Assembly: GCA_036399055.1 (NCBI GenBank)
Contig: DASWNX010000017.1
Location: 124,001 to 188,000 of the forward strand
DNA length: 64,000 nucleotides
Direction of reading: 5' to 3'
Origin: Jatrophihabitans sp.
Lineage (GTDB): Bacteria > Actinomycetota > Actinomycetes > Mycobacteriales > Jatrophihabitantaceae
The notes beneath the pieces are model-generated. The model worked only from the letters and a program-made list of their open reading frames with translations. It was not told the DNA's origin and made no database searches. Below, in pieces: positions 1-64,000 of the stretch. Numbering within the stretch: position 1 is the stretch's first letter; each line of letters starts with the position of its first letter. The position numbers and the translations under genes were made by a program.

Positions 1-612
1 AAGCTCGCGCCAGGGCCGGTCGACGTCATAGCCCAGGGTGGCGAGGATGTCGCGGTAGTTCTTGCCCTGCCACGCCCCCGGCCAGGCAGCGACGGCCTTG
101 TCCCGGATGGACAGACCGTCATCGGGCACCAGCGAGGCCTCGGTGACCTCGTGCACCCGTCCCAGGCCGTGGCAGTGCGGGCAGGCGCCGGCCGGGGTGT
201 TGGAGGAGAAGGCGTCGGAGTCAAGGCGCCCCGCGCCCGGCGGATACTGCCCGGCCCGGGAGAAGAGCATCCGCAACGAGTTGGACAGCGTGGTGACGGT
301 GCCGACCGTGGACCGCGACTGCGGTGTGCCGCGGGCCTGCTGCAGCGCGACCGCCGGCGGCAACCCGGTGATCTCGCCGACGTCGGGAACGGCGAGCTGG
401 TCGATCAGCCTGCGCGCGTACGGGGCGACCGATTCCAGGTAGCGGGCCTGGGCCTCGGCGTAGACCGTGCCGAATGCCAGCGACGACTTGCCCGAGCCTG
501 ACACTCCGGTCACCACGACCAACGCCTCGCGCGGCATGTCGACGTCGACGTCGCGCAGGTTGTGCACCCGCGCGCCACGCACGCGAATCATCGCGCTGTC
601 AGGCAGGGGCAT
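1..612 (-). CDS. UvrA-like ABC ATPase, N-terminal part (truncated by window edge)
   Basis: Reading leftward from the ATG at 610-612 gives 204 codons with no stop before the window edge. The protein has the UvrA Walker A loop GVSGSGKSSLAFGT at about residues 35-48, then the UvrA-type segments YAEAQARYLES and GLPPAVALQQ, and a zinc-binding CPHCHGLG motif. UvrA recognises DNA lesions with UvrB. UvrA-like paralogues beside antibiotic clusters (DrrC type) act as self-resistance proteins. The gene starts 26 bp after the ThiF-like gene in the same direction, so it is probably the last gene of the leftward operon. Only a full-length sequence would separate the paralogue from housekeeping UvrA. The family call is firm; the resistance role is inferred from location. 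Confidence 0.85.
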   Translation of the reverse strand, partial: MPLPDSAMIRVRGARVHNLRDVDVDMPREALVVVTGVSGSGKSSLAFGTVYAEAQARYLESVAPYARRLIDQLAVPDVGEITGLPPAVALQQARGTPQSRSTVGTVTTLSNSLRMLFSRAGQYPPGAGRLDSDAFSSNTPAGACPHCHGLGRVHEVTEASLVPDDGLSIRDKAVAAWPGAWQGKNYRDILATLGYDVDRPWREL

Positions 613-638
613 CTGCCGATCTTCCCAGGTGGTGAGCC

Positions 639-1436
639 TCAGGCTCGGACGAGGCTGTGCACGTCCACCGAGACCGACTCGCGCACCGGCACTCCGCTCA
701 AGATCTCGACGACGTAGCGGGCGGTCAGCACGCCGAACAGCATCGACGTGTACACCAACTGCGGCACGCTGTAATCGGGGTTGCCGCTGTTGGCCCGGAC
801 GTCGGCACGCAGGTCCTCGGGCACCACGTCGGCCGGGATGATGCGCCTCAACAGGTCCCACACCGTCTCCGCGCCCAGGTCCTGCGCGGTCACGATGCCG
901 TCCAGCGGCTTGAGCCCGAGGCGGTAGTCATAGAACCGGATGTACTGGGTGCCGGACATGTCATAACCGGAGATCACCGGCCGGCCCTGCGCCGCCGCCG
1001 CCTCATGGAGGGCGATCTTGGCCTGCCACCCTCCGGACGTGGTCACGTCCACGCCGTCGACGACCACGTCGCATTCGGCGACGAGACGCTCGACATTGTC
1101 GGGCTGCACGCCGGCAGTCTCGACGTGTGCCTGCGCGTGCGGGTTGATCCGGCCAATGCGCTCGGCCGCGACCACCGCCTTGTTCCTGCCGATGTCGGCG
1201 TAGTCGGCATCCTGGCGGTTGAGGTTGTTCAACTCATACTCACCCGGCTCGGCGAGCAGGAACTGCTGGACCCCCAACCGCACCAGCGGTTCGACCGCCG
1301 CGCCACCGGTCGAACCGCACCCTGCGATCAGGACGGTGGCCTGCCTCAAGGCCTGCTGCGCCTGCTCGGAGATCAGGCCTCGATTGCGCTCGGTGAACGA
1401 CTGGTAGAACGTGTCCGTCTCGGTGGTGACCGTCAT
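639..1436 (-). CDS. ThiF/MoeB-like E1-type adenylyltransferase
   Basis: This 265-residue protein has the Rossmann nucleotide loop AGCGSTGG (residues 38-45), the arginine-finger segment NNLNRQ (70-75), DIGRNKA (81-87) and a DVVVDGVDV strand. All match the ThiF/MoeB/E1 fold, which adenylates a carboxylate with ATP. The zinc CxxC pairs and the downstream catalytic cysteine of MoeB and ThiF are missing; the only cysteines I see are in the nucleotide loop and the VAECD strand. It therefore probably adenylates without forming an E1 thioester. It overlaps the preceding gene by 4 bp (ATGA), which indicates coupling. The substrate could be a peptide C-terminus, a carrier-linked acid or a small acid, and cannot be read from sequence. 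Confidence 0.8.
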   Translation of the reverse strand: MTVTTETDTFYQSFTERNRGLISEQAQQALRQATVLIAGCGSTGGAAVEPLVRLGVQQFLLAEPGEYELNNLNRQDADYADIGRNKAVVAAERIGRINPHAQAHVETAGVQPDNVERLVAECDVVVDGVDVTTSGGWQAKIALHEAAAAQGRPVISGYDMSGTQYIRFYDYRLGLKPLDGIVTAQDLGAETVWDLLRRIIPADVVPEDLRADVRANSGNPDYSVPQLVYTSMLFGVLTARYVVEILSGVPVRESVSVDVHSLVRA

Positions 1437-2350
1437 AGGGTGATCCTTGTCAGTTGGCCGTCGACGTGTCTCATCAGCATTTGGAACGCGGCCACCGGGC
1501 CGACGTCGGTGACCGCGGCCGAGAACCGGGCGACCATGTCCTCCAGCTCGGCAGGGTCGGGCACCTGCGCCACGAACGGCTTGACGACCTGCCGCTGGGT
1601 GTAGAGCGGGAACATGAGCTCGTCAGCCGGCAGGGACGGGGCGGTGCCCTCGAAGACGGTGGTCTGCCTCATGATCCTCTGGATGCGCCGGATGGCGATG
1701 CCTTCTTCTCCGTCACCGACCAGCGCCCGGATCCGCGGGAGGTTTCCAGACAACGCCGTGTACAGGCCCAGGACCGCCTCAAGCGTGATGCGCACCCGCT
1801 GCCGGCCATCGTGCTCCGCGGTCGTGCTCGGCTGCACCAGGCGCTTGATCTCCCAGACATTGCTGCTGTCGATGTCGTCGGGATGGTCGAAGTGGTCGAA
1901 CAGATTGACCCGGTGGGCCACTTCGCAGGGAAACAGCGAGCGCTGCGAACCTGCCATCGGCATCGGCCGAGGGTCCTCGGAGCCCAGCAGCGACAGGTAG
2001 CGCACGATCACGCCGCTGTGCTCATCGAGGACCAGCAGGTGGATCTCCTCCCTGCCGGAGTCGCTGGGCTCGGTGAGCAGCGCGCGAGCGAAGGCCAGCT
2101 CAGAGCTGGCGAAACGCAGCCGGAGGTACTGGGCCAGCCGGAACGCGTGGATGGCGAGCAGGAACCGCTCGGGGATGCCGCTGCCCCGGGCAGCCAGGAC
2201 CAGCAGGCCTTCGGGCCGCCGGGTGAGATACAGCAGGCTGTCAGAGCTGATCGCGCTCTCGATGCCCCTGACGTAGACGTTGTCATGCAAGCTGATCAGC
2301 TCGCTGACATAGCGGCTTCGCTGGTGCGTCGGTGTGAGCGTCTGGTTCAT
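1433..2350 (-). CDS. Putative LuxI/GNAT-like N-acyltransferase
   Basis: This 305-residue protein has no signal peptide or membrane segment. The middle part (about residues 108-200) resembles autoinducer-synthase-type GNAT enzymes: a strand around HLLVLDEHSGVIVRYLSLL, then a segment with SQRSLFP, then VWEIKRLV (165-172), and then a helix with ITLEAVLGLYTAL. In LuxI relatives the E-x-(S/K)-R element lies in the acyl-transfer site, which takes acyl groups from acyl-ACP. That donor would suit a locus with three carrier proteins. The start is 26 bp beyond the acyl-CoA dehydrogenase stop, and the 3' end overlaps the ThiF-like gene. The assignment rests on motif resemblance only; other GNAT functions are possible. 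Confidence 0.5.
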   Translation of the reverse strand: MNQTLTPTHQRSRYVSELISLHDNVYVRGIESAISSDSLLYLTRRPEGLLVLAARGSGIPERFLLAIHAFRLAQYLRLRFASSELAFARALLTEPSDSGREEIHLLVLDEHSGVIVRYLSLLGSEDPRPMPMAGSQRSLFPCEVAHRVNLFDHFDHPDDIDSSNVWEIKRLVQPSTTAEHDGRQRVRITLEAVLGLYTALSGNLPRIRALVGDGEEGIAIRRIQRIMRQTTVFEGTAPSLPADELMFPLYTQRQVVKPFVAQVPDPAELEDMVARFSAAVTDVGPVAAFQMLMRHVDGQLTRITL

Positions 2351-2376
2351 GATGCGGTCAACGGACAGACGCGCCG

Positions 2377-3630
2377 TTAGACGCGGTGGCCGTAGAGCGC
2401 GCCGGTGATCGCGATGGCCAGCACCTCGGGTGTGCCCTCGTAGATTCGCGCGCCGAAGGACTCCCGCACGAACTTCTCGACGCCGTACTCACGGCAGTAG
2501 CCACGCGCGCCCATCAGCGACATGGCCTCTTCGGTGACCTCGATGGCGATGCGGTCGGCGAAGAGCTTGGCCACCGCGGGCCCGTACGTCGGCGAGGGCA
2601 GCATGTTGTTCGCCTGGTAGGCGGCCTGCAGGTAGAGCAGCCGGGAGGCGTCGATCTTGGCTGACATCTCGGCGATCTTGCGGGCGCTGAACTGGTGCTG
2701 GTACAGCGGGCGGCCACCCTGGATACGCTCGCCGCACCACTGCTTGGCGATGTCGAAGGCGCCGCGGGCGACGCCGGTGGAGATGGCAGCCACCGTGGCC
2801 CGGGCCTGATTCGACTGCGCGGTGAGGAAGTTCCAGCCCTTGCCCTCACCGAAGACGACATTGGTGGCCGGCACCCGCACGTTCTCGAACACGAGGGTGG
2901 TGCCAAGGCACGCGCGGTAACCCATCTTGTCCGCGACGGCTTCTCGGGTCACTCCCTCGAGGTCGAGGTCGACGATGAAGGCGGTAAGGCCATCGGCCAC
3001 CGGCTGACCCTCGATATTGGCGAAGACGTTGCACCAGCGCGCCACGTGCCCGTTGGTGATGAAGCGCTTTATCCCGTTGATGACGTAGTGATCGCCATCG
3101 CGGCGCGCTGTCGTCACGTCAGTGGCGAATTCGGCGTTGTCGGGAATCAGCAGGTCGCAGCCCGCGACGTCTTCGGTGATCGCGTTGCAGGACAGCAGCG
3201 CCTGATCGCCCAGGAAGGGTGGCAGGTAGCGCGCCTGCAGCGCGGGGTCACCGGACAGCAGCACGGCGGTCTGCCCCAGCAGCGAGGCCCCGAAGATCAG
3301 AGCCGTGCTGGCGCACACGCTCGCCAGCTCCTCCATCGCCACCGCGACGCCGAGCACCCCGACGCCGCGCCCGCCGATCTCCTTGGGCATGGTCAGGCGC
3401 AACAGGCCCAGTTCGTGGCCGGCCTGCACGACCTCCCAGTCGAACTCGTCGGCGGGGGCGAGGTCGTTGGCCAGCACCCGCGGCTTGACCACCTTCTGAG
3501 CGAAGTCGCGGACCTCCTCCCGCAGGGCCTGCACGTCAGGGGGAAGCGTGAACATCGACGGCATCGAAGCCTCGCTGAGCACGGCATAGTCTGAGAGAGT
3601 CGGGGGGTTGGAGATCATCGTGCTGGTCAC
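2377..3630 (-). CDS. Acyl-CoA dehydrogenase family flavoprotein
   Basis: A full-length, 417-residue, soluble acyl-CoA dehydrogenase. It shows the N-terminal helical domain, the middle FAD-contact region around CNAITEDVAGCD, the segment INGIKRFITNGHVA, and a C-terminal helical domain with YEGTPEVLAIAI, whose glutamate is the expected catalytic base. The family introduces alpha,beta double bonds into acyl-CoA or, in biosynthetic clusters, acyl- or aminoacyl-carrier proteins. GTG at 3628-3630 is chosen because GAAGG lies 8 nt upstream; an internal ATG at 3618 is the alternative. It lies in the leftward operon after the SCP2-like gene. A carrier-protein-bound substrate is likely but unproven. Confidence 0.9.
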   Translation of the reverse strand: MTSTMISNPPTLSDYAVLSEASMPSMFTLPPDVQALREEVRDFAQKVVKPRVLANDLAPADEFDWEVVQAGHELGLLRLTMPKEIGGRGVGVLGVAVAMEELASVCASTALIFGASLLGQTAVLLSGDPALQARYLPPFLGDQALLSCNAITEDVAGCDLLIPDNAEFATDVTTARRDGDHYVINGIKRFITNGHVARWCNVFANIEGQPVADGLTAFIVDLDLEGVTREAVADKMGYRACLGTTLVFENVRVPATNVVFGEGKGWNFLTAQSNQARATVAAISTGVARGAFDIAKQWCGERIQGGRPLYQHQFSARKIAEMSAKIDASRLLYLQAAYQANNMLPSPTYGPAVAKLFADRIAIEVTEEAMSLMGARGYCREYGVEKFVRESFGARIYEGTPEVLAIAITGALYGHRV

Positions 3631-3715
3631 GGAACGGCCCTTCGAGAGTGTGGACAGGTACCCGGTTGGATCGGCGGCGCTAGCTCGGGTGGGTGCGGTT
3701 GCCGCGGCCAGCTGG

Positions 3716-4099
3716 CTAGCGGCCGTTCGACGGCGCGAGGCGGGCGTAGTGCTCGCCGATGGAGGGCAGCAGCTCGGCGAACTGCCTGATCCGTGACACC
3801 GGGCCCTTCACCCGCAACCGTCGATCCATCGCCGCTGCCGTGATCGTGGTGCGGCCGGACCACAGCGCGTCGGCGGTGTCGGTGTCGAGCTCGAATCGCA
3901 GCGTGGGCGGGTAGGGTGGTTTTCCCAGCTTCGCGCCCTGGGCGTCGACGAAGAGCTCAACCGTCGGGTCGTGCTGCACGAAGTGCAGCGACAGCTCGCG
4001 TTCGCTGAGCTTGGCAGCCGACTCCTGATCTTCCAACACCGCCGAGAACACATCGCGTAGCAGGGCGCCGGCTTGCTCGCCCGAGTCGTACACAGCCAT
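3716..4099 (-). CDS. SCP2 sterol-binding-domain-like protein
   Basis: A 127-residue single-domain protein. The alternating strands and the segments TLRFELDTDTADALWSGR and RRLRVKGPVSRIRQF resemble the SCP2 fold, which binds hydrophobic ligands in a tunnel. No catalytic motif is visible. It is 3 bp downstream of the GMC oxidoreductase stop side in the same operon and upstream of the acyl-CoA dehydrogenase. It may hold or shuttle a lipid-like intermediate between cluster enzymes. The fold assignment is moderate and the role is inferred. Confidence 0.65.
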   Translation of the reverse strand: MAVYDSGEQAGALLRDVFSAVLEDQESAAKLSERELSLHFVQHDPTVELFVDAQGAKLGKPPYPPTLRFELDTDTADALWSGRTTITAAAMDRRLRVKGPVSRIRQFAELLPSIGEHYARLAPSNGR

Positions 4100-4102
4100 T
4101 GT

Positions 4103-5734
4103 TCAACCTCTCATCACAGGTGCGGTTGCCGACAACGCCTCTTCTGAATGCGCTGCCGTCGATATCAGCTCCGCGGCGCGCTCGGCGAGCATCACCGTCG
4201 GCGCCTGGGTGTGCCCCCTTGGAATCCTCGGCATCACGCTGGCGTCCACCACCCGCAGACCGCTGACGCCGCGCACTCGGAACTCCAGGTCCACCACCGC
4301 ATCGGCGTCGGCGCCCATCCGGCACGTTCCGACCGGGTGAAACAGGGTCTGGGCGTGCGCGCGGGTGAACGAGGAGATCGACTCGCTCGACTGCTCGAGC
4401 GCGCCGGGCAGGAAGGGTCGCGACACCCACGGCGCCAGGGCGGGCTGGCCGAGCACGTTCTGTGCCAGCCGGACGCCGGCGGTCAGGGTCTGGACATCCT
4501 CGCCCGCGGCGTCAGTGAGATAGCCGGCGTCGATGACAGGGTGCGCTGACGGGTCGGCCGAGGCAAGGCTGATCGTGCCGCGGCTGGCGGGCTGCAGCAG
4601 GACGACGCCGATGGTCAGGCCGTGCTCGGCCGGCCCTGAGGCCTCGGCCAGATCGGCCACGACCATCCAGAGCAGTTCGATGTCCGGCCCTTCCAGGCCG
4701 GCCTCTGTGTGCAGGAAGGCCAGTGCCTCGGCGAGGTTGGAGCTCAACGGGCCCCGACGGCCCCGGAGGTAGGCGGCCGTGTTGGCAGCCTGCTCACCCA
4801 CTCCCGGCGAGACCGGCGCCTTGGCCGCCATGGACAGCGGCACGTACAGGTGGTCGGCGAGGTTGGCCCCCACCTCGCGGTGTGCGGCCTGCACGGCTAT
4901 GCCATGCCGGTTCAACGCCTCGGGCGAGCCGATCCCGGACAGCATGAGCAGTTGGGGACTGCAGATCGCGCCTGCGGCCAGGATGACCTCACGACTGGCC
5001 GACACCACCTCCAGGCCGGTCGCGGTCTGGACCTCGACGCCGGTCGCCCGCCCAGCCTCGACGACGACACGGCGAACCTGCGCGCCGGTCATCACCGTCA
5101 GGTTCTCCCGCTGCAGGGCCGGACGGAGGTAGGCGTCCGCGGCGCTCCAACGGCGACCGTGGTTCTGGGTGACGCGCACCGGGCCATGACCGGTCGGCTC
5201 GCTCACCTCCGACCTTCCCAGCGCCGGATGCCCCGCCTGGGCACAGGCCTGCAGGAACGCGGCGGTGGCCGGGTTCAGCTCGCGCAGGTCCTCGACGCGG
5301 ACCGGCCCCGAGGCGCCGAAGTCGCCGGGGCCGTTCTCGCAGATGCGATTCTCCGCTTTGAGGAAGAAGGGCAGCACGTCGGCGAAGCTCCAGCCGGCGC
5401 ACCCGGCGGCCGCCCAGCCGTCATAGTCGGCGCGGTGACCCCTCGTCCAGATCTGGGCGTTGATGGACGACGAGCCGCCCAGGGTGCGTCCTCGGGGCCA
5501 GCGGACGCTGCGACCGGCGAGACCGGCTTGGGCCGTGGTCGAGAAGTCCCAGTCCAGGGAGGTGCCGAAGGCCTTGGGATAGGCGGCCGGGATGCTGATC
5601 GCGGCGCTGCGGTCGGTCTGGCCCGCCTCGACGAGGATGACCCGGCTGCCGCCGTCGGCGCTGAGCCGATCGGCCAGGACGCACCCGGCCGACCCCGCGC
5701 CGATGACGACGTACTCGGCTTCCTCGACGGCCAT
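4103..5734 (-). CDS. GMC-family FAD oxidoreductase (choline dehydrogenase-like)
   Basis: A 543-residue protein with the FAD dinucleotide-binding loop VVIGAGSAGCVLADRL near the N-terminus, the GMC signature GRTLGGSSSINAQIWTRG, the AAGAICSPQLLMLSGIG segment, and C-terminal FHPVGTCRMG and GHTQAPTVMLAE elements that carry the active-site histidines. GMC enzymes oxidise alcohols to aldehydes or ketones with FAD. The ATG touches the stop of the SGNH gene (5735), so the two are tightly coupled. In this cluster it probably oxidises a hydroxyl group on the growing product, perhaps to a carbonyl that the class III aminotransferase could then aminate. Choline itself is an unlikely substrate given the context. 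Confidence 0.9.
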   Translation of the reverse strand: MAVEEAEYVVIGAGSAGCVLADRLSADGGSRVILVEAGQTDRSAAISIPAAYPKAFGTSLDWDFSTTAQAGLAGRSVRWPRGRTLGGSSSINAQIWTRGHRADYDGWAAAGCAGWSFADVLPFFLKAENRICENGPGDFGASGPVRVEDLRELNPATAAFLQACAQAGHPALGRSEVSEPTGHGPVRVTQNHGRRWSAADAYLRPALQRENLTVMTGAQVRRVVVEAGRATGVEVQTATGLEVVSASREVILAAGAICSPQLLMLSGIGSPEALNRHGIAVQAAHREVGANLADHLYVPLSMAAKAPVSPGVGEQAANTAAYLRGRRGPLSSNLAEALAFLHTEAGLEGPDIELLWMVVADLAEASGPAEHGLTIGVVLLQPASRGTISLASADPSAHPVIDAGYLTDAAGEDVQTLTAGVRLAQNVLGQPALAPWVSRPFLPGALEQSSESISSFTRAHAQTLFHPVGTCRMGADADAVVDLEFRVRGVSGLRVVDASVMPRIPRGHTQAPTVMLAERAAELISTAAHSEEALSATAPVMRG

Positions 5735-6409
5735 CTAGGGCCTGGCGCCGGCGCTGGCGGCGAGAGCTCTGACAATCTCTGACGCCAGAACGGCTTGCCC
5801 CATCATCGAAAAGTGGATCCCGTCCGCGCTCATCAGGTCCGGCGCGTGCCTGATCGGGTGATCCCACATCTCGACAAGCGTGGCCTTGTGCTTGCCGGCC
5901 AGCGCTCTGATCCGGTCGTTGAGGTCTGCGATCCGCTCGCCGAACGGCGCCAGTTGCGGCGACTTGTCGAACACGTTGGTCACCGTGAACAGCAGCAGGT
6001 GCGCACCGCCCTCGGTGAGGCGCTGGCACGCGGCATCCAGGCTGTCCTGGACGACGGCCAGGTCCCCCGAGCGCGAGAAGGCGTCGTTGGAGCCAGCTAC
6101 GACCGTGACCAGGTCCGGTTGGAAGTCCAGCACCGGCTGCAGCTGGGTCCGCAGGATGTCAGCCGTCCGCAGGTTGGCTTGGCCGGTGTTGAGGTAGTCG
6201 ACCTCGGAGCGAGAGAACCGCAGCGCCTGGACGACCCGCTCGGCCCAGGGCACGTCGGCGTAGCCGGCCGAGGGCCCGCCGACACCGGCCGCCATGCTGT
6301 CGCCCATGACGGCCCAGCGTCGCCATGGCGCGCCGCTGAGCAGCTCGCCGGCCTCGCGGGCTGACAGGCAGTGCGGGGCGGCGACCTCGTGCTCCAGGCC
6401 AACCGTCAT
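5735..6409 (-). CDS. SGNH/GDSL-family hydrolase 1
   Basis: A 224-residue protein with all four SGNH blocks: GDSMA (nucleophile Ser38), the Gly/Asn block around YLNTGQ, GSND, and DGIH supplying Asp196 and His199. There is no signal peptide, so it is cytoplasmic. It is a paralogue of the hydrolase at 17169-17876, and the two share the N-terminal signature CL-x4-EA-x-ELL-x2-APW-x-R. It overlaps the carrier-protein gene by 4 bp (ATGA). It may release or transfer an acyl group from a carrier protein or hydrolyse an ester intermediate. The fold is firm; the substrate is unknown. Confidence 0.88.
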   Translation of the reverse strand: MTVGLEHEVAAPHCLSAREAGELLSGAPWRRWAVMGDSMAAGVGGPSAGYADVPWAERVVQALRFSRSEVDYLNTGQANLRTADILRTQLQPVLDFQPDLVTVVAGSNDAFSRSGDLAVVQDSLDAACQRLTEGGAHLLLFTVTNVFDKSPQLAPFGERIADLNDRIRALAGKHKATLVEMWDHPIRHAPDLMSADGIHFSMMGQAVLASEIVRALAASAGARP

Positions 6410-6732
6410 CGTGCGGGTGTTCCGGGCGTGGTCAACAACCCGTCAGAGCTGTCCCCGTTGGAGCCGGCAGGGTCGGCCGGACTGCTTCCGATGCCGCGCA
6501 CCACGAGGTCCTCGATGTCGGCGACCGTCACCACGTCAGCCCCGTCGTCCTGGGCGAGGCTGGTGAGGCCGAGGACGGATTCGATCTGAAGGGACAGCTC
6601 CACGATCGCCAGGGAGTCATAACCGAGGTCCTCCACCAGCCGGTCCGATGACGTCGCGACCCGCTTGCCTGCCGGAGACATGCTGCCAACGATCTCCAGC
6701 ACTCGTGCGCGCACTTCTTCTGTGGTCAACAT
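6406..6732 (-). CDS. Acyl/peptidyl carrier protein 1
   Basis: The 108-residue product begins MLTTEEV and carries EDLGYDSLAIVEL, with the serine of the DSL motif as the phosphopantetheine site, followed by a helix with LQIES and a VTVADIEDLV tail helix. I chose the ATG at 6732 rather than the longer reading back to 6864, because the extension runs through a tandem repeat and is low in complexity, and because this start aligns residue for residue with carrier protein 2. About 25 residues beyond the domain form an Asp/Gly/Ser-rich tail. The pantetheinyl transferase at 16419-17165 is the likely activating enzyme. It may carry the fatty acyl group or an oxidised intermediate. Confidence 0.88.
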   Translation of the reverse strand: MLTTEEVRARVLEIVGSMSPAGKRVATSSDRLVEDLGYDSLAIVELSLQIESVLGLTSLAQDDGADVVTVADIEDLVVRGIGSSPADPAGSNGDSSDGLLTTPGTPAR

Positions 6733-6754
6733 GTCATTCCTCTTCCTCAGTGCC

Positions 6755-6808
6755 GCGCAGGCCGGGTCAGTCGCGCAGGCCAGGTCAGTCGCGCAGGCCG
6801 GATCAGTT
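6755..6808. repeat. Three 18-bp tandem direct repeats
   Basis: Three consecutive copies of the unit gcgcaggccgggtcagtc lie at 6755-6772, 6773-6790 and 6791-6808, with one or two base changes per copy. They fill most of the gap between the diiron gene and carrier protein 1, and the last copy contains the diiron gene's stop codon. They appear to have arisen by duplication of the gene's 3' end. Confidence 0.9.
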
Positions 6809-7810
6809 CTGTGCGATGCGGGCGGCGGCCCGGATGGGATGCGGGGAACCCCAGTTCTCCTCATAGCCGTCGATCGCCTTGACGATGGCCTGCCGCCAGG
6901 CGGTCAGGGCCGCGTCGGCCAGCTCCGGCATCCCGATCAGGCGCAGCTGCTTGACCAGTCTCTCCTCGGCTATGTCGACGTTCTGCTGCAACTGGGCAGC
7001 CCGGCTGACCAGGGCCATCCGGATCGCGGGCGAGGGGTTGTGCCGAGCCGGCCCGATCAGGACCCAGGCGGCCATGGCGATCGACTCGAAGTGGGCGTCC
7101 TTGATGACCTGGCCGTAGCCCTGGGCCACCCCGTCCTGCGCGGCCCTGAGCCCGAAGGAGACATGGCGGGACTCGTCGCGGGTGACGTTGGTCAGGCCTT
7201 CATCCAGCGCGCTCAGCTCAAGGCGGCGCGCGAGGAACCGGGTGGTGCGTAGCGCGGTCGCGGCCAGCACACCCTCGGTGATGAGGTGGTAGTACACCAG
7301 CGCCCGGTACCAGTCCTCAGGCGAGCTGCCGACCTCGCGCAGGCGGCCGGTCACGGCGGTGAGCGCGGGCGCGAACATCGAGGCGTAGTCCGCGGCGACA
7401 TCGCTGTCGGCGTTGGCGCCCGCCTCGGCCTCGACGCCGCACACCTCTTGCAGGTACGTCTGGAAGAACCGCACATGCCGGGCCTCGTCGGCCAGCTGGG
7501 TGCAGAGGTAGATCCGGTCGTCCTCGGTCGGAGGATTGTCGATCAGCGTGCCCAGCGTGCGGGTGACGGTGACCTCGCCGATCTCGAGCTCGGCGAGGGC
7601 GTTGAGGGTCTGCTGCTTGACGAAGGGCCGCAGATCGTCCCACGTCGCACGGTCCCGGGCAGGGTCGACCACCGCGACCAGCCACTGCTGACGCTCCCAC
7701 CGCCGGTAGAGGTCAGCCGAGGTGGCCAGCTTGGCCACCCGGGCGGCATCGGCGCCGACATCGGTGATGTCGGGCACGAAGCCCGGCTCGGTCTCAAGCA
7801 CTTGACTCAT
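6803..7810 (-). CDS. R2-like (ferritin-like) diiron oxygenase
   Basis: A 335-residue helical protein with a ribonucleotide-reductase-R2-type iron-binding pattern: a glutamate in the AELEIGE helix (about 74-79), E109-x-x-H112 in DEARH, E179 in ITEGVL, and E213-x-x-H216 in DESRH. This gives one carboxylate-histidine diiron site, as in R2, R2-like oxidases and several biosynthetic N- or C-oxygenases. No R1 subunit lies nearby, so nucleotide reduction is unlikely. It follows the carbamoyltransferase in the leftward operon and precedes carrier protein 1. It probably oxidises a cluster intermediate, possibly one on the carrier. Hydroxylation, N-oxidation and desaturation are all possible. Confidence 0.8.
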   Translation of the reverse strand: MSQVLETEPGFVPDITDVGADAARVAKLATSADLYRRWERQQWLVAVVDPARDRATWDDLRPFVKQQTLNALAELEIGEVTVTRTLGTLIDNPPTEDDRIYLCTQLADEARHVRFFQTYLQEVCGVEAEAGANADSDVAADYASMFAPALTAVTGRLREVGSSPEDWYRALVYYHLITEGVLAATALRTTRFLARRLELSALDEGLTNVTRDESRHVSFGLRAAQDGVAQGYGQVIKDAHFESIAMAAWVLIGPARHNPSPAIRMALVSRAAQLQQNVDIAEERLVKQLRLIGMPELADAALTAWRQAIVKAIDGYEENWGSPHPIRAAARIAQN

Positions 7811-7910
7811 GTCCGCTCACTCCTAGCAGTTGGGCGTCGGCGACCAGAGGGCGCTCGGTAGCGCAGAGTTGCCATGCTCAGGGGCGCCGCACCGGATTCC
7901 TGGGTGGCGC

Positions 7911-9695
7911 TCACACCTTGCTGACCTGGAACCGGCCGAGAACGAGGTAATCGATCTCGGTCTTGAGGAAGCACTCGATGGCGTCTGTCGGGGAGGAGAC
8001 GATGGGCTCGCCTGCGACGTTGAACGAGGTGTTCAGCAGGCAGGGCACCCCCGACAGTTGCGTGAAAGCGGTGAGCAGGCCCGCGAGCAACGGATTCTGC
8101 TCAGCGGTGACGGTCTGCACCCGGGATGTGCCGTCCACATGGACCGCGCCAGGAATCGCCTCCTGCTGGTCGGCGGCGACGGGGAAGACGAAGGTCATGA
8201 AGGGCGAGGTCTCCTTCTTGCCCATCTGGAAGATCTTGGCCGCTTCGGACTCGAGGATGACCGGGGCGAAGGGACGGAAGGGCTCCCGATGCTTGACGCG
8301 GGTGTTGATGATGTCCTTGATGTCATCGAAGGACGGGTTGGCCAGGATGCTGCGGTTGCCCAGCGCGCGGGGCCCGTACTCGGTCCGGCCCTGGAACCAG
8401 CCGATGACGGTCTTCTCGCACAGCAGCTTGGCGACGCGGTCGGCGACGTCCTCGGGCTCGATCGCGACCCAGTGAAGGCGGTCCTGGTAGTCGCCGAGGG
8501 CGGCCAGCATCTGCTCGTCGGTGTACTCCGGGCCCAGGTAGGGCGTCGGGGCATTCTCGTTCCGGTGACCGGCCAGGCCGCTGGCGAACACCGCGGCGCC
8601 GATGGACACTCCCGGGTCGCTTGCGCCGAAGCTGACCTGCATGTCAGTGAAACCGGACTCTTCCAGCAGCTTGGTGTTGTTGACGCAGTTGAGGGCCAGT
8701 CCGCCCTCGAACACCAGGGTGGGCAGGTCGCTCTTGGCTTGCAACGCCTTGAGCTGGTGGGCGGTGACGACCTCGATCATCTCCTGAGCCGCCCTGGCGA
8801 CCCGCGCGCGGAAATCGAGTTCCTCCCGATTGGCTTCGGTCGCCTGGAAGATCTCGTCGAACAGCGGGTAGTAGGCGGCATGCGGATTACGAGGGTCGTT
8901 GGCCAGCGCGAACGTGTACCCGCCGTCGGGCAACAGCGTGACAACGCGTTCGAGCAAGGGGTTGTTCGGCAGGGGCGGAGCGAAAGCTGAAAGGCCCATC
9001 ACCTTGTACTCGTCGTTGTTCGGCATGAAACCGAGGTACCGGGTGATCTCACTGAACAGCAGGCCGAGCGAGTGGGTGGCACCGATGGTGCTCTCCTCGA
9101 ACACTCGGATCTCACCGTCGCGGATCTCTCCCATCATCGAGGAGAACCGCTCGGCGCGGCCATCGCTGACCAGGAACGCGGTGTCCCGGCCGCCCTCGAA
9201 GTAATGCCCGCACATCAGGTGCGCGATGTGATGCGGCACCAGCATCAGCTTCTCGGCAGGCACCTCGTAGCCGGTCCGCTGCTTGAAGTCATTGAGGATC
9301 GCGGTCCTGCTGAAGACATTGGTGTACAACTCGCCGAAGCGTCGGAGCCGGTCGAGTTTCGCCTCGGGCCCGAGGCCGGAGGCGCTCAGGTCGGCGATGA
9401 TGGAGTTGACCAGCGAGTCCGAGTAGTTCCAGGGGAATGCGAAGGCGTCGATCTCGTCGAAGGACAGGCCGGCGTAGTCCAGGCACCACTGAACGGCGTT
9501 GACCGGGAACTTCGCCGTCTTCTTCTCCCGGTTGAGCCGCTCCTCCTCGACCGCGGCCACCAGCCGGCCGTCGACGATCACGGCGGCGGCGGCATCGTGA
9601 CCGAGGACGTTGTACCGGTCCACGCCAGTCGATCCGTACAGCCGGGCGAAGGTGTCCGCGGCATTCGTGTGGCCGTTATAGCCAAGGACGATCAC
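7911..9695 (-). CDS. Carbamoyltransferase (NodU/CmcH/TobZ family)
   Basis: The 594-residue product starts at GTG 9695, preceded by GAGGAG with a 5-nt spacer; a longer reading to 9761 lacks this support. It has the Kae1-like metal-site element HHIAHLMCGHYF, SDGRAERFS and FEGGLALNCVNN, and the C-terminal elements EYGPRALGNRS, REPFRPFAP and NTSFNVAGEPIV. The family makes carbamoyl-AMP from carbamoyl phosphate and ATP and transfers the carbamoyl group to a hydroxyl, as in Nod factors, cephamycin and tobramycin. It is the first gene of the leftward operon. A carbamate on the final product is therefore predicted; the acceptor is unknown. Confidence 0.93.
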   Translation of the reverse strand: MIVLGYNGHTNAADTFARLYGSTGVDRYNVLGHDAAAAVIVDGRLVAAVEEERLNREKKTAKFPVNAVQWCLDYAGLSFDEIDAFAFPWNYSDSLVNSIIADLSASGLGPEAKLDRLRRFGELYTNVFSRTAILNDFKQRTGYEVPAEKLMLVPHHIAHLMCGHYFEGGRDTAFLVSDGRAERFSSMMGEIRDGEIRVFEESTIGATHSLGLLFSEITRYLGFMPNNDEYKVMGLSAFAPPLPNNPLLERVVTLLPDGGYTFALANDPRNPHAAYYPLFDEIFQATEANREELDFRARVARAAQEMIEVVTAHQLKALQAKSDLPTLVFEGGLALNCVNNTKLLEESGFTDMQVSFGASDPGVSIGAAVFASGLAGHRNENAPTPYLGPEYTDEQMLAALGDYQDRLHWVAIEPEDVADRVAKLLCEKTVIGWFQGRTEYGPRALGNRSILANPSFDDIKDIINTRVKHREPFRPFAPVILESEAAKIFQMGKKETSPFMTFVFPVAADQQEAIPGAVHVDGTSRVQTVTAEQNPLLAGLLTAFTQLSGVPCLLNTSFNVAGEPIVSSPTDAIECFLKTEIDYLVLGRFQVSKV

Positions 9696-10156
9696 ATTGA
9701 CTCCTCGGTTGGTGTGCGAGCCCCGTGCCCATCGAGCCCTGATCGTGGTGTCGGCGAGCACGCCTTATCGTGTGCGACCCGGCCCGGCTGCCGCCTGCTG
9801 CAAGCCATGGGTGAGCCTCACCTGACACTCGGTTGTCGGCCCCCGCCGGCTCGAACAGTATGAAAGTTAATTTTCTCTGTCAAGGGCATAGAATCGTTCA
9901 GTCGTATACAAATTCTATTCGCCGCGCTCCAACTTGGTGACTGCTTATTCAAATTTGAGCTGTTTGACAGGGATCTTGCGGTGTGAGAGCTTTACCGTCG
10001 GCCGGAGGCCTGGCTCGGCACCGCCGGGTTGCGCCCCGCCTGAGTGCCTGTGTACTGGTGGTGCGGGAGTTTTCAGTGGTGCGGAAGTTGCGAACCGCAC
10101 GCCCGTAGCCTCCGCGCGAAGCTGAGCCGCGCTGGCCAGCGAAGGAGTCGGCTGCC
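9696..10156. promoter_or_regulatory. Divergent AT-rich promoter region between the carbamoyltransferase and the exporter
   Basis: About 460 bp without a supported gene, with an AT-rich core at about 9860-9960 in otherwise GC-rich DNA. It contains a near-perfect 14-bp palindrome (gaaagttaattttc, 9862-9875), 7-bp inverted arms atagaat/attctat (9888-9894 and 9912-9918), and the perfect palindrome tcaaatttga (9949-9958). A TTGACA hexamer at 9964-9969 faces the exporter, but I see no good -10 element at the usual spacing. The region presumably holds the promoters of both transcription units and operators for a regulator encoded elsewhere. Confidence 0.55.
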
Positions 10157-11602
10157 ATGTCAGAGCCCGTCGTCGGTAAAAAAGACCAGGTCGGGAAGAA
10201 GGTGGACCCCGGCTACGTCCTGTTCCTCTGCAGCGGCGCGACCTTCATGGCCTTTCTCGACCTGTCGGTCGTGAATATCGCCTTCCCGAGCATTCTCGAG
10301 CACTTCCCGGGCACCTCGATCGACACCCTCACCTGGATCATCAGCGGCTACGCGGTCATGTTCGCGGCCATGCTCACGCCCGCGGGCCGGTTGGCGGACA
10401 CGTTCGGGCGCACCGAGATGTTCCTGGTCTCGTTGCTCGGATTCATCCTCGCCTCGCTCGCCTGCGGCGCCGCGCCGACCGTCGGCTGGTTGATCGGGGC
10501 CCGGTTCCTGCAGGGCGCGCTGGCGGCCGGAATGATTCCCGCCGCACTGGGGCTGATCCTGTCCACGACGCCACGCGAGCGCATTCCCAAGGCGATCGGA
10601 GCCTGGTCGGCAGCCGCCGGCTTCTCCGCGGTCATCGGTCCGGCTGTCGGCGGACTGCTCGTCGAGGCGTTCGGCTGGCGCTCGGTGTTCGTGATCAACG
10701 GCCCGATCGGCCTGGTCCTGCTGTTTCTGGCGTGGCGCGCGCTGCCCCGGCGACTGCCCACGCCAGGCGGCGCCAAGCTTCCCGACTGGATTGGCACCAT
10801 CGCCTTGGCGCTGGGTATCGGCAGCGTGGTCACCGCGCTCACCGAAGGCGATCACTGGGGCTGGAGCGACGCCAAGACCATCGGCATGCTGGTGGCCGGA
10901 CTGGTCCTGACCGCCGCGGCGTGGATGAAATCACGCAACCACGACGCGCCCGCGATCGACGTCTCCCTCTGGTCGAGCAAGAAGTACGCGATGTGCAACG
11001 TCGCCTCGGCGATCCTGGGCGCCTCGATGTTCGCCTGGCTGCTGGGCGCGCCGCTGTTCGCCTCCACCATCTGGCATTGGAGCATCCTGGAGTCGGCTGC
11101 GGCTCTGAGCATCGGCGCCGTCGCCTCGATGATCGGCTCCACGGTGGCCGGCAACATGAAGAAGCCCGGCATGCAGCGCTGGACCGCGGTGACCGGAATC
11201 CTGATGTTCGCGGCGAGCAACGCCATCTGGGCCTCGAGCCTGTACGGTTCCGAGCCGAATTTCTGGGTCGCCTGGGTGCCCTCGGGCCTGCTCGGCGGCG
11301 GCGGCCTCGGACTCGCGCTGACGGCGCTCTCCTCGGCGGCGGCCACCGCGGTTCCGCCGATGAAGTTCGCCGCTGGCGTCGGCATGAACCTCACCGCCAG
11401 GCAGGTCGGCGGAGCGCTGGGCACCGCGATGCTCGCGGCAGTCATGGCCTCGAACGCGGCGCCCGGCAGCATCGACGCCTTCCATGACGTCTACGCCGTG
11501 AGCCTGGTCATCGCCCTGCTGGCCGCCGTCGCCGCGCTCGGCGTGGTGGATCCCAAGCCGGTCTCGCAGCGGGACAGCGTCAGCACCTCCTCGACGGGCT
11601 GA
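10157..11602 (+). CDS. MFS drug exporter, DHA2 type
   Basis: A 481-residue membrane protein with about 14 hydrophobic segments, as in the 14-TM drug:H+ antiporter family. Motif A appears as GRLADTFGRTEMF in the first cytoplasmic loop, and motif C as GFSAVIGPAVGGLL before FGWRSVFVINGPIG. The N-terminus has a short charged cytoplasmic stretch. It reads away from the carbamoyltransferase across a shared AT-rich promoter region. Export of the cluster's product, and so self-protection, is the likely role. General drug efflux is an alternative. Confidence 0.9.
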   Translation: MSEPVVGKKDQVGKKVDPGYVLFLCSGATFMAFLDLSVVNIAFPSILEHFPGTSIDTLTWIISGYAVMFAAMLTPAGRLADTFGRTEMFLVSLLGFILASLACGAAPTVGWLIGARFLQGALAAGMIPAALGLILSTTPRERIPKAIGAWSAAAGFSAVIGPAVGGLLVEAFGWRSVFVINGPIGLVLLFLAWRALPRRLPTPGGAKLPDWIGTIALALGIGSVVTALTEGDHWGWSDAKTIGMLVAGLVLTAAAWMKSRNHDAPAIDVSLWSSKKYAMCNVASAILGASMFAWLLGAPLFASTIWHWSILESAAALSIGAVASMIGSTVAGNMKKPGMQRWTAVTGILMFAASNAIWASSLYGSEPNFWVAWVPSGLLGGGGLGLALTALSSAAATAVPPMKFAAGVGMNLTARQVGGALGTAMLAAVMASNAAPGSIDAFHDVYAVSLVIALLAAVAALGVVDPKPVSQRDSVSTSSTG

Positions 11603-11647
11603 GCCCGCCGAGGTAGACAGCGCCGAGGTAGGCAGGCCAGCCGGCAG

Positions 11648-12895
11648 CTAGCCGGCCAGAGCGCTGAACGCCTCGGACAGAGCGGCGCCGAGCCACTTCA
11701 GATCGGGGTCCTCGAGCACTACGGGGGGCGTCAACCGGACGACGGTGTCGGCCCCCAGCGACGAGGTGGGGATGACTCCAGCCCCCAGAAGTGCCCTGCT
11801 GAACGCGCCGGCGTGCTCGCCGCGAGTGAACTCGACGCCGATCAGCAGGCCTTGGGACCGGATCTCCTTGACGGTGGCCTCCGGCGCGGCGGTCGCGGCG
11901 CTGTCCACGAGCTCGCGCACCTGCGCGCCGAGCACGGCCGCGCGCGCCGGCACATCCTGCTCGCGCATCACCTGCAGGGTCGCCCGCGCCGCGACCATGC
12001 CGAGGGGGTAGCCGGAGAAAGTCGAGCTGTGCAGCCGTGGATTGCGCTCGAGCGGGCGGAACGCCTCGGCGGTGCACAGCACCGCGCTGACCGGGACGCA
12101 ACCGCCTCCCAGCGCCTTGCCGACCAAGAACATGTCGGGCTGGCCGACACTGCCGTCCCACCCCCACCAGCTGCCCAGCCGGCCGAGCCCGGTCTGGATC
12201 TCATCCACGATGAGCAACGCGCCGTGGTCGGCGCAGCTTCTGGCCACCTCGCTCAGATAGCCCGGCGGCGGGATCCGCACCCCGCCCTCGCCCTGGACCG
12301 GCTCGATGATCACGCAGGCAGGCGGGCCTTCTGCCAGCAGAGCCGACAACGCCTCGACATCGCCGTAGCCCACTCGTTCCACGCCGGGCAGCAAGGGTTG
12401 AAAAGGCTGGCGAAAGGCCAGCCGATCGGTGGCGCTCAAGGCTCCGAGGGTCTTGCCGTGAAAGCCGCCCTTCATGGCGATCACTCGGCGACGGCCGTTG
12501 GCGCGGGCGATCTTGATCGCCGCCTCGACCGCTTCGGCGCCGGTGCAGGCGAAGTAGACCCGGTCCAAGCCGTCCGGCGCCACCGCGGTCAGATCGGCGG
12601 CCGCGTCAGCCAGTTCGGCGGAGATCAACGTGCGGGTGCCGACCGGATGCCGATCCAGTTGCCGGTGCAGAGCCGCGACCACCTCAGGCGGGCGGTGGCC
12701 GAGAAGGAAAACCCCGTAGCCGCCGCACTGCAGGTACTTGCGACCGGTGTCGTCCCAGACATAGGCGCCCTCGCCGTAGGCCTCCACCGGTAGCTGCAAA
12801 GACTCCGCGACTCGGGCGGCGCCCTCACCGAGGTGCTGCCGGTACCGCTGGAGCGTCTGAGCGCGGTCACTGACCGGCTGCATATCCTCTGACAC
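11648..12895 (-). CDS. Class III PLP-dependent aminotransferase (ornithine/acetylornithine-like)
   Basis: A 415-residue fold-type I aminotransferase. IIEPVQGEGGV, VDEIQTGLGR (Asp binding the pyridine nitrogen) and FLVGKALGGGCVP (PLP-linked lysine) are all intact, and so is GGFHGKTLGALSATD. Class III enzymes move amino groups to or from omega-amines, ornithine derivatives and aldehydes. It lies between the exporter and carrier protein 2 and is transcribed leftward, convergent with the exporter and divergent from the carrier. It may supply an omega-amine or a primary amine that the N-oxygenase later oxidises. Arginine or ornithine metabolism is less likely because no such genes are nearby. Confidence 0.9.
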   Translation of the reverse strand: MSEDMQPVSDRAQTLQRYRQHLGEGAARVAESLQLPVEAYGEGAYVWDDTGRKYLQCGGYGVFLLGHRPPEVVAALHRQLDRHPVGTRTLISAELADAAADLTAVAPDGLDRVYFACTGAEAVEAAIKIARANGRRRVIAMKGGFHGKTLGALSATDRLAFRQPFQPLLPGVERVGYGDVEALSALLAEGPPACVIIEPVQGEGGVRIPPPGYLSEVARSCADHGALLIVDEIQTGLGRLGSWWGWDGSVGQPDMFLVGKALGGGCVPVSAVLCTAEAFRPLERNPRLHSSTFSGYPLGMVAARATLQVMREQDVPARAAVLGAQVRELVDSAATAAPEATVKEIRSQGLLIGVEFTRGEHAGAFSRALLGAGVIPTSSLGADTVVRLTPPVVLEDPDLKWLGAALSEAFSALAG

Positions 12896-13068
12896 GGCAA
12901 TCTCCTCGCTGCGCCCACCATGGACTCTGGTGAGCCCGATGGCGTTTTGTCTTGCATGTTAGGGTCAACTGAGTATTAAATACCCCGATACCCCTGATTG
13001 CTCCAGCACTCTCCGGCCCATGCTGGCACGGTCTCCGGCGCCCCCCAAGAAGGCAGCAGGTAGCGAAG
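12896..13068. promoter_or_regulatory. Divergent promoter region with an inverted repeat
   Basis: This 173-bp gap separates the leftward aminotransferase from the rightward carrier-protein operon. It holds an AT-rich segment with the perfect inverted repeat gtatt-a-aatac (12973-12983), followed by two copies of atacccc (12980-12986 and 12988-12994). The repeats may form an operator for one or both units. I see no textbook -35/-10 pair. Confidence 0.4.
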
Positions 13069-13326
13069 TTGATTACTGAGGCAGAGGTCGTCGAGAAGGT
13101 ACGCACCCTGATCGGGGAGATGTCCCCGCTCGGAGCACGCGAAGCCCGGTCCGAGCAGAGATTGATCGAGGACCTGGGCTATGACTCGGTCTCTTTTCTC
13201 GAGCTGGCCCTGGCACTCGAGTCGGAGTTCGAACTGTTCACCATCGACGAGGAGCAGGCGGCAAGCCTTGTCACTGTCGGCGATATCGAAACGCTGATGA
13301 CTCAGCTCGCCGCGCCAGCTGCGTGA
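13069..13326 (+). CDS. Acyl/peptidyl carrier protein 2
   Basis: This 85-residue carrier protein has EDLGYDSVSFLELAL with the phosphopantetheine-attachment serine and a VTVGDIETLM tail helix. TTG at 13069 is taken as the start because it gives the same 16-residue lead to the MSP element as carrier protein 1 and no ATG is available. It is closely related to carrier protein 1 along its length, which suggests duplication. It is the first gene of the rightward operon and is followed by the transglutaminase-like gene. The two may act as a carrier and acyl-transfer pair, but this is inference. Confidence 0.88.
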   Translation: MITEAEVVEKVRTLIGEMSPLGAREARSEQRLIEDLGYDSVSFLELALALESEFELFTIDEEQAASLVTVGDIETLMTQLAAPAA

Positions 13327-13345
13327 TCCCGGCTCCGGAATCAGC

Positions 13346-14374
13346 ATGAATAGCCTGGTCAGAACTGCCACGCAGGGCGCGGCAGGGGCTGAGCAAGGCT
13401 GGCTGCTCGCCCTGAACGGCCTGTTCACCATCCCCTCGGACTTCAGGAACGAGGACGTCGACCGGTTCGCGGCGTTGGACATGCTGCGGTGCGGCGAGCC
13501 GACTCTGGACGCCTTGATCGCCGCAGGCCTGCCCTGCCGTGGCGAGGCGGGCGCTGAATGGTTCGACCGCTTCGACCTGTTCAATCTCGCCCTCGCCTCC
13601 AAGTCCGGAGTGTCAGTGCCTGAGAGGGCGATTCGCTACGCGTTGAGGTGGATGCATGGCGGCCCGCAGACGTGGACCGAGCCGATCAGGTGGAACTTCG
13701 ACATCGAGCTCCGCTGCCCGCTGAGCGAGTGCGGCGCCGATGCCGAATGGTCGCACTCACGCCTTGACTTCGACTCGGTGGAGGCTGACCTGCTCGACTG
13801 GCACACCGAACCCGAGACGGCCGTGGTCACCGATGACCAGATCCTCTTCTCCGGGCCCGGGCCGGTCGGCATGCGGGGTGAGATGGTGACGAGGGGCCGG
13901 CTGATGACCCTCCGATCGCCGGTGCTGCAGTCGATCACCGATGACTTCCTCGCAGCCGACTACCCGTGGATCCGGATGCCCGAGCGGTTGCAACACGACT
14001 ACAAGAGGGTGCTGGCCGCCGGCGCCGCCCCCTGCATCTCGGCCTCGCTGTTCCTGCAGAGCCAGTACCAGGCGGCCGGATACCAGTCGAGGACCAAGCG
14101 GGGCTGGTTGCTGGGCATGCTGGACCTGGCGCATTCGTGGGTCGAGGTTCTCGATGACGACGGCGTTGTCAAGGCCGTGGACCCGGTGTTCCTGCGGCTG
14201 GCCGACCACGCGGAGAACCCGCATCCCGAGCTGGCGGCAGGATGCATCGGGTCCCGGCTGAACCGGTTGCTGCCCACCTCGATCCCCGCTGACGGGACCA
14301 TGGTGTCCCATCGTTGTGGTGGCCGTGAGAGCACACCCGTCCGGCGCACCGTCATCCGCCGGGCCGGCGCCTGA
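13346..14374 (+). CDS. Transglutaminase-like-fold protein, possible acyltransferase
   Basis: A 342-residue soluble protein with no obvious N-terminal domain homology. The C-terminal half carries a candidate transglutaminase-type triad in the usual order: Cys230 in APCISASLF, His263 in LAHSWVEVLDDDG and Asp279 in KAVDPVF. The spacing and the AHxWVEV...VDP pattern are typical of the superfamily. Relatives cleave or form amides; BtrH in butirosin synthesis transfers an aminoacyl group from a carrier protein. Its neighbours are carrier protein 2 upstream and the AurF-like gene, whose ATG overlaps its 3' end. Amide formation from a carrier-bound acyl group is a reasonable guess. Confidence 0.6.
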   Translation: MNSLVRTATQGAAGAEQGWLLALNGLFTIPSDFRNEDVDRFAALDMLRCGEPTLDALIAAGLPCRGEAGAEWFDRFDLFNLALASKSGVSVPERAIRYALRWMHGGPQTWTEPIRWNFDIELRCPLSECGADAEWSHSRLDFDSVEADLLDWHTEPETAVVTDDQILFSGPGPVGMRGEMVTRGRLMTLRSPVLQSITDDFLAADYPWIRMPERLQHDYKRVLAAGAAPCISASLFLQSQYQAAGYQSRTKRGWLLGMLDLAHSWVEVLDDDGVVKAVDPVFLRLADHAENPHPELAAGCIGSRLNRLLPTSIPADGTMVSHRCGGRESTPVRRTVIRRAGA

Positions 14375-15300
14375 TGACCGGCACGGCGATCCCGGCCGGC
14401 CGCGGGCCGAACCTCTCCGAGACCCTCAGCGGCGACCCTCGTTTCAAGGCGATCCTGGACCGGCTCGTCACGATGTCCGAGCGCGACTACTACGACCCCT
14501 ACCGGTTGTTCACCTGGCCGGACAGCATCGTGCAGGACGCCTACTGGATGTCACCAGAGCTGATGAGCGTGCACGGCACGCAGGTCGGCAACCGCCTCGA
14601 CGAGACTCAGCTCAAGGCGCTCAGCAAGTGGGAAAGCATCAACTTCTACAGCCTGAACGTCCACGGCATCCGCGAGCTGCTGACGGCCATCGTCGCGCGC
14701 ATCTACATGCCCGGGTTCGCGCTTCCCTCGGAGTACTTCCACCACATCATCGGCGAAGAGAACGAGCACATGTGGTTCTTCGCCACCTTCTGCCTGCGCT
14801 ACGGGGGCAAGGTCTACCCCGACCGGTCCCTCACGTTCGCCGGACCTGGAATCGCTGAGGCCGAGACGTTCCTGATCTTCGCCCGGTTGCTGATCTTCGA
14901 AGAGCTGGTCGACGTCTTCAACCAGCGCATGGGCAGCGACGACCGGCTGCACCCGACGATCCAGCAGATCAATGCGGTTCACCATCAGGACGAGTCCCGC
15001 CACATCGCCTTCGGACGTCAGATCGTGGCGCTGCTGCACGCGGAACTGCGTCGTACGCTCAGCGTGGAGCAGCTGACCTCCCTCGAGCTCTACCTCAAGC
15101 GCTACATGCGGGTCTCGACCGAGTCGCTGTGCAATCCGGCCGCGTTCGCCGACGCCGGCATCCCCGACCCGTACCGGATGCGCCGTGAAACGCTGGCAGA
15201 TCCGCAGTTCGAGGTCTTCACCGCCCGCGTGCTCAAGCGTTCGACGACGTTTCTGACCAGTGAGCAGATCTTCTCGGACGAAAGGATCCCCGCGCTGTGA
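14374..15300 (+). CDS. AurF-like diiron N-oxygenase
   Basis: A 308-residue helical protein with the full ligand pattern of AurF/CmlI arylamine oxygenases: E101, E129-x-x-H132 in EENEH, a glutamate in IFEELVD (176/177), and H203-x3-E207-x2-H210 in HHQDESRH. The extra histidine (H203) distinguishes AurF relatives from ordinary R2 proteins. AurF and CmlI oxidise amines through hydroxylamine and nitroso to nitro; relatives also make azoxy compounds. It shares ATGA-type overlaps with both neighbours. The adjacent carrier protein and aminoacyl ligase suggest a carrier-bound amino substrate. N-oxidation is strongly suggested, but the final oxidation level is not. Confidence 0.82.
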   Translation: MTGTAIPAGRGPNLSETLSGDPRFKAILDRLVTMSERDYYDPYRLFTWPDSIVQDAYWMSPELMSVHGTQVGNRLDETQLKALSKWESINFYSLNVHGIRELLTAIVARIYMPGFALPSEYFHHIIGEENEHMWFFATFCLRYGGKVYPDRSLTFAGPGIAEAETFLIFARLLIFEELVDVFNQRMGSDDRLHPTIQQINAVHHQDESRHIAFGRQIVALLHAELRRTLSVEQLTSLELYLKRYMRVSTESLCNPAAFADAGIPDPYRMRRETLADPQFEVFTARVLKRSTTFLTSEQIFSDERIPAL

Positions 15301-15569
15301 CGCAGCTACCCACCGAGGCCACGCCGGACGGGGATCACGACCTGGTCCTGTCCTACCTTCTGGCCCGGCGCCCGGAGCTCACCTCGATCGACCCTGACCT
15401 CGACCTCATCGACAACCGGCTCATCGACTCACTCAGCTTCGTCAATTTCCTGTACGTGCTCGAAGAGCAGAGCGGCCGGCAGATCTCACTCGATGAAGTC
15501 TCACCTGAGGATTTCCGCACCCTGCGCCGCATCCGAGAAAGATTCTTCGGTGACCACTCCGCGAGCTGA
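15297..15569 (+). CDS. Carrier protein 3, probable aminoacyl carrier
   Basis: This 90-residue protein starts at GTG 15297, overlapping the previous stop by 4 bp. It has DLIDNRLIDSLSFVNFLYVLEE, where the serine of IDSLSF is the pantetheine site. Its sequence differs clearly from carrier proteins 1 and 2, with no EDLGYDS block and a C-terminal helix ending RRIRERFF. Carrier proteins served by aaRS-like ligases are usually encoded next to them, as here. It is therefore the probable acceptor of the amino acid activated by the next gene. Confidence 0.88.
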   Translation: MTQLPTEATPDGDHDLVLSYLLARRPELTSIDPDLDLIDNRLIDSLSFVNFLYVLEEQSGRQISLDEVSPEDFRTLRRIRERFFGDHSAS

Positions 15570-15609
15570 CACCTTCGCTGCCCGCTCCGCCACTTCGGGG
15601 CTGGCGGTG

Positions 15610-16422
15610 ATGGGTCCGCTGGAGCTGGCGTTGCGCGCGGAGCTGGATCGGATCTTCACCTCATGGGCGAGGGCGGTCGACGCGGCGCCGATGGCCTACC
15701 AGACACTTCTTCCGGTCGCGGACCTGGCGATGCTGGACTACTGGGACAACTTCCCGCACCTGGCGCTGGTCGCCACCGCGGTCCGTGAGGAGTCGTTCAG
15801 CCAGCTGACGGCTGCCAGCGCCGCCGGCTTCTCCGCCGGCTTGCTGGCCGAGGCGCAGTACGCGCTGCCATCGGCCGCCTGCTACGCGGCATACCTGGAC
15901 CTGCGGAACACCACCGTCCCAGCCAAGCACCTGGTCACGACGGTCGCGACCTGCTTCCGGCGGGAACAGCGGTTCGAGGGCTTGCGACGGCTGCTGTCCT
16001 TCAGCATGCGTGAGGTCATCTGCGTCGGCGAGCGCGAGGCGACGCTGGACCACCTCTCAGCCTTCAAAGCAAAGATCATGGCGTTCGCGAAGCGGTTGGA
16101 GCTGCCGCTGGAGATCGAGGTGGCCAGCGACCCGTTCTTCGACGCCAGCGCCTCGCGCTCGCTCGTCGCGCAGCTGTTTCCGGTAAAGGAAGAATTCGTC
16201 TTCCGCTCCGCCGAGCACCCCGAGGGCCTGGCGATCGCATCGGTCAACTTCCATCGCAACTTCTTCGGCGAACGCTGCCGGATTCTCACCGAGGACGGCG
16301 CGCCCGCGTTCAGCTCGTGCGTGGCGTTCGGCTTGGAGCGTTGGCTGTCAGCGGTGTGCGCGCAGTTCGGACCGCCGTCGGCCCGGCTCGTCGAGCGGGT
16401 CCGGGACGCGAGCGAGCTGTGA
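15610..16422 (+). CDS. Class II aaRS-like amino acid:[carrier protein] ligase
   Basis: The 270-residue product is a truncated class II synthetase core without a tRNA-binding domain. Motif 2 is TCFRREQRFEGLRRLLSFSMRE, read across residues 114-135, and motif 3 is SCVAFGLERWL. Cys91 (SAACYAAY), Glu135 (MREV) and Cys237 (SSCVAFG) match the zinc ligands of atypical seryl-tRNA-synthetase-like enzymes such as Bll0957, which load Gly or Ala onto carrier proteins. The adjacent carrier protein fits that role. The start is uncertain: ATG 15610 is used, but GTG 15550, inside the carrier gene, is possible. A small amino acid substrate is expected from the family. Confidence 0.82.
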   Translation: MGPLELALRAELDRIFTSWARAVDAAPMAYQTLLPVADLAMLDYWDNFPHLALVATAVREESFSQLTAASAAGFSAGLLAEAQYALPSAACYAAYLDLRNTTVPAKHLVTTVATCFRREQRFEGLRRLLSFSMREVICVGEREATLDHLSAFKAKIMAFAKRLELPLEIEVASDPFFDASASRSLVAQLFPVKEEFVFRSAEHPEGLAIASVNFHRNFFGERCRILTEDGAPAFSSCVAFGLERWLSAVCAQFGPPSARLVERVRDASEL

Positions 16423-17165
16423 GCTGCGCGCCGCCGACGCTGCTGAGGTCTCGCCACCTGCTGCTCGGACGTCCGGTCGAGACCTGGGTGGCCAGGATCG
16501 GGCCCGGTCAGGGTTCGGCGCATTCGGTGGTGGCGCTGCTGAGCGCCGAGGAACGCCGGCAGATGTCGAACATGGTGAGCCCGGTGATCCAACGCCAGTA
16601 CGCCGCAGGCCGGGCGCTGACCCGTCTCGCGCTGGGCGCCCGGCTGTCGATGCCGGCCAGGCGGGTGCCGGTGTCGGTCGATGACAACGGCAGGCCCTGC
16701 CTGCTCGCCCGGCACGGCGGCGCCGGCGGCGCCGCCCCGGTGGGGATCGACTTCAATCTCTCGCACTCGGGCGATCTCGTGGCGCTGGCCGTGGGCAGCG
16801 GGCTCAGGATCGGCCTGGACATCGAGCGGGAGGAGCGCCGGCCGAACGCGCCGGCGTTGGCGCGCCGCTTTTTCAGCCCGTCCGAATGTGAGTTGCTGGA
16901 CCGCTCCGACGAGCGCTGCTACACGCGGCGATGGCACCGGATCTGGACCACCCGGGAAGCCCATGCCAAGGCGCGGGGCATCGGGGTGCGCGCGATGGCC
17001 GCTGCCCATGGCGTCCGCGGTGACGGTTGGGACAGCCGCAACGTCCCGCTCGCCGCCGGCTACGTGGGGACGGTGGTGGCCCTGCGACCGACTTTGTCCC
17101 CGGAACGCGAGCACATCGAGATGAGCAGCGCCAGCGACCGGAAAACCACCGGGAACAGGAGATGA
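16419..17165 (+). CDS. Sfp-type 4'-phosphopantetheinyl transferase
   Basis: The 248-residue product starts at GTG 16419, overlapping the aaRS-like gene's stop (GTGA). It has the PPTase blocks VGIDFNLSHSGDLVALAV, GLDIE and FFSPSE, and the segment WTTREAHAKARG with the Mg2+/CoA-binding acidic and lysine residues. It transfers phosphopantetheine from CoA to carrier-protein serines. Three carrier proteins in the cluster are the obvious substrates. The start preceding this one in the same frame would run through the ligase gene and is rejected. Confidence 0.93.
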   Translation: MSCAPPTLLRSRHLLLGRPVETWVARIGPGQGSAHSVVALLSAEERRQMSNMVSPVIQRQYAAGRALTRLALGARLSMPARRVPVSVDDNGRPCLLARHGGAGGAAPVGIDFNLSHSGDLVALAVGSGLRIGLDIEREERRPNAPALARRFFSPSECELLDRSDERCYTRRWHRIWTTREAHAKARGIGVRAMAAAHGVRGDGWDSRNVPLAAGYVGTVVALRPTLSPEREHIEMSSASDRKTTGNRR

Positions 17166-17168
17166 CCT

Positions 17169-17876
17169 ATGGATGACCAGCTGTCAGACGTTCACGAGCA
17201 CCCGTCCACCACCGAAGAGACCGACCCCTACTGCCTTCCTCCGGATGAAGCCGCCGAGTTGCTCGCCGAGGCGCCCTGGAAGCGGTTCGGCGTGATGGGT
17301 GACAGCCTGGCCAAGGGGCTGGGCCAGGAGCTTCCCGGTTATCGGCCGCTGTCGTGGGCAGCCCGGGTGCGCGAGGCGTTGCTCACCGCCCATCCGGATC
17401 TGAGCTACCTCAACACCGGCCACCAGGGCCTGCTCGCTGCCGAGGTGCGCGATCAACAGCTTGGGCCGATGCTGGAGTTCCAGCCGGACCTGGTGGCGAT
17501 GACAGCAGGTGGCAATGACCTGTTCGGACTTCGCTTCGACGCCGGCGCCATCGAAGAGGCCCTCGATGACATCGTGGCCAAGCTGCGTGGCAGCGGCGCG
17601 GACGTCATCACCTACGGGTTGATGAACATCACCGCCGCGCTTCCGAAGTTGGCGCCGATCCGGCATCGCCTGGAGACGTTGAACGCGCTGTCGCTGGCGA
17701 TCGCTCAACGGCACGGCACCATCCACGTCGACATGTGGTCGCACCCCTCCTGCGGTGAGGTGAACGCTTACAGCACCGACATGAAGCACAGCACCATGCG
17801 CGGCCACGCGATACTCGGAGCTGAGACGATCCGCACGATGGGCGCCTGGCTGCGACAGTCAGGCCACAAGCGATGA
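17169..17876 (+). CDS. SGNH/GDSL-family hydrolase 2
   Basis: A 235-residue paralogue of the hydrolase at 5735-6409. The four SGNH blocks are intact: GDSLAKG (Ser46), YLNTGHQG, AGGNDLF and a TDMKH element giving the Asp/His pair. It keeps the shared N-terminal signature with a cysteine and the EA-x-ELL-x2-APW pattern. It has no signal peptide. The gene starts 3 bp after the pantetheinyl transferase stop. Two diverged copies, one per operon, suggest two related but separate deacylation or transfer steps. Confidence 0.88.
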   Translation: MDDQLSDVHEHPSTTEETDPYCLPPDEAAELLAEAPWKRFGVMGDSLAKGLGQELPGYRPLSWAARVREALLTAHPDLSYLNTGHQGLLAAEVRDQQLGPMLEFQPDLVAMTAGGNDLFGLRFDAGAIEEALDDIVAKLRGSGADVITYGLMNITAALPKLAPIRHRLETLNALSLAIAQRHGTIHVDMWSHPSCGEVNAYSTDMKHSTMRGHAILGAETIRTMGAWLRQSGHKR

Positions 17877-17954
17877 CAGCTTGCCCCGCCCAGCCCATCC
17901 CAGAGGCCCCCGCCTCTGCATCCCCCACATCGTTTCAGCCATCAGGAGGCAGCC

Positions 17955-18761
17955 ATGTCTGACGCATCCACCTGGGTGACGCCCGAGGTCGACACCGACC
18001 GTCCGAGCATCGCCCGACTCTATGACTACCTGCTCGGCGGCACCCACAACCTCGAGCCCGACCGCGAGTTGGGCAAACAGGCGATCAGGGCGGCTCCGGG
18101 TCTCATCATGCTCATTCGAGAGAGCCGCAAGTTCTTGCGGCGGTCCGTGCGCTACGCCCTCGATCAAGGTGTCGACCAGTTCCTGGATCTGGGATCAGGC
18201 ATCCCGACCCGGGGCAGCGTCCACGAGACGGTGGCCGCTATCAATCCGGATGCTCGGATCGTCTACGTCGACCGGGATCCGGTGGCGGTCGCGCACGGCA
18301 ATGAGCTGCTGGCGAGCAACCCGAACGCCGCCAGCGTGCAGGCCAATCTGCTCGACGCCGACGAGGTGCTGGCCACCGACACGGTCAAGTCCCTGCTCGA
18401 TTTCGACCGGCCGGTGGCCGTCCTGGTCCTGTGCGTGCTGCAATTCTTCTCCGACTCCGAGGTGTTGCCGGCCCTGGAGAAGTACCGCGAGCGCCTTGCT
18501 CCGGGCAGCCTTCTGATCATCTCCACGGCGACGAACGAAGGCGACGACGGATCTTCAGACATGGTGGGCAACCTGTACGCGAAGGAGTTCGGTGATTTCG
18601 CGCTGCGCTCCCATGAGCAGATGCGCGCCCTGTTCGGAGACTTCGAGATGGTCGAGCCGGGAGTGGTCTTTCCGACCCAGTGGCATCCGGACAAGCCGAG
18701 TGACGTCGGCGCCCATCCTGAGCGCTACACCTACCTGGTGGGCGCCGCGCGCAAACGCTGA
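17955..18761 (+). CDS. SAM-dependent methyltransferase, DUF574 family
   Basis: A 268-residue protein starting MSDASTW, with the DUF574 hallmark RPSIARLYDYLLGGTHN, which is typical of actinobacterial family members, and a Rossmann-like SAM region around FLDLGSGIPTRGS and VYVDRDPVAVAHG. It has an AGGAGG ribosome-binding site 7 nt before the ATG. It ends the rightward operon, 50 bp before a strong hairpin. Members are common near biosynthetic genes but few have a defined substrate. It could O- or N-methylate the product, or be unrelated to the cluster. Confidence 0.9.
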   Translation: MSDASTWVTPEVDTDRPSIARLYDYLLGGTHNLEPDRELGKQAIRAAPGLIMLIRESRKFLRRSVRYALDQGVDQFLDLGSGIPTRGSVHETVAAINPDARIVYVDRDPVAVAHGNELLASNPNAASVQANLLDADEVLATDTVKSLLDFDRPVAVLVLCVLQFFSDSEVLPALEKYRERLAPGSLLIISTATNEGDDGSSDMVGNLYAKEFGDFALRSHEQMRALFGDFEMVEPGVVFPTQWHPDKPSDVGAHPERYTYLVGAARKR

Positions 18762-18810
18762 GCAGGCCGGCCGGCCGGCCGCAGCCGGCCATGCCACCTC
18801 GAACGACAGC

Positions 18811-18844
18811 GACGACCCTGCCTCCGCTGGGAGGCAGGGTCGTC
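18811..18844. terminator. Strong bidirectional hairpin between convergent genes
   Basis: Arms gacgaccctgcctcc (18811-18825) and ggaggcagggtcgtc (18830-18844) pair perfectly over 15 bp around a 4-nt loop. The next outer pair also matches. It lies between the methyltransferase (+) and the fatty acyl-AMP ligase (-), a position that suits both transcripts. There is no T-run on either side, as is usual for actinomycete terminators. Confidence 0.85.
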
Positions 18845-18860
18845 GTCGGCTCAGCGGCCC

Positions 18861-20588
18861 TCAGCCTGTCGGAGCAGTGGCGTCAGCGATCCCGAAGCTG
18901 ACCGGCGCCTGGCCGTGGACCGCTTCCCACGGCGTAGCGGCGCCGGTGAGGAGCTCGGTCCACATCGTCCTGCGGCGGGGCTTTCCGCTGGAGGTGCGGG
19001 CGATCGATCCGCGTTTTCCTCGCAGGATCAAGGGTGAGGCGGATCCGGCGGTGATCGTGCGAACCCGTTCGCTGGCGGCTGTCAACCAGTCCTGGCCCAC
19101 CTGCTCCTCTACGAACACCACCGCCAGGTTCTCGGAGTCGACGGCGCCGAAGGCCACCGCGCACCTGACGTTCGGCAAGCCATCGAGGTTTCCCAGCTCG
19201 GACTCCACGTCCTCAGCGTGCACGCTGGCGCCCCGGACCTTCATCGACTCCCCGATGCGGCCGACCACGAACAGCTCATCACCCAGTAAGAAGCCCGCGT
19301 CGCCGGAGCGAAGGCCCTCGTGGCCGAAGGGCGTCACACCGTCGCCTGTCAGATAGCCCTGCGCAAGAGAGGAACCGGTCAGGAAGACCTCGCCGAAGGC
19401 GCCGTCGGGAAGCGGGTTGCCGTCCTCGTCGATGATGCTGACGTCAAGGCCTTCCACCGCGGCGCCGCACCCGGTCAACCAGCCGGCGCCGCCCGCCGAG
19501 TCGAGGCCGAGCATGCCGGTTTCGGCCACGACCACCGCTTCGCCGACCGCGAGCGCGGTGCTCTTGGTCCGCACCAGCCGGGAGCCGCCACCGGGCGGCG
19601 CGCCGGTGGCGGCCAGTGTCACCTCCGCCAGGCCGTAGGCGCCGATCAGCGCGCCCGGGTTGAAGCCATGCGAGCTGACCAACTGGTAGAACGCGCTGAT
19701 CGCCGCGGGCTCGATCCGCTCGGCGCCGAGGATCGCCACCCGCCACCGGGAGAAGTCGAAATCGGCGATCTGCTCAGGGCTCACCCGGCGGGCGGTGTAG
19801 GCATAACCGAAGCTCGGCGCCGTTGTCAGCGTCGCGCCGTGTTTGCCGAAGCATTCCAACCAGCGCAGCGGTGCGCGCACGAACTGGTCGGGAGTCATCA
19901 GCCACAGGTCAGTGCCGGAGACGACGGGGACGACCATGCCTCCGATCAGTCCCATGTCGTGGTAGAGCGGAAGCCAACTCGCGAACACGTCTTCGGCTGA
20001 CCACTTCAACCAGCTTCGGATCGCCTGCACGTTGGCGCTGAGGTTGGCGCAGGAGATACGCACACCCTTGGGCGCGCCGGTCGAGCCGGAGGTGAACTGG
20101 AGCAGGGCCAGGTCGGTGTCCACCAGCTCAGCCCGCGCGCCGAGCGCCGAGTCGGCGTCTGCCTCATCGGCGACAGCAAGATCCAACTCCAGCACCGTCG
20201 CCTGGCAGTCAGCTCGGACGACGCCGGATCGGGCCAGATCAACCAGCCTGGCATCAGTGACGACGAGGGCCGGGCGGGCGACGCTGAATATCGTGGCCAG
20301 GTGAGCGATATAACGCTCGGACTGCCGGAACGCCAACGGTGTGGCCAACGGCGACGGGACCATTCCGGCCGCAAGGCTTCCCATGAATGAGGCGATATAA
20401 GTCCAGGGATCGTGAACCACGAGCGAGATCACGTCACCACGGGCGCCGCCTGCCTGACGCAACTTCGCCGAGATTCGACGCACGTCCACGGCCAGCTCGG
20501 CATAGCTGCGGAAGAACCACGATCCGTCCGGCTTCAACAGGCGTATGCCACAGGTGGGGCTGGGATTGTCGAGCCAGTCCAACAGCAT
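18861..20588 (-). CDS. Fatty acyl-AMP ligase
   Basis: A 575-residue adenylate-forming enzyme. FTSGSTGAPKGV is the P-loop, YGLAEVTLA the adenine-contact motif and RSGDAGFL the ribose-binding aspartate region; a C-terminal subdomain lysine region follows around GSIARTSSGKPRR. The order RWRVAILGAERIEP...YGLAEVTLA and the SWLPLYHDMGLIGG element are characteristic of fatty acyl-AMP ligases, which pass acyl-AMP to carrier proteins rather than to CoA. No carrier domain is fused. It is transcribed alone and leftward from its own promoter and probably loads a fatty acid onto carrier protein 1 or 2. Confidence 0.9.
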   Translation of the reverse strand: MLLDWLDNPSPTCGIRLLKPDGSWFFRSYAELAVDVRRISAKLRQAGGARGDVISLVVHDPWTYIASFMGSLAAGMVPSPLATPLAFRQSERYIAHLATIFSVARPALVVTDARLVDLARSGVVRADCQATVLELDLAVADEADADSALGARAELVDTDLALLQFTSGSTGAPKGVRISCANLSANVQAIRSWLKWSAEDVFASWLPLYHDMGLIGGMVVPVVSGTDLWLMTPDQFVRAPLRWLECFGKHGATLTTAPSFGYAYTARRVSPEQIADFDFSRWRVAILGAERIEPAAISAFYQLVSSHGFNPGALIGAYGLAEVTLAATGAPPGGGSRLVRTKSTALAVGEAVVVAETGMLGLDSAGGAGWLTGCGAAVEGLDVSIIDEDGNPLPDGAFGEVFLTGSSLAQGYLTGDGVTPFGHEGLRSGDAGFLLGDELFVVGRIGESMKVRGASVHAEDVESELGNLDGLPNVRCAVAFGAVDSENLAVVFVEEQVGQDWLTAASERVRTITAGSASPLILRGKRGSIARTSSGKPRRRTMWTELLTGAATPWEAVHGQAPVSFGIADATAPTG

Positions 20589-20924
20589 CTCCAGGCCTCC
20601 GTTGTGCTCTCAGCGGCGTCTCATCAGAGCTGACGCGCAGGTGAATTGCGTAGCTATTCTTCACGAACGCCCTTAAATGCCAAGTGGGTAAGATAGCAGG
20701 TTTCGATAATGTGCGGGCACGTTGAGCCTGCGCGTAGTCAGAGACCGCACTCGAATGACTGCGAGATTCTGACGGGAGCGCGTGCCCGTCCTGGAGGCGC
20801 TCGCCACGAGCGCCGGCGCCGACCAGCCGAGCGTTCGCCGTCGGCCGGCGGGGATACCATGCCCTGACGCAGGCGATCGCTGTGCCGCGGTGCAGACTTG
20901 CGTTGAGTGCCTAGGAGGCCACGG
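20589..20924. other. Divergent intergenic region, no gene seen
   Basis: This 336-bp spacer separates the fatty acyl-AMP ligase (-) from the clamp gene (+). It holds the candidate leftward promoter given separately and a ribosome-binding site (aggagg, 20913-20918) for the clamp gene. I see no coding potential, palindrome or RNA gene in the rest. Confidence 0.7.
20655..20683 (-). promoter_or_regulatory. Candidate promoter of the fatty acyl-AMP ligase
   Basis: On the minus strand TTGGCA (20678-20683) is followed after 17 nt by AGAATA (20655-20660), 67 nt upstream of the ligase ATG. The spacing and the local AT content support a housekeeping-type promoter. No mapped start is available. Confidence 0.4.
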
Positions 20925-22058
20925 ATGAAGTTTCGACTACAGCGGCAGGAGTTCGCCGAGGCCGTCGCCTGGACCGCGCGCAGCATCCCGACCCGGCTGC
21001 CTGTTCCGGTGCTGGCCGGCCTGCTGCTGCAGGCAAAGGACGGCCAGTTGCAGTTGTCGGGCTTTGACTACGAGGTCTCGACCCGCTGCGACCTGGACAT
21101 CCAGCTCTTCGAGGAAGGCTCGGCGGTGGTCGCCGGCCGGCTGCTCGCCGAGATCACCAAGGCGCTGCCGGCCAAGCCGGTGGATGTCGAGCTGGTCGGC
21201 GACAGCGTCGAGCTGACCTGCGGCGGCGCCCAGTTCACGCTGCCCACCCTCCCGTTGGAGGACTACCCGCGCCTTCCTCCGATGCCCGAGCTGGCTGGCA
21301 CGATCAAGGCCGCCGAGTTCAGCACCGCGGTGAGCCGGGTGACGATCGCCGCCGGCCGCGACGAGACGCTGCCGATGCTCACCGGCGTGCAGGTCGAGAT
21401 GGCCGGTGACCGGATCACCATGTCGGCCACCGACCGCTACCGGCTGGCGATGACCGAGCTGGCTTGGCAGCCCGAGCGTCCCGACCTGGAGATGAGCGCC
21501 CTGATCCCGGCCAAGGCGCTGTCGGACACCGCCCGAGCCCTGGGCGCGGCCGGGGGCGAGGTGCAGCTGCACCTGGACCCGGTGGCCACCGACCAGTCCC
21601 TGGTCGGGCTCGGCTCGCAGTCGCGCCAGACCACCTCGCGGATCATGTCGGGGCCCTATCCGAATGTGCGGGCGATCTTTCCGACCAGCCACAACAGCCG
21701 GTTGACCATCGCCACCAAGGACTTGACCGACGTGGTGCACCGGATCGCCCTGGTCACCGACCGCGGCAACCCGCTGCGTTTGCAGGTCGACTCCGACGAG
21801 CTGGTGATCGAGGCCGGCGGGCAGGGCTCGGCGCGGGCGCGGGAGGCGACCGAGGCCAAGCTCGAGGGCGAGACCCTCAAGATCGCGATCAACCCGCAGT
21901 TCATGCTCGACGGCCTGGGAGCGGTCGGCTCGCCTAACGTGATCCTGTCCTTCGTCTCGACTCATAAGCCGGTGATGATGCTGCCGGCCGACGAGAACGG
22001 CGAGGTCATCCCCGGCTTCCGCTACGTCGTGATGTCGGTGCGGATGCCCGAAGGCTGA
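20925..22058 (+). CDS. dnaN: DNA polymerase III beta sliding clamp (DnaN-like)
   Basis: A 377-residue protein over the normal clamp length, starting at ATG 20925 with AGGAGG 6 nt upstream; an earlier in-frame GTG is rejected. It has the three-domain clamp pattern, including VPVLAGLLLQA, SGFDYEVSTRC, LPTLPLEDYP and SATDRYRLAM. The C-terminus reads FRYVVMSVRMPEG, whereas most clamps end with a Leu/Met-Pro-x-Arg-Leu sequence that forms part of the protein-binding pocket. It is not beside dnaA or gyrB here. It may be a second clamp, as in griselimycin producers, where a spare dnaN gives resistance, or an ordinary actinobacterial paralogue. Confidence 0.88.
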   Translation: MKFRLQRQEFAEAVAWTARSIPTRLPVPVLAGLLLQAKDGQLQLSGFDYEVSTRCDLDIQLFEEGSAVVAGRLLAEITKALPAKPVDVELVGDSVELTCGGAQFTLPTLPLEDYPRLPPMPELAGTIKAAEFSTAVSRVTIAAGRDETLPMLTGVQVEMAGDRITMSATDRYRLAMTELAWQPERPDLEMSALIPAKALSDTARALGAAGGEVQLHLDPVATDQSLVGLGSQSRQTTSRIMSGPYPNVRAIFPTSHNSRLTIATKDLTDVVHRIALVTDRGNPLRLQVDSDELVIEAGGQGSARAREATEAKLEGETLKIAINPQFMLDGLGAVGSPNVILSFVSTHKPVMMLPADENGEVIPGFRYVVMSVRMPEG

Positions 22059-22066
22059 TCGACCGG

Positions 22067-22300
22067 TCAGGCCCTCAGGCCAGGCCTGGCCTGAGGTGGC
22101 ACTCCCGGATCTGACGGGCTGGGCGCCGGGCCAGGCGCCGGCGGGCCGGGCTGCGGCCCAGGGCCAGGCATCGGTTGCGGCGGCGGGGGGCCCGGGTTGG
22201 GCTGGGGCTCGACCGGACTGGGCTCGGGCGCGATGGGCGGCACCGTCGGGCCGGGGTCGATCGGCGGCACCGTCGGGCTTGGCGCGATCGGGTCGGTCAC
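22067..22300 (-). CDS. Small proline-rich protein coupled to Dps
   Basis: A 77-residue reading starts at GTG 22300, overlapping the Dps stop by 4 bp (GTGA), which suggests translational coupling. Roughly 45% of residues are proline, with repeated (A/P)P and PGP units, and there is no predicted fold or membrane segment. I do not recognise a family. A chance ORF in GC-rich DNA is possible, and the coupling is the main support. Confidence 0.4.
   Translation of the reverse strand: MTDPIAPSPTVPPIDPGPTVPPIAPEPSPVEPQPNPGPPPPQPMPGPGPQPGPPAPGPAPSPSDPGVPPQARPGLRA
22073..22096. terminator. Perfect 24-bp palindrome after the clamp gene
   Basis: The 12-bp arm cctcaggccagg (22073-22084) is followed directly by its exact reverse complement (22085-22096). 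It is 14 bp downstream of the clamp stop codon and lies inside the 3' end of the convergent proline-rich ORF. A cruciform or terminator role for the clamp transcript is likely. Confidence 0.6.
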
Positions 22301-22923
22301 GAGGACTCCTGCCCTTGCGTCGAGCCCGCGTTGGCGTCTTGCACCGCGTCGGCTGGCGCGGTCCGGGCCGCCTGCCGCTCGGTGTGCGCGCCGGTGGTGG
22401 TGAGCCGGCCGTCCGCGGACTCCAGATGCGCCCGGACGAACCACTGGTACTGCTCGAGCAGCTTGGCCTGGCCGATCAGCATGTCCTGGCTGACCGGGTC
22501 CGGCTCCTCGGTGGCCTGGATCGCCTTGCGGTGGCTTTCGATGACGCCGCCGTACACCAGGTCCAGGGCGGCCAGGTGCTCCAGCGCGGTGGCCCGGCCC
22601 AGCGAGTAGTCGTCCCAGCTGCGAGTGGCGACCAGCGCGCCCGGGGTGCCGATCGGTGAGCCGCCCAGTGTGGCGATGCGCTCGGCGGTCTCATCCACCA
22701 TCAACCGCACAGCGTCGACCTGCGGGTCCAGCATGGTGTGCACCGCGATGAAGTGGGTGCCCACGACGTTCCAGTGGATGTGCTTGAGCGTCAGCGCGAG
22801 GTCGTTCAGCGCGTTCAACCGGTCCTGCAGCAGAGCCACCAGGTCATCGGCATCACCCTGCGCTATGCCGGGGATCGTGTAGGCAGTCCGCTGCCGCGCG
22901 GCGGGAGAAGAGTCGGTCGACAT
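22297..22923 (-). CDS. dps: Dps-family DNA-binding ferritin-like protein
   Basis: A 208-residue product starting at MSTDSS (ATG 22923); two longer starts lack a suitable ribosome-binding site. The ferroxidase signature is present as HWNVVGTHFIAVH followed by DPQVDAVRLMVDETAERI, which supplies the inter-subunit His/Asp/Glu ligands. Dps oxidises Fe(II) with peroxide, stores iron and protects DNA in starvation or oxidative stress. The C-terminal tail of about 30 residues is Ala/Thr/Gln-rich and could contact DNA or be disordered. A proline-rich mini-ORF is coupled to its 3' end. Confidence 0.92.
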   Translation of the reverse strand: MSTDSSPAARQRTAYTIPGIAQGDADDLVALLQDRLNALNDLALTLKHIHWNVVGTHFIAVHTMLDPQVDAVRLMVDETAERIATLGGSPIGTPGALVATRSWDDYSLGRATALEHLAALDLVYGGVIESHRKAIQATEEPDPVSQDMLIGQAKLLEQYQWFVRAHLESADGRLTTTGAHTERQAARTAPADAVQDANAGSTQGQESS

Positions 22924-23256
22924 GTGCTGGCACATCCTTTGAGTTGTCTCACGGTGACGCACCCGACGGGGCGGCCGCTGGATGCGCACCTTGCCTGTTC
23001 ACCAGGTTCGACCGGTGCCGCGGTCGGCGCGTCGGCGCAGATCGCTCGGCTACCGGTTCGAGCCGACATCCCGACCGTACCGAGCTGTTCGGCATTTTGA
23101 AAGCGAGCTGACCGGTGGCACCAAAGTGCGCGGCCAACCGTTGAAGGAGTGTGCGGCGCCGTGGCCGCGACCTACGTCAAGCCCCCCGCGACGCGCACCG
23201 GCCCGGCGCCGCACCCGCGCGTCTCAGTCCTCAGACGGCTCAGTCCTGCTGACGGC
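22924..23256. other. Intergenic region upstream of Dps, no gene seen
   Basis: This 333-bp gap lies between the start of Dps (-) and the end of the alpha/beta hydrolase (-). It should contain the Dps promoter. I see no long palindrome or credible short coding region. The direct repeat of ggctcagtcctg (about 23240-23262) at its right end runs into the hydrolase stop. Confidence 0.6.
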
Positions 23257-24129
23257 TCAGTCCTGTTGGCGGCCGCGCTCCACCTCATCCACCAGCTCGG
23301 CGCATGCCTGGGCGACCACCTCAGGATGGCGTCGCATGATCCAGTGCCCGCCTTCCACCGAGTGGATCCGCAGGTCACTGGCGTAAGGCCCGGGGGCCTG
23401 TGTCTGCAGCGGGTGGCCGATGAACGGGTCCCTGGTCGGCGCCAGCACCTGGATCGGGATCTCGGCGCGGGCGCGCGAGGAGGACGCGCGGCGCGGCCGC
23501 CGGTTGGCCCGGTAGAGCTCCAGGCCGTTGACCTTGTCTGCCAGCGACCGCCCGTCGGCGACGGGCCGCTGACCCAGCAGCCGGTCGAGAAGTCCGCTGC
23601 GCCAGCCCAGCTCCGCCAGCCCGGGGACCTGGAAGAGCAGGATGTAGGAGGATCGGCGCAGTTGCCCGAACAGCGTCGCCAGGTCCTGCGGAGAGGGCCG
23701 CAGCTTGGAGGCCAGCCACCGGGCGGCCTGGTCCAGGCCCGGCCCGGAGATAGAGGTGTAGCTGGCGATCCGGCCCTTGAGCCGGTCACTGGTGACGCAC
23801 TGCCAGCCCTGGACCGAGCCCCAGTCATGCGCCAGCAGGTGCACCGGGCGGTCCGGGCTGACAGCCTCGATGACCGAGTTGAAGTCGGCTTCGAGCTGCG
23901 CGAGGCGGTAACCGGCGCGGCTGCGGGGGACCCCTGACCGGCCAGCGCCCCGCACGTCATAGCTGACGACGTGGTACTTCTCGCCCCACAGTTGGATGAC
24001 CCCGTTCCAGAGCGAGGCGTTGTCGGGGTAGCCGTGAATCGCGACGATGGTGGCAGCGGCCGGATCACCGGTCTCGTACACCGCCAGGTCCAGGCCGTCG
24101 GTCGCCTTCACCCATCTGCTGGGGGTCAT
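23257..24129 (-). CDS. Alpha/beta hydrolase, epoxide hydrolase-like
   Basis: A 290-residue protein with HGYPDN at the oxyanion site, YDVRGAGRSG, and the nucleophile elbow HDWGSVQGW, where aspartate rather than serine is the nucleophile, as in epoxide hydrolases and haloalkane dehalogenases. The late acid is probably in RDPFIG, and the histidine in VEGGHWIMRRHPE. Proteins of this type are often fused to or paired with short-chain reductases in actinobacteria. No signal peptide is seen. The catalytic class is well supported; the natural substrate is not. Confidence 0.85.
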   Translation of the reverse strand: MTPSRWVKATDGLDLAVYETGDPAAATIVAIHGYPDNASLWNGVIQLWGEKYHVVSYDVRGAGRSGVPRSRAGYRLAQLEADFNSVIEAVSPDRPVHLLAHDWGSVQGWQCVTSDRLKGRIASYTSISGPGLDQAARWLASKLRPSPQDLATLFGQLRRSSYILLFQVPGLAELGWRSGLLDRLLGQRPVADGRSLADKVNGLELYRANRRPRRASSSRARAEIPIQVLAPTRDPFIGHPLQTQAPGPYASDLRIHSVEGGHWIMRRHPEVVAQACAELVDEVERGRQQD

Positions 24130-24474
24130 GCGAGCCCACCCCTTACTCGCGCCGTCACAGGCAGCGCGGTCACAGCCGGCGCAGCCAGGTCGGCCGGCGC
24201 GGCGATCTCTCTGGCGATCAGCTCAAGCCGAGACGATGTTACTAGGAAGACATCCTTGGCCGATCCGGGCAGTTCGCAGGGTGCGCAGGCAGGTCCGTGC
24301 TCCGATGGGTGAACGCTCCCGGTCGCTGACAGTGACGGCATTGTGACAGCGAGGGGGGTCTTTGTGGGGCATACTCCAGCTACTGAGCTGCGCGCAAAAA
24401 GATGTCGCTGCCCACTGTCGGCCTAGTTTCGAGCCGGCTGCACCCTGCCTAACGTTCGGAGTTCAGTCGACGCC
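24130..24474. other. Divergent intergenic region, no gene supported
   Basis: A 345-bp gap between the hydrolase (-) and the GGDEF gene (+). A 71-codon leftward reading at 24126-24341 overlaps the hydrolase start by 4 bp but has no recognisable domain, so I do not call it. The segment 24350-24420, including tgtggggcatactcc, is a plausible rightward promoter area. Confidence 0.55.
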
Positions 24475-25764
24475 ATGGCTGTCCGAAGCCTCGACCCGGC
24501 CGACAGGCTGGCGCGCCGCCCGCTAAGGACGGCACGTGGGTGGCGGTTGTGGACGGTGCCGCCGGGGGCGCTGGCGCTGATCCTCGGCGTCGAGATGGTC
24601 GCGGTGACCGTCACCGCCGTGAGCGTCAGCGCGAGCTTCGGGGACTGCCTGACGGTGCCGGCCACAGCCAAGTTGATGGCCCTGCTGCTACTCAGCATCG
24701 CCTACTCCGAGATCACCTACCGGATGCAACGGATGCGCCTCTACCTCGGCGGAGCCGTGATGATCGGCCTGCACTCGGTGTGGGCGTTCGCCGGGGTGCT
24801 GATCCTGCCGATCTGTTACAGCGCGGCCCTGGTGTGCGGCCTCTTCCTGGTCGCGGCCATGCGGCGGCGGCAGCAGGCTTTCGGCTACCGGTTCACCTAC
24901 ACCGGCGCCACCGTGGTGATAGCCACCCTGGCGGCCAAGGTGGTGGCCACTGCGATCCAGCCTCGCGTCGCTGAGCTTCCGCCTGGCGCGCTGACCGCGG
25001 CGGCGATCACGACGGCCGCGGTGGTCTTCTTCATGGTCAACGCCACGCTGGTGATCGCGGCGGTCTACCTCTCCTCCGACAGCCGCTCGCTCACCGAGTT
25101 GCTCCCGGCCAAGGAGGAGCTGGGACTGGAGGCCGCGACCCTGGTCCTCGGCGTGATGACCGCCCAGCTGAGCCTGCGACTGGCCTGGCTGATGCCGACT
25201 GTGCTGTTGCTCCTACTACTGCTGCAGCGAAGCTCGCTGGTGTCCCAGCTAGAGATCGCGGCGGCCACCGACTCCAAGACCGGGTTGCTGAACGCGGCAG
25301 CCTGGCAGGAGCTGTCCCAGCGGGGACTGCTGCACGCCCAGCGGGAGGGCGCGCCCTGCGCGGTGTTGCTGATGGACATGGATCACTTCAAACGGGTCAA
25401 TGACACCGCGGGCCACCTGGCCGGAGACGCCGCGCTCAAGGCCGTCGCCGACGCGCTCAAGCGTGAGCTGCGCGGTTACGACGCCGTTGCCAGGTTCGGT
25501 GGCGAGGAGTTCGTGATGTTCCTCGACGACTTGGGGGCTGAAGAGGCAGGAAAGGTGGCCGAGCGGATTCTGAGCCGGGTGCGCGGCCTGGCCGTCAGCG
25601 GGGCGGCGGGCATGAGGCTCTCGCTCACCGCCTCGATCGGGATGGCGGTCTACCCCCAGCACGGCCAGACGCTCACCGAGTTGCTGGAGCAGGCCGACAG
25701 CGCGCTCTACTCAGCCAAGCGGGCCGGCCGGGACCAGGTCCGGCTGCCACATCGGCCCGGCTGA
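24475..25764 (+). CDS. Membrane-anchored diguanylate cyclase (GGDEF)
   Basis: A 429-residue protein. The first 240 residues form about six to seven hydrophobic segments of unknown sensory type. A GGDEF domain follows, with DMDHFKRVNDTAGHLAGD for metal and GTP binding and the active signature GGEEF. RGYD lies five residues before the signature and matches the RxxD inhibitory c-di-GMP site. The family makes c-di-GMP from two GTP. The active motifs and inhibition site are intact, so a functional, feedback-controlled cyclase is expected. The signal sensed by the membrane part is unknown. Confidence 0.92.
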   Translation: MAVRSLDPADRLARRPLRTARGWRLWTVPPGALALILGVEMVAVTVTAVSVSASFGDCLTVPATAKLMALLLLSIAYSEITYRMQRMRLYLGGAVMIGLHSVWAFAGVLILPICYSAALVCGLFLVAAMRRRQQAFGYRFTYTGATVVIATLAAKVVATAIQPRVAELPPGALTAAAITTAAVVFFMVNATLVIAAVYLSSDSRSLTELLPAKEELGLEAATLVLGVMTAQLSLRLAWLMPTVLLLLLLLQRSSLVSQLEIAAATDSKTGLLNAAAWQELSQRGLLHAQREGAPCAVLLMDMDHFKRVNDTAGHLAGDAALKAVADALKRELRGYDAVARFGGEEFVMFLDDLGAEEAGKVAERILSRVRGLAVSGAAGMRLSLTASIGMAVYPQHGQTLTELLEQADSALYSAKRAGRDQVRLPHRPG

Positions 25765-25855
25765 GGCGCACCTGCCGGCGTCTGCGCGCTGCAGTCACAT
25801 CGCAAGCTGCGCGCCCTCACAGCCATCGCACAGCCTCGCAACCCACAGTGATGGC

Positions 25856-27343
25856 ATGAACTCGAACGAGTACCCGCCACCGCCTCCTTCTGGTGACGAT
25901 TCCGCTGCGCCTGAGTCAGACCGGGCGCCGGAGCGGGTCGAGCCTTTCAGCCACGCTTACGAGCCGGTGCAACCGGTCACCCGTGGCTACGAGCCGGGCC
26001 AGCCAGCGGCCGGCGGCGGCAGCGGCTATGCCAGCGGCAACTATGACGGCGGCAGCGGCAGCTATGACGGCGGGTACCAGCAGGGGTACTACCCGCCGGC
26101 GCCGGCATTCCAACCGCACACCCAGCCCAGCGGCGGCGACTTCACCGCACCCGGCTACCCACCGCCGGCCCAGGCCTATCAGCCGGTCCAGCACACCCAG
26201 CAACTGCCCAGGCTGGACGGGCCGGCGCTGGCCGCCGAGCCCGCCGGCCGGCGTCGGCGTGGTAGGACGCTGCTGATCACCGCGCTGCTCGCCGCCCTGC
26301 TCGGCGGCGGCGTGGGCGGCGGGGTGGTCGCGATAGCCGAGCGCGACCAGGGCGACTCGGTGAACATAGGCCTGCGGATCACCAATGCCACCGGTGCGCC
26401 GGCAGCTCAGCTCGACGGCACGATCGGCGCGGCGGCGGCCAAGATCCGGCCCAGCGTGGTGACCATCGGAGTCAGCGGCGGCCAAGAGTCCGGCACCGGC
26501 TCCGGCGTCATCATCCGGCAGGACGGCTACATCCTCACCAACGACCACGTGGTGTCGATCGGAAACGGGACCGGCGACCTGCAGGTCATGCTGGCCGACG
26601 GGCGCTCTGCCTCGGCGAAGATCATCGGCCGCGACCCTTCCGACGACCTTGCCGTGATCAAGGTCGAGGGCCTGAGCAACCTGCCCGCGGCGACCTTCGC
26701 CAAGTCCAGCTCGCTGAGCGTGGGGCAGACAGTGGTCGCCGTCGGCGCCCCGCTGGGCCTGTCTGACACCGTGACCAGCGGCATCGTCAGCAACCTGTCC
26801 CGGCCAGTGCGCGCGGGGGACCAGGCCCAGGCGGTGTTCGCGGCGGTCCAGACCGACGCGGCGATCAACCCGGGCAACTCCGGCGGCCCGCTGGTCGACC
26901 TCAACGGCTCGGTGGTCGGCATCAACGCCGCCATCGCCACCGAGAGCTCCGGCGGCCTGCAGATCCCGGGCCAGCAGGCCGGCAACATCGGCATCGGCTT
27001 CGCGATCCCCTCCGACGAGGCCAGCCGGATCGCCAGCGAGCTGATCGCCACCGGCAAGGCCACCCGCGCGGTGCTCGGCGTCGAGGTCGGTGGCAACCAG
27101 AGCACCACCCAGAGCCAGTCCGGCGTGCCGCTGCGCGCGGTGTCGCCCAGCGGGGCGGCGTCCAAGGTCGGGTTGAAGGTCGGCGACATCATCACCTCGG
27201 TCGACGGCCGTCGGGTCACCACCGCCGACTCGCTGATCGCCGCGATCCGCAATCACGCGCCGGGCGAGCGGGTCAAGATCACGTACGTGCGAGCCGGCAA
27301 GGCGGCTGAGGTCGAGGTGACCCTCGGCTCCACCAGCAGCTAA
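25856..27343 (+). CDS. HtrA/DegP-type serine protease with PDZ domain
   Basis: A 495-residue protein. The N-terminal 130 residues are rich in Pro, Gly, Tyr and Gln and probably cytoplasmic. One membrane segment (LLITALLAALLGGGVGGG) follows, then a trypsin-like domain with His in TNDHVVS, Asp in DDLAVIKV and Ser in GNSGGPLV, and a C-terminal PDZ domain around RAVSPSGAASKVGLKVGD. The topology places the protease outside the membrane, where the family degrades or repairs misfolded envelope proteins under stress. A strong hairpin follows the stop. Confidence 0.93.
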   Translation: MNSNEYPPPPPSGDDSAAPESDRAPERVEPFSHAYEPVQPVTRGYEPGQPAAGGGSGYASGNYDGGSGSYDGGYQQGYYPPAPAFQPHTQPSGGDFTAPGYPPPAQAYQPVQHTQQLPRLDGPALAAEPAGRRRRGRTLLITALLAALLGGGVGGGVVAIAERDQGDSVNIGLRITNATGAPAAQLDGTIGAAAAKIRPSVVTIGVSGGQESGTGSGVIIRQDGYILTNDHVVSIGNGTGDLQVMLADGRSASAKIIGRDPSDDLAVIKVEGLSNLPAATFAKSSSLSVGQTVVAVGAPLGLSDTVTSGIVSNLSRPVRAGDQAQAVFAAVQTDAAINPGNSGGPLVDLNGSVVGINAAIATESSGGLQIPGQQAGNIGIGFAIPSDEASRIASELIATGKATRAVLGVEVGGNQSTTQSQSGVPLRAVSPSGAASKVGLKVGDIITSVDGRRVTTADSLIAAIRNHAPGERVKITYVRAGKAAEVEVTLGSTSS

Positions 27344-27411
27344 TCCTGGCGGTGCTCGCCCCGGTCCGCCTGCTGAAATCAGGACGGAGCAGGCCCGAGC
27401 GTCGTTTCCCA

Positions 27412-27448
27412 GCGGCCGGGCCGCGGTTGACAGCCGCGGCCCGGCCGC
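27412..27448 (+). terminator. Terminator hairpin after the HtrA gene
   Basis: The arms 27412-27426 (gcggccgggccgcgg) and 27434-27448 pair perfectly over 15 bp around the 7-nt loop ttgacag, 69 bp after the stop codon. It should end the protease transcript and insulate the AidB-like gene downstream. Confidence 0.85.
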
Positions 27449-27453
27449 AGCCA

Positions 27454-27534
27454 ATTCTCCAGGCGCGCCATGGTGGTGACGGCCCGGCTACGGCCGATTC
27501 TCCAGGCGCGCCATGGTGGTGACGGCCCGGCTAC
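27454..27534. repeat. 43-bp-period tandem repeat upstream of the AidB-like gene
   Basis: Two identical 38-bp copies beginning attctccaggcgcgcc lie at 27454-27491 and 27497-27534, giving a 43-bp period. Each copy contains an ATG in the context catggtggtgac. The second ATG opens the longest reading frame of the AidB-like gene, but homology starts later, at the GTG at 27555. The duplication sits in the expected promoter and leader region. Confidence 0.92.
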
Positions 27535-27554
27535 CGGCGGGTAACGTCGGCGGG

Positions 27555-29237
27555 GTGCCCACCCATGAGGTCTTCAACGTCCCCACTCCGTGGTCTGGAG
27601 TCAATCTGTTCTCAGACGACCGAGCGCTCGTGGCGGCCCTGTCCACGGCCGGAGCCGACGCCGGTCAACTGCGGCGGCTGAGCGCGCTGGGCCAGCAGGC
27701 GGGCAGCGCCGAGGCGCAGGAGTGGGCACGCCTGGCCAACATCTACCCGCCGGTGTTGCGCACCCACGACCGGTACGGCAACCGGATCGACGAGGTGGAG
27801 TTCCACCCCTCCTGGCATCAGCTGATGGGCGTCGCGGTCGCCAACGGGCTGCACGCCGCGCCCTGGGCAGATCCCAGCCCGAACGCCCACCTGGTCCGGG
27901 CGGCCGGCTTCTACGTGTGGGGCCAGCTCGAGCAGGGCCATGGCTGCCCGATCTCGATGACCTACGCCGTGCTGCCGGCGTTGCGGCACAGCCCGGAGCT
28001 GGCCGCGCAGTTCGAGCCCGGCCTGACCAGCCTGAGCTATGACTTCGGACTGCGCAGCCCCGGAGCCAAATCCGGCCTGCTGGCCGGCATGGCGATGACT
28101 GAGAAGCAGGGCGGCTCCGACGTCCGGGCCAACACCACCCGGGCCAGGCCCAATGCCGACGGCACCTACTCGATAACCGGTCACAAGTGGTTCTGCTCGG
28201 CGCCGATGTGTGACCTGTTCCTGGTGCTCGCGCAGACCGAATCGGGCTTGAGCTGCTTTCTGGCGCCCCGCGTGCTGCCCGACGGCAGCCGCAACGACTT
28301 CGCGCTGCAACGGCTCAAGGACAAGCTGGGCAACCGGTCCAACGCCTCCTCGGAGGTGGAGTTCGCCGGCGCCACCGGCTGGCTGGTCGGCGTCGAGGGC
28401 CGGGGGGTGCGCACCATCCTCGAAATGGTGAGCATGACCAGGTTGGACTGCGTGATCGGCTCGGCGGCGGTGCAGCGGGCCGCGCTGACCCAGGCCATGC
28501 ATCACATCGCGGGCCGGGACGCCTTCGGCGCCAGGCTGTCGGGCCAGCCGCTGATGCAGGAGGTGGTGGCCGATCTGGCGGTCGAGGTGCAGGCGGCGTC
28601 GGCGCTGTTCCTGCGCCTGGCCACGGCGGTGGACCGCGCCGAGGCGCCGTTGCTGCGACTGGCCGTGGCAGCGGCCAAGTTCTGGGTCTGCAAGCGCACT
28701 CCGATGGTGGTCGGCGAGGCCCTGGAATGCCTTGGCGGCGCCGGTTACGTTGAGGAGTCACCCCTGCCGAGGTACTTCCGGGAATCGCCGTTGAACTCCA
28801 TCTGGGAGGGCTCGGGCAACGTCATCGCCCTGGACGTGGTGCGCGCGGCAAGCCGCGAGCCTGAGTCTGCGCAGGCCCTGCTGGAGGAGCTGGCGTTGTC
28901 GGCCGGGGCCGACAGCCGGCTCGACGCCGCCACTGACCAGCTGGCCAAGCGGCTGGCTGCGCTGGGCGCGGACCCCGACGCCGACGCCCGCTCGGCCCGG
29001 GGTTTGGCCGGGCTGCTGGCCCGCACGCTGCAGGCCGGGCTGCTGGTCAGGGCAGCGGGCGCCTCTCCGGGCGGCGCCGCCGTCGCCGAGGCGTTTCTGG
29101 CCAGCCGGTTGGGCGGGTCCGGTCCTGACGTCTTCGGCTCAGGAGGGCAGTCCTGGGCTGGCCTCGGCCGGACGACGATCGATGCGGTGCTCGAGTCCTG
29201 CGACCCCAACCGGGCCGCGACGGGAAGCCTCGATTAG
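27555..29237 (+). CDS. AidB-like acyl-CoA dehydrogenase
   Basis: A 560-residue flavoprotein starting at GTG 27555 (PTHEVFNVPTPW), where homology to AidB begins; the longer reading from 27513 only adds repeat-encoded residues. It has the extended N-terminus, FAD-contact segments around MAMTEKQGGSDVRANTTRA and ITGHKWFCSAP, and SIWEGSGNVIALDVVRA carrying the family glutamate. E. coli AidB is induced by alkylating agents, binds DNA and may detoxify alkylators. This gene is more than 6 kb outside the cluster proper, so a link to it is speculative. Confidence 0.88.
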   Translation: MPTHEVFNVPTPWSGVNLFSDDRALVAALSTAGADAGQLRRLSALGQQAGSAEAQEWARLANIYPPVLRTHDRYGNRIDEVEFHPSWHQLMGVAVANGLHAAPWADPSPNAHLVRAAGFYVWGQLEQGHGCPISMTYAVLPALRHSPELAAQFEPGLTSLSYDFGLRSPGAKSGLLAGMAMTEKQGGSDVRANTTRARPNADGTYSITGHKWFCSAPMCDLFLVLAQTESGLSCFLAPRVLPDGSRNDFALQRLKDKLGNRSNASSEVEFAGATGWLVGVEGRGVRTILEMVSMTRLDCVIGSAAVQRAALTQAMHHIAGRDAFGARLSGQPLMQEVVADLAVEVQAASALFLRLATAVDRAEAPLLRLAVAAAKFWVCKRTPMVVGEALECLGGAGYVEESPLPRYFRESPLNSIWEGSGNVIALDVVRAASREPESAQALLEELALSAGADSRLDAATDQLAKRLAALGADPDADARSARGLAGLLARTLQAGLLVRAAGASPGGAAVAEAFLASRLGGSGPDVFGSGGQSWAGLGRTTIDAVLESCDPNRAATGSLD

Positions 29238-29605
29238 TCGGTGGCCGCCTTCTGCGGACCGCCCGCGCCGTTGTCGGCCTGCTCGCCGTTCTCGGCCTGC
29301 TCGGCCTGCTCGGCCACGGCTGCCGCGCCTGGCGAGACTGTCACGGCTGCCGGGCCTTGGGAGACCGGCTCGGTCTCTTCGGCGTCGGGCCGAGCTGATC
29401 GCTGCGTGTCCTGCTCAGAGTCCGCGGCCGCGGGCGGCGCGCTCTTGCCCCGCCGGGAAATGGTCACGGTGCCGGATTCGAGGTCGATTCGACGACCGCC
29501 GGAGGCGTCACCGACCTCTTCACGGGTTGACTGCAGCCGGCGCTTCTCCTCATCCATATGGCGCTTGCCTGGATTGAAAAGGGTGTCAATTCCCCACTCC
29601 GTCAT
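29234..29605 (-). CDS. DUF6191-like small protein
   Basis: A 123-residue protein beginning MTEWGIDTLFNPGKRHMDEEKRR. The FNPGKRH element, a charged helix and the RIDLESGTVTISRRG segment resemble DUF6191 proteins of actinobacteria, but it lacks the N-terminal membrane segment seen in longer members. The last 60 residues are an Ala/Glu/Gln-rich low-complexity tail. It converges with the AidB-like gene, with stop codons overlapping by 4 bp. The function is unknown. Confidence 0.7.
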   Translation of the reverse strand: MTEWGIDTLFNPGKRHMDEEKRRLQSTREEVGDASGGRRIDLESGTVTISRRGKSAPPAAADSEQDTQRSARPDAEETEPVSQGPAAVTVSPGAAAVAEQAEQAENGEQADNGAGGPQKAATD

Positions 29606-29651
29606 GTTTTCAGACTACGCGCCGCTTGCGTGCCGGACGTAGCCTTGAAAC

Positions 29652-30314
29652 ATGAGTTTTCTGCGACCCAAAAACGAACTGGTCACCCCCGAGTCCGCCC
29701 TGTCCGGCAGGCCGGACTATCCGTACAGCATTCCCGAGACCCATCACGTCACCGGTCGCCGGATCCGGGAGCCGTTCGAGCAGGACGGTTTGGAGACCGC
29801 GGTGTTCGGCATGGGCTGCTTCTGGGGCGCGGAGAAGGACTTCTGGCAACTGCCGGCGGTCCACTCCACCGCGGTGGGCTATTCCGGGGGCTACACCGAG
29901 CACCCGACGTACGAGCAGACCTGCAGCGGTCGCACCGGCCACGCCGAGGTGGTCGCGGTGTTCTTCGACCCGGCTCGGATCAGCTACCCCGAACTGCTGA
30001 GCGTGTTCTTCGAGAACCACGACCCCACCCAGGGAATGCGGCAGGGCAACGACGTCGGCAGCCAGTACCGCTCGGCGGTGTACTACACCAGCGACTCCCA
30101 GCGAGAGCAGGCTGAGGCTGCCGCCGCCGCGTTCGGCCAGCGGCTGGCGCAGGCCGGCTACGGCGCGATCACCACCGAGATCGCCCCGCTGAAGAAGTTC
30201 TACTACGCCGAGGACTACCACCAGCAGTACCTGGCCAAGAACCCCAACGGCTACTGCCCGGTGCTGGCCACCGGCGTGAGTTGCCCGGTCGGGCTGTTCG
30301 CGCCGTCTTCCTGA
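29652..30314 (+). CDS. msrA: Peptide-methionine (S)-S-oxide reductase MsrA
   Basis: A 220-residue MsrA with the catalytic motif [14 protein letters not shown] and the conserved TGYSGG-like [16 protein letters not shown] segment. [16 protein letters not shown] at the C-terminus holds cysteines that may recycle the enzyme. It reduces methionine-S-sulfoxide in oxidised proteins, using thioredoxin. No MsrB is fused or adjacent. It is transcribed separately from its neighbours. Confidence 0.95.
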
Positions 30315-30340
30315 ACGGCTGACCACCCGAAGCGGCGCGG

Positions 30341-31102
30341 TCAGGTGCTCTGCTGCGCCAGCCGCTGCTGAATGGACTGCTGCAGCCGCTGCAGGCCCGC
30401 CGGTCCGACCAGCGGGAGTTGGCTCTCGATCAGCTGCAGGATGTCGCGGTCCGAGCGGACGGCCTCGCTGGACTGGATGAGAACCGTTCCAGCGCCGGTG
30501 AAGTCGAACTGGCGCTCCTCGCCGGAGGAGGCGCCCATCATGGCCATCGCCGAGCCCAGGAAGCCGGTCATCCAGCCCGCGTCGTAGCGGTGACTCGGGG
30601 CCGGGCAGTCCGCCCAGCCAAGCAGTGCCTCAGGATCGACCCGCAGCGGCGGCTCGGCGAACATCACCGCGCCAGAGGACGAGGCAAGGAACTTGCCCGT
30701 CCCGACCAGGGTCAGGTAGCCGGGCACGATCGACTGCTGCAGCGCCAGGCTGCCCTCGAAGGCCAGCAGGTTCGCGGCCTTGATGGTGAGGTTGCCGTCC
30801 TCCAGGTCATAGGAGTTGATCTCATAGCCTCGGTCTCCCAGCACTAGTTTGCCGCGGCCCTCGGCCACCACCCAGTCCTGGGCGTACAGCGGCGAGGAGA
30901 ACTGGGAGGCGACCATCTGGAAAACGTGCCCGCTCAGGCCACGACCGCGCACGGCCACGAACTGCAGCGAGCCGTAGAAGGCGATCATGGCGCCCTTGGT
31001 CAGAAACCAGGGCTTGGTGATCTCCAGCGAGTACGCATACGGGTTGTCCGGCACGTTGTCGTCATCGGGCAGCGACACCGCGCTGTGCACCGCGATCGTC
31101 AT
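30341..31102 (-). CDS. AIM24-family protein, third gene of a tandem set
   Basis: This 253-residue protein starts at ATG 31102, overlapping the upstream AIM24 gene's stop by 4 bp. It consists of beta-strand repeats characteristic of the AIM24/TerD-like jelly-roll group, with GRGLSGHVFQMVASQF and GTGKFLASSSGAVMFAEPP. The C-terminal 80 residues carry a GAGTVLIQSSEAV strand and a Gln/Leu-rich helix. AIM24 proteins have no known enzyme activity; the yeast member acts in mitochondria. Three linked paralogues suggest a hetero-oligomer. Confidence 0.8.
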   Translation of the reverse strand: MTIAVHSAVSLPDDDNVPDNPYAYSLEITKPWFLTKGAMIAFYGSLQFVAVRGRGLSGHVFQMVASQFSSPLYAQDWVVAEGRGKLVLGDRGYEINSYDLEDGNLTIKAANLLAFEGSLALQQSIVPGYLTLVGTGKFLASSSGAVMFAEPPLRVDPEALLGWADCPAPSHRYDAGWMTGFLGSAMAMMGASSGEERQFDFTGAGTVLIQSSEAVRSDRDILQLIESQLPLVGPAGLQRLQQSIQQRLAQQST

Positions 31103-31770
31103 AGCTTCTGCTCCGATGCCTGGACGTAGACGACGCCGTCGCCGGTCAGCTTGAGCTGCATGGCCTCTCCCGCTCCCCGGCCCACCGCATCGCGCCAGCT
31201 CACCTGGGCCGCCAGCTTGACCTCGACATCGCCCACGTGGCCCACGTAGGCCTGCGGATCGACGACCGTGCCGCCGCCGGCGCGGACGGGCAGCTCGATC
31301 GTGCCGCCGTGGCTGAGCAGCACCACCGCGCCGTGGCCGGAGAGCTGGGTGGTGAACAGGCCCTGACCGGTGACGGCGCCACGGACCATCCCGCGCAACC
31401 CGCCACCGCCGGAGCCGCCCGAGGACAGCGGGACCACCGCGGATTGCAGGCTTGCCGTGTGGGCCAGCAGCCGGCTCGACTCGACCACCAGCCGGTCGCC
31501 GCGCAGCGGCACCACCGTCACGTGCAGCCCGGCCCGGCCGTAATGGATCTCGCCGCTGCCGGTGGCCACCATCATGACCTGGTGCTCGCCTGCCATGGCC
31601 CGCCCAGCCATGCCGACCAGCCCACCCATGCCGCCGGCGCCACCCGGGCCGTGCGGGGTGAACCGGACGTCCCCGGTGTAAAAGAGCATTGCCCCCTTGC
31701 GGGCGAGCACGTCGCCGCTGGCGGCCAGGTCGACCTTGACCACCTTGGAATTGACCTTCTCGAACGTCAT
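31099..31770 (-). CDS. AIM24-family protein, second gene of a tandem set
   Basis: A 223-residue protein starting at ATG 31770 (MTFEKVNSKVVKVD). It has the family strands ATGSGEIHYGRAG and VTGQGLFTTQLSGHGAVVLLS. A Gly-rich insertion (GGAGGMGGLVGMAG) lies near residue 50. The overlaps with both neighbouring AIM24 genes are 4 bp (ATGA type), so the three are translated as a unit. Several in-frame codons upstream of this ATG belong to the neighbouring gene and are rejected as starts. The function is not known. Confidence 0.82.
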   Translation of the reverse strand: MTFEKVNSKVVKVDLAASGDVLARKGAMLFYTGDVRFTPHGPGGAGGMGGLVGMAGRAMAGEHQVMMVATGSGEIHYGRAGLHVTVVPLRGDRLVVESSRLLAHTASLQSAVVPLSSGGSGGGGLRGMVRGAVTGQGLFTTQLSGHGAVVLLSHGGTIELPVRAGGGTVVDPQAYVGHVGDVEVKLAAQVSWRDAVGRGAGEAMQLKLTGDGVVYVQASEQKL

Positions 31771-32393
31771 GGCCGCTCCGCGGGCTGGATGTAGACCACA
31801 CCCTGGCCTTCCCAGCGCAGGGAGTACGGCTCGCCGCTGCCCTCGCCCACGACCGAGGCCCAGGAGACGTCGGTGACAAAGGACTGGCTCAGCCGGCCGC
31901 GCGCGGCGACGAAGGCGTCCGGGTCGACCACTAGGGGGGACTGGGATGAGACCTCGAGGCCGATCAGCGGGCCGCCGGCGGACAGGATCGCCACCTGGCC
32001 GGTCCCGCTCACCGTCGTGGTGAACAGCCCCTGCCCGGTGGCCGCACCTCGGACCCCGGCGAACTTGACGTCCATCCGCAGCTGCCCTGCCAGAGCCAGC
32101 AGCTGGCGCGACTCGACCTGCAGCGACTCGTCGCTCAGCTCGACCAGCATCACGTCCTGGGCGTCGACGGCGAGGTAGACCACCCCCAACCCGGCGCACT
32201 CCATCAGCGACAGCGACTCACCGGTGGCCTTGCGCTTCAGGCCGGCCATCACGCCCTCGCCACCGCCCATGCCTGCGCTCTTGAACTGCACCTGCCCGTC
32301 GTAGGCCACCATCGACCCGCTGATCGCACGGATGCTGGTGTTCTGCAGATGGGCCTCCAGCACCCGTCGGCCGTTGGTTCTCAGCTGGCTCAT
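31767..32393 (-). CDS. AIM24-family protein, first gene of a tandem set
   Basis: A 208-residue protein starting at ATG 32393 (MSQLRTNGRRVLEAHL). The segment GAATGQGLFTTTVSGTGQVAILS matches the other two paralogues at the same position, and VWYIQ-like VVYIQPAERP closes the chain, as VVYVQASEQ does in the second gene. It leads the three-gene unit, divergent from the RsmC-like methyltransferase 118 bp away. No signal peptide or membrane segment is seen. Confidence 0.82.
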   Translation of the reverse strand: MSQLRTNGRRVLEAHLQNTSIRAISGSMVAYDGQVQFKSAGMGGGEGVMAGLKRKATGESLSLMECAGLGVVYLAVDAQDVMLVELSDESLQVESRQLLALAGQLRMDVKFAGVRGAATGQGLFTTTVSGTGQVAILSAGGPLIGLEVSSQSPLVVDPDAFVAARGRLSQSFVTDVSWASVVGEGSGEPYSLRWEGQGVVYIQPAERP

Positions 32394-32511
32394 CGGCACT
32401 CCCCCATCGACGACGGCGAGGCTAGCAGCCGAGCTGCCCTCGGCGCCTCTCGTCGCCGCCCACCACGGCCTCCGCATGGGCGAGTAGTTCCTTCGGTGGC
32501 ATGCTCGCCCG

Positions 32512-33657
32512 ATGACAACAGGCGGTAACTTCGATCTCAGCCAACTGCGCCGCTTTCCCGACGTGGAGGCGGCCAACCTGTTCGCCGTCGACGCCACCGA
32601 CCGGCTGCTGCTGGACGAGGCCGAGCCGCGGCTGCCTCAGGCGCGGCCTGGCTCGGTGGTGCTGGTCAATGACCACTACGGGGCGCTGACCCTCGGCGCG
32701 GCCGCCCGCTACCAGCTCGCAGACCTTCGGGTGCATCAGGACCCGCTGTCGGGCGAGCTGGCGCTGGCCGGCAACGCCCAGCGGCTGGGACTGACCGGCC
32801 GGCACCGCCAGTTGCCGCTGGACGCCGAGCTGTTCGACGCCGCCGAGGTGGTGCTGATCCAGGCGCCCAAGAGCATCGACGCGCTGCGTGAGACCACGGA
32901 GCTGATCGCCCGGCACGCCGATCCGGGCGTCACGGTGTACCTCGGCGGCCGGGTCAAGCACCTGAGTCTGAGCATGAACGAGGTGCTGCGGGCCAGCTTC
33001 GGCGACGTCAAGGCCGGCCTGGCTCGGCAGAAGTCGCGGGTGATCACCGCCCGCGAGCCGCGCCAGGACGCGACCGGGTCGAGCTTTCCGCGGCGGGAGC
33101 ACCTGAGCGAGGCCGACCTCTGGGTGTGCGCGCACGGCGGCGCCTTCGCCGGGACCAAGCTCGATCTGGGAACCCGGCAGCTGCTGGCGTTGCTGGATCG
33201 AATGGCGCCTGGGATCAGCGCCGGCGCGACGGCGGTCGACCTGGGCTGCGGCACCGGGATCCTGGCGGCGGCACTGGCCAAGGCCCGTCCCGAGCTGCAG
33301 GTGATCGCCACCGACGAGTCGGCCGCGGCGGTGGCCTCGGCCCGGGCGACGATGCTGGCCAACGAGGTGGCCGACCGGGTCAGCGTCCGGCGTGAGGACG
33401 CGATGAGCGGGCTAGCCGACGCCAGCGCCGACCTGATCGTCTGCAACCCGCCGTTTCATGTGGGCGCCACCGTCAATCCGGCGGTGGCGCACAAGCTGTT
33501 CCGGGCGGCCGGACGGGTGCTGCGTCCCGGCGGGCAGCTATGGGTGGTCTACAACTCGCACCTGGATCACCGGGGCAGCCTGGAGCGGTTCATCGGCAGC
33601 ACCCGGCAGGCGCACCGCGACCCCAAGTTCACCGTGACGGTGTCGGTCCGGCGCTGA
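32512..33657 (+). CDS. RsmC/RlmG-like rRNA guanine-N2 methyltransferase
   Basis: A 381-residue, two-domain protein. The N-terminal half is a degenerate methyltransferase-like domain. The C-terminal half has the SAM loop VDLGCGTGILAAALA, an acidic ribose contact in IATDES, and the catalytic NPPFHVG motif for exocyclic-amine methylation of guanine. This layout is that of RsmC/RlmG, which modify 16S or 23S rRNA. The specific rRNA position cannot be told from the sequence. Confidence 0.85.
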   Translation: MTTGGNFDLSQLRRFPDVEAANLFAVDATDRLLLDEAEPRLPQARPGSVVLVNDHYGALTLGAAARYQLADLRVHQDPLSGELALAGNAQRLGLTGRHRQLPLDAELFDAAEVVLIQAPKSIDALRETTELIARHADPGVTVYLGGRVKHLSLSMNEVLRASFGDVKAGLARQKSRVITAREPRQDATGSSFPRREHLSEADLWVCAHGGAFAGTKLDLGTRQLLALLDRMAPGISAGATAVDLGCGTGILAAALAKARPELQVIATDESAAAVASARATMLANEVADRVSVRREDAMSGLADASADLIVCNPPFHVGATVNPAVAHKLFRAAGRVLRPGGQLWVVYNSHLDHRGSLERFIGSTRQAHRDPKFTVTVSVRR

Positions 33658-33686
33658 GCCGGCCCTGCGACAGTAGGCTGAACCGC

Positions 33687-34574
33687 ATGCCGGAGCTACC
33701 GGAGATCGAGGCGCTGGCCGCGTTCCTGCGCGAGCATGCCGTCGGGCGCACCGTGATCCGCTCCGACGTCGCCGCGTTCAGCGTGATCAAGACCTTCGAC
33801 CCGCCGCTGACCGCCCTGAACGGGCTGACGGTCACCGGCGCCGGCCGGCACGGCAAGTTCCTCGACCTCGAGGTCGACGGCTTGCACCTGGTCACCCACC
33901 TCTCCCGCGCCGGCTGGCTGCAGTGGCGCGAGAAGCTGTCACCGGCGCCGCCCAAGCCCGGACGCGGGCCGCTGGCCTTCCGGCTGCACCTGGCGCCAGG
34001 GATCGACTCTGACGAGGATCCCGATGCTCCGCCGGCCGGCTTCGACCTGACCGAGGCCGGCACCCAGAAACGGCTGGCGGTCTACCTGGTGCGCGATCCG
34101 CTGGAGGTGCCCGGCATCGCCCGGCTGGGGCCCGACGCGATGGCGGTGGACCTCGAGGCCTTCGCCGCGCTGCTGGCCGGCGAGCGCGCCCAGATCAAGG
34201 GCGTGCTGACCAGCCAGTCGGTGCTCGCCGGCATCGGCAACGCCTACTCCGACGAGATCCTGCACGCGGCCAGGATCTCGCCGTTCGCGATCGCCGCGCG
34301 ACTCACCGAGGCCCAGGTGAGCGCGCTCCACACCGCCATGCGCGAGACGTTGGCCGACGCGGTGGAGCGCTCGGTGGGCCAGCGGGCGGCCACGCTGAAG
34401 TCGGAGAAGCGCAGCGGCCTGGCCGTGCACGCCCGCGCCGGCCTGCCGTGCCCGGTGTGCGGGGACACCGTGCGCGAGGTGTCCTTCGCCGACAAGTCAC
34501 TCCAGTACTGCCCGACCTGCCAGACCGGTGGCAAGAACCTCGCAGACCGCCGGCTGTCCCGGCTGGTGAAATGA
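33687..34574 (+). CDS. Fpg/Nei-family DNA glycosylase
   Basis: A 295-residue enzyme starting at ATG 33687, so that MPELPEIE gives the required N-terminal Pro2 and Glu3 catalytic residues; a longer reading from 33540 would bury the proline and is wrong. The helix-two-turn-helix region (AQIKGVLTSQSVLAGIGNAYSDEIL) and a C-terminal zinc finger (CPVCGD and CPTCQTGGK) are intact. It excises oxidised bases through a Schiff-base intermediate. Fpg and Nei2 types are hard to separate by eye. Confidence 0.92.
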   Translation: MPELPEIEALAAFLREHAVGRTVIRSDVAAFSVIKTFDPPLTALNGLTVTGAGRHGKFLDLEVDGLHLVTHLSRAGWLQWREKLSPAPPKPGRGPLAFRLHLAPGIDSDEDPDAPPAGFDLTEAGTQKRLAVYLVRDPLEVPGIARLGPDAMAVDLEAFAALLAGERAQIKGVLTSQSVLAGIGNAYSDEILHAARISPFAIAARLTEAQVSALHTAMRETLADAVERSVGQRAATLKSEKRSGLAVHARAGLPCPVCGDTVREVSFADKSLQYCPTCQTGGKNLADRRLSRLVK

Positions 34575-34606
34575 CCACTCAGCGCTGACCGCCGTCAGGA
34601 GACCGC

Positions 34607-35488
34607 GTGAGCACCTCAGCCGAACTTCCCGACCTTGCCGTCACCGGCTCGACCGGCGCGCTCGGCGGCATGGTCGCCCGCACGCTGGCCGGCCAGGGGG
34701 TCCAGCAGCGCCTGCTCGCCCGCACCCCCTCAAGGGCGCCTGACCTGGGCGGCGCAGTGGTCCTCCCGGCCTCCTACGCCGACAGGCAGGCAGCCACGCG
34801 CGCCCTCGACGGCGTCCGGGTGCTGTTCATGGTCTCGGCCGCCGACGCGGCCGACCGCCTCGACCAGCACCGCGCCTTCATCGACGCAGCAGCCGAAGCC
34901 GGGGTCCGGCACATCGTCTACACCTCGTTCTGCGGCGCCGCGCCCGACTCGGTCTTCACGCTCGGGCGCGACCACTACGCCACCGAGCAGCACATCAAGG
35001 ACACCGGCATCGCTCACACGTTCCTGCGCGACAACTTCTACATAGACTTCCTGCCCGCCCTCGCCGGTGACGACGGCGTCATTCGAGGACCAGCCGGAGA
35101 CGGGCGCGTCGCCGCGGTCACTCGCGCGGACATCGCCCGGGCGGCCGTGGCTGTTCTGACCGACCCCGACGCCCACCTAGGCGCCACCTACCGCCTCACC
35201 GGGCCGCAAGCCCTCACCATGGCCGAGGTGGCCGCCACCATAAGCGACGTCACCGGCCAGCACGTCACCTTCCACAACGAGACCGTCGCCGAGGCCTACC
35301 AGTCGCGACGCAAGTGGGGCGCTCCTGCCTGGCAGACCGACGCCTGGGTCTCCACCTACACCGCCATCGCGGCAGGCGAGGTCGACGGCGTCACCGACGA
35401 CGTCAAGAACCTCACCGGGCGCAGGCCCCGGAGCCTGGCCACGTTCCTGACCGCGCGGCTGCGCTTGAGTAGGACGAGCACATCATGA
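34607..35488 (+). CDS. NmrA-like NAD(P)-binding reductase
   Basis: A 293-residue protein from GTG 34607 with the dinucleotide loop VTGSTGALGGMVARTL at the N-terminus, and the YTSF and HTFLRDNFYIDFLPAL segments typical of NmrA/azoreductase-type SDRs of the QOR2 group. The usual YxxxK pair is replaced, so either redox or regulatory sensing is possible. It has no obvious functional partner. A four-base overlap links its stop to a doubtful short ORF that I do not call. Confidence 0.85.
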   Translation: MSTSAELPDLAVTGSTGALGGMVARTLAGQGVQQRLLARTPSRAPDLGGAVVLPASYADRQAATRALDGVRVLFMVSAADAADRLDQHRAFIDAAAEAGVRHIVYTSFCGAAPDSVFTLGRDHYATEQHIKDTGIAHTFLRDNFYIDFLPALAGDDGVIRGPAGDGRVAAVTRADIARAAVAVLTDPDAHLGATYRLTGPQALTMAEVAATISDVTGQHVTFHNETVAEAYQSRRKWGAPAWQTDAWVSTYTAIAAGEVDGVTDDVKNLTGRRPRSLATFLTARLRLSRTSTS

Positions 35489-35692
35489 TCACAGGACCAC
35501 ACCCCGATCCGTCGGCGGCAATGTGCGAGAGGTTTGCCTGCGTGCCATCAAATAGGGGCATACTAGGCGGCGTGAACGATTCCGGACCGAATCAGGTCCC
35601 GATAGTCAGCCACGATCCGCTCCCCCAGCCTCAGTCGGTCCCGGCTGCCGGGTCTGACCGCGACAGCGGTCCACCGGGCCCCCCGCTGCTAG

Positions 35693-36652
35693 ATGACGGC
35701 GACCGCTCGCACGTCTGCTAACGCCATGGCACGCCCGCTGTCGCGTGACCGTAGCCGTAGCCGTCCGGCGCTGGCGCCGAACCCGAACCCGTGGGTGATC
35801 GCCCACCGGGGCGCCTCCGCCGACGCCGCTGAGCACACCCTGCCTGCCTACCTGGCGGCCATCGAGACCGGCGTCGACGGGCTGGAATGCGATGTCCGGC
35901 TCACTCGCGACGGTCATCTGGTGTGCGTGCACGACCGCACCGTCAACCGCACCTCCAACGGAACCGGGATCGTCAGCGAGCTGGACCTGTCGGGTCTGCA
36001 GGCGTTGGACTTCCGCTCCTGGCACGACGAGCTGCCCAGCTCCCCGGACGAGCTGTTGACCGACTCGCCGTACCTGGCCGGCGTCGCCCCCGATCGCGAG
36101 GGGTTAGACAGCTGCACGGTCTTGACCCTGGAGGTGCTGCTGGGGGTGGTCGCCGACGCCGGCCGGCCGCTGCGGCTGCTGATCGAGACCAAGCACCCCA
36201 CCCGTTACGGCGGGCTGGTGGAGCAGGAGCTGGTCCGGCTGCTCAGGCGCTTCGGCTGGGCCGGCCGCGGTGACCCAGCGACCCCGGCCGGTGTGAACCG
36301 GGAGCTCGACGGCCATCCGGTGACGATCATGAGCTTCGCTCCGACCGCCCTGCGCCGCATCCGGCAGCTGGCGCCCTCGGTGCCGCTGACCCTGCTGATG
36401 GACGGCCGCCGGATGCCCCTGCGCCGGGACGGGTCACTGCCGACCGGGGTGCGCATCGGCGGGCCGGGCATCCGGTTGCTGCGCTCGGAGCCGGACTACG
36501 TCGAGCGGGCGCACCAGGCGGGCAACCGGGTGTTCTGCTGGACGGTGGACAAGCCCGAGGACGTCGAACTGGTCAGCCGCCTGGGCATCGACGCGATCAT
36601 CACCAACCGGCCCGCGGCGGTGCTCGCGCAGCTGCGGCCCCCCACCGGCTGA
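35693..36652 (+). CDS. Glycerophosphodiester phosphodiesterase
   Basis: A 319-residue GDPD-domain protein. The catalytic pieces are IAHRGASADAAEHT, GLECDVRLTRDG and VCVHDRTVNRT, containing the active-site histidines and the Glu/Asp metal ligands. It hydrolyses glycerophosphodiesters to glycerol-3-phosphate and an alcohol. There is no signal peptide, so it is probably cytoplasmic. ATG 35693 and ATG 35726 are both possible starts, neither with a clear ribosome-binding site. The gene-poor 204 bp before it probably hold its promoter. Confidence 0.9.
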   Translation: MTATARTSANAMARPLSRDRSRSRPALAPNPNPWVIAHRGASADAAEHTLPAYLAAIETGVDGLECDVRLTRDGHLVCVHDRTVNRTSNGTGIVSELDLSGLQALDFRSWHDELPSSPDELLTDSPYLAGVAPDREGLDSCTVLTLEVLLGVVADAGRPLRLLIETKHPTRYGGLVEQELVRLLRRFGWAGRGDPATPAGVNRELDGHPVTIMSFAPTALRRIRQLAPSVPLTLLMDGRRMPLRRDGSLPTGVRIGGPGIRLLRSEPDYVERAHQAGNRVFCWTVDKPEDVELVSRLGIDAIITNRPAAVLAQLRPPTG

Positions 36653-36848
36653 GCCGTCCCGCGCATTCAGGGTCACATCGCTGCAAATCGGACGGACCCG
36701 GCACACACCGTTAAAACCTACGGCCCGTAACCGACAGATAGCACAAAGTCATTGGCGAGTCGAGGTATATCTGGCCACAGGCTGGGTACAAACCTGACAT
36801 CAGCAGTGTCGCTCGTCGGGTGCGCTGCGCGACAGGAAAGCTGGCCAG

Positions 36849-37247
36849 ATGTCCACGCTGTGGGTCGAACACGCCTCCAGCAGCGCCGCGATCGCTCGCC
36901 GCAGCGTGCTGGCCGCCTTCGGCGACGCGGGGGTGACCGGTGAGCCGGCCCTGGACGCGGCGCTGATCGCCAGCGAGCTGGTCGGCAACGCGGTCCGGCA
37001 TGCCGCGCCGCTGCCGTGCGGCCAGCTGGCGGTGAGCTGGTCCGTCGACGACGAGGGCTACCAGATCTCGGTGACCGACGGCGGCACGGACAGCTGCGCC
37101 GCCGACATCTCGGCTCGGCTGCCCGACTGCCAGGACACCTGCGGCCGCGGCCTGCGGATCGTGGCCGAGCTCGCCGACACCTGGGGAGTGGCCGCCGAGG
37201 ACAGCGGCGCCACCACCGTCTGGGCACGGGCCAGAAAGCACGACTAA
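36849..37247 (+). CDS. RsbW-like anti-sigma/ATP-binding regulator
   Basis: A 132-residue, single-domain HATPase_c protein. The N-box is ASELVGNAVRHA, the G1 box VTDGG and the G2 box CGRGLRIV. This is the compact form common in actinobacteria, which acts as a serine kinase or anti-sigma factor toward SpoIIAA-like antagonists. No partner sigma or anti-anti-sigma gene is nearby, so the target is unknown. It converges with the glutamate dehydrogenase gene 4 bp away. Confidence 0.88.
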   Translation: MSTLWVEHASSSAAIARRSVLAAFGDAGVTGEPALDAALIASELVGNAVRHAAPLPCGQLAVSWSVDDEGYQISVTDGGTDSCAADISARLPDCQDTCGRGLRIVAELADTWGVAAEDSGATTVWARARKHD

Positions 37248-37251
37248 GGGT

Positions 37252-40200
37252 CTAGTACGCCGACCTGACCGCCGAAGACGGCAGGCCGCGCATCACCCGC
37301 AGCACCACCGAGAGCGTCGCCAGATCCACCTTGTCCCGTGACAGCGCCTCGGCGAAGGTCGCCCGGGCCCGCTCGACCCGCTCGGGATTGCGCTCGGCCC
37401 AGTTGACCAGCCGCTCAGTGGCCAGCAGCGACGGGTCGGTGTCCTTGAGCACCGAGGCCGTCACCGCCGCCAGCGCCGCGTAGACGTCGTGCCGGATCGC
37501 CGCCCGGGCCAGCGCCGACCACCGGTCATCGCGAGGCAGGTTGGTGACCGCGGAGAGGATGTCATCGACGCTCAACCGCTCCGACAGCGCAAAGTGCAGG
37601 TCGGCGACCTCGGCGGCCGACCGGTCGTTGGCGACGGCTATCTCGACCACGTCCAGCAGCAGGAACGAGGTGAGCAGGCAGGAGATCTCCAGCGCCAGCT
37701 CACGCGGCAGCCCGTGCCCGACCAGCCGGTCGACCTCGGCGTAGAGGTTCTCCCGTTCCCGGCCGCGCAGCAGCTCCGGGACCTTGGGCTTCAGCTCGGC
37801 CACAGTGGGCCCGAATCGCTCGATCTCGGCGGTCACGTCGCTGATGGGAAAGCGGACGTCCACCAGCCAGCGCACCGCGCGGTCCATCGTCCGGCGCACC
37901 TCGCGGTAGCCGACGTGCTGGGCGTCGGTGCCGACCTCGTTGTCCAGCGCCTCCAGGCTGGCCCAGATCCGTTCCAGGCCGAACACCTCGCGGACCACCG
38001 TGAAGGCCCGCGCGATCTGGGCGGGATCGGCCGAGGTCTCCTCTTGCGCCCGGAACACGAACGAGGCGCCGCCCCGGTTGATCAGGTTGTTGACCACGCA
38101 GGTGGTGATGATCTCGCGGTGCAGCGGGTGCTCGGCCAGCTGGTCGGCGAACTGCTCGGCGATGGGACGCGGAAAGTAGGACCGCAGTGACTGCTGGAAC
38201 CAGGGCTCGTCGGGCAGGCTGGAGGCGCCCAGGCGCTCAGCGAGGGAGATCTTGACGTAGGCGGTCAGCACCGCCAGCTCCGGCGAGCTCAGCCCGGCGC
38301 CCTCTGCCTCACGGGCGGCCAGCTCCTTGTCGGTGGGCAGGAACTCCAGCTCACGGTGCAGCTCGCCGGCCTTCTCCAGCTCCCGGATCAGCCGCCGGTG
38401 CACCGACACCAGCGACTTCGCGCCGTGCCGGGCCACGCCGAGCAGGACGTTCTGCTCGTAGTTGTCGCGCAACACCAGCGCCGCGACCTCGTCGGTGACC
38501 GAGGCGAGCAGGCTGTTGCGATGCGCCACGTCCAATTGCTTGGCCTGCACCGCGTGGTCGAGCAGGATCTTGATGTTCACCTCGTGGTCTGAGGTGTCGA
38601 CACCGGCGGAGTTGTCGATGGCGTCGGTGTTGATGCGCCCACCCGCCCGCGCGAACTCGATCCGGCCGCGCTGGGTGAAACCGAGGTTGCCGCCCTCGCC
38701 GACCACGCGGGCCCGTAGCTGGCTGCCGTCGGCCCGCAGCGCGTCGTTGGCCTTGTCACCGGCGTCCAGGTCAGACTCGGTGGAGGCCTTGACGTAGGTT
38801 CCGATGCCGCCGTTCCACAGCAGGTCCACCGGGGCGGTCAGGATCGCGTGGATCAGCTGGGTCGGGGTCATCTTGCCGACGCCGGCCGCGATGCCCAGCG
38901 CGGCCGCGGCCTCGGCCGAGACCTCGATGTTCTTCTGCGTGCGGGGGTACACCCCGCCGCCGGCCGACAACAGCGTGGAGTCATAGTCCGCCCAGCTGGA
39001 CCGGGGCAGCTTGAACAGCCTGGCACGCTCGGCGATCGAGACGGCCGGGTCCGGGTCTGGGTCGAGGAAGATGTGCCGGTGGTCGAAGGCGGCCACCAGC
39101 CGGATGTGGGGGGACAGCAGCATCCCGTTGCCGAACACGTCACCGGACATGTCACCGATGCCGACCACGGTGAAGTCCTGGGCCTGGGTGTCGGTGCCCA
39201 GCTCGCGGAAGTGGTACTTCACCGACTCCCACGCGCCCCGGGCGGTGATGCCCATCGCCTTGTGGTCATAGCCCACTGAGCCCCCGGAGGCGAAGGCGTC
39301 GCCGAGCCAGAAACCGCGCTCGATCGCGATCCCGTTGGCGATGTCAGAGAAGGTGGCCGTGCCCTTGTCAGCGGCCACCACCAGGTACGGGTCGTCACCG
39401 TCATAGCAGCGCGTGGCCGGCGGCTTGGCGACGTACTGGTTGCCCTCAGAATCCCGTCGGAAGTTGTCGGTCAGCTCCAGCAGCGCGGTGATGAAGCTCT
39501 TGTAGCAGGCGATGCCCTCGGCCAGCCACGCGTCACGGTCCACCGCCGGGTCAGGCAGCCGCTTGGCCACGAAGCCGCCCTTGGAGCCGACCGGCACGAT
39601 CACGGTGTTCTTCACCATCTGCGCCTTGACCAGGCCGAGGACCTCGGTGCGGAAGTCCTCCCGGCGGTCAGACCAGCGCAGCCCGCCCCGGGCGACCGAG
39701 CCGAACCGCAGGTGCACCCCCTCGACCCGCGGCGAGTAGACCCAGATCTCGAACTTCGGGCGTGGCTCGGGAAGCTCGGTGATCGCCTGCGGGTCCAGCT
39801 TGACCGCGAAGGTCTGCGGACCCACGCCCGCAGCGTCGCGACGGTAGTAATTGGTCCGCAGGGTGGCCGTGATCAGGCTCAGCAGCGAGCGCAGGATGCG
39901 GTCCTGGTCCAGGCTGGACACCTCGGCCAGCGCCTGGTCCAGCTGAGCCCGGATGCCTTCCTGAAGCTCGACGCCCCCCGGATCAGCCGGGTCCACCCGC
40001 TCGGGATTGAACCGGGCGTCGAACAGCTCGACCAGCAGCGCGGCGATGCCGGTGTGCTGGCTCAGGGCCTCCTCGACGTAACCCTGGCTGAAGGTGGTGC
40101 CGGCCTGCCGCAGGTACTTGGCGTAGGCCCGCAGCACGGTGGCCTGCTGCCAGGTCAGCCCGGCCCGCACCACCAGGGCGTTGAACCCGTCCTGCTCGAC

Positions 40201-42117
40201 ACCGCCCTGCCAGAGCACCCGCAGGGTGTCGATCACGGCCGCCGAGCGCTCGGGTGAGAAGTCCACCCCCTCGCCGAGCTTGAGCCCGAAGTCATAGATC
40301 CAGGACGGCGTGCCGTTGGTGCGCTCGACCTCGTAGGGCCGCTCGTCGAGCACCTCGATGCCCATCAGCTCCAGCATCGGCAGGGTCCGGCCCAAGGACA
40401 GCGGGGCGCCGGTGCGGAAGATCTTGAGCCGGCGGTCGGCGGGGTCATCGGCCGCGGGGGTGTAGACCTCGAAGCCCAGGCCGTCCACATCGGGCAGCGA
40501 TTCCAGCCGGCGCAGGTCGGCCACGGCCGTGGACGCGCCGAAATCCTCCTTGTACGCCTCGGGGAAGGCGCCGTCGTAGCGGCGCAGCAGCCGGTCGGCC
40601 TCCTGCTCGCCGACGCCGACCGTGAGCAGGTCGGCCAGGTCGTCACTCCACCGGCGGGTGACCTGGGCGACGGTGGCCTCGACCGCCGACCGGTCCGGAT
40701 TGGGCACCTCCTCACCGGCTCGCAGCGCGATCAGGAACTGCATCCGGGCCAACCCGAGCTCCACGATCCGGTCGTCGCGGCCGATGATCTTGCCCGGCCA
40801 GCTCGCCAGCACCACCTCGCGCACCTTGCGCCGGGTCTCGGGCCCCAGCCGGTCACCGGGGAAGTAGACCAGGACGGTGACGAAGTCGCGGTTGAGATGC
40901 ACCCGGGCGAACACCCCGATGCCGCCGCGCTCGGCGCGGTTGACCACCAGCTGGGAAAGCTTGAGCAGGTCCGGCGTGGGCGCCTCGAGCAACTCATCGC
41001 GAGGCAGCGTGCGCAGCGCGGCCAGCAACTGCCGGCCGGTGTGACTGTCGGCCCGGGCGCCGGAACGGTGCAGCACCTCGGCGATCCGGCGCCGCACCAC
41101 CGGCACCCGGCCCACCGTGCCGTCGCTCTCGTCGGTGATCAGGCCGAGGAAGACGTGGATCTTGGAGGCCTCGCCGTCGCAGGGCGGGGCGACCACGGTG
41201 ACGCAGTCATAACGGCTCGAGCGGCGCACGGTCGAGACCATCGGAGATTTGAAGATCACCAGCGGCGCGCCGGAGCGGTAGGCGGGCAGCAGCTCCAGCG
41301 GCGAGATGCTGGCCGCGCCCCGCAGCACGCCGCGCTCGTTGCTGGTCGCGGTGGCCGAGCGGGACGGGTTGGTCAGCTCGTTGGCCGAATAGGCCGCATG
41401 ACCCAGGATCATGAAGTTGCCGTCGGCCAACCAGCGCAGCAGCTCGCCTGCCTCGGCCGAGGTGTCACGGTCGAACTCGCCCGGGTCGGCCTCGATCCGG
41501 TCGGCCAGCTCGCGGATCAGCTGGTAGAGGTCCGGGGCGTCGGCCACCGCGTTGTGCACGTCGGCGATCACCCGCCGCAGGTCCGCGGCCACCTGCTCGT
41601 GCTCGGAGTCGCGGATCAGGCTGGTCTCGATGTGCATCCAGGACTCAGCGGCCGAGCCTTCGGGCACCTCGGCGGTGTCCTCGAGGTCCAGCACCTTGGT
41701 GATCACCCCGTCGGCGTCGCGGCACACCACGATCTGGGGATGCAGGAAGTGCTCGATGACGTGACCGGCGCGTTCGAGCTCGGCCCGGGTCGAGTCCACC
41801 AGGTACGGCGCGTCCTCGGTGACCAGGTCGATGCTGGTGCCCTCGCCGTCGGAGTTGGCGATCCGGACGACCGTCTCGCCCGGCTTTCTGGCGCTGGCCG
41901 CCTGAAAGTGCAGGCGGGCCAGCTCGGTCAGCGCGCGAGCCGGCCGGCCGGGAAGCTGCGCCGCGGCCCGCATCAGGTAGCGACGTAGGAACACTTCTTC
42001 GTCGGGAGGCGGTTGGCTGCCCGGCGGCGGCTCCCGGCGGGTGTCCGCGGCGGTCTGAGCCGCTGGCTGTCCGGCGGCAGGATCGATCGATCCCGCGTCC
42101 GCGGAAAGCTCGGTCAT
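37252..42117 (-). CDS. NAD-specific glutamate dehydrogenase, large (180-kDa class)
   Basis: A 1621-residue protein, the usual size of the large NAD-GDH class first described in Streptomyces. The N-terminal 650 residues hold ACT-like regulatory repeats. The catalytic core follows, with NTVIVPVGSKGGFVAK (substrate lysine, about residue 840) and GIGDMSGDVFGNGMLL in the NAD-binding part (about residue 990), and then a long C-terminal helical region. It oxidises glutamate to 2-oxoglutarate and ammonia. It is divergent from the NAD-malic enzyme, so amino-acid carbon could feed the TCA cycle and leave as pyruvate. Allosteric regulation by amino acids is likely. Confidence 0.95.
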   Translation of the reverse strand: MTELSADAGSIDPAAGQPAAQTAADTRREPPPGSQPPPDEEVFLRRYLMRAAAQLPGRPARALTELARLHFQAASARKPGETVVRIANSDGEGTSIDLVTEDAPYLVDSTRAELERAGHVIEHFLHPQIVVCRDADGVITKVLDLEDTAEVPEGSAAESWMHIETSLIRDSEHEQVAADLRRVIADVHNAVADAPDLYQLIRELADRIEADPGEFDRDTSAEAGELLRWLADGNFMILGHAAYSANELTNPSRSATATSNERGVLRGAASISPLELLPAYRSGAPLVIFKSPMVSTVRRSSRYDCVTVVAPPCDGEASKIHVFLGLITDESDGTVGRVPVVRRRIAEVLHRSGARADSHTGRQLLAALRTLPRDELLEAPTPDLLKLSQLVVNRAERGGIGVFARVHLNRDFVTVLVYFPGDRLGPETRRKVREVVLASWPGKIIGRDDRIVELGLARMQFLIALRAGEEVPNPDRSAVEATVAQVTRRWSDDLADLLTVGVGEQEADRLLRRYDGAFPEAYKEDFGASTAVADLRRLESLPDVDGLGFEVYTPAADDPADRRLKIFRTGAPLSLGRTLPMLELMGIEVLDERPYEVERTNGTPSWIYDFGLKLGEGVDFSPERSAAVIDTLRVLWQGGVEQDGFNALVVRAGLTWQQATVLRAYAKYLRQAGTTFSQGYVEEALSQHTGIAALLVELFDARFNPERVDPADPGGVELQEGIRAQLDQALAEVSSLDQDRILRSLLSLITATLRTNYYRRDAAGVGPQTFAVKLDPQAITELPEPRPKFEIWVYSPRVEGVHLRFGSVARGGLRWSDRREDFRTEVLGLVKAQMVKNTVIVPVGSKGGFVAKRLPDPAVDRDAWLAEGIACYKSFITALLELTDNFRRDSEGNQYVAKPPATRCYDGDDPYLVVAADKGTATFSDIANGIAIERGFWLGDAFASGGSVGYDHKAMGITARGAWESVKYHFRELGTDTQAQDFTVVGIGDMSGDVFGNGMLLSPHIRLVAAFDHRHIFLDPDPDPAVSIAERARLFKLPRSSWADYDSTLLSAGGGVYPRTQKNIEVSAEAAAALGIAAGVGKMTPTQLIHAILTAPVDLLWNGGIGTYVKASTESDLDAGDKANDALRADGSQLRARVVGEGGNLGFTQRGRIEFARAGGRINTDAIDNSAGVDTSDHEVNIKILLDHAVQAKQLDVAHRNSLLASVTDEVAALVLRDNYEQNVLLGVARHGAKSLVSVHRRLIRELEKAGELHRELEFLPTDKELAAREAEGAGLSSPELAVLTAYVKISLAERLGASSLPDEPWFQQSLRSYFPRPIAEQFADQLAEHPLHREIITTCVVNNLINRGGASFVFRAQEETSADPAQIARAFTVVREVFGLERIWASLEALDNEVGTDAQHVGYREVRRTMDRAVRWLVDVRFPISDVTAEIERFGPTVAELKPKVPELLRGRERENLYAEVDRLVGHGLPRELALEISCLLTSFLLLDVVEIAVANDRSAAEVADLHFALSERLSVDDILSAVTNLPRDDRWSALARAAIRHDVYAALAAVTASVLKDTDPSLLATERLVNWAERNPERVERARATFAEALSRDKVDLATLSVVLRVMRGLPSSAVRSAY

Positions 42118-42328
42118 CGCGATGTCACCTCGTTGTGACGGGCAGTGAGTCGGGCCTGATGCCTGCTCCTGACATCACGCCTGCCTAATGGAACCACAGC
42201 GAGGGCGCCGGTCATCTGCAGCCACCTCCTGCGCGGGATCTGTAGAGCCTGCCCAGCCTAGGGGCGCCGCGTCACGTCGGGACGGTAGCTGTCGTCATGT
42301 CCGCCCCGGTGTTTGAGACGATGACCGA

Positions 42329-43774
<1,446 letters not shown>

Positions 43775-43806
43775 CTGGCCGGCAGCGATGAGTTAGTCGT
43801 ATGAGT

Positions 43807-44745
43807 TCATGACGTTGGCTGGCGCCCGAGCGACCGGACGCTGTGAGGATGACCGGCGTCGGCGGCGACCGTCGGAACGATCGCTACCGGGCACTGGGAT
43901 CGATGCAGCACACCGAGATTGACCGCGCCCAGCAATGGAGCCTGTAGCGGATGAATGCCACGTCGGCCGACCACGAGCAATCGCTGGCCAGCTGCGCGGG
44001 CGACCAAGCCGGCGACCGGACGCTGCTCCAGAACAACCTGACTCACCTGCACATCCGGAAATCGCTCCCGCCACGGCGTGAGCCTGTCATCGAGCAGGTC
44101 TTCCACTGTGGCCTGCTCAGCCGCAACGGCCTCGTAGAGCAGGCTGGCGGCGCTCATCAGATCCGGCTTCCAGCACACGACGACTTCCAGCACAGCGGTG
44201 TGTCGGCGTGCCTGGGCGAATCCGAAAGCCAGGACCGTGCTGTCGTCTTCGTCAAGGTTCACTCCCACCACGACGCGGCCACCGCCTGCTGAGTTCTTCG
44301 GTGGTTGCTCGCCGATCACGACGACGGGGCACGGCGCACGTTCGGCCACCGCCTGTCCGGTCGAGCCGAGCAGCAGCGAACCCAGCGCGTCCAACTTGCG
44401 TGAGCCGATAACCACCAGGCTGGCTTGGCGAGCTTCAGCGAGCAGGACCGCTGCGGCAGTGCCCTCGGATGCCACACACGACACCAACAGCTGCGGACTG
44501 AGAAGTCGGCATCGGCGAGCTGCGGCGTCCAGAACCGACTCAGCCCGGGCGTGCGCCGGCGAGGCGTCGACAGCGGCAAGCCGAGTAGCCGTGGTGAACT
44601 GCCGGTCCTGGGTGCGGCTGTAGGAGTGCACGATGCGCAACGGCGCCTCACGCAGGGCAGCCTCCGCGACCGCCCAGCGAAGCGCTGCCATATCGGCGTC
44701 GATGATGTCGATCCCGACCACCACCGCACGTGCACCGTCGTTCAT
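43807..44745 (-). CDS. Tandem-domain universal stress protein
   Basis: A 312-residue protein from ATG 44745, which has AGGAGG 4 nt upstream; the longer reading is rejected. It has two Usp domains. The first keeps the ATP-binding pattern GSRKLDALGSLLLGSTG followed by the PCPVVVI strand. The second has a partly changed motif (GRRGIHPLQAPLLGAVNLG) and may not bind nucleotide. Double-Usp proteins are common in actinobacteria and respond to hypoxia and dormancy. The P-type ATPase is divergent from it, and the two could be co-regulated. Confidence 0.9.
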   Translation of the reverse strand: MNDGARAVVVGIDIIDADMAALRWAVAEAALREAPLRIVHSYSRTQDRQFTTATRLAAVDASPAHARAESVLDAAARRCRLLSPQLLVSCVASEGTAAAVLLAEARQASLVVIGSRKLDALGSLLLGSTGQAVAERAPCPVVVIGEQPPKNSAGGGRVVVGVNLDEDDSTVLAFGFAQARRHTAVLEVVVCWKPDLMSAASLLYEAVAAEQATVEDLLDDRLTPWRERFPDVQVSQVVLEQRPVAGLVARAAGQRLLVVGRRGIHPLQAPLLGAVNLGVLHRSQCPVAIVPTVAADAGHPHSVRSLGRQPTS

Positions 44746-44975
44746 CGATCCTCCTGCCAGATGTCTGAGCGACCGTCCTCTTGCGACGAGTCGTTCTCGA
44801 GTTCGATCCCAGAACAAGTCCACAACGGTTCTGCCTGCCGCGGTAGGGGCCAAGGTCCCGGTCCTGCGTCGCCGACTGTGAGTTGCCAGGCGTGGGACCA
44901 TCCGATCATGGGAATCGTCCGGGCTGGTAGGCGCCGAAGGCTGGCGACTCCCGCGCGGGGCGGCGCCGAATCTAC

Positions 44976-47492
44976 ATGACCGATGCCGGTTTGGCCCCGA
45001 TTGCCCTGATCGGGGAGCCTGTCGGGCCGGTGCGGCCGACCGTGGCCGAGTTCCTCACCCCGCATTCGGGTCTGAGTGGCGCCGAAGTCGCTGAGCGCGT
45101 GGCCCGCGGGCAGGCCAACGTCACCGATTCGCGCACGAGCCGCACAATCGGCGAGATCGTGCGGTCCAACGTCCTCACCGTCTTCAACGCCCTGCTCGTG
45201 ACGCTGTTCGTCGTCATCCTCTTCACCGGACGGTGGCAGAACGGACTCTTCGGCCTGGTCATCATCGCGAATGCAGCGATCGGCATCGTGCAGGAGTCGC
45301 GGGCCAAACGAACCCTCGACAGGCTGGCAGTGCTCAACGCACCGCACGCGCGCGTAGTTCGCGATGGCGTGCCTGCGGCCGAGGTCGCGGTGGCCGAGGT
45401 GGTTCTGGATGACCTGCTCGTGGTGCAGGCCGGTGATCAGGTGCCGGCAGACGGAACGCTGCGTGAATCCTCCGGGCTGGAGATCGACGAGTCGCTGCTG
45501 ACCGGCGAGTCCGAGCCGGTGGCGAAGGTGGCAGGCGACCACGTGCGGTCAGGATCGATCGTCGTCGCAGGTCAAGGACAGTTCCAAGCCACCGCGGTAG
45601 GCGCGGATGCCTACGTCACCAGACTGACGGCCGAGGCCCGTCGCTACAGGGTGACGCACTCGGAACTGGTCTCCGGCACGAACCGCCTGCTGAGGTGGAT
45701 CTCTGTCGCCCTCGCGGTGATGGCGCCGCTGTTGGTCTGGAGTCAGTTCGGTAGCGCCGACAACCACGGGTGGCGCGATGCCGTGACCGGAACGGTGGCG
45801 GCGCTGGTAGGCATGGTGCCTGAGGGACTGGTGCTGCTCACCAGCCTGGCATTCATGATCGCCACGCTGAGCCTGGCCCGCAGGTCCACGCTGGTGCAGG
45901 AACTGCCTGCGGTTGAGGCGCTGGCCCGCGTCGACGTGATCTGCCTCGACAAGACCGGCACGCTCACCTACGGCGACATCCGCTTCGACCGGTTGGAGGT
46001 GTGTCCGGGCGCCGACGACATCGCCGTTCGGGCCGCGCTTTCGCTGCTGACGCGGGCCGATGACGCGAACGCGACCGCGGCTGCGTTGTCGGCGGTATTC
46101 ACAGACGACAGTTGGCAGCCGGCTAACGTCATCCCGTTCTCCTCTGCACGCAAATGGTCGGCCATATCGGTGGATGAGCACGGAAGTTGGATTCTCGGGG
46201 CGCCGGAGATGGTCCTGCACACCCCGACCAGTCCTGCCCAAGTCGACGCACGCGCGCACGCAGACACCCTTGCCGCGGCCGGCTCCCGCGTGCTGCTGCT
46301 GGCGGCTACCGGCTCCGAGGAAGGCCTCAGCAGCGATGCGGGGCTGCCCAAGGACGTGCGACCCGCGGCGCTCGTCGTGCTGGCTGAGCATGTCCGCGAA
46401 GACGCCGAGGCCACGCTGCGCTACTTCACCGAACAAGGCGTCGGGATCAAAGTCCTCTCTGGTGACAACCCGCGCACCGTCGGCGCGGTCGCCGCGGCAC
46501 TGCACCTACCAGGAGTCGGTAGCGCCGCAGATGCCGTCGACGCCCGCACCCTGCCCGAGGACCTGGACGAACTGGCGGCGGTGCTCGACACCCACAGCGT
46601 CTTCGGTCGAGTCACCCCGCACCAGAAACGGGCCGTCGTGCAGGCATTGCGACGTCAGGGGCACGTCGTGGCGATGACCGGCGACGGCGTCAACGACGCG
46701 CTCGCGCTCAAAGACGCCGACATCGGCATCGCGATGGGCAACGGCACGCCCGCCACCCGGGCCGTCGCCCAGATCGTCCTGCTCGACGGAAGCTTCGCGC
46801 ACCTACCCGACGTCGTCGGTGAAGGACGCCGGGTCATCGCCAATATCGAGCGGGCGGCGAGCCTGTTCCTGGTCAAGAACATCTACGCCCTGGTACTGGC
46901 CATCATCGTCACCTTCACCCAGGACGCCTACCCGTTGGCGCCGATCCAGCTGACATTGATCTCCGCCGTCACGATCGGGATACCAGGCTTCGCGCTGGCG
47001 TTGGGCCCAAACAACCGTCGGTACCGGCCCGGCTACCTGCGTCGAGTGCTGCGCTTCGCGATTCCGACCGGCATTGTCACCGGAGCCTGCGCCTACCTCG
47101 GCTATCAATCAACAAGGCTGATCGATCACGGTGCGGAGGTGGCCGAGGCGCGCACCACCGCCACGCTCACCGTGCTGATTGTGTCACTGTGGACGCTGCT
47201 CGTCCTGGCCCGCCCACTCGCCGGCTGGAAACTGGCCCTTGTCGCGAGCCTGGGCGCCGCCGTCGCCCTCATCGTAGCCATACCGGCCCTCGGGCACGGC
47301 GTGTTCCTGCTCGACGTGACGCCCCTGCGCCTGGCTATCGCGGGCATCATCGGCGCCGTGGGGGCGGTGCTCGTCGAGCTCACCCACCGCAGCATCACCC
47401 TGTTGGTCCGGCTGGGCAGCGATCGCGGCGATGGGTCGCCAGCGAGAACCACCGAGCCAGTGATCGTCACTGACGTCTCATCTCCCGCTTGA
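44976..47492 (+). CDS. CtpE-like P-type cation-transporting ATPase
   Basis: An 838-residue P-type ATPase with TGES (actuator, about residue 175), DKTGT (phosphorylated Asp, about 325), the hinge motif GDGVNDALALKDADIGIAMG and about ten membrane segments. MVPEGLVLLTS in membrane segment 4 matches the VPEGL motif of mycobacterial CtpE, which takes up Ca2+. No CPx or heavy-metal motif is present. Calcium is the best guess for the ion. It is divergent from the universal stress protein. Confidence 0.9.
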   Translation: MTDAGLAPIALIGEPVGPVRPTVAEFLTPHSGLSGAEVAERVARGQANVTDSRTSRTIGEIVRSNVLTVFNALLVTLFVVILFTGRWQNGLFGLVIIANAAIGIVQESRAKRTLDRLAVLNAPHARVVRDGVPAAEVAVAEVVLDDLLVVQAGDQVPADGTLRESSGLEIDESLLTGESEPVAKVAGDHVRSGSIVVAGQGQFQATAVGADAYVTRLTAEARRYRVTHSELVSGTNRLLRWISVALAVMAPLLVWSQFGSADNHGWRDAVTGTVAALVGMVPEGLVLLTSLAFMIATLSLARRSTLVQELPAVEALARVDVICLDKTGTLTYGDIRFDRLEVCPGADDIAVRAALSLLTRADDANATAAALSAVFTDDSWQPANVIPFSSARKWSAISVDEHGSWILGAPEMVLHTPTSPAQVDARAHADTLAAAGSRVLLLAATGSEEGLSSDAGLPKDVRPAALVVLAEHVREDAEATLRYFTEQGVGIKVLSGDNPRTVGAVAAALHLPGVGSAADAVDARTLPEDLDELAAVLDTHSVFGRVTPHQKRAVVQALRRQGHVVAMTGDGVNDALALKDADIGIAMGNGTPATRAVAQIVLLDGSFAHLPDVVGEGRRVIANIERAASLFLVKNIYALVLAIIVTFTQDAYPLAPIQLTLISAVTIGIPGFALALGPNNRRYRPGYLRRVLRFAIPTGIVTGACAYLGYQSTRLIDHGAEVAEARTTATLTVLIVSLWTLLVLARPLAGWKLALVASLGAAVALIVAIPALGHGVFLLDVTPLRLAIAGIIGAVGAVLVELTHRSITLLVRLGSDRGDGSPARTTEPVIVTDVSSPA

Positions 47493-47766
47493 TGCCGCGG
47501 TCACCAGCGTCGGCGCATGGAGTGACCGCTTTTCTTAAGGAGACCTGATGTCACATGGAAAGCAATCACTGGCCGTCGCGCAGTCAGCTGGCTCATGGTC
47601 GAAAAATTGAATTCTCATGATGGAAATTGGCGAAAGTGATACGAAAACCCGGTGAAGTTATCGGCTCTATGCACACAGCTGTGGATGACACTGTGGGTGA
47701 CCGCACAGCCTGTTCATAACTTCTGTCAAGTCGTGGATTTCTGAAGTCACGGACTACAGCTGAGAT
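47493..47766. other. AT-richer intergenic region with a micro-ORF and DnaA-box-like sites
   Basis: This 274-bp gap has noticeably lower GC than its surroundings. It holds aaggag 5 nt before an ATG at 47548, opening a 20-codon reading (47548-47610) that ends quickly, and a cluster of DnaA-box-like sequences (tgtggatga at 47681-47689; tgtgggtga at 47693-47701). Neither is supported beyond sequence. No known RNA was recognised. Confidence 0.4.
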
Positions 47767-48849
47767 TCAGAGCTGCTCACGCAGGTCGGCGGCCGCGGCC
47801 AGGAACGCGTCATTCTCGGCGGTGGCGCCGATGGTGATCCGCACGCCGGAGCCGGGGAACGCCCGCACGATCACGCCACGGGCCTCGCAGCCGGCGCCGA
47901 AAGCGGCGGCGTCCACGCCGCCTTGGGCCGGCGGGCCCTCGTCCAGCCAGACGAAGTTGGCCTCGGAGTCGGGCAGGTGATAACCGGCCGCGCGCAGCGC
48001 GCCGGTGACCCGGGCCCGCTCAGCGACCACCTCATCCACCCGGCTGCTGAGCTGCCGCTCGGCCTCGGGCTCCAGGCTGGCCAGCGCGGCGGCCTGCGCC
48101 ACGTGGGTCACCGCGAACGGGACCTGGGTCTGGCGGACCGCCGTGGCGACGGCCGGGTCAGCGGCCAGGCCATACCCGATCCGCAGGCCGGCCAGGCCGT
48201 AGGCCTTGGAGAACGTCCGCAGCACGATGATGTTCGGATAGCGCTCCAACAGGCCGGTGCCGTCCTGCACCTTCTCGTCGGTGACAAATTCGCGGTAGGC
48301 CTCGTCCAGCACCACCAGGACCTCGGAAGGCACCCGGTCCAGGAAATCGATCAGCTCGACCCCGGACACCGCGGTGCCGGTCGGGTTGTTCGGATTGCAG
48401 ACGAAGATCAGCCGGGTCCGGTCGGTGACGGCGTCGGCCATCGCCGGCAGGTCATAGACCTGCTCGCGCAGCGGCACCTGCACCGCCTGCGCGCCGCCGA
48501 TCGCGGTGATGATCGGATAGGCCTCGAAGGACCGCCAGCCGAAGATCACCTCGTCGCCGTGGCCGGCGCTGGCTTGCACCAGTTGCTGGCACAGCGACAC
48601 CGAGCCGCAGCCCACCACCAGGTGCTCGACGCCGACGCCGAACTTCTCCGACAGCGCCAGCAGCAACTCGCTGGAATTGGTGTCGGGATAGCGGTTGGCA
48701 GCAGCCGCGGCCTCGGTGATCCGGTCCAGCACGTGCGGCAACGGCCCGTAAGCAATCTCGTTGCTGGCCAGCTTGATCGAGCCCGGGACGCTGCGACCCG
48801 GCACGTAAGCAGGCAGCGCGGACAGGACGGGACGCATCCGAACAGTCAT
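47767..48849 (-). CDS. Histidinol-phosphate/aromatic aminotransferase
   Basis: A 360-residue fold-type I aminotransferase with SNEIAYGP, NPNNPTGT (PLP contact), VLDEAYREF and the PLP-lysine region LRTFSKAYGLAGLRIGYG. It is of the HisC family. In actinobacteria one copy (Pat) transaminates phenylpyruvate and related acids, and a neighbouring prephenate dehydratase (50206-51156) supports that role here. Histidine biosynthesis cannot be excluded, since no other his gene is in the window. It stands alone on its strand. Confidence 0.88.
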   Translation of the reverse strand: MTVRMRPVLSALPAYVPGRSVPGSIKLASNEIAYGPLPHVLDRITEAAAAANRYPDTNSSELLLALSEKFGVGVEHLVVGCGSVSLCQQLVQASAGHGDEVIFGWRSFEAYPIITAIGGAQAVQVPLREQVYDLPAMADAVTDRTRLIFVCNPNNPTGTAVSGVELIDFLDRVPSEVLVVLDEAYREFVTDEKVQDGTGLLERYPNIIVLRTFSKAYGLAGLRIGYGLAADPAVATAVRQTQVPFAVTHVAQAAALASLEPEAERQLSSRVDEVVAERARVTGALRAAGYHLPDSEANFVWLDEGPPAQGGVDAAAFGAGCEARGVIVRAFPGSGVRITIGATAENDAFLAAAADLREQL

Positions 48850-48899
48850 GCCCTTAGGTTATCGCGCCGACTCGATGGTCAGCCCCGGACGGCGGCTGG

Positions 48900-49511
48900 T
48901 CAGCCCCGGACGGCGGCCACCGCCGCCACCACCGCGAACACCGTGAACGCCACGGCGGCTACCCGGTGCACCAGTCGCAGCGGCACCCGGCGCAGGATCA
49001 CCTTGCCGACCAACACGGCGAGGGTGGCCACGCCCACCAGCGCCAGAAAGGCGCCCAGGCCGGTGGCCACCGGCTGGCCGTAGCGCGCGACCAGGCCGGC
49101 AGTGGCCAACTGCGAGGCGTCGCCCCACTCGGCGGCGAAGAGCACCCCGAAGGAGATCCCGAAGACCCGTCGATCGCTGACATCCGGCTCGGACGGCCCG
49201 CCGGCGCCCAGCTGCTCGTCGCCGCCGGCCACGCTCTCTCTGAACAGCAGGACCGCCCCGACGGCGAACAGCAGCGCCACGGTGGCCTCGAGGATCCGGT
49301 GCGGCAACAGGTGCAGCAGGCCGCCGGCGGTGACGGCGAGCACGCACTGCACCCCGAACGCGGCGGCAGCGCCGGCCAGCACCGGACGCCGGCGGTACCG
49401 GGTCGACAGCACCAGCGTCGCGAGCATGGTCTTGTCGGGCAGCTCGACGAGCACGACCGCGGCGAAGGCGAGAGCGAACGCCCCGAGGAAGGAGGTCATC
49501 TTGACGTCCAT
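48900..49511 (-). CDS. GDT1/TMEM165-family membrane transporter
   Basis: A 203-residue membrane protein starting at ATG 49511, or the internal ATG 49499 with GGAGG before it. Two E-x-x-D-(K/A)-(T/S) elements, ELPDKTML in the first half and EWGDASQL in the second, are the family's duplicated cation-binding motifs. Six or seven hydrophobic segments are visible. Family members move Mn2+ or Ca2+ out of the cell. Two short direct repeats (cagccccggacggcggc) surround the stop codon. Confidence 0.85.
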   Translation of the reverse strand: MDVKMTSFLGAFALAFAAVVLVELPDKTMLATLVLSTRYRRRPVLAGAAAAFGVQCVLAVTAGGLLHLLPHRILEATVALLFAVGAVLLFRESVAGGDEQLGAGGPSEPDVSDRRVFGISFGVLFAAEWGDASQLATAGLVARYGQPVATGLGAFLALVGVATLAVLVGKVILRRVPLRLVHRVAAVAFTVFAVVAAVAAVRG

Positions 49512-49617
49512 TCTGCCTGCCGCCGGATCGGGGACGTGTCCCCTCCCCTCGCGGCTCGGCGGTGACGGAGAGTGTCGGCGCCCGCGGGGACCGGCCCACG
49601 TCATACCCTGACCAGCG

Positions 49618-50154
49618 ATGAGTACCTGGCTGGCGGTCGGCGCCATGATCTTCGGACTGGCCGGTCTAGTGGCTGGCGTGCTGGCCCTGCGCACCCTCAG
49701 CAGGCTGCGGCGCTCGGTCGCGTTGCTCTCTCGCGGCGCCTCGGGTCGCGAGACCATCCTGGAGATCGCCGACAAGCACATGGCCGCCAGCGAGGCGGTG
49801 CGCAAGGACATCATGGAGTTGCAGCGCGACCTCGCCGCGGCCCAGCAGGAGCTGGCCTCCGGGGTGGCGGCCGAGCGGCAGGCCCTGGCCGAGACGGTGC
49901 AGAACTTGACCAGCTCGGTCGGCACGGTGCTACGGCGGGTCGCCCTGGTGCGCTTCGACGCCTTTGAAGACCTCGGTGGGCGGCTGTCGTTCTCGCTGGC
50001 GCTGCTCGATGACGGCGGCAACGGCATCACGCTGACCTCGATCGCCAGCACCTCCGACACCCGGCTTTACGCCAAGGCGCTGACTGCCGGCGTCGGCGCG
50101 CACGCGCTCTCCTCCGAGGAGGAGCAGGCCGTCAAGGCGGCGCTGGCACGCTAG
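49618..50154 (+). CDS. DUF4446 membrane-anchored protein
   Basis: A 178-residue protein with one N-terminal membrane segment, a coiled-coil stretch rich in Ala/Glu/Gln and a C-terminal domain with VRFDAFEDLGGRLSFSLALLDDGGNG, the hallmark of DUF4446. The C-terminal domain probably faces the cytoplasm. The gene commonly sits beside pheA in actinobacteria, as here, but no function is known. Confidence 0.9.
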   Translation: MSTWLAVGAMIFGLAGLVAGVLALRTLSRLRRSVALLSRGASGRETILEIADKHMAASEAVRKDIMELQRDLAAAQQELASGVAAERQALAETVQNLTSSVGTVLRRVALVRFDAFEDLGGRLSFSLALLDDGGNGITLTSIASTSDTRLYAKALTAGVGAHALSSEEEQAVKAALAR

Positions 50155-50205
50155 CCGATCACCGATCGGGAGTCCGCCGACCGATCCGGCACTAAACTGC
50201 GCCTT

Positions 50206-51156
50206 GTGGCACCCGCGACCACCGCTGCGCACGGCCCGTACGGCTTTCTGGGCCCAGAAGGCAGCTTCGCCCACGTGGCCGCCCAGGCGCTGGCCGGCGA
50301 CGCGGAGCTGGCGCCGCACGCCAGCGTCGTCGAAGCCGTCGACGCGGTGCGGGCGGGGACGGTCCTGGGCGCGGTGGTGCCGCTGGAGAACTCCGTCGAG
50401 GGGTCGGTGCCGGCCACCCTGGACGAGCTGGCCGAACTGGCTGGCGGCTCGCCACTGGTGATCGCCGCCGAGACCTACCTGCCGGTGGTGTTCGACCTGC
50501 TGGCGCGCCCCGGAACCCGGCCGGCCGACATCAGCGCCGTGGCCACCCACCCGCATGCCGCGGCGCAGGTGCGCAGGTACCTGCTGACCCAGCTGCCCGC
50601 GGCGAAGGTGATCCCGGTGGACTCGACCGCCGGCGGCGCCCAGGCGGTGGCGGACGGGCGCTACGACGCCGCGGTGGCCCCCGCTGCCGCGGGCCAGCGG
50701 TACGGCCTGGACAGCCTGGCCCACGACATCGCCGACAACCCGGGGGCGGTCACCCGGTTCGTCCTGCTCCGGCGGGCCGCCGAGCCGCCGCCGCCGACCG
50801 GCAACGACCGGACCACGGTGGTGGCCTACCCCCAGGACGACCACGTCGGCGCCCTGCTGGAGATCCTGACCGAGTTCGCCACCCGCGGGGTGAACCTGAC
50901 CCGTATCGAGTCCCGGCCCACCAAGGGCCGGCTGGGCCAGTACTGCTTCTCGATCGACTGCGAGGGCCACGTCCGCGAAGCCCGGGTCGGCGATGCCCTG
51001 GCCGCGCTGCGCCGGATCTGCGCCGACGTTCGCTACCTGGGCTCCTACCCGCGCCGCGACGGCCGGCTCGGCGAGGTTCTGAGCGGGCGCGCCGACGAGG
51101 ATTTCAGGCAGGCGGCCGGTTGGCTGGACCGCATCCGCGGCGCCGGGACCGGGTAG
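50206..51156 (+). CDS. pheA: Prephenate dehydratase
   Basis: A 316-residue PheA from GTG 50206, with FLGPEGSFAHVAAQ, PLENSVEGSV, NPGAVTRFVLL carrying the catalytic TRF motif, and a C-terminal ACT domain with LTRIESRPTKG, the phenylalanine-binding ESRP motif. It converts prephenate to phenylpyruvate and is feedback-inhibited by phenylalanine. There is no chorismate mutase domain, as expected in actinobacteria. The nearby aminotransferase could complete phenylalanine synthesis. Confidence 0.96.
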   Translation: MAPATTAAHGPYGFLGPEGSFAHVAAQALAGDAELAPHASVVEAVDAVRAGTVLGAVVPLENSVEGSVPATLDELAELAGGSPLVIAAETYLPVVFDLLARPGTRPADISAVATHPHAAAQVRRYLLTQLPAAKVIPVDSTAGGAQAVADGRYDAAVAPAAAGQRYGLDSLAHDIADNPGAVTRFVLLRRAAEPPPPTGNDRTTVVAYPQDDHVGALLEILTEFATRGVNLTRIESRPTKGRLGQYCFSIDCEGHVREARVGDALAALRRICADVRYLGSYPRRDGRLGEVLSGRADEDFRQAAGWLDRIRGAGTG

Positions 51157-51162
51157 CCGGCC

Positions 51163-51486
51163 TTACAGGTACAGACCGGTGTTGGACTCGATCCGCTTGG
51201 CCGCGACCGCGTGGATGTCGCGCTCGCGCAGCAGCAGGTAGTCCTCGCCTGATATCTCCACCTCGTGCCGGTCCTCGGGGCTGAACAACACGTGGTCTGC
51301 CAGCTCGACCGAGCGGACGTGGTTGCCGACCGCCAGCACCTCGGCCCAGATCAGCCGCTTGGCGACCTGCGCGGTGGCCGGGATCAGGATGCCGCCGGAG
51401 GAGCGCCGCTCACCCTCCTCGACCGAGACCCTGACCAGCACACGGTCGTGCAGCATCTTGATCGGAAGCCGGTCTGACGTGGTCAC
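51163..51486 (-). CDS. GroES-like co-chaperonin family protein
   Basis: A 107-residue protein with the Cpn10-like pattern LHDRVLVRVSVEEGERRSSGG and ISGEDYLLLRERDIHAVA, but a divergent mobile loop compared with GroES. No groEL is adjacent. Actinobacteria often encode such a stand-alone GroES relative. Its role is uncertain. Confidence 0.82.
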   Translation of the reverse strand: MTTSDRLPIKMLHDRVLVRVSVEEGERRSSGGILIPATAQVAKRLIWAEVLAVGNHVRSVELADHVLFSPEDRHEVEISGEDYLLLRERDIHAVAAKRIESNTGLYL

Positions 51487-51513
51487 GCCGTCAGCCTAGA
51501 TCGCCGTGCGACC

Positions 51514-51738
51514 TCACTTGGCCAATACCGCCCACAGACCGACGGCAATCGCGGCGAGCACCACCAGCAGGCAGCCGGCGGCCAGCAGCCGGGCCACCGC
51601 GGCCGGCTGGCCGGGTTGCTCGTCGGCAGTGGTCATGGCTCGCACCGCGACCGAGAACATCACCGTGATGCCGATTCCGGCGACCAGAGCCACCAGGGCC
51701 ACGTTGCGCAGGACCGCCAGGTCCAGGTAGCCGCTCAT
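51514..51738 (-). CDS. Small two-TM membrane protein beside PiT
   Basis: A 74-residue protein from ATG 51738; the upstream TTG is less likely. It has two hydrophobic segments (NVALVALVAGIGITVMFSVA and LLAAGCLLVVLAAIAVGLWA) joined by a short polar loop. The phosphate transporter gene ends 6 bp before its start, which implies co-transcription. I recognise no family. It may be an accessory or stability factor. Confidence 0.75.
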   Translation of the reverse strand: MSGYLDLAVLRNVALVALVAGIGITVMFSVAVRAMTTADEQPGQPAAVARLLAAGCLLVVLAAIAVGLWAVLAK

Positions 51739-51743
51739 CGCGC

Positions 51744-52904
51744 TCAACCCGCCGCCTGCTCCAGCACCGGGCGCTCGATCGCGCTGATCCGGCCGAAGCT
51801 GTCAGGGGCCTCGTTGACGTTGCCGGCGCCGACCGGGTTGCGCCGGGACCAGAGCCAGAAGCCCAGGAGCACCGCCACGGCGGCCACCGAGATGAGCAGG
51901 ATCTGCCCCGAGCCGCCGCCGACGACGATCAAGGCGATGCCGGCCGCGATCAGGCCTGCCGCCGGCAGCGTCAGCATCCAGGCGATGATCATCGAGCCAG
52001 CCACCCCCCAGCGGACACTGCCGCCTCGCCGGCCGAGGCCGGTGCCGAGCACCGACCCGGAGGTGATGTGGGTCGTCGACAGCGGCAGCCCGCCCTGGGT
52101 CGCGGTCAGCAGCACCGCGACGGAGGCGGTCTGGGCGGTGAAGCCCTGCGGCGCCTCGATGTGGGTGAGCCGGTGGCCCATGGTGCGGATCACCCGCCAG
52201 CCCCCGAAGTAGGTGCCTGCGGCCAGTGCCACCCCACAGCTGACGATGACCCACATCGGCGGGTTGGACCCGGGCTGGAGTTGGTTGCCGGCGATCAGCG
52301 CGAGGGTGATGACCCCCATGGTCTTCTGCGCGTCGTTGGTGCCGTGGGCCAGCGAGACCAGCGAGGCCGAGGCCAGCTGGCCGTAGCGGAAGTACCGGTG
52401 GCTGCGCGGCCGCTCGTCGGGTTTGGCGATCGAGTAGCTCAGCCGGGTCGCCAGCATCGCCACCAGGCCGGCCAGCACCGGCGCGAGCAGCGCCGGGATG
52501 ATCACCTTGGCGACGATCGACTGGCCGTGGATCGAGGAGGTCCCGGCCGCCACCAGCGCCGCGCCGATGACCCCGCCGATCAGCGCGTGCGAGGACGAGG
52601 ACGGCAGGCCGATGCTCCAGGTGATCATGTTCCACATGATCGCGCCGAGCAGGCCGGCGAACACGATCGGCAGGGTGATCGCGCCGGAGTCGACGATCCC
52701 GCTGGCGATGGTCGCGGCGACCTTGATGGACAGGAACGCGCCCACCAGGTTCAGCACGGCCGAGAGCGCCACGGCGGTCTTCGGTTTCAGCGCTCCGGTC
52801 GCGATCGACGTCGCCATGGCGTTGGCGGTGTCGTGGAAACCATTGGTGAAATCAAAGGTGAGCGCGGCTGTGACCACGATGAGCAACAGAACGAAATCGT
52901 TCAC
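51744..52904 (-). CDS. PiT-family inorganic phosphate transporter
   Basis: A 386-residue membrane protein from GTG 52904 with the duplicated PiT signatures: FDFTNGFHDTANAMATSI at the N-terminus and SLAHGTNDAQKTMGVI in the second half. It co-transports metal-phosphate or phosphate with protons at low affinity. No PhoU-like DUF47 partner, which often accompanies PiT, is seen. A small membrane protein follows in the same unit. Confidence 0.94.
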   Translation of the reverse strand: MNDFVLLLIVVTAALTFDFTNGFHDTANAMATSIATGALKPKTAVALSAVLNLVGAFLSIKVAATIASGIVDSGAITLPIVFAGLLGAIMWNMITWSIGLPSSSSHALIGGVIGAALVAAGTSSIHGQSIVAKVIIPALLAPVLAGLVAMLATRLSYSIAKPDERPRSHRYFRYGQLASASLVSLAHGTNDAQKTMGVITLALIAGNQLQPGSNPPMWVIVSCGVALAAGTYFGGWRVIRTMGHRLTHIEAPQGFTAQTASVAVLLTATQGGLPLSTTHITSGSVLGTGLGRRGGSVRWGVAGSMIIAWMLTLPAAGLIAAGIALIVVGGGSGQILLISVAAVAVLLGFWLWSRRNPVGAGNVNEAPDSFGRISAIERPVLEQAAG

Positions 52905-53103
52905 GTCAATGACGATTCACGTTCACCCCCCCTTATGCAAACCCTCACCGGGATTTAACACACGTGTGTCCGATTTGTGTTTCCAGCGCCGATCCCGGGG
53001 GTGTCGCCAGCGGTGCACGTAGGCTCTTTGGAGTGACCCGACCGCACCTCGTCCCCTCCTCGCGGACCCGTCCGCGCCGCTGGCCGAACCGATCGGCTAG
53101 GCC

Positions 53104-53925
53104 GTGATCAGGCTGCTGGCCAGCGATCTCGACGGGACCCTGCTACGCAGCGACAACACCGTCAGCCCGGAGACCCGGGACGCTCTACAGGCTGCCGAGC
53201 AAGCGGGGCTGATCATCGCCTTCGTCACCGGACGGCCACCGCGTTGGCTGCACGAGGTGGCCGAAGCGACCGGTCATCGGGGGGTCGCGGTGAGCGCCAA
53301 CGGCGCGTTGACCTATGACCTGCACACCGAGACCGTCCTGGCCGAGCACCCGTTGCCGCCGGAGATGCTGGCCGAGATCACCGGCGTGCTGCGTGCCAAG
53401 ATCCCGCAGGTCCGCTTCGCCCTGGAGTACGCCCAGGACTTCGCCTACGAGCCGGAGTACCGCCACGACTGGGGCATCATGCCCGAGGCCGACCGGTCCG
53501 GCCGGCGACTGCCCACCCCCGCCGCGGTGGAGCTGTCAGGGCTGCTGGACAAGCCGGCCGTGAAGCTGCTGGCCAGAGGCCGCGGACTGGAGCCGGATGA
53601 GTTCATGGATCTGGTGGAAGCGCTGGTGGGCGACCAGGTGACGGTGACCCGGTCAGGGCACTCGCCACTGGTGGAGATCTCGGCCACCGGCATCACCAAG
53701 GCGTTCGGGCTGGCCGCGCTGGCCGACTCACACGGCATCAGCCGCCGCCACGTGGCGGCGGTGGGCGACATGCCCAACGACGTGCCGATGCTGGAGTGGG
53801 CCGGCCAGTCCTACGCGGTGGCCAACGCCCACCCGTCGGCGCTGGCGGCGGCCGGAACCGTGCTGGCCGAGACCAACGACGAGGACGCGGTGGCCAAGCT
53901 GATCTGGGCGCTGCTGGAGTCCTGA
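53104..53925 (+). CDS. Cof-type HAD phosphatase
   Basis: A 273-residue HAD protein starting at GTG 53104 with the catalytic ASDLDGTLL motif, the segment FVTGRPPRWL, a Cof-type C2 cap in the middle, and GDMPNDVPMLEWAG, which supplies the terminal aspartates. It removes phosphate from small sugars or nucleotides. The substrate is unknown. Confidence 0.92.
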   Translation: MIRLLASDLDGTLLRSDNTVSPETRDALQAAEQAGLIIAFVTGRPPRWLHEVAEATGHRGVAVSANGALTYDLHTETVLAEHPLPPEMLAEITGVLRAKIPQVRFALEYAQDFAYEPEYRHDWGIMPEADRSGRRLPTPAAVELSGLLDKPAVKLLARGRGLEPDEFMDLVEALVGDQVTVTRSGHSPLVEISATGITKAFGLAALADSHGISRRHVAAVGDMPNDVPMLEWAGQSYAVANAHPSALAAAGTVLAETNDEDAVAKLIWALLES

Positions 53926-53930
53926 GCAGG

Positions 53931-54512
53931 CTAGAGGTACTGCCCGGTGCCATGCTCGCCGTCAGGGCCCGGACGCTGTAGCCCGGGGATGCCCGGCACG
54001 GCGCCCGGCCCCACCTGTCCGGGCAACGCCCGCCCACGCATCTGCTCCAGCTGGGCACGGGCGGCCATCTGCTGGGCGAACAGCGCGGTCTGAATGCCGT
54101 GGAACAGCCCCTCGAGCCAGCCCACCAGCTGCGCCTGGGCGATCCGCAGCTCGGCCTCGCTGGGCACGTGATCATCGTCGAAGGGCAGCGTCAGCCGGTC
54201 CAGCTCCTCGCGCAGCTCAGGCGCCAGGCCCTCTTCGAGTTCCTTGATCGAGGACTGGTGGATCTCTCGGAGCCGGGACCGGCCGGCCTCGTCCAACGGC
54301 GCCGCCCGCACCTCCTCCAGCAGCTGCTTGATCATGGTGCCGATCCGCATCACCTTCGCCGGCTGCTCGACCTGAGACATCAGGTCCTGCTCGCGGCCCT
54401 CGGACTCCTCGCCCGAGGCCAGCACCACCACCTGATCGCCGCCGGGCTCCGACGCCGCAGTGGGCTGAGCGCCCCGGAGGTAGGAGCCCGTGTCGCCGTC
54501 AGTCATGAGCAC
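53931..54512 (-). CDS. bpa: Bacterial proteasome activator Bpa/PafE
   Basis: A 193-residue protein of the Bpa family. A low-complexity N-terminus leads into the helical core with VMRIGTMIKQLLEEVRAAPLD and a long helix ending in QMAARAQLEQMRGR. The C-terminus GTGQYL matches the GQYL tail that docks into the 20S proteasome ring. Bpa opens the 20S gate without ATP to degrade unfolded proteins. GTG 54512 and ATG 54506 are both possible starts. It implies that this organism encodes a 20S proteasome. Confidence 0.93.
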   Translation of the reverse strand: MLMTDGDTGSYLRGAQPTAASEPGGDQVVVLASGEESEGREQDLMSQVEQPAKVMRIGTMIKQLLEEVRAAPLDEAGRSRLREIHQSSIKELEEGLAPELREELDRLTLPFDDDHVPSEAELRIAQAQLVGWLEGLFHGIQTALFAQQMAARAQLEQMRGRALPGQVGPGAVPGIPGLQRPGPDGEHGTGQYL

Positions 54513-54575
54513 GTCCTGTCCTTGAGAAGCTTGCAGAAATCGTGGTTCGAGACTCGATCCTAGAGGCGTCCCGGC

Positions 54576-55565
54576 TCACCCGGTCGCCAGCACCAGCTTG
54601 CCGATATGAGCGCTGCTCTCCACGATCCGGTGGGCGTCGGCGGCCTGGGCCAGCGCCAGCACCTGGTGCACCACCGGGCGGACCGTCCCGGCCTCGACCA
54701 GCGGCCAGACATGCGCCTCGGTTCCAGCCACGATCGCCGCCTTCTGCTCCAACGGCCGTGATCGCAGGGCGGCGGCGTGGACCGTGGCCCGCTTGGCCAT
54801 CAGGGCGGCCAGGCTCAGGGTGCCCGAACTGCCGCCGAGCAGGCCGATGACCGCGATCCGGCCACCGGTGGCCAGCACGTCCAGGTTGCCCGGGAGGTAC
54901 TTGGCGCCGATGGTGTCGAGCACCACGTCGACGCCGGCCCCCTCGGTGTGCGCGCGAATCACCTCGACGAAGTCGCTGTCGCGGTAGTTGATCGCAAGCT
55001 CGGCGCCAAGCTCGCGGCAGGCTGCCAGCTTCTCGGCGGAGCCGGCGGTGGTGAAGACCCGGCAACCCTGCGCGGCGGCCAGCTGGATCGCCATGGTTCC
55101 GATTCCGGAACTGCCGCCGTGCACCAGAAAGCTCTCACCCGGAACCAGCGCGGCCGCCGGCGCGGAGTCCAGGACCATCGACCAGACGGTGCAGGCGACC
55201 TCAGGCAGCGCGGCGGCGCTGATCAGGTCCAGACCGGCCGGCACCCGCATCAGCTGCACGGCGGCCACGCAGACCCGCTCGGCGTAACCACCGCCGGACA
55301 GCAGGGCGCACACCTCGTCACCGACCTGCCAGCCGGTGACGCCCTCGCCGAGCGCGGCGATCCGGCCGCTGCACTCCAGGCCAAGGATCGGTGAGGCCCC
55401 GGCCGGCGGGGGGTACTTGCCGGCACGCTGCAGCAGATCGGCCCGGTTCACCGCGGTCGCGGCCACGTCCAGCAGCACCTCGCCGGCAGCCGGCGACGGG
55501 TCAGGCGCCTCGCCCAGCGACAGGACGTCCGGACCGCCGGGTTCGCAGGCCAGCACCGCTTTCAT
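54576..55565 (-). CDS. NAD(P)H-quinone oxidoreductase (zinc-less MDR family)
   Basis: A 329-residue MDR-family protein with the N-terminal NRADLLQRAGKYPPP segment, a Rossmann loop VHGGSSGIGTMAIQLA and GSAEKLAACRELGAELAINY. The GHExxGxV zinc site of alcohol dehydrogenases is absent, which is characteristic of quinone oxidoreductases. It would reduce quinones with NADPH. In actinobacteria this gene is often adjacent to the proteasome activator, as here. Confidence 0.9.
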   Translation of the reverse strand: MKAVLACEPGGPDVLSLGEAPDPSPAAGEVLLDVAATAVNRADLLQRAGKYPPPAGASPILGLECSGRIAALGEGVTGWQVGDEVCALLSGGGYAERVCVAAVQLMRVPAGLDLISAAALPEVACTVWSMVLDSAPAAALVPGESFLVHGGSSGIGTMAIQLAAAQGCRVFTTAGSAEKLAACRELGAELAINYRDSDFVEVIRAHTEGAGVDVVLDTIGAKYLPGNLDVLATGGRIAVIGLLGGSSGTLSLAALMAKRATVHAAALRSRPLEQKAAIVAGTEAHVWPLVEAGTVRPVVHQVLALAQAADAHRIVESSAHIGKLVLATG

Positions 55566-55610
55566 GCCCTCGAACCTACCCGGCGCGAGAGCCTGGGCGA
55601 GAATGGCCGC

Positions 55611-57152
55611 ATGACAACGGTGTCGGTGGGCTCAGGTCCCATCTCCGAAGCAGAACTGGTCTCGGTCGCCCGTGGCAGGGCTCCCATCGAGTTGAGCGAG
55701 GAGTCGCTGTCGGCGATGGCGGCCTCCCGCTCGATCGTGGAGGCGCTCGCCGACGACGTGGAGCCGCACTATGGCATCTCCACCGGCTTCGGCGCGCTGG
55801 CCACCAAGCACATCCCCCTCGATCGGCGGGCCCAGCTGCAGCGCTCGCTGGTGCGCTCCCATGCCGCCGGCTCGGGCCCCGAGATCGAGGGCGAGGTGGT
55901 CCGGGCGTTGATGCTGCTGCGGTTGTCGACCCTGGCCACCGGACGCACCGGCATCCGGGTCCAGACCGCGCAGACCCTGGCCGCGCTGCTCAACGCCCAG
56001 ATCACGCCGGTGGTGCGCGAGTTCGGCTCGCTGGGCTGTTCCGGCGACCTGGCGCCGCTGGCCCACGTGGCACTGGCGCTGATGGGCGAGGGGGAGGTGC
56101 GCGACGCCTCCGGCCGGGTGCGACCGGCCGGTGAGGCACTGGCCGCGGCCGGCATCGCGCCGGTGACGCTGGCGGAGAAAGAAGGCCTGGCGCTGATCAA
56201 CGGCACCGACGGGATGCTGGGGCAGCTGCTGCTGGCCTGCACCGACCTAGACCTGCTGCTGCGCACCGCCGACCTGACGGCGGCGATGTCGGTCGAGGCG
56301 CTGCTGGGCACCGACCGGGTGTTCGCCGCCGACCTGCAGGCGTTGCGGCCGCAGCCCGGTCAGGCGGTGGCCGCGGCCAACATGCGGGCGCTGCTGGCCG
56401 CCTCGCCGATCGTGGCCTCACACGCCGGCCCGGACTGCGTCTACGTCCAGGACGCGTACTCGATGCGCTGCGCGCCACAGGTGGCCGGCGCGGCCCGCGA
56501 CACCCTGGCGCACGCCCGGATGGTGGCCGGCTACGAGCTGTCCTCGGCGGTGGACAACCCGGTGGTCACCTCCGACGGCCGGGTGGAGTCCAACGGCAAC
56601 TTCCACGGCGCCCCGGTCGGCTACGTGCTGGACTTCCTGGCGATCCCGGCAGCCGACGTGGCCAGCATGTCCGAGCGGCGCACCGACCGGATGCTCGACG
56701 TCTCACGCTCGCGGGGGCTCAGCGCGTTCCTCACCGACGACGCCGGGGTGGACTCCGGGCACATGATCGCCCAGTACACCCAGGCCGCCATCGTCTCCGA
56801 GCTCAAGCGGCTGGCCGTGCCGGCCTCGGTGGACTCCATCCCGTCCAGCGCGATGCAGGAGGACCACGTCTCGATGGGCTGGTCAGCGGCTCGCAAGCTG
56901 CGCCGATCAGTGGACGGGCTGACCCAGGTCTTGGCCATCGAGCTGCTCAGCGCCGCCCGGGCGCTGGACCTGCGCCGGCCGCTGCTGCCGGGGCCGGCCA
57001 CCGGCGCCGTGCTGGCGGCGCTGCGCGAGTCGGTGCCGGGCCCCGGGCCCGACCGGTACCTGGCGCCCGAGATCGAGGCCGCGGTGGAGTTCGTCCGGTC
57101 GGGCCGGGCGGTCCAGGCAGCCGACACGGCGCTGGCCGAGCCGCTGCGCTGA
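55611..57152 (+). CDS. hutH: Histidine ammonia-lyase
   Basis: A 513-residue lyase with GISTGFGALATKHI and the MIO-forming tripeptide in GSLGCSGDLAPLAHVAL, at about residues 142-146, read as Cys-Ser-Gly rather than Ala-Ser-Gly. SMRCAPQVAGAARD and QEDHVSMGW are also conserved. The enzyme removes ammonia from histidine to give urocanate. No hutU, hutI or hutG follows, so either histidine breakdown is scattered in the genome or the lyase has another role. The Cys-Ser-Gly variant still contains the reactive Ser and Gly. Confidence 0.92.
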   Translation: MTTVSVGSGPISEAELVSVARGRAPIELSEESLSAMAASRSIVEALADDVEPHYGISTGFGALATKHIPLDRRAQLQRSLVRSHAAGSGPEIEGEVVRALMLLRLSTLATGRTGIRVQTAQTLAALLNAQITPVVREFGSLGCSGDLAPLAHVALALMGEGEVRDASGRVRPAGEALAAAGIAPVTLAEKEGLALINGTDGMLGQLLLACTDLDLLLRTADLTAAMSVEALLGTDRVFAADLQALRPQPGQAVAAANMRALLAASPIVASHAGPDCVYVQDAYSMRCAPQVAGAARDTLAHARMVAGYELSSAVDNPVVTSDGRVESNGNFHGAPVGYVLDFLAIPAADVASMSERRTDRMLDVSRSRGLSAFLTDDAGVDSGHMIAQYTQAAIVSELKRLAVPASVDSIPSSAMQEDHVSMGWSAARKLRRSVDGLTQVLAIELLSAARALDLRRPLLPGPATGAVLAALRESVPGPGPDRYLAPEIEAAVEFVRSGRAVQAADTALAEPLR

Positions 57153-57190
57153 GCCGCCGTCGCTGAGCCGCCGCCGGGGACGGCCACTGC

Positions 57191-57850
57191 TCAGACGGCG
57201 GAGCTGAAGGCCTGGCCGCGCAGGCTGTCCAGGCCGGCCCCGAGTTCGGAGACCCGGGCCCAGTCGACCTGGCCGCCGCACCGGATGAGCCAGTTGGCCA
57301 GGATCCGGTGACCGCCCTGGGTCAGCACCGACTCGGGATGAAACTGCACGCCTTCGATGGGCAGCTCGCGATGCCGCACCGCCATCACCACCCCGGAGGC
57401 GGTCCGGGCGGTGACCTCGAGCTGCTCGGGCAGCGTGTCCTCGCGCACCGTCAGCGAGTGGTAGCGGGTCGCGGTGAACGGCGTCGGCAGGCCGGCCAGC
57501 ACCCCGCCTCCGGTGTGCAGCACGTCGCTGGTCTTGCCGTGCAGCAGTTCCGGCGCCCGCTCCACCACGGCGCCGAACGCCACGCCGATGGCCTGGTGCC
57601 CCAGGCAGACTCCGAACACCGGCAGTCCGCTGTCCGCGGCGGCGCTCACCACGGCCATGCTGACACCGGCGTCCTCGGGAATGCCGGGGCCGGGCGAGAT
57701 CAGGACGCCCTCGATGTCGAGCGCCACCACCTCCTCGGCGGTGATCTCGTCGTTGCGGCGGACCACCACCTCAGCGTCCAGCTGCGCCAGGTACTGCACC
57801 AGGTTGTAGACGAAGCTGTCGTAGTTGTCGATGACCAGGATGCGCGTCAT
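57191..57850 (-). CDS. trpG: Anthranilate/aminodeoxychorismate synthase glutamine amidotransferase (TrpG/PabA)
   Basis: A 219-residue class I amidotransferase with ISPGPGIPEDAG, the nucleophile in FGVCLGHQAIG and the His-Glu pair in GVQFHPESVL. It supplies ammonia from glutamine to a chorismate synthase subunit, for tryptophan or folate synthesis. No trpE or pabB is in view. This position next to the DUF881/CrgA block is shared with Mycobacterium tuberculosis. Confidence 0.92.
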   Translation of the reverse strand: MTRILVIDNYDSFVYNLVQYLAQLDAEVVVRRNDEITAEEVVALDIEGVLISPGPGIPEDAGVSMAVVSAAADSGLPVFGVCLGHQAIGVAFGAVVERAPELLHGKTSDVLHTGGGVLAGLPTPFTATRYHSLTVREDTLPEQLEVTARTASGVVMAVRHRELPIEGVQFHPESVLTQGGHRILANWLIRCGGQVDWARVSELGAGLDSLRGQAFSSAV

Positions 57851-57873
57851 GTCGACCAGTGTGCGCTCTGGGA

Positions 57874-58044
57874 CTACTCGTCGACGGTGACGGGTCCGGT
57901 CAGCGGGTTGGCAGGCAGCCGGGGCTCGAGGTAGGGAAACACCACGAACAGCAACAGGGCGGACACCAGGACCACCAGCAGCAGCGCCTGGGCCACTCGC
58001 AGGGCGGTGCCGCCAGGCAGCCGCCGCCAGATCCAGCCGTACAT
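57874..58044 (-). CDS. 56-residue membrane protein next to sortase
   Basis: Starts at ATG 58044, directly abutting the sortase stop codon (58045). The product has one strong hydrophobic segment (LLLVVLVSALLLFVVFPYL) between a basic N-terminus with RRLPGGTALR and a C-terminus rich in Pro/Thr with an acidic end. I recognise no family. Small single-membrane proteins occur at this position in other actinobacteria. It was too short for routine ORF calling. The coupling to sortase suggests a shared membrane role. Confidence 0.65.
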   Translation of the reverse strand: MYGWIWRRLPGGTALRVAQALLLVVLVSALLLFVVFPYLEPRLPANPLTGPVTVDE

Positions 58045-59004
58045 CTAGATCGTTCCTCCGGGCAGCTCTCGGGGCAGGGACGAGCCGGAGCGAGGCGCCG
58101 CGCGGCTCAACTGGGCGTGCACGATCAGCCGCTGGTCGGCGGAGTACTTGGGATGGCAGGTGGTGAGGGTCAGCAGCGCCCGGGCCGGGGTGGCCAGCGG
58201 GTGATTGGGCACCGGGGCGATCACGTGCACGGCCTCCGGGCTGACGATCTCCCGGCCGCGGACCCCTTGGCTGTCCAGCGCCGCCAGCGCGGCGACCTCG
58301 GCCGCCTCCCGCTTGGCCGGATCGGCGATCCCGCCGGCCGCGAGGTAGGCCGGCCGGCTGCCCAGCACGGCGTAGACGTACCAGTTGGCGGCGGTCTGCA
58401 CCACGATCTTGTCGCCGGGACGCAACTTGTCCAGGTTGAGGAACGGCTGGCCCTTGCCGACCCGGTGCCCGGCGAGGGCGAAGTTGCCCAACTGCCCGGG
58501 CAGTTGGCTGCTGACGTAGTGCCCCGGGCCTGCGTCGAGGTCGCGGTCGCTGGTGCCCTGCACGACGGTCCGGGCGAAGTCCTTGCCGAATGCCGGGATG
58601 TAGAGGTTGGCAAAGCCCTGGCCGGCGGGCAGCACCACCTGCTTGCCGATCGGCAGGTTCATCCGGTCCTCGCCCTTGAGCGGGTCCTGACCGCGCTGCC
58701 AGGCGGTGGTCAACTGCTCGCGCGCCTGGGCCTGCTTGCGGTCGGCGAACAGGTTCGAGACCCAGACCTCATAGCCGATGAACAGCAAGAGGACGACGCC
58801 GCAGGTCAGCAGCACCTCGCCCAAGCCGCGGGCCAACGCCAGGCCGCCGCTGTCGGCGCGGCCACCGCTGTCGGCGCGGCCACGGGCGCGGCCGCCGCTG
58901 TCGGGGCGGTCTCGGGCGCCCAGACTCCGGATGGCTGAGCCCGAGGTGTCCGGGCCGCGGTCATCGACGTCGACGTCAGCGTCGACGTGGTGCTTGCCAG
59001 TCAT
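58045..59004 (-). CDS. Class E sortase
   Basis: A 319-residue enzyme with an N-terminal region rich in Arg/Gly/Asp/Ser repeats, one membrane segment (VLLTCGVVLLLFIGYEVWV), and a sortase domain. Catalytic residues are in LAGHRVGKG (His), TLTTCHP (Cys) and QRLIVHAQL (Arg position). Class E sortases attach LAxTG proteins to peptidoglycan. No substrate with such a signal is encoded in the window. The N-terminal repeats come from about 20-bp tandem DNA repeats at 58845-58915. Confidence 0.93.
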   Translation of the reverse strand: MTGKHHVDADVDVDDRGPDTSGSAIRSLGARDRPDSGGRARGRADSGGRADSGGLALARGLGEVLLTCGVVLLLFIGYEVWVSNLFADRKQAQAREQLTTAWQRGQDPLKGEDRMNLPIGKQVVLPAGQGFANLYIPAFGKDFARTVVQGTSDRDLDAGPGHYVSSQLPGQLGNFALAGHRVGKGQPFLNLDKLRPGDKIVVQTAANWYVYAVLGSRPAYLAAGGIADPAKREAAEVAALAALDSQGVRGREIVSPEAVHVIAPVPNHPLATPARALLTLTTCHPKYSADQRLIVHAQLSRAAPRSGSSLPRELPGGTI

Positions 59005-59114
59005 CGGTTGCGTGAATCCCCATTCTCCCCCGTCTCCGCTGGGCGGCTCAGCTCGTGGAGTGAGCGCTCAGCCCGTGCGTGTCACTGCCACCCGCCTGGC
59101 TACTTCGCGCGGGG

Positions 59115-59915
59115 TCAATCACCTACTTCGGCGTAGCGCAGCCCGATCGGAGCGTCGTAGGCCGGCACCTCGATCTTCTCGCGCTCACTCACCTCGTATC
59201 CCAGGCCGTAGGCGTCGGCGTCCTCGCGGTATTGCTGCAGGCTGATCGACTCGTTCAGGGCGATCCGCATCTGCGCGACCGGGCCGATCGCGGAGACGGT
59301 GAAGGGCGGGGAGTAGACCCGGCCGTTGAGCAACAGCGTGTTTCCGACGCAGCGGACCGCGCTGGTGGCCGACAACCGCTGGTTCATCACCATCACCGCC
59401 TCGGCGCCGCCGGCCCACAGCGCGTTCACCGCGGCCTGCAGGTCGGACTCGTGCACCACCAGGGCATTGGCCTTCACCGGGTCGCTCTCCGGCTCGGCCG
59501 GGTGGGCGTCGTCAAGGGTGACGCTGAGGCCTGGGCCGGTCATCGCGACCAGCCCGGCCGGCATCAGCAGCGGCTGCGCACGGGCCTTGATCGCCGCGAT
59601 CCGCTCGTCGGCTTGGGCCAGCCGGTCGGTGGCCGCGGCGACCTCGGCCTGCAGTTGCCGCACCAGCCTGTTGTCCTGGGCGGCTCTGGCCTCGGTCTGG
59701 CGGATCAGGTCGGTGAGGTTGCTGCGGCCGGCCGAGCGCAGGTCGGTGCCGCGAGCGGTGCTGGCCGTGGTGGCGGCCAGCAGCCCCGCCAGCAGCGCTA
59801 CCACCGGCACCAGCGCCCGCCACAGCCCCGGGTTGGCGGGCCGGGGCAACCGCGGGCGCCAGCCGGCGCGGTCGGCGGACCCGCCGACCGGTCGCTTCTC
59901 AGTGCCGCCCCTCAT
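59115..59915 (-). CDS. DUF881 membrane-associated protein
   Basis: A 266-residue protein from ATG 59915, with one N-terminal membrane segment, a coiled-coil segment (about residues 65-105) and a globular DUF881 domain carrying MTGPGLSVTLDDA and RCVGNTLLLNGRVYSPPF. It lies between the sortase and CrgA genes, an arrangement shared by many actinobacteria near the division gene cluster. A role in cell division or envelope is suspected, but no activity is known. A longer start at 59948 is possible. Confidence 0.9.
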   Translation of the reverse strand: MRGGTEKRPVGGSADRAGWRPRLPRPANPGLWRALVPVVALLAGLLAATTASTARGTDLRSAGRSNLTDLIRQTEARAAQDNRLVRQLQAEVAAATDRLAQADERIAAIKARAQPLLMPAGLVAMTGPGLSVTLDDAHPAEPESDPVKANALVVHESDLQAAVNALWAGGAEAVMVMNQRLSATSAVRCVGNTLLLNGRVYSPPFTVSAIGPVAQMRIALNESISLQQYREDADAYGLGYEVSEREKIEVPAYDAPIGLRYAEVGD

Positions 59916-60065
59916 GTGCCTACTGTCGCATTTCTGGGACCGGCGCACACCTAGGCGTGCGCTGCCGGCTGTGCGGCGATTAGGCTAGCCGCACCGTTGC
60001 CGGCCGGTCGGCGGGGCCGGATTCGGCTGACACCCGCCGGTCCACCAGGTCATGAGGAGACGTAC

Positions 60066-60344
60066 GTGCCGAAGTCGAAGGTTCGCAAGAAGTCGAGCTA
60101 CCAGCCCTCGCCAGCGACCGGCGCGCGCGCTTCGGCCGGCGGCGACGCCAAGATGGTCAAGCCGAGCCCTCCCTGGTACCCAGCCGTGATGGCGGCATTC
60201 TTGCTGATCGGGCTGGCCTACATCGTCGTCTACTACATGGCGGCCGAGAGCATTCCGTTCATGAACAGCCTGGGCAGCTGGAACTTCGCGGTCGGCTTCG
60301 GCTTTCTGATCGTCGGCCTGGGACTGGCGGTTCGCTGGCGGTAA
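60066..60344 (+). CDS. crgA: Cell division protein CrgA
   Basis: A 92-residue protein from GTG 60066, with GAGGAG 7 nt upstream. It begins MPKSKVRKKSSY, has a short Ser/Ala/Gly linker, and two membrane segments: PSPPWYPAVMAAFLLIGLAY and a second around WNFAVGFGFLIVGLGLAV. This is the usual CrgA length and topology. CrgA coordinates FtsZ ring assembly with septal wall enzymes in actinomycetes. The neighbourhood near DUF881 and PpiA is conserved with mycobacteria. Confidence 0.94.
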   Translation: MPKSKVRKKSSYQPSPATGARASAGGDAKMVKPSPPWYPAVMAAFLLIGLAYIVVYYMAAESIPFMNSLGSWNFAVGFGFLIVGLGLAVRWR

Positions 60345-60368
60345 GCGCCCGCCAGCGTTATCCACAGG

Positions 60369-61412
60369 TTATTGCACCGCTGTGATTACACCGCTGTAGT
60401 TCTCCCCAGGTTCGTCCACTCCTGTGGATGAACCTGGACGCGTCAGGTGACCCGGGGTGTGTGAGACGGCCATGCTCGAGGCCCGCAAGCCGTCCAGCTC
60501 TGCGAACAGGTCGTCGCGGATCTGTTCGGTGCGCCAGAGCGCCAGAGCCATCAGCACCACCAGCAGTCCTGCCAGGCTGGCCACCTGGATGGCGCGTAAC
60601 CGGTCGGTCAGCGGCCCCCGGCGGTTCATGGTCCAGCCCAGCAGCGCCAGGCTGGCCAGGCCGCCGAGCACGAAGCCGCCGATATGACCTAGCTTGGAGA
60701 TGCCGGGCACCGAGAAGGTGAAGATGAAGTTGATCCCGATCGTGATCACCAGCGACCGGGTGTCGAATCCGACCACCCGGGACAGCACCAGCGCCGCCGC
60801 GAACAGCCCGAAGATCGCTCCGGAGGCGCCCACCACCGGCTGGCGGACGTCGCCCATCAGCATGATGGCCACCGAGCCGCCGAGCGCGCCGAGCAGGTAG
60901 ACGGCCAGGAAGCGCCACCAGCCCATCACCCGTTCCAGCGGCGGGCCGATGACGTAGAGGGCGAACATGTTGAGCAGCAGGTGCAGCGGGCCCAGGTGCA
61001 GGAAGGCCGCCGTCACCAGCCGCAGGTAGTCACGCTGGAAGCCCACCACATTGGGCACCAGCTCCCAGTCCTGGAACAGCTCGGTGTTGGTGTTGTCGAT
61101 CAGCGAGCTGCCCGGGCCCAGGCCGGTCAGCAGGTAGATCACCACGTTCAGCGCGATCAGCGCCCAGGTGATGTACGGGGTCTGCGAGCCGACCCGGGCG
61201 CCCAGCACCGTCCGCCCCTGGCGGACCGTGGCCGCGCCGGCCTTGACGTCGTCCGGGCACTGAAAGCCCACCGAGGCCGCCCGCTGGCAGTCAGGGCAGA
61301 TAGGACGGTCGCAGCGGACGCACCGCACGCCGGTGAGCCGGTCCGGATGCCGGTAGCAACCGGCGAAGCCGGGGTACGGGTCCGGTCCAGCGGGCGGTTG
61401 CGTCGGCTGCAT
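60369..61412 (-). CDS. Rhomboid-family intramembrane protease
   Basis: A 347-residue protein with an N-terminal zinc ribbon (CYRHPDRLTGVRCVRC and CPDCQRAASVGFQC), a cytoplasmic linker and seven or so hydrophobic segments. The catalytic pair is GASGAIFG (Ser in the membrane helix) and HIGGFVLGG (His). Rhomboids cut membrane proteins within the bilayer. Their substrates in actinobacteria are largely unknown. The gene converges with crgA. Confidence 0.93.
   Translation of the reverse strand: MQPTQPPAGPDPYPGFAGCYRHPDRLTGVRCVRCDRPICPDCQRAASVGFQCPDDVKAGAATVRQGRTVLGARVGSQTPYITWALIALNVVIYLLTGLGPGSSLIDNTNTELFQDWELVPNVVGFQRDYLRLVTAAFLHLGPLHLLLNMFALYVIGPPLERVMGWWRFLAVYLLGALGGSVAIMLMGDVRQPVVGASGAIFGLFAAALVLSRVVGFDTRSLVITIGINFIFTFSVPGISKLGHIGGFVLGGLASLALLGWTMNRRGPLTDRLRAIQVASLAGLLVVLMALALWRTEQIRDDLFAELDGLRASSMAVSHTPGHLTRPGSSTGVDEPGENYSGVITAVQ
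60406..60437. terminator. Hairpin downstream of crgA inside the convergent rhomboid gene
   Basis: Arms ccaggttcgtccac (60406-60419) and gtggatgaacctgg (60424-60437) form a 14-bp stem with a single G-T pair and a 4-nt loop. It lies about 60 bp downstream of the crgA stop codon and within the last codons of the convergent rhomboid gene. It probably terminates crgA transcription. Confidence 0.6.
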
Positions 61413-61441
61413 GTCCCTTGCTCTCGTATCGGCCGAGGGGC

Positions 61442-61969
<528 letters not shown>

Positions 61970-61986
61970 GGAACTGACTCCTGTCG

Positions 61987-62625
61987 TCACTTGATTTTCG
62001 GGGCTATCGCCCGCGCGAGATTAAAGGCGTTCAATGCAGGGTATGGCTGCCGGGTTCGCACGGTGACCACCGAGGCGCCTTTGGCGAAGACGCACTGCCA
62101 GCTCGGACTGCCCTGCAGCGGGGTGGTGAAGGCCACCGCGCCGGCCCCGATGCCAGGCTCGGACTGCACTTCCGGGTGCCCCTGCGCTGATCCGACCATC
62201 GCGTTGTAGGCCTGGGTGGCCGTCGGAAAGCGGGCCACGGTGATCTCTCCCACCACGACGGCGGGATCGAAGGCGAAGTAGAAGCGGCAACCCGCCGGCC
62301 GGCTCTGCAGCACGGTGACCTGCCCTACCCGGTCGCCCTCGAGCTGAGCGAAGTCAGCAGCGCTGATGTACGGGCAGCTGCCAGGCGCCTCCGCAACGGC
62401 GCCCGGGGTGCTCAAGGTCGGCCGGGGGGTGCTGAGCACCGTGCTGGCAGGGCCGGTCCGCTCGCCGCCGCCGCCGTCGGCGAGCCCGGTCGACGACGCG
62501 GCTTGGGTAGCCCGGGGGCTCGCCGGGCCACCGCTGCCGGCACCGGGCTGGCAGCCGGTCAGCGCCAGCGCCAGCGCGACGATGAGCGCTCCCGGCACAG
62601 CTCTGCTCACCGGGGCGGCTCTCAC
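61987..62625 (-). CDS. DUF2020-like lipoprotein
   Basis: A 212-residue protein from GTG 62625, just 7 bp after the GatD stop codon. It has a lipobox LALTGC (Cys at residue 25) after a hydrophobic stretch, then a Thr/Pro/Ser-rich linker and a domain starting with SCPYISAADFAQLEG and two likely disulfide cysteines. Its features resemble DUF2020. It is expected on the outer face of the membrane, tethered by a lipid. The reading back to 62802 overlaps GatD and is rejected. Confidence 0.82.
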   Translation of the reverse strand: MRAAPVSRAVPGALIVALALALTGCQPGAGSGGPASPRATQAASSTGLADGGGGERTGPASTVLSTPRPTLSTPGAVAEAPGSCPYISAADFAQLEGDRVGQVTVLQSRPAGCRFYFAFDPAVVVGEITVARFPTATQAYNAMVGSAQGHPEVQSEPGIGAGAVAFTTPLQGSPSWQCVFAKGASVVTVRTRQPYPALNAFNLARAIAPKIK

Positions 62626-62632
62626 CGCCTGC

Positions 62633-63346
62633 TCACCTCGGACGCCGGCTCGCCACGTCCGCGGCCGCCAGGGCGAGGGTGTCGTCCAGCGGCTCGAGTT
62701 CGGTGTCCAGGCCCCGGCGCGTGAGCGCCCGGCGAAGCAGCTCGTCGGCGAACTGCGGGCTCTTGGCCAGCACCGGGCCGTGCAAGTAGGTGCCGAAGAC
62801 ATTGCCGCGCACCGCGCCCTCGGTCTGGTCCCGGCCGTTGTTGCCGCGGCCGGCGACCGTCCGGCCGAGCGGCTGGACCTCGGGTCCGAGATCGGTGAGC
62901 CCGCTGTGGTTCTCGAAGCCGACCAGCCGTCCCCAGTCGGTGTCGATGTGGTTGTTGCCGATCAGTCGCTGGTCAGAGCCGGTGGTGCTGACGTCCAGCA
63001 CCCCGACCCCGTCGATCGTGCGGCCGTCCTTGGTGAGGAAGTGGTGGCCCAGCAGCTGGTAGCTGCCGCAGATCGTCAGCATCACCACGCCGTCGTCGGC
63101 CATCGCCCGCAGCTCGGCGCCACGGCTGACGAAGTCCTGGCCGATGTCGCCCTGGGCCGCGTCCTGGCCACCGCCGCCGAGCAGGATGTCGGTGTCGGCA
63201 GGTAGCCGATCGCCCACCTGCACGCCGACGACGTCGGCGTCCAGGCCCCGCCACTGCAGGCGCTTGCGCAGCACCAGGACATTGCCGGTGTCGCCGTAGA
63301 TGTTCATCTCGCGCGGGTACAGGTGTGCCAGCGTCAGCTTGCTCAT
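62633..63346 (-). CDS. gatD: Lipid II isoglutaminyl synthase glutaminase subunit GatD
   Basis: A 237-residue type 1 glutamine amidotransferase with LTICGSYQLLGHHF carrying the nucleophile cysteine and FGTYLHGPVLAKSP carrying the catalytic histidine. The start region LTLAHLYPREMNIYGDTGN is characteristic of GatD. It works with MurT, encoded upstream, to amidate D-glutamate in the stem peptide of lipid II. It is followed closely by a lipoprotein gene. Confidence 0.95.
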   Translation of the reverse strand: MSKLTLAHLYPREMNIYGDTGNVLVLRKRLQWRGLDADVVGVQVGDRLPADTDILLGGGGQDAAQGDIGQDFVSRGAELRAMADDGVVMLTICGSYQLLGHHFLTKDGRTIDGVGVLDVSTTGSDQRLIGNNHIDTDWGRLVGFENHSGLTDLGPEVQPLGRTVAGRGNNGRDQTEGAVRGNVFGTYLHGPVLAKSPQFADELLRRALTRRGLDTELEPLDDTLALAAADVASRRPR

Positions 63347-63395
63347 CGGCTCATCCCCAGGCTCTTCGCGCGAGCGCGCATGGTCGACGCCCGCC

Positions 63396-64000
63396 TCATC
63401 GGACAGCCACCCCGGTCAGCTTGGCCAGCACCTGGTGCAGCTGCCACATCGCGGTGTACGTCGAGAACACCACGACCGTGTCACCCGGCGCGACCGCGGC
63501 GGTGGCCTGCTGGACGGCGCGGCCGAGGTCGGGGTCGACCTGCTCGACCGTCAGGCCGTCGTAATGCAGCCGCACCGCCATGTCGGCAGCCCGGGTTCCC
63601 GAGGTCACCAGCCGGCCGGAGATGTCCTGCAGCGCCGAGGCGAACTCCACGTCCCACAGCCACGACATGTCGCGGCCGTCGGCGTAGTCGTCGTTGATCG
63701 CGATCACCGTCGCGGCCGGACGCAGCCCGGTCACGGTGCGCAGGGACTGCCGGAAACCTGCCGGGTTCTTCACCAGCTGCAGCACCACCCGGCGGCCGGC
63801 GAGGTCGAAGGACTGGCCGCGGCCGAAGGCCGGCTGCACCGCGCGAAGGCCGGCCGCGATGGCGCCGGCGTCCAGGCCGAAGGTCAGCGCCAGGGCCGCC
63901 GCCCCGGCCGCGTTCTGGGCGTTGTGGGCGCCCTCGGCCAGCAGGGTGATGACCTCCTCGGCGTCACCGATCCGCAGCGTGAGCTCGGTGCTGACGCCCA
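63396..64000 (-). CDS. murT: Lipid II isoglutaminyl synthase MurT, C-terminal part
   Basis: An open reading frame from the right window edge to the stop at 63396. The visible 200 residues include the Mur ligase segment GAHNAQNAAGAAALAL, PAFGRGQSFDLAGRRVVLQLVKNPAGF and the C-terminal DUF1727 domain with DDYADGRDMSWLWDV. MurT uses ATP to activate the D-Glu of lipid II for amidation, with GatD supplying ammonia. The N-terminal Mur ligase core and start lie outside the window. Confidence 0.93.
   Translation of the reverse strand, partial: GVSTELTLRIGDAEEVITLLAEGAHNAQNAAGAAALALTFGLDAGAIAAGLRAVQPAFGRGQSFDLAGRRVVLQLVKNPAGFRQSLRTVTGLRPAATVIAINDDYADGRDMSWLWDVEFASALQDISGRLVTSGTRAADMAVRLHYDGLTVEQVDPDLGRAVQQATAAVAPGDTVVVFSTYTAMWQLHQVLAKLTGVAVR

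Follow-up and report, generated by a model that had tools for sequence, protein, structure and literature searches.

We analyzed a 64,000-nucleotide stretch of Jatrophihabitans sp. DNA (the window), in which ORF calling and codon-position GC revealed 20 closely packed genes at positions 639–20588. The first-pass annotation had described about 20 genes with three free carrier proteins and no PKS or NRPS modules, and this was borne out: a Pfam scan of the 20 proteins returned no KS, AT, condensation or multi-domain NRPS matches, and three stand-alone carriers with DSL or DSV motifs were located, of which ACP3 alone passed the PP-binding cut-off. As judged from sequence comparison, the left half is related to the lipothrenin (lit) cluster of Streptomyces aureus LU18118 (ON169987; PMC10616846), whose product joins a fatty acid and threonine; the right half is a second cluster type of other actinobacteria (group A), consisting of a transglutaminase-like enzyme (TGL), AurF, ACP2 and an aaRS-like ligase, with a fatty acyl-AMP ligase (FAAL), a diiron protein, ACP3 and an aminotransferase. 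The lit comparison was based on the published gene table (PMC10616846) and on sequence against two loci taken as the lit cluster (L128/L130, the lit-type loci below). The features are as follows.

1 to about 612, continuing beyond the left end of the window: UvrA-like gene, conserved flank
629–20824, no strand: inserted island between conserved uvrA-like and dnaN flanks (alignment with same-genus genome G002)
639–1436, minus: ThiF/E1-like adenylating enzyme, LitM counterpart, 265 aa (Pfam ThiF 2.4e-29; 64–65% to lit-type loci)
1433–2350, minus: LitL-like putative GNAT-fold acyltransferase, nearest AHL synthases/FeeM, 305 aa
2377–3630, minus: acyl-CoA dehydrogenase family enzyme, LitJ counterpart (Pfam 4.3e-36; 77% to lit-type loci)
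3716–4099, minus: SCP2-like small protein, LitI counterpart, 127 aa (Pfam SCP2 4.2e-4, 21.1 vs cut-off 21.3 bits; 37–39% to lit-type loci, 27–32% in nine other cassette loci)
4103–5734, minus: GMC oxidoreductase, LitH counterpart (Pfam 1.5e-52; 61–62% to lit-type loci)
5735–6409, minus: GDSL hydrolase 1, LitG counterpart (Pfam 8.1e-24; 53–54% to lit-type loci)
6406–6732, minus: ACP1, LitF counterpart, phosphopantetheine Ser in GYDSL (Pfam PP-binding 0.0021, below cut-off; 56–58% to lit-type loci); start at ATG 6732 with GGAAGAGG upstream
6803–7810, minus: R2lox-like dimetal protein, LitE counterpart (NCBIfam R2-like ligand-binding oxidase 1e-25, below cut-off; Pfam R2-type 6.9e-10)
7911–9761, minus: O-carbamoyltransferase family enzyme, start uncertain, GTG 9761 (Pfam C-terminus 7.3e-69)
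10157–11602, plus: MFS exporter (Pfam 2.5e-43; 61–63% to group A loci L032/L026, 47–48% to lit-type loci)
11648–12895, minus: class III aminotransferase (Pfam 1.2e-81; best NCBIfam model putrescine aminotransferase 5.6e-94, below cut-off)
13069–13326, plus: ACP3, a carrier with a GYDSV motif, corresponding to the one that precedes TGL in group A clusters (Pfam PP-binding 6.6e-5, passing the cut-off; 72% identity to L025; found in 8/10 group A loci)
13346–14374, plus: transglutaminase-like enzyme (TGL), C230/H263/D279
14374–15300, plus: AurF-family diiron N-oxygenase (Pfam AurF 3.8e-30)
15297–15569, plus: ACP2, stand-alone carrier (IDSL), presumed aminoacyl holder (Pfam PP-binding 0.03, below cut-off)
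15550–16422, plus: aaRS-like amino acid:[carrier protein] ligase, start GTG 15550 (3mey/Bll0957 7.4e-24; NCBIfam NF005479 6.9e-35, below cut-off)
16419–17165, plus: 4'-phosphopantetheinyl transferase (Pfam ACPS 7.4e-12)
17169–17876, plus: GDSL hydrolase 2 (Pfam 6.5e-19; 38–56% to 8/10 group A loci)
17955–18761, plus: S-adenosyl methyltransferase, PF04672 (Pfam 5.1e-77; accompanies 4/10 group A loci: L026, L027, L034, L037)
18861–20588, minus: probable fatty acyl-AMP ligase (FAAL), single copy common to both halves (Pfam AMP-binding 4.8e-53)

These Pfam matches upheld the families previously named for the FAAL, PPTase, AurF, second (R2-type) diiron protein, GMC oxidoreductase, acyl-CoA dehydrogenase, class III aminotransferase, carbamoyltransferase and exporter; the ThiF enzyme, both GDSL hydrolases, the SCP2-like protein and the methyltransferase were absent from that list. 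For the FAAL, the best NCBIfam model was FAAL (6.2e-89), followed by an acyl-CoA ligase, with no model reaching its cut-off, and the protein clustered with that of the group A genome G011 (support 100/99). The carbamoyltransferase matched the solved structure 7xb6 (1.5e-235), then GdmN and TobZ; its only counterpart among loci L025–L153 was in L091 (36%), and none was found among L193–L205. Pathways of the diazo/hydrazone kind (triacsin, azaserine, dob) and of the azoxy kind (valanimycin) were weighed from the literature; among the cluster proteins scanned, no Pfam match pointed to cupin/MetRS-like, lysine N-hydroxylase or VlmA-type genes.

Nine window genes have counterparts in the published lit cluster (FAAL, R2-like, ACP, GDSL, GMC, SCP2-like/LitI, acyl-CoA dehydrogenase, LitL and ThiF), so the claim that no cluster of this composition had been described did not hold. 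Eight of them, from the R2-like protein to ThiF/LitM, are colinear in the window with identities of 37–77%, whereas the FAAL is displaced to the far end. LitK, LitN/LitO, FabH-like LitB and the SARP regulators have no counterpart among the 20 genes; the window adds TGL-AurF-ACP2-aaRS-PPTase, the aminotransferase, the carbamoyltransferase, and a second ACP and GDSL. No LitN-type N-oxygenase lies beside the LitM counterpart, where the uvrA flank comes after ThiF. In the lit system, deletion of litL abolished all lipothrenins, deletion of litM left the L-threonine form alone, litD and litG deletions lowered the titre, and litE (R2lox-like), litH (GMC), litJ and litP deletions had minor effects only; LitN, an AurF homologue, was identified as an N-oxygenase by deletion (PMC10616846). 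The window AurF is 28% identical to a lit-type oxygenase (LitN, locus L129) over 141 residues only, so the lit data do not carry over to it. The same study left the amide-forming enzyme open, putting LitL forward as a vague hypothesis, and reported threonine epimerisation for LitM, with a proposed dehydratase route (PMC10616846).

Pfam and PDB sequence searches gave no match between LitL and LuxI/FeeM-type N-acyltransferases, leaving the "LuxI-like" label without sequence support, and plain Foldseek in the PDB gave weak, mixed GNAT matches (best SidF, E 7.8e-4); structure comparison of the model returned an AHL-synthase-like GNAT fold nearest LuxI/FeeM, which supports LitL as a putative acyltransferase of that kind. 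The window TGL itself has little sequence support for "transglutaminase-like" (Transglut_core 0.18), but 6/10 family members carry this match, a Cys-His-Asp triad (C230/H263/D279) is invariant in 10 rows, and the structure models agree, supporting the assignment by triad and fold; amide formation is putative. For the aaRS-like ligase, the class II core match was weak (3e-4, below cut-off), but the protein matched a solved amino acid:carrier protein ligase at 7.4e-24. Its C112, E156 and C258 occur in 80/80 rows, at the positions where 3mey has Cys, Glu and Cys, which we take to be putative metal-site ligands of these ligases. It scores 120.5 bits against a curated NCBIfam cut-off of 357, so its glycine specificity, and the transfer of glycine (or alanine) to the carrier, are putative. 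AurF residues E101, E129, H132, E176, H203, E207 and H210 are kept in 97% or more of 67 rows (a PDB sequence search at E 0.1 gave no match), ACP2 D44-S45-L46 in 77/77 rows, and N-L-N-R-Q..K across all 13 aligned rows of ThiF/LitM, whose nearest solved structures are TcdA.

The second supposed diiron oxygenase is an R2-type diiron protein (7qbk 2.6e-18, 4hr0 8.7e-12) in which two His and four Glu ligands and the equivalents of V72, Y162 and A171 were found in 10/10 rows (the window, one lit-type and eight group A); it scores 90.6 against 194 bits at the NCBIfam cut-off, the best of five models. The cross-linking Val and Tyr and the tunnel Ala have been named as R2lox residues, and the physiological function of R2lox was called unidentified in 2019 (PMC6399176). 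Further hallmarks of R2lox proteins are an Mn/Fe cofactor, an ether cross-link and a bound fatty acid. The protein first labelled an oxygenase carries the residue signature of R2lox, a family to which no function has been assigned.

The group A cluster was found in 10 further loci, none of which (0/10) carries lit-specific genes; one additional locus, L200, has the group A set except GMC. GMC is present in only 4/10 of these loci and the aminotransferase in 7/10 (53–69% identity). The aaRS-like ligase, AurF and ACP2 are conserved as a group: the ligase lies within 4 kb of AurF in 79/80 loci, against 0/15 distant AurF loci, ACP2 is near AurF/aaRS in 77/80, and the window AurF is 48–74% identical to AurFs co-occurring with aaRS and ACP2. 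Six loci (L028, L035, L193, L195, L196/197 and L198) carry TGL-AurF-ACP2-aaRS with neither an R2lox-like gene nor a close FAAL, so an acyl group loaded by FAAL is not a necessary substrate of TGL. An LCM-type O-methyltransferase is absent from the window and from 9/9 group A loci, and present in 67/71 group B loci. In L104, the first domains match those described for akazaoxime/A-76356 (PMC9967187), with AurF-aaRS-ACP2 alongside.

By homology, the window joins the lit-type and group A sets and adds the O-carbamoyltransferase. It comprises a shared core (FAAL, R2lox-like, ACPs, GDSLs, GMC, MFS), a lit-specific set (SCP2-like, acyl-CoA dehydrogenase, LitL, ThiF/LitM) and a group A set (TGL, AurF, ACP2, aaRS-like ligase, PPTase, class III aminotransferase). 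Each half is conserved elsewhere, and characterized loci match the lit set and, in akazaoxime-like form, the AurF/ACP/ligase trio; the fusion was observed in this window alone, with no second copy in the genomes sampled. None besides G000 had both a strong LitL and a strong TGL. Within the genus of G520, LitL occurred in 14/392 and TGL in 34/384 (five at E below 1e-140), and G707 alone had both, on different contigs; in class samples, LitL occurred in 1/394 (single-sequence search, less sensitive than the profile search also used) and TGL in 13/388, with G000 alone in both.

The same-genus genome G002 aligns at window 2–628 (89%) and from 20825 on (93%), with an empty site of about 1.6 kb holding one permease-like ORF between the flanks. 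With the flanks shared and the block missing from this genome, the cluster is an island, probably acquired horizontally. The UvrA-like ATPase, listed as a cluster member, is a conserved flank, and a role as cluster or resistance gene was rejected because it borders the empty site in G002; close copies (75–89%) occur in G008, G004 and G024, which like G002 have no LitL or AurF match, and another in G011, which carries its group A cluster on a different contig. The dnaN gene (20907–22058) was likewise rejected as a self-resistance copy, being the only dnaN found in the genome, with an equal-scoring 383-aa copy in cluster-free G002 (flank 93%).

We give a probability of about 0.5 to the reading that this NRPS/PKS-free cluster fuses two modules around one shared fatty-acid core to make a single lipid–amino acid product. 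We infer the chemistry and product class from the observed genes and synteny. TcdA makes an oxazolone. In the proposed pathway, FAAL would load a long-chain acid onto ACP1/ACP3; the R2lox-like enzyme and GMC would oxidise the distal end of the acyl chain, and the aminotransferase would convert the aldehyde to an amine, an oxidation step weakened by the minor effects of the litE, litH, litJ and litP deletions. LitL would N-acylate a free amino acid, which for lit is threonine, and the ThiF enzyme would activate the carboxylate of the N-acyl amino acid, by analogy with TcdA as an azlactone, which would account for the epimerisation reported for LitM. The aaRS-like ligase would load a small amino acid (probably glycine) onto ACP2, AurF would oxidise its nitrogen on the carrier, and TGL would form an amide between the carrier-bound halves, before the carbamoyltransferase caps a hydroxyl and the MFS protein exports the product. 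The genes present are consistent with the earlier proposal, in which fatty acid and amino acid sit on different free carriers and N-oxidation and carbamoylation take place. The product is probably an undescribed lipid–amino acid compound, predicted to be an acyl amino acid with a long chain, a carbamoyl group and a glycyl unit that is N-oxygenated (as N-hydroxy, oxime or nitro), and plausibly a metal-binding lipid.

Two adjacent pathways that work independently, on the left one of lit type for an N-acyl-threonine (lipothrenin-like) product and on the right one of group A type, with only FAAL and exporter in common, are possible but somewhat unlikely: each set is found alone elsewhere, and ACP and GDSL are duplicated, one per set, but FAAL, R2lox-like, GMC and MFS are single-copy, and GMC lies in the left operon, yet the aminotransferase, its neighbor in L036, L039 and L040, sits between the exporter and the right operon. 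It is very unlikely that AurF replaces LitN and N-hydroxylates the LitL-made amide, ACP2 and the ligase adding a minor aminoacyl extension to a lipothrenin variant; the lack of LitN after ThiF in the window and the AurF homology of LitN itself would suit this, but the window AurF is far closer to the aaRS/ACP2-linked AurFs than to the lit-type oxygenase.

An ordinary siderophore- or lipopeptide-type cluster known under another name is most improbable, even though lipothrenin A binds iron (PMC10616846), as we found no paper on the fused or group A set among open-licence PMC papers, and no other genome examined contains the fused set. Quite unlikely, too, is a lipid functionalized at both ends, in which a LuxI-type N-acyl amino acid is inverted via a TcdA-like azlactone, the other end is a terminal amine capped by TGL with a carrier-made N-oxygenated glycine, and the R2lox-like protein acts as a carrier-linked fatty-acyl terminal oxidase; if true, this would be the first assigned reaction for the R2lox family.

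Under the fused-module reading, small NRPS-free clusters of this sort look like a modular family built by recombining three units: a core for the fatty acid, a cassette for the N-acyl amino acid (SCP2-ACAD-LitL-ThiF) and a cassette for N-oxygenation (AurF-ACP-aaRS ligase). The cluster suggests testable answers on lit amide formation (LitL), on LitM threonine epimerisation (an azlactone by analogy with TcdA, against the published dehydratase route) and on akazaoxime-type clusters, where the aaRS-like ligase may load glycine, together with a testable suggestion on what an R2lox protein may do.

Compared with acyl-homoserine-lactone synthases and the N-acyl amino acid synthase FeeM, the LitL model has the same fold, whereas LitL is longer and has no sequence match to them. 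The ligase is homologous to the amino acid:[carrier protein] ligase Bll0957 (3mey) over 255 residues with the putative metal ligands kept, but is embedded in a biosynthetic cluster and scores below the NCBIfam cut-off. The R2lox-like protein shares the dimetal ligands and V/Y/A signature of R2lox, but is clustered with a FAAL and carriers and falls below the NCBIfam cut-offs. The enteromycin class includes akazaoxime/A-76356 and enteromycin carboxamide, the latter reportedly described by He and Ryan in 2021. In contrast to the O-methyl nitronate clusters of this class, the window has no LCM-type methyltransferase or PKS/NRPS and carries TGL instead; in common with akazaoxime/A-76356 (PMC9967187), it brings together an AurF-type oxygenase, a stand-alone carrier and an aaRS-like ligase, as in L104.

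DNA of G002, a same-genus genome lacking the cluster, matched window positions 2–628 (89%) and 20825 onward (93%), and these two flank matches lie ~1.6 kb apart, separated by one 471-aa permease-like ORF. Positions 629–20824 are therefore an island, flanked by the uvrA-like gene and dnaN, which are not members of it. Neither AurF nor LitL (a GNAT-fold acyltransferase nearest LuxI/FeeM) had a match in the same-genus genomes G001–G008 (0/8 each). The window dnaN (20907–22058) was the sole copy found in its genome, dnaA is not among the four right-hand neighbours that were scanned, and the dnaN open frame in same-genus genomes is either 383 aa or about 404 aa. Upstream of the window, a 1985-aa protein (L003:7614–13571) that combines a nucleoside phosphorylase domain with NB-ARC/STAND and TPR domains appears defence-like, judged by domain content only.

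The window covers 124001–188000 of contig C17 in a genome of 4.53 Mb and 46 contigs. ORF calling, codon-position GC and Pfam assigned 20 genes to 639–20588. Besides FAAL, PPTase and three stand-alone carriers, these comprise AurF and a second dimetal protein, an aaRS-like ligase, a ThiF enzyme, two GDSL hydrolases, one GMC and one acyl-CoA dehydrogenase, three transferases (a class III aminotransferase, a carbamoyltransferase and a PF04672 methyltransferase), an SCP2-like protein and an MFS exporter. The remaining two, the LitL-like protein and a transglutaminase-like protein (TGL), have no significant Pfam match. Pfam matched no PKS or NRPS module among these genes. Intergenic spacing was ≤100 bp with two exceptions, 455 bp ahead of the MFS gene and 173 bp ahead of ACP3, the carrier upstream of TGL.

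We compared the left half with the lipothrenin (lit) cluster of Streptomyces aureus LU18118, for which the gene table of PMC10616846 gives the order FAAL, R2-like, ACP, GDSL, GMC, LitI, ACAD (acyl-CoA dehydrogenase), LitK, LitL, ThiF, LitN. LitL was present in 14/392 genomes of the genus of G520 and, by profile search, in 4/199 other relatives; a single-sequence search gave 0/393 among other class genomes, and none occurred in 29 of 31 genomes bearing AurF loci of group A or B, described below (all but those of L036 and L108). The lit arrangement recurs in two of the LitL genomes, G814 and G713, whose loci are taken as the lit cluster on gene order and lengths rather than on the ON169987 sequence. 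Their identities to the window were 47–48% for MFS, 48% for FAAL, 66% for R2-like, 56–58% for ACP1 (the lit-side carrier), 53–54% for GDSL1, 61–62% for GMC, 37–39% for the SCP2-like LitI, 77% for ACAD, 48% for LitL and 64–65% for ThiF. The last four, SCP2-ACAD-LitL-ThiF, also form a cassette elsewhere: 10 of 13 further LitL places in the G520 genus were read, and nine held all four genes (L132–L136, L138–L141; L137 lacks SCP2). The cassette also occurs in L147, L149 and L151, with ThiF ahead of SCP2 in the latter two, and without SCP2 in L152. An MFS gene is often close by the complete cassettes.

For the right half, an AurF scan yielded 181 relatives, the best 80 of which were analysed. Within 4 kb of AurF, the aaRS-like gene was found in 79/80 and ACP2, its neighbouring carrier, in 77/80 (both are missing at L042, and ACP2 alone at L057 and L068); neither was found at 15 distant AurF loci (26–30%), which span only ~1.5 kb each side. 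These 80 loci split into group B (71 loci, 48–57% AurF identity) and group A (9 loci, 60–69%). An LCM-type methyltransferase was present in 67/71 group B loci (not in L042, L068, L089 or L091) and 0/9 group A loci; whereas, TGL was found in 9/9 group A and 0/71 group B loci at E 1e-6. In some group B loci, L044, L063 and L074 among them, SAM-cycle genes lie near the methyltransferase; family clustering counted 22 loci with a SAM synthetase family member, 13 with MetH, 12 with PfkB kinase and 9 with AdoHcy hydrolase.

Ten group A loci were read (the nine plus G-handle loci, minus two duplicates). R2lox-like, ACP3 and GDSL2 were each present in 8/10, FAAL (at least 45% identity) and the aminotransferase in 7/10, and GMC in 4/10; the lit-specific SCP2, ACAD, LitL and ThiF were in 0/10. 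Extra oxidoreductases vary among group A clusters (L026:890–2299, L034:4010–5245, L028:6005–8314), the types being flavin halogenase-like, P450 and molybdopterin enzyme. Among five further strong TGL loci, L200 carries the group A set minus GMC in a different order; the other four hold, of window genes, only TGL, AurF, ACP2, aaRS and PPTase, one with an AMP-ligase match at 25%. AurF, ACP2 and aaRS accompany TGL at two more distant loci as well, L202 and L204, but not at a third, L203.

In trees, the window paired with the group A genome G011 for FAAL (support 100/99) and ACP3 (93/95), and window, lit and G011 formed one clade for both R2lox-like and GMC (100/99 each); ACP1 had its top identity to lit (49%, weak support). 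The sole carbamoyltransferase relative among loci L025–L153 was in L091, at 36%. The window is thus a shared fatty-acid core joined to the lit-specific set, the group A set and a carbamoyltransferase. No second genome with both strong TGL and strong LitL was seen in the genomes sampled.

From gene content, synteny, motifs and folds only, the pathway would probably run as follows. A fatty acid would be loaded by FAAL, oxidised at its distal end by the R2lox-like enzyme and GMC, and transaminated; LitL would N-acylate an amino acid and ThiF activate the carboxylate. ACP2 would be charged with glycine for N-oxidation by AurF, TGL would couple the carrier-bound halves, and O-carbamoylation and export would follow. 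Deletions described in PMC10616846 support LitL as essential and LitM, the ThiF counterpart, as required for epimerisation, and had only minor effects for litE, litH, litJ and litP; those of litE and litH argue against essential R2lox-like and GMC roles, at least in that host.

L104 (Micromonospora qiuiae, 2263–13234) encodes A-PCP, KS-AT-KR-ACP, a beta-lactamase-like protein, AurF, aaRS, ACP2 and an LCM-type methyltransferase, and its product may be the same as that of the akazaoxime cluster. For akazaoxime-type clusters, glycine loading by the A-PCP protein is proposed in PMC9967187. In L104, AurF has both a stand-alone carrier and an aaRS-like carrier ligase next to it, so glycine may instead be loaded there by the ligase.

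Neither the fused combination nor the group A cluster type was in any paper found in the open-licence PMC literature. The window differs from lit in placing FAAL at the far end and in lacking LitK and LitN, but retains the lit order from R2-like to ThiF on the minus strand. Each half resembles a known or partly known system.
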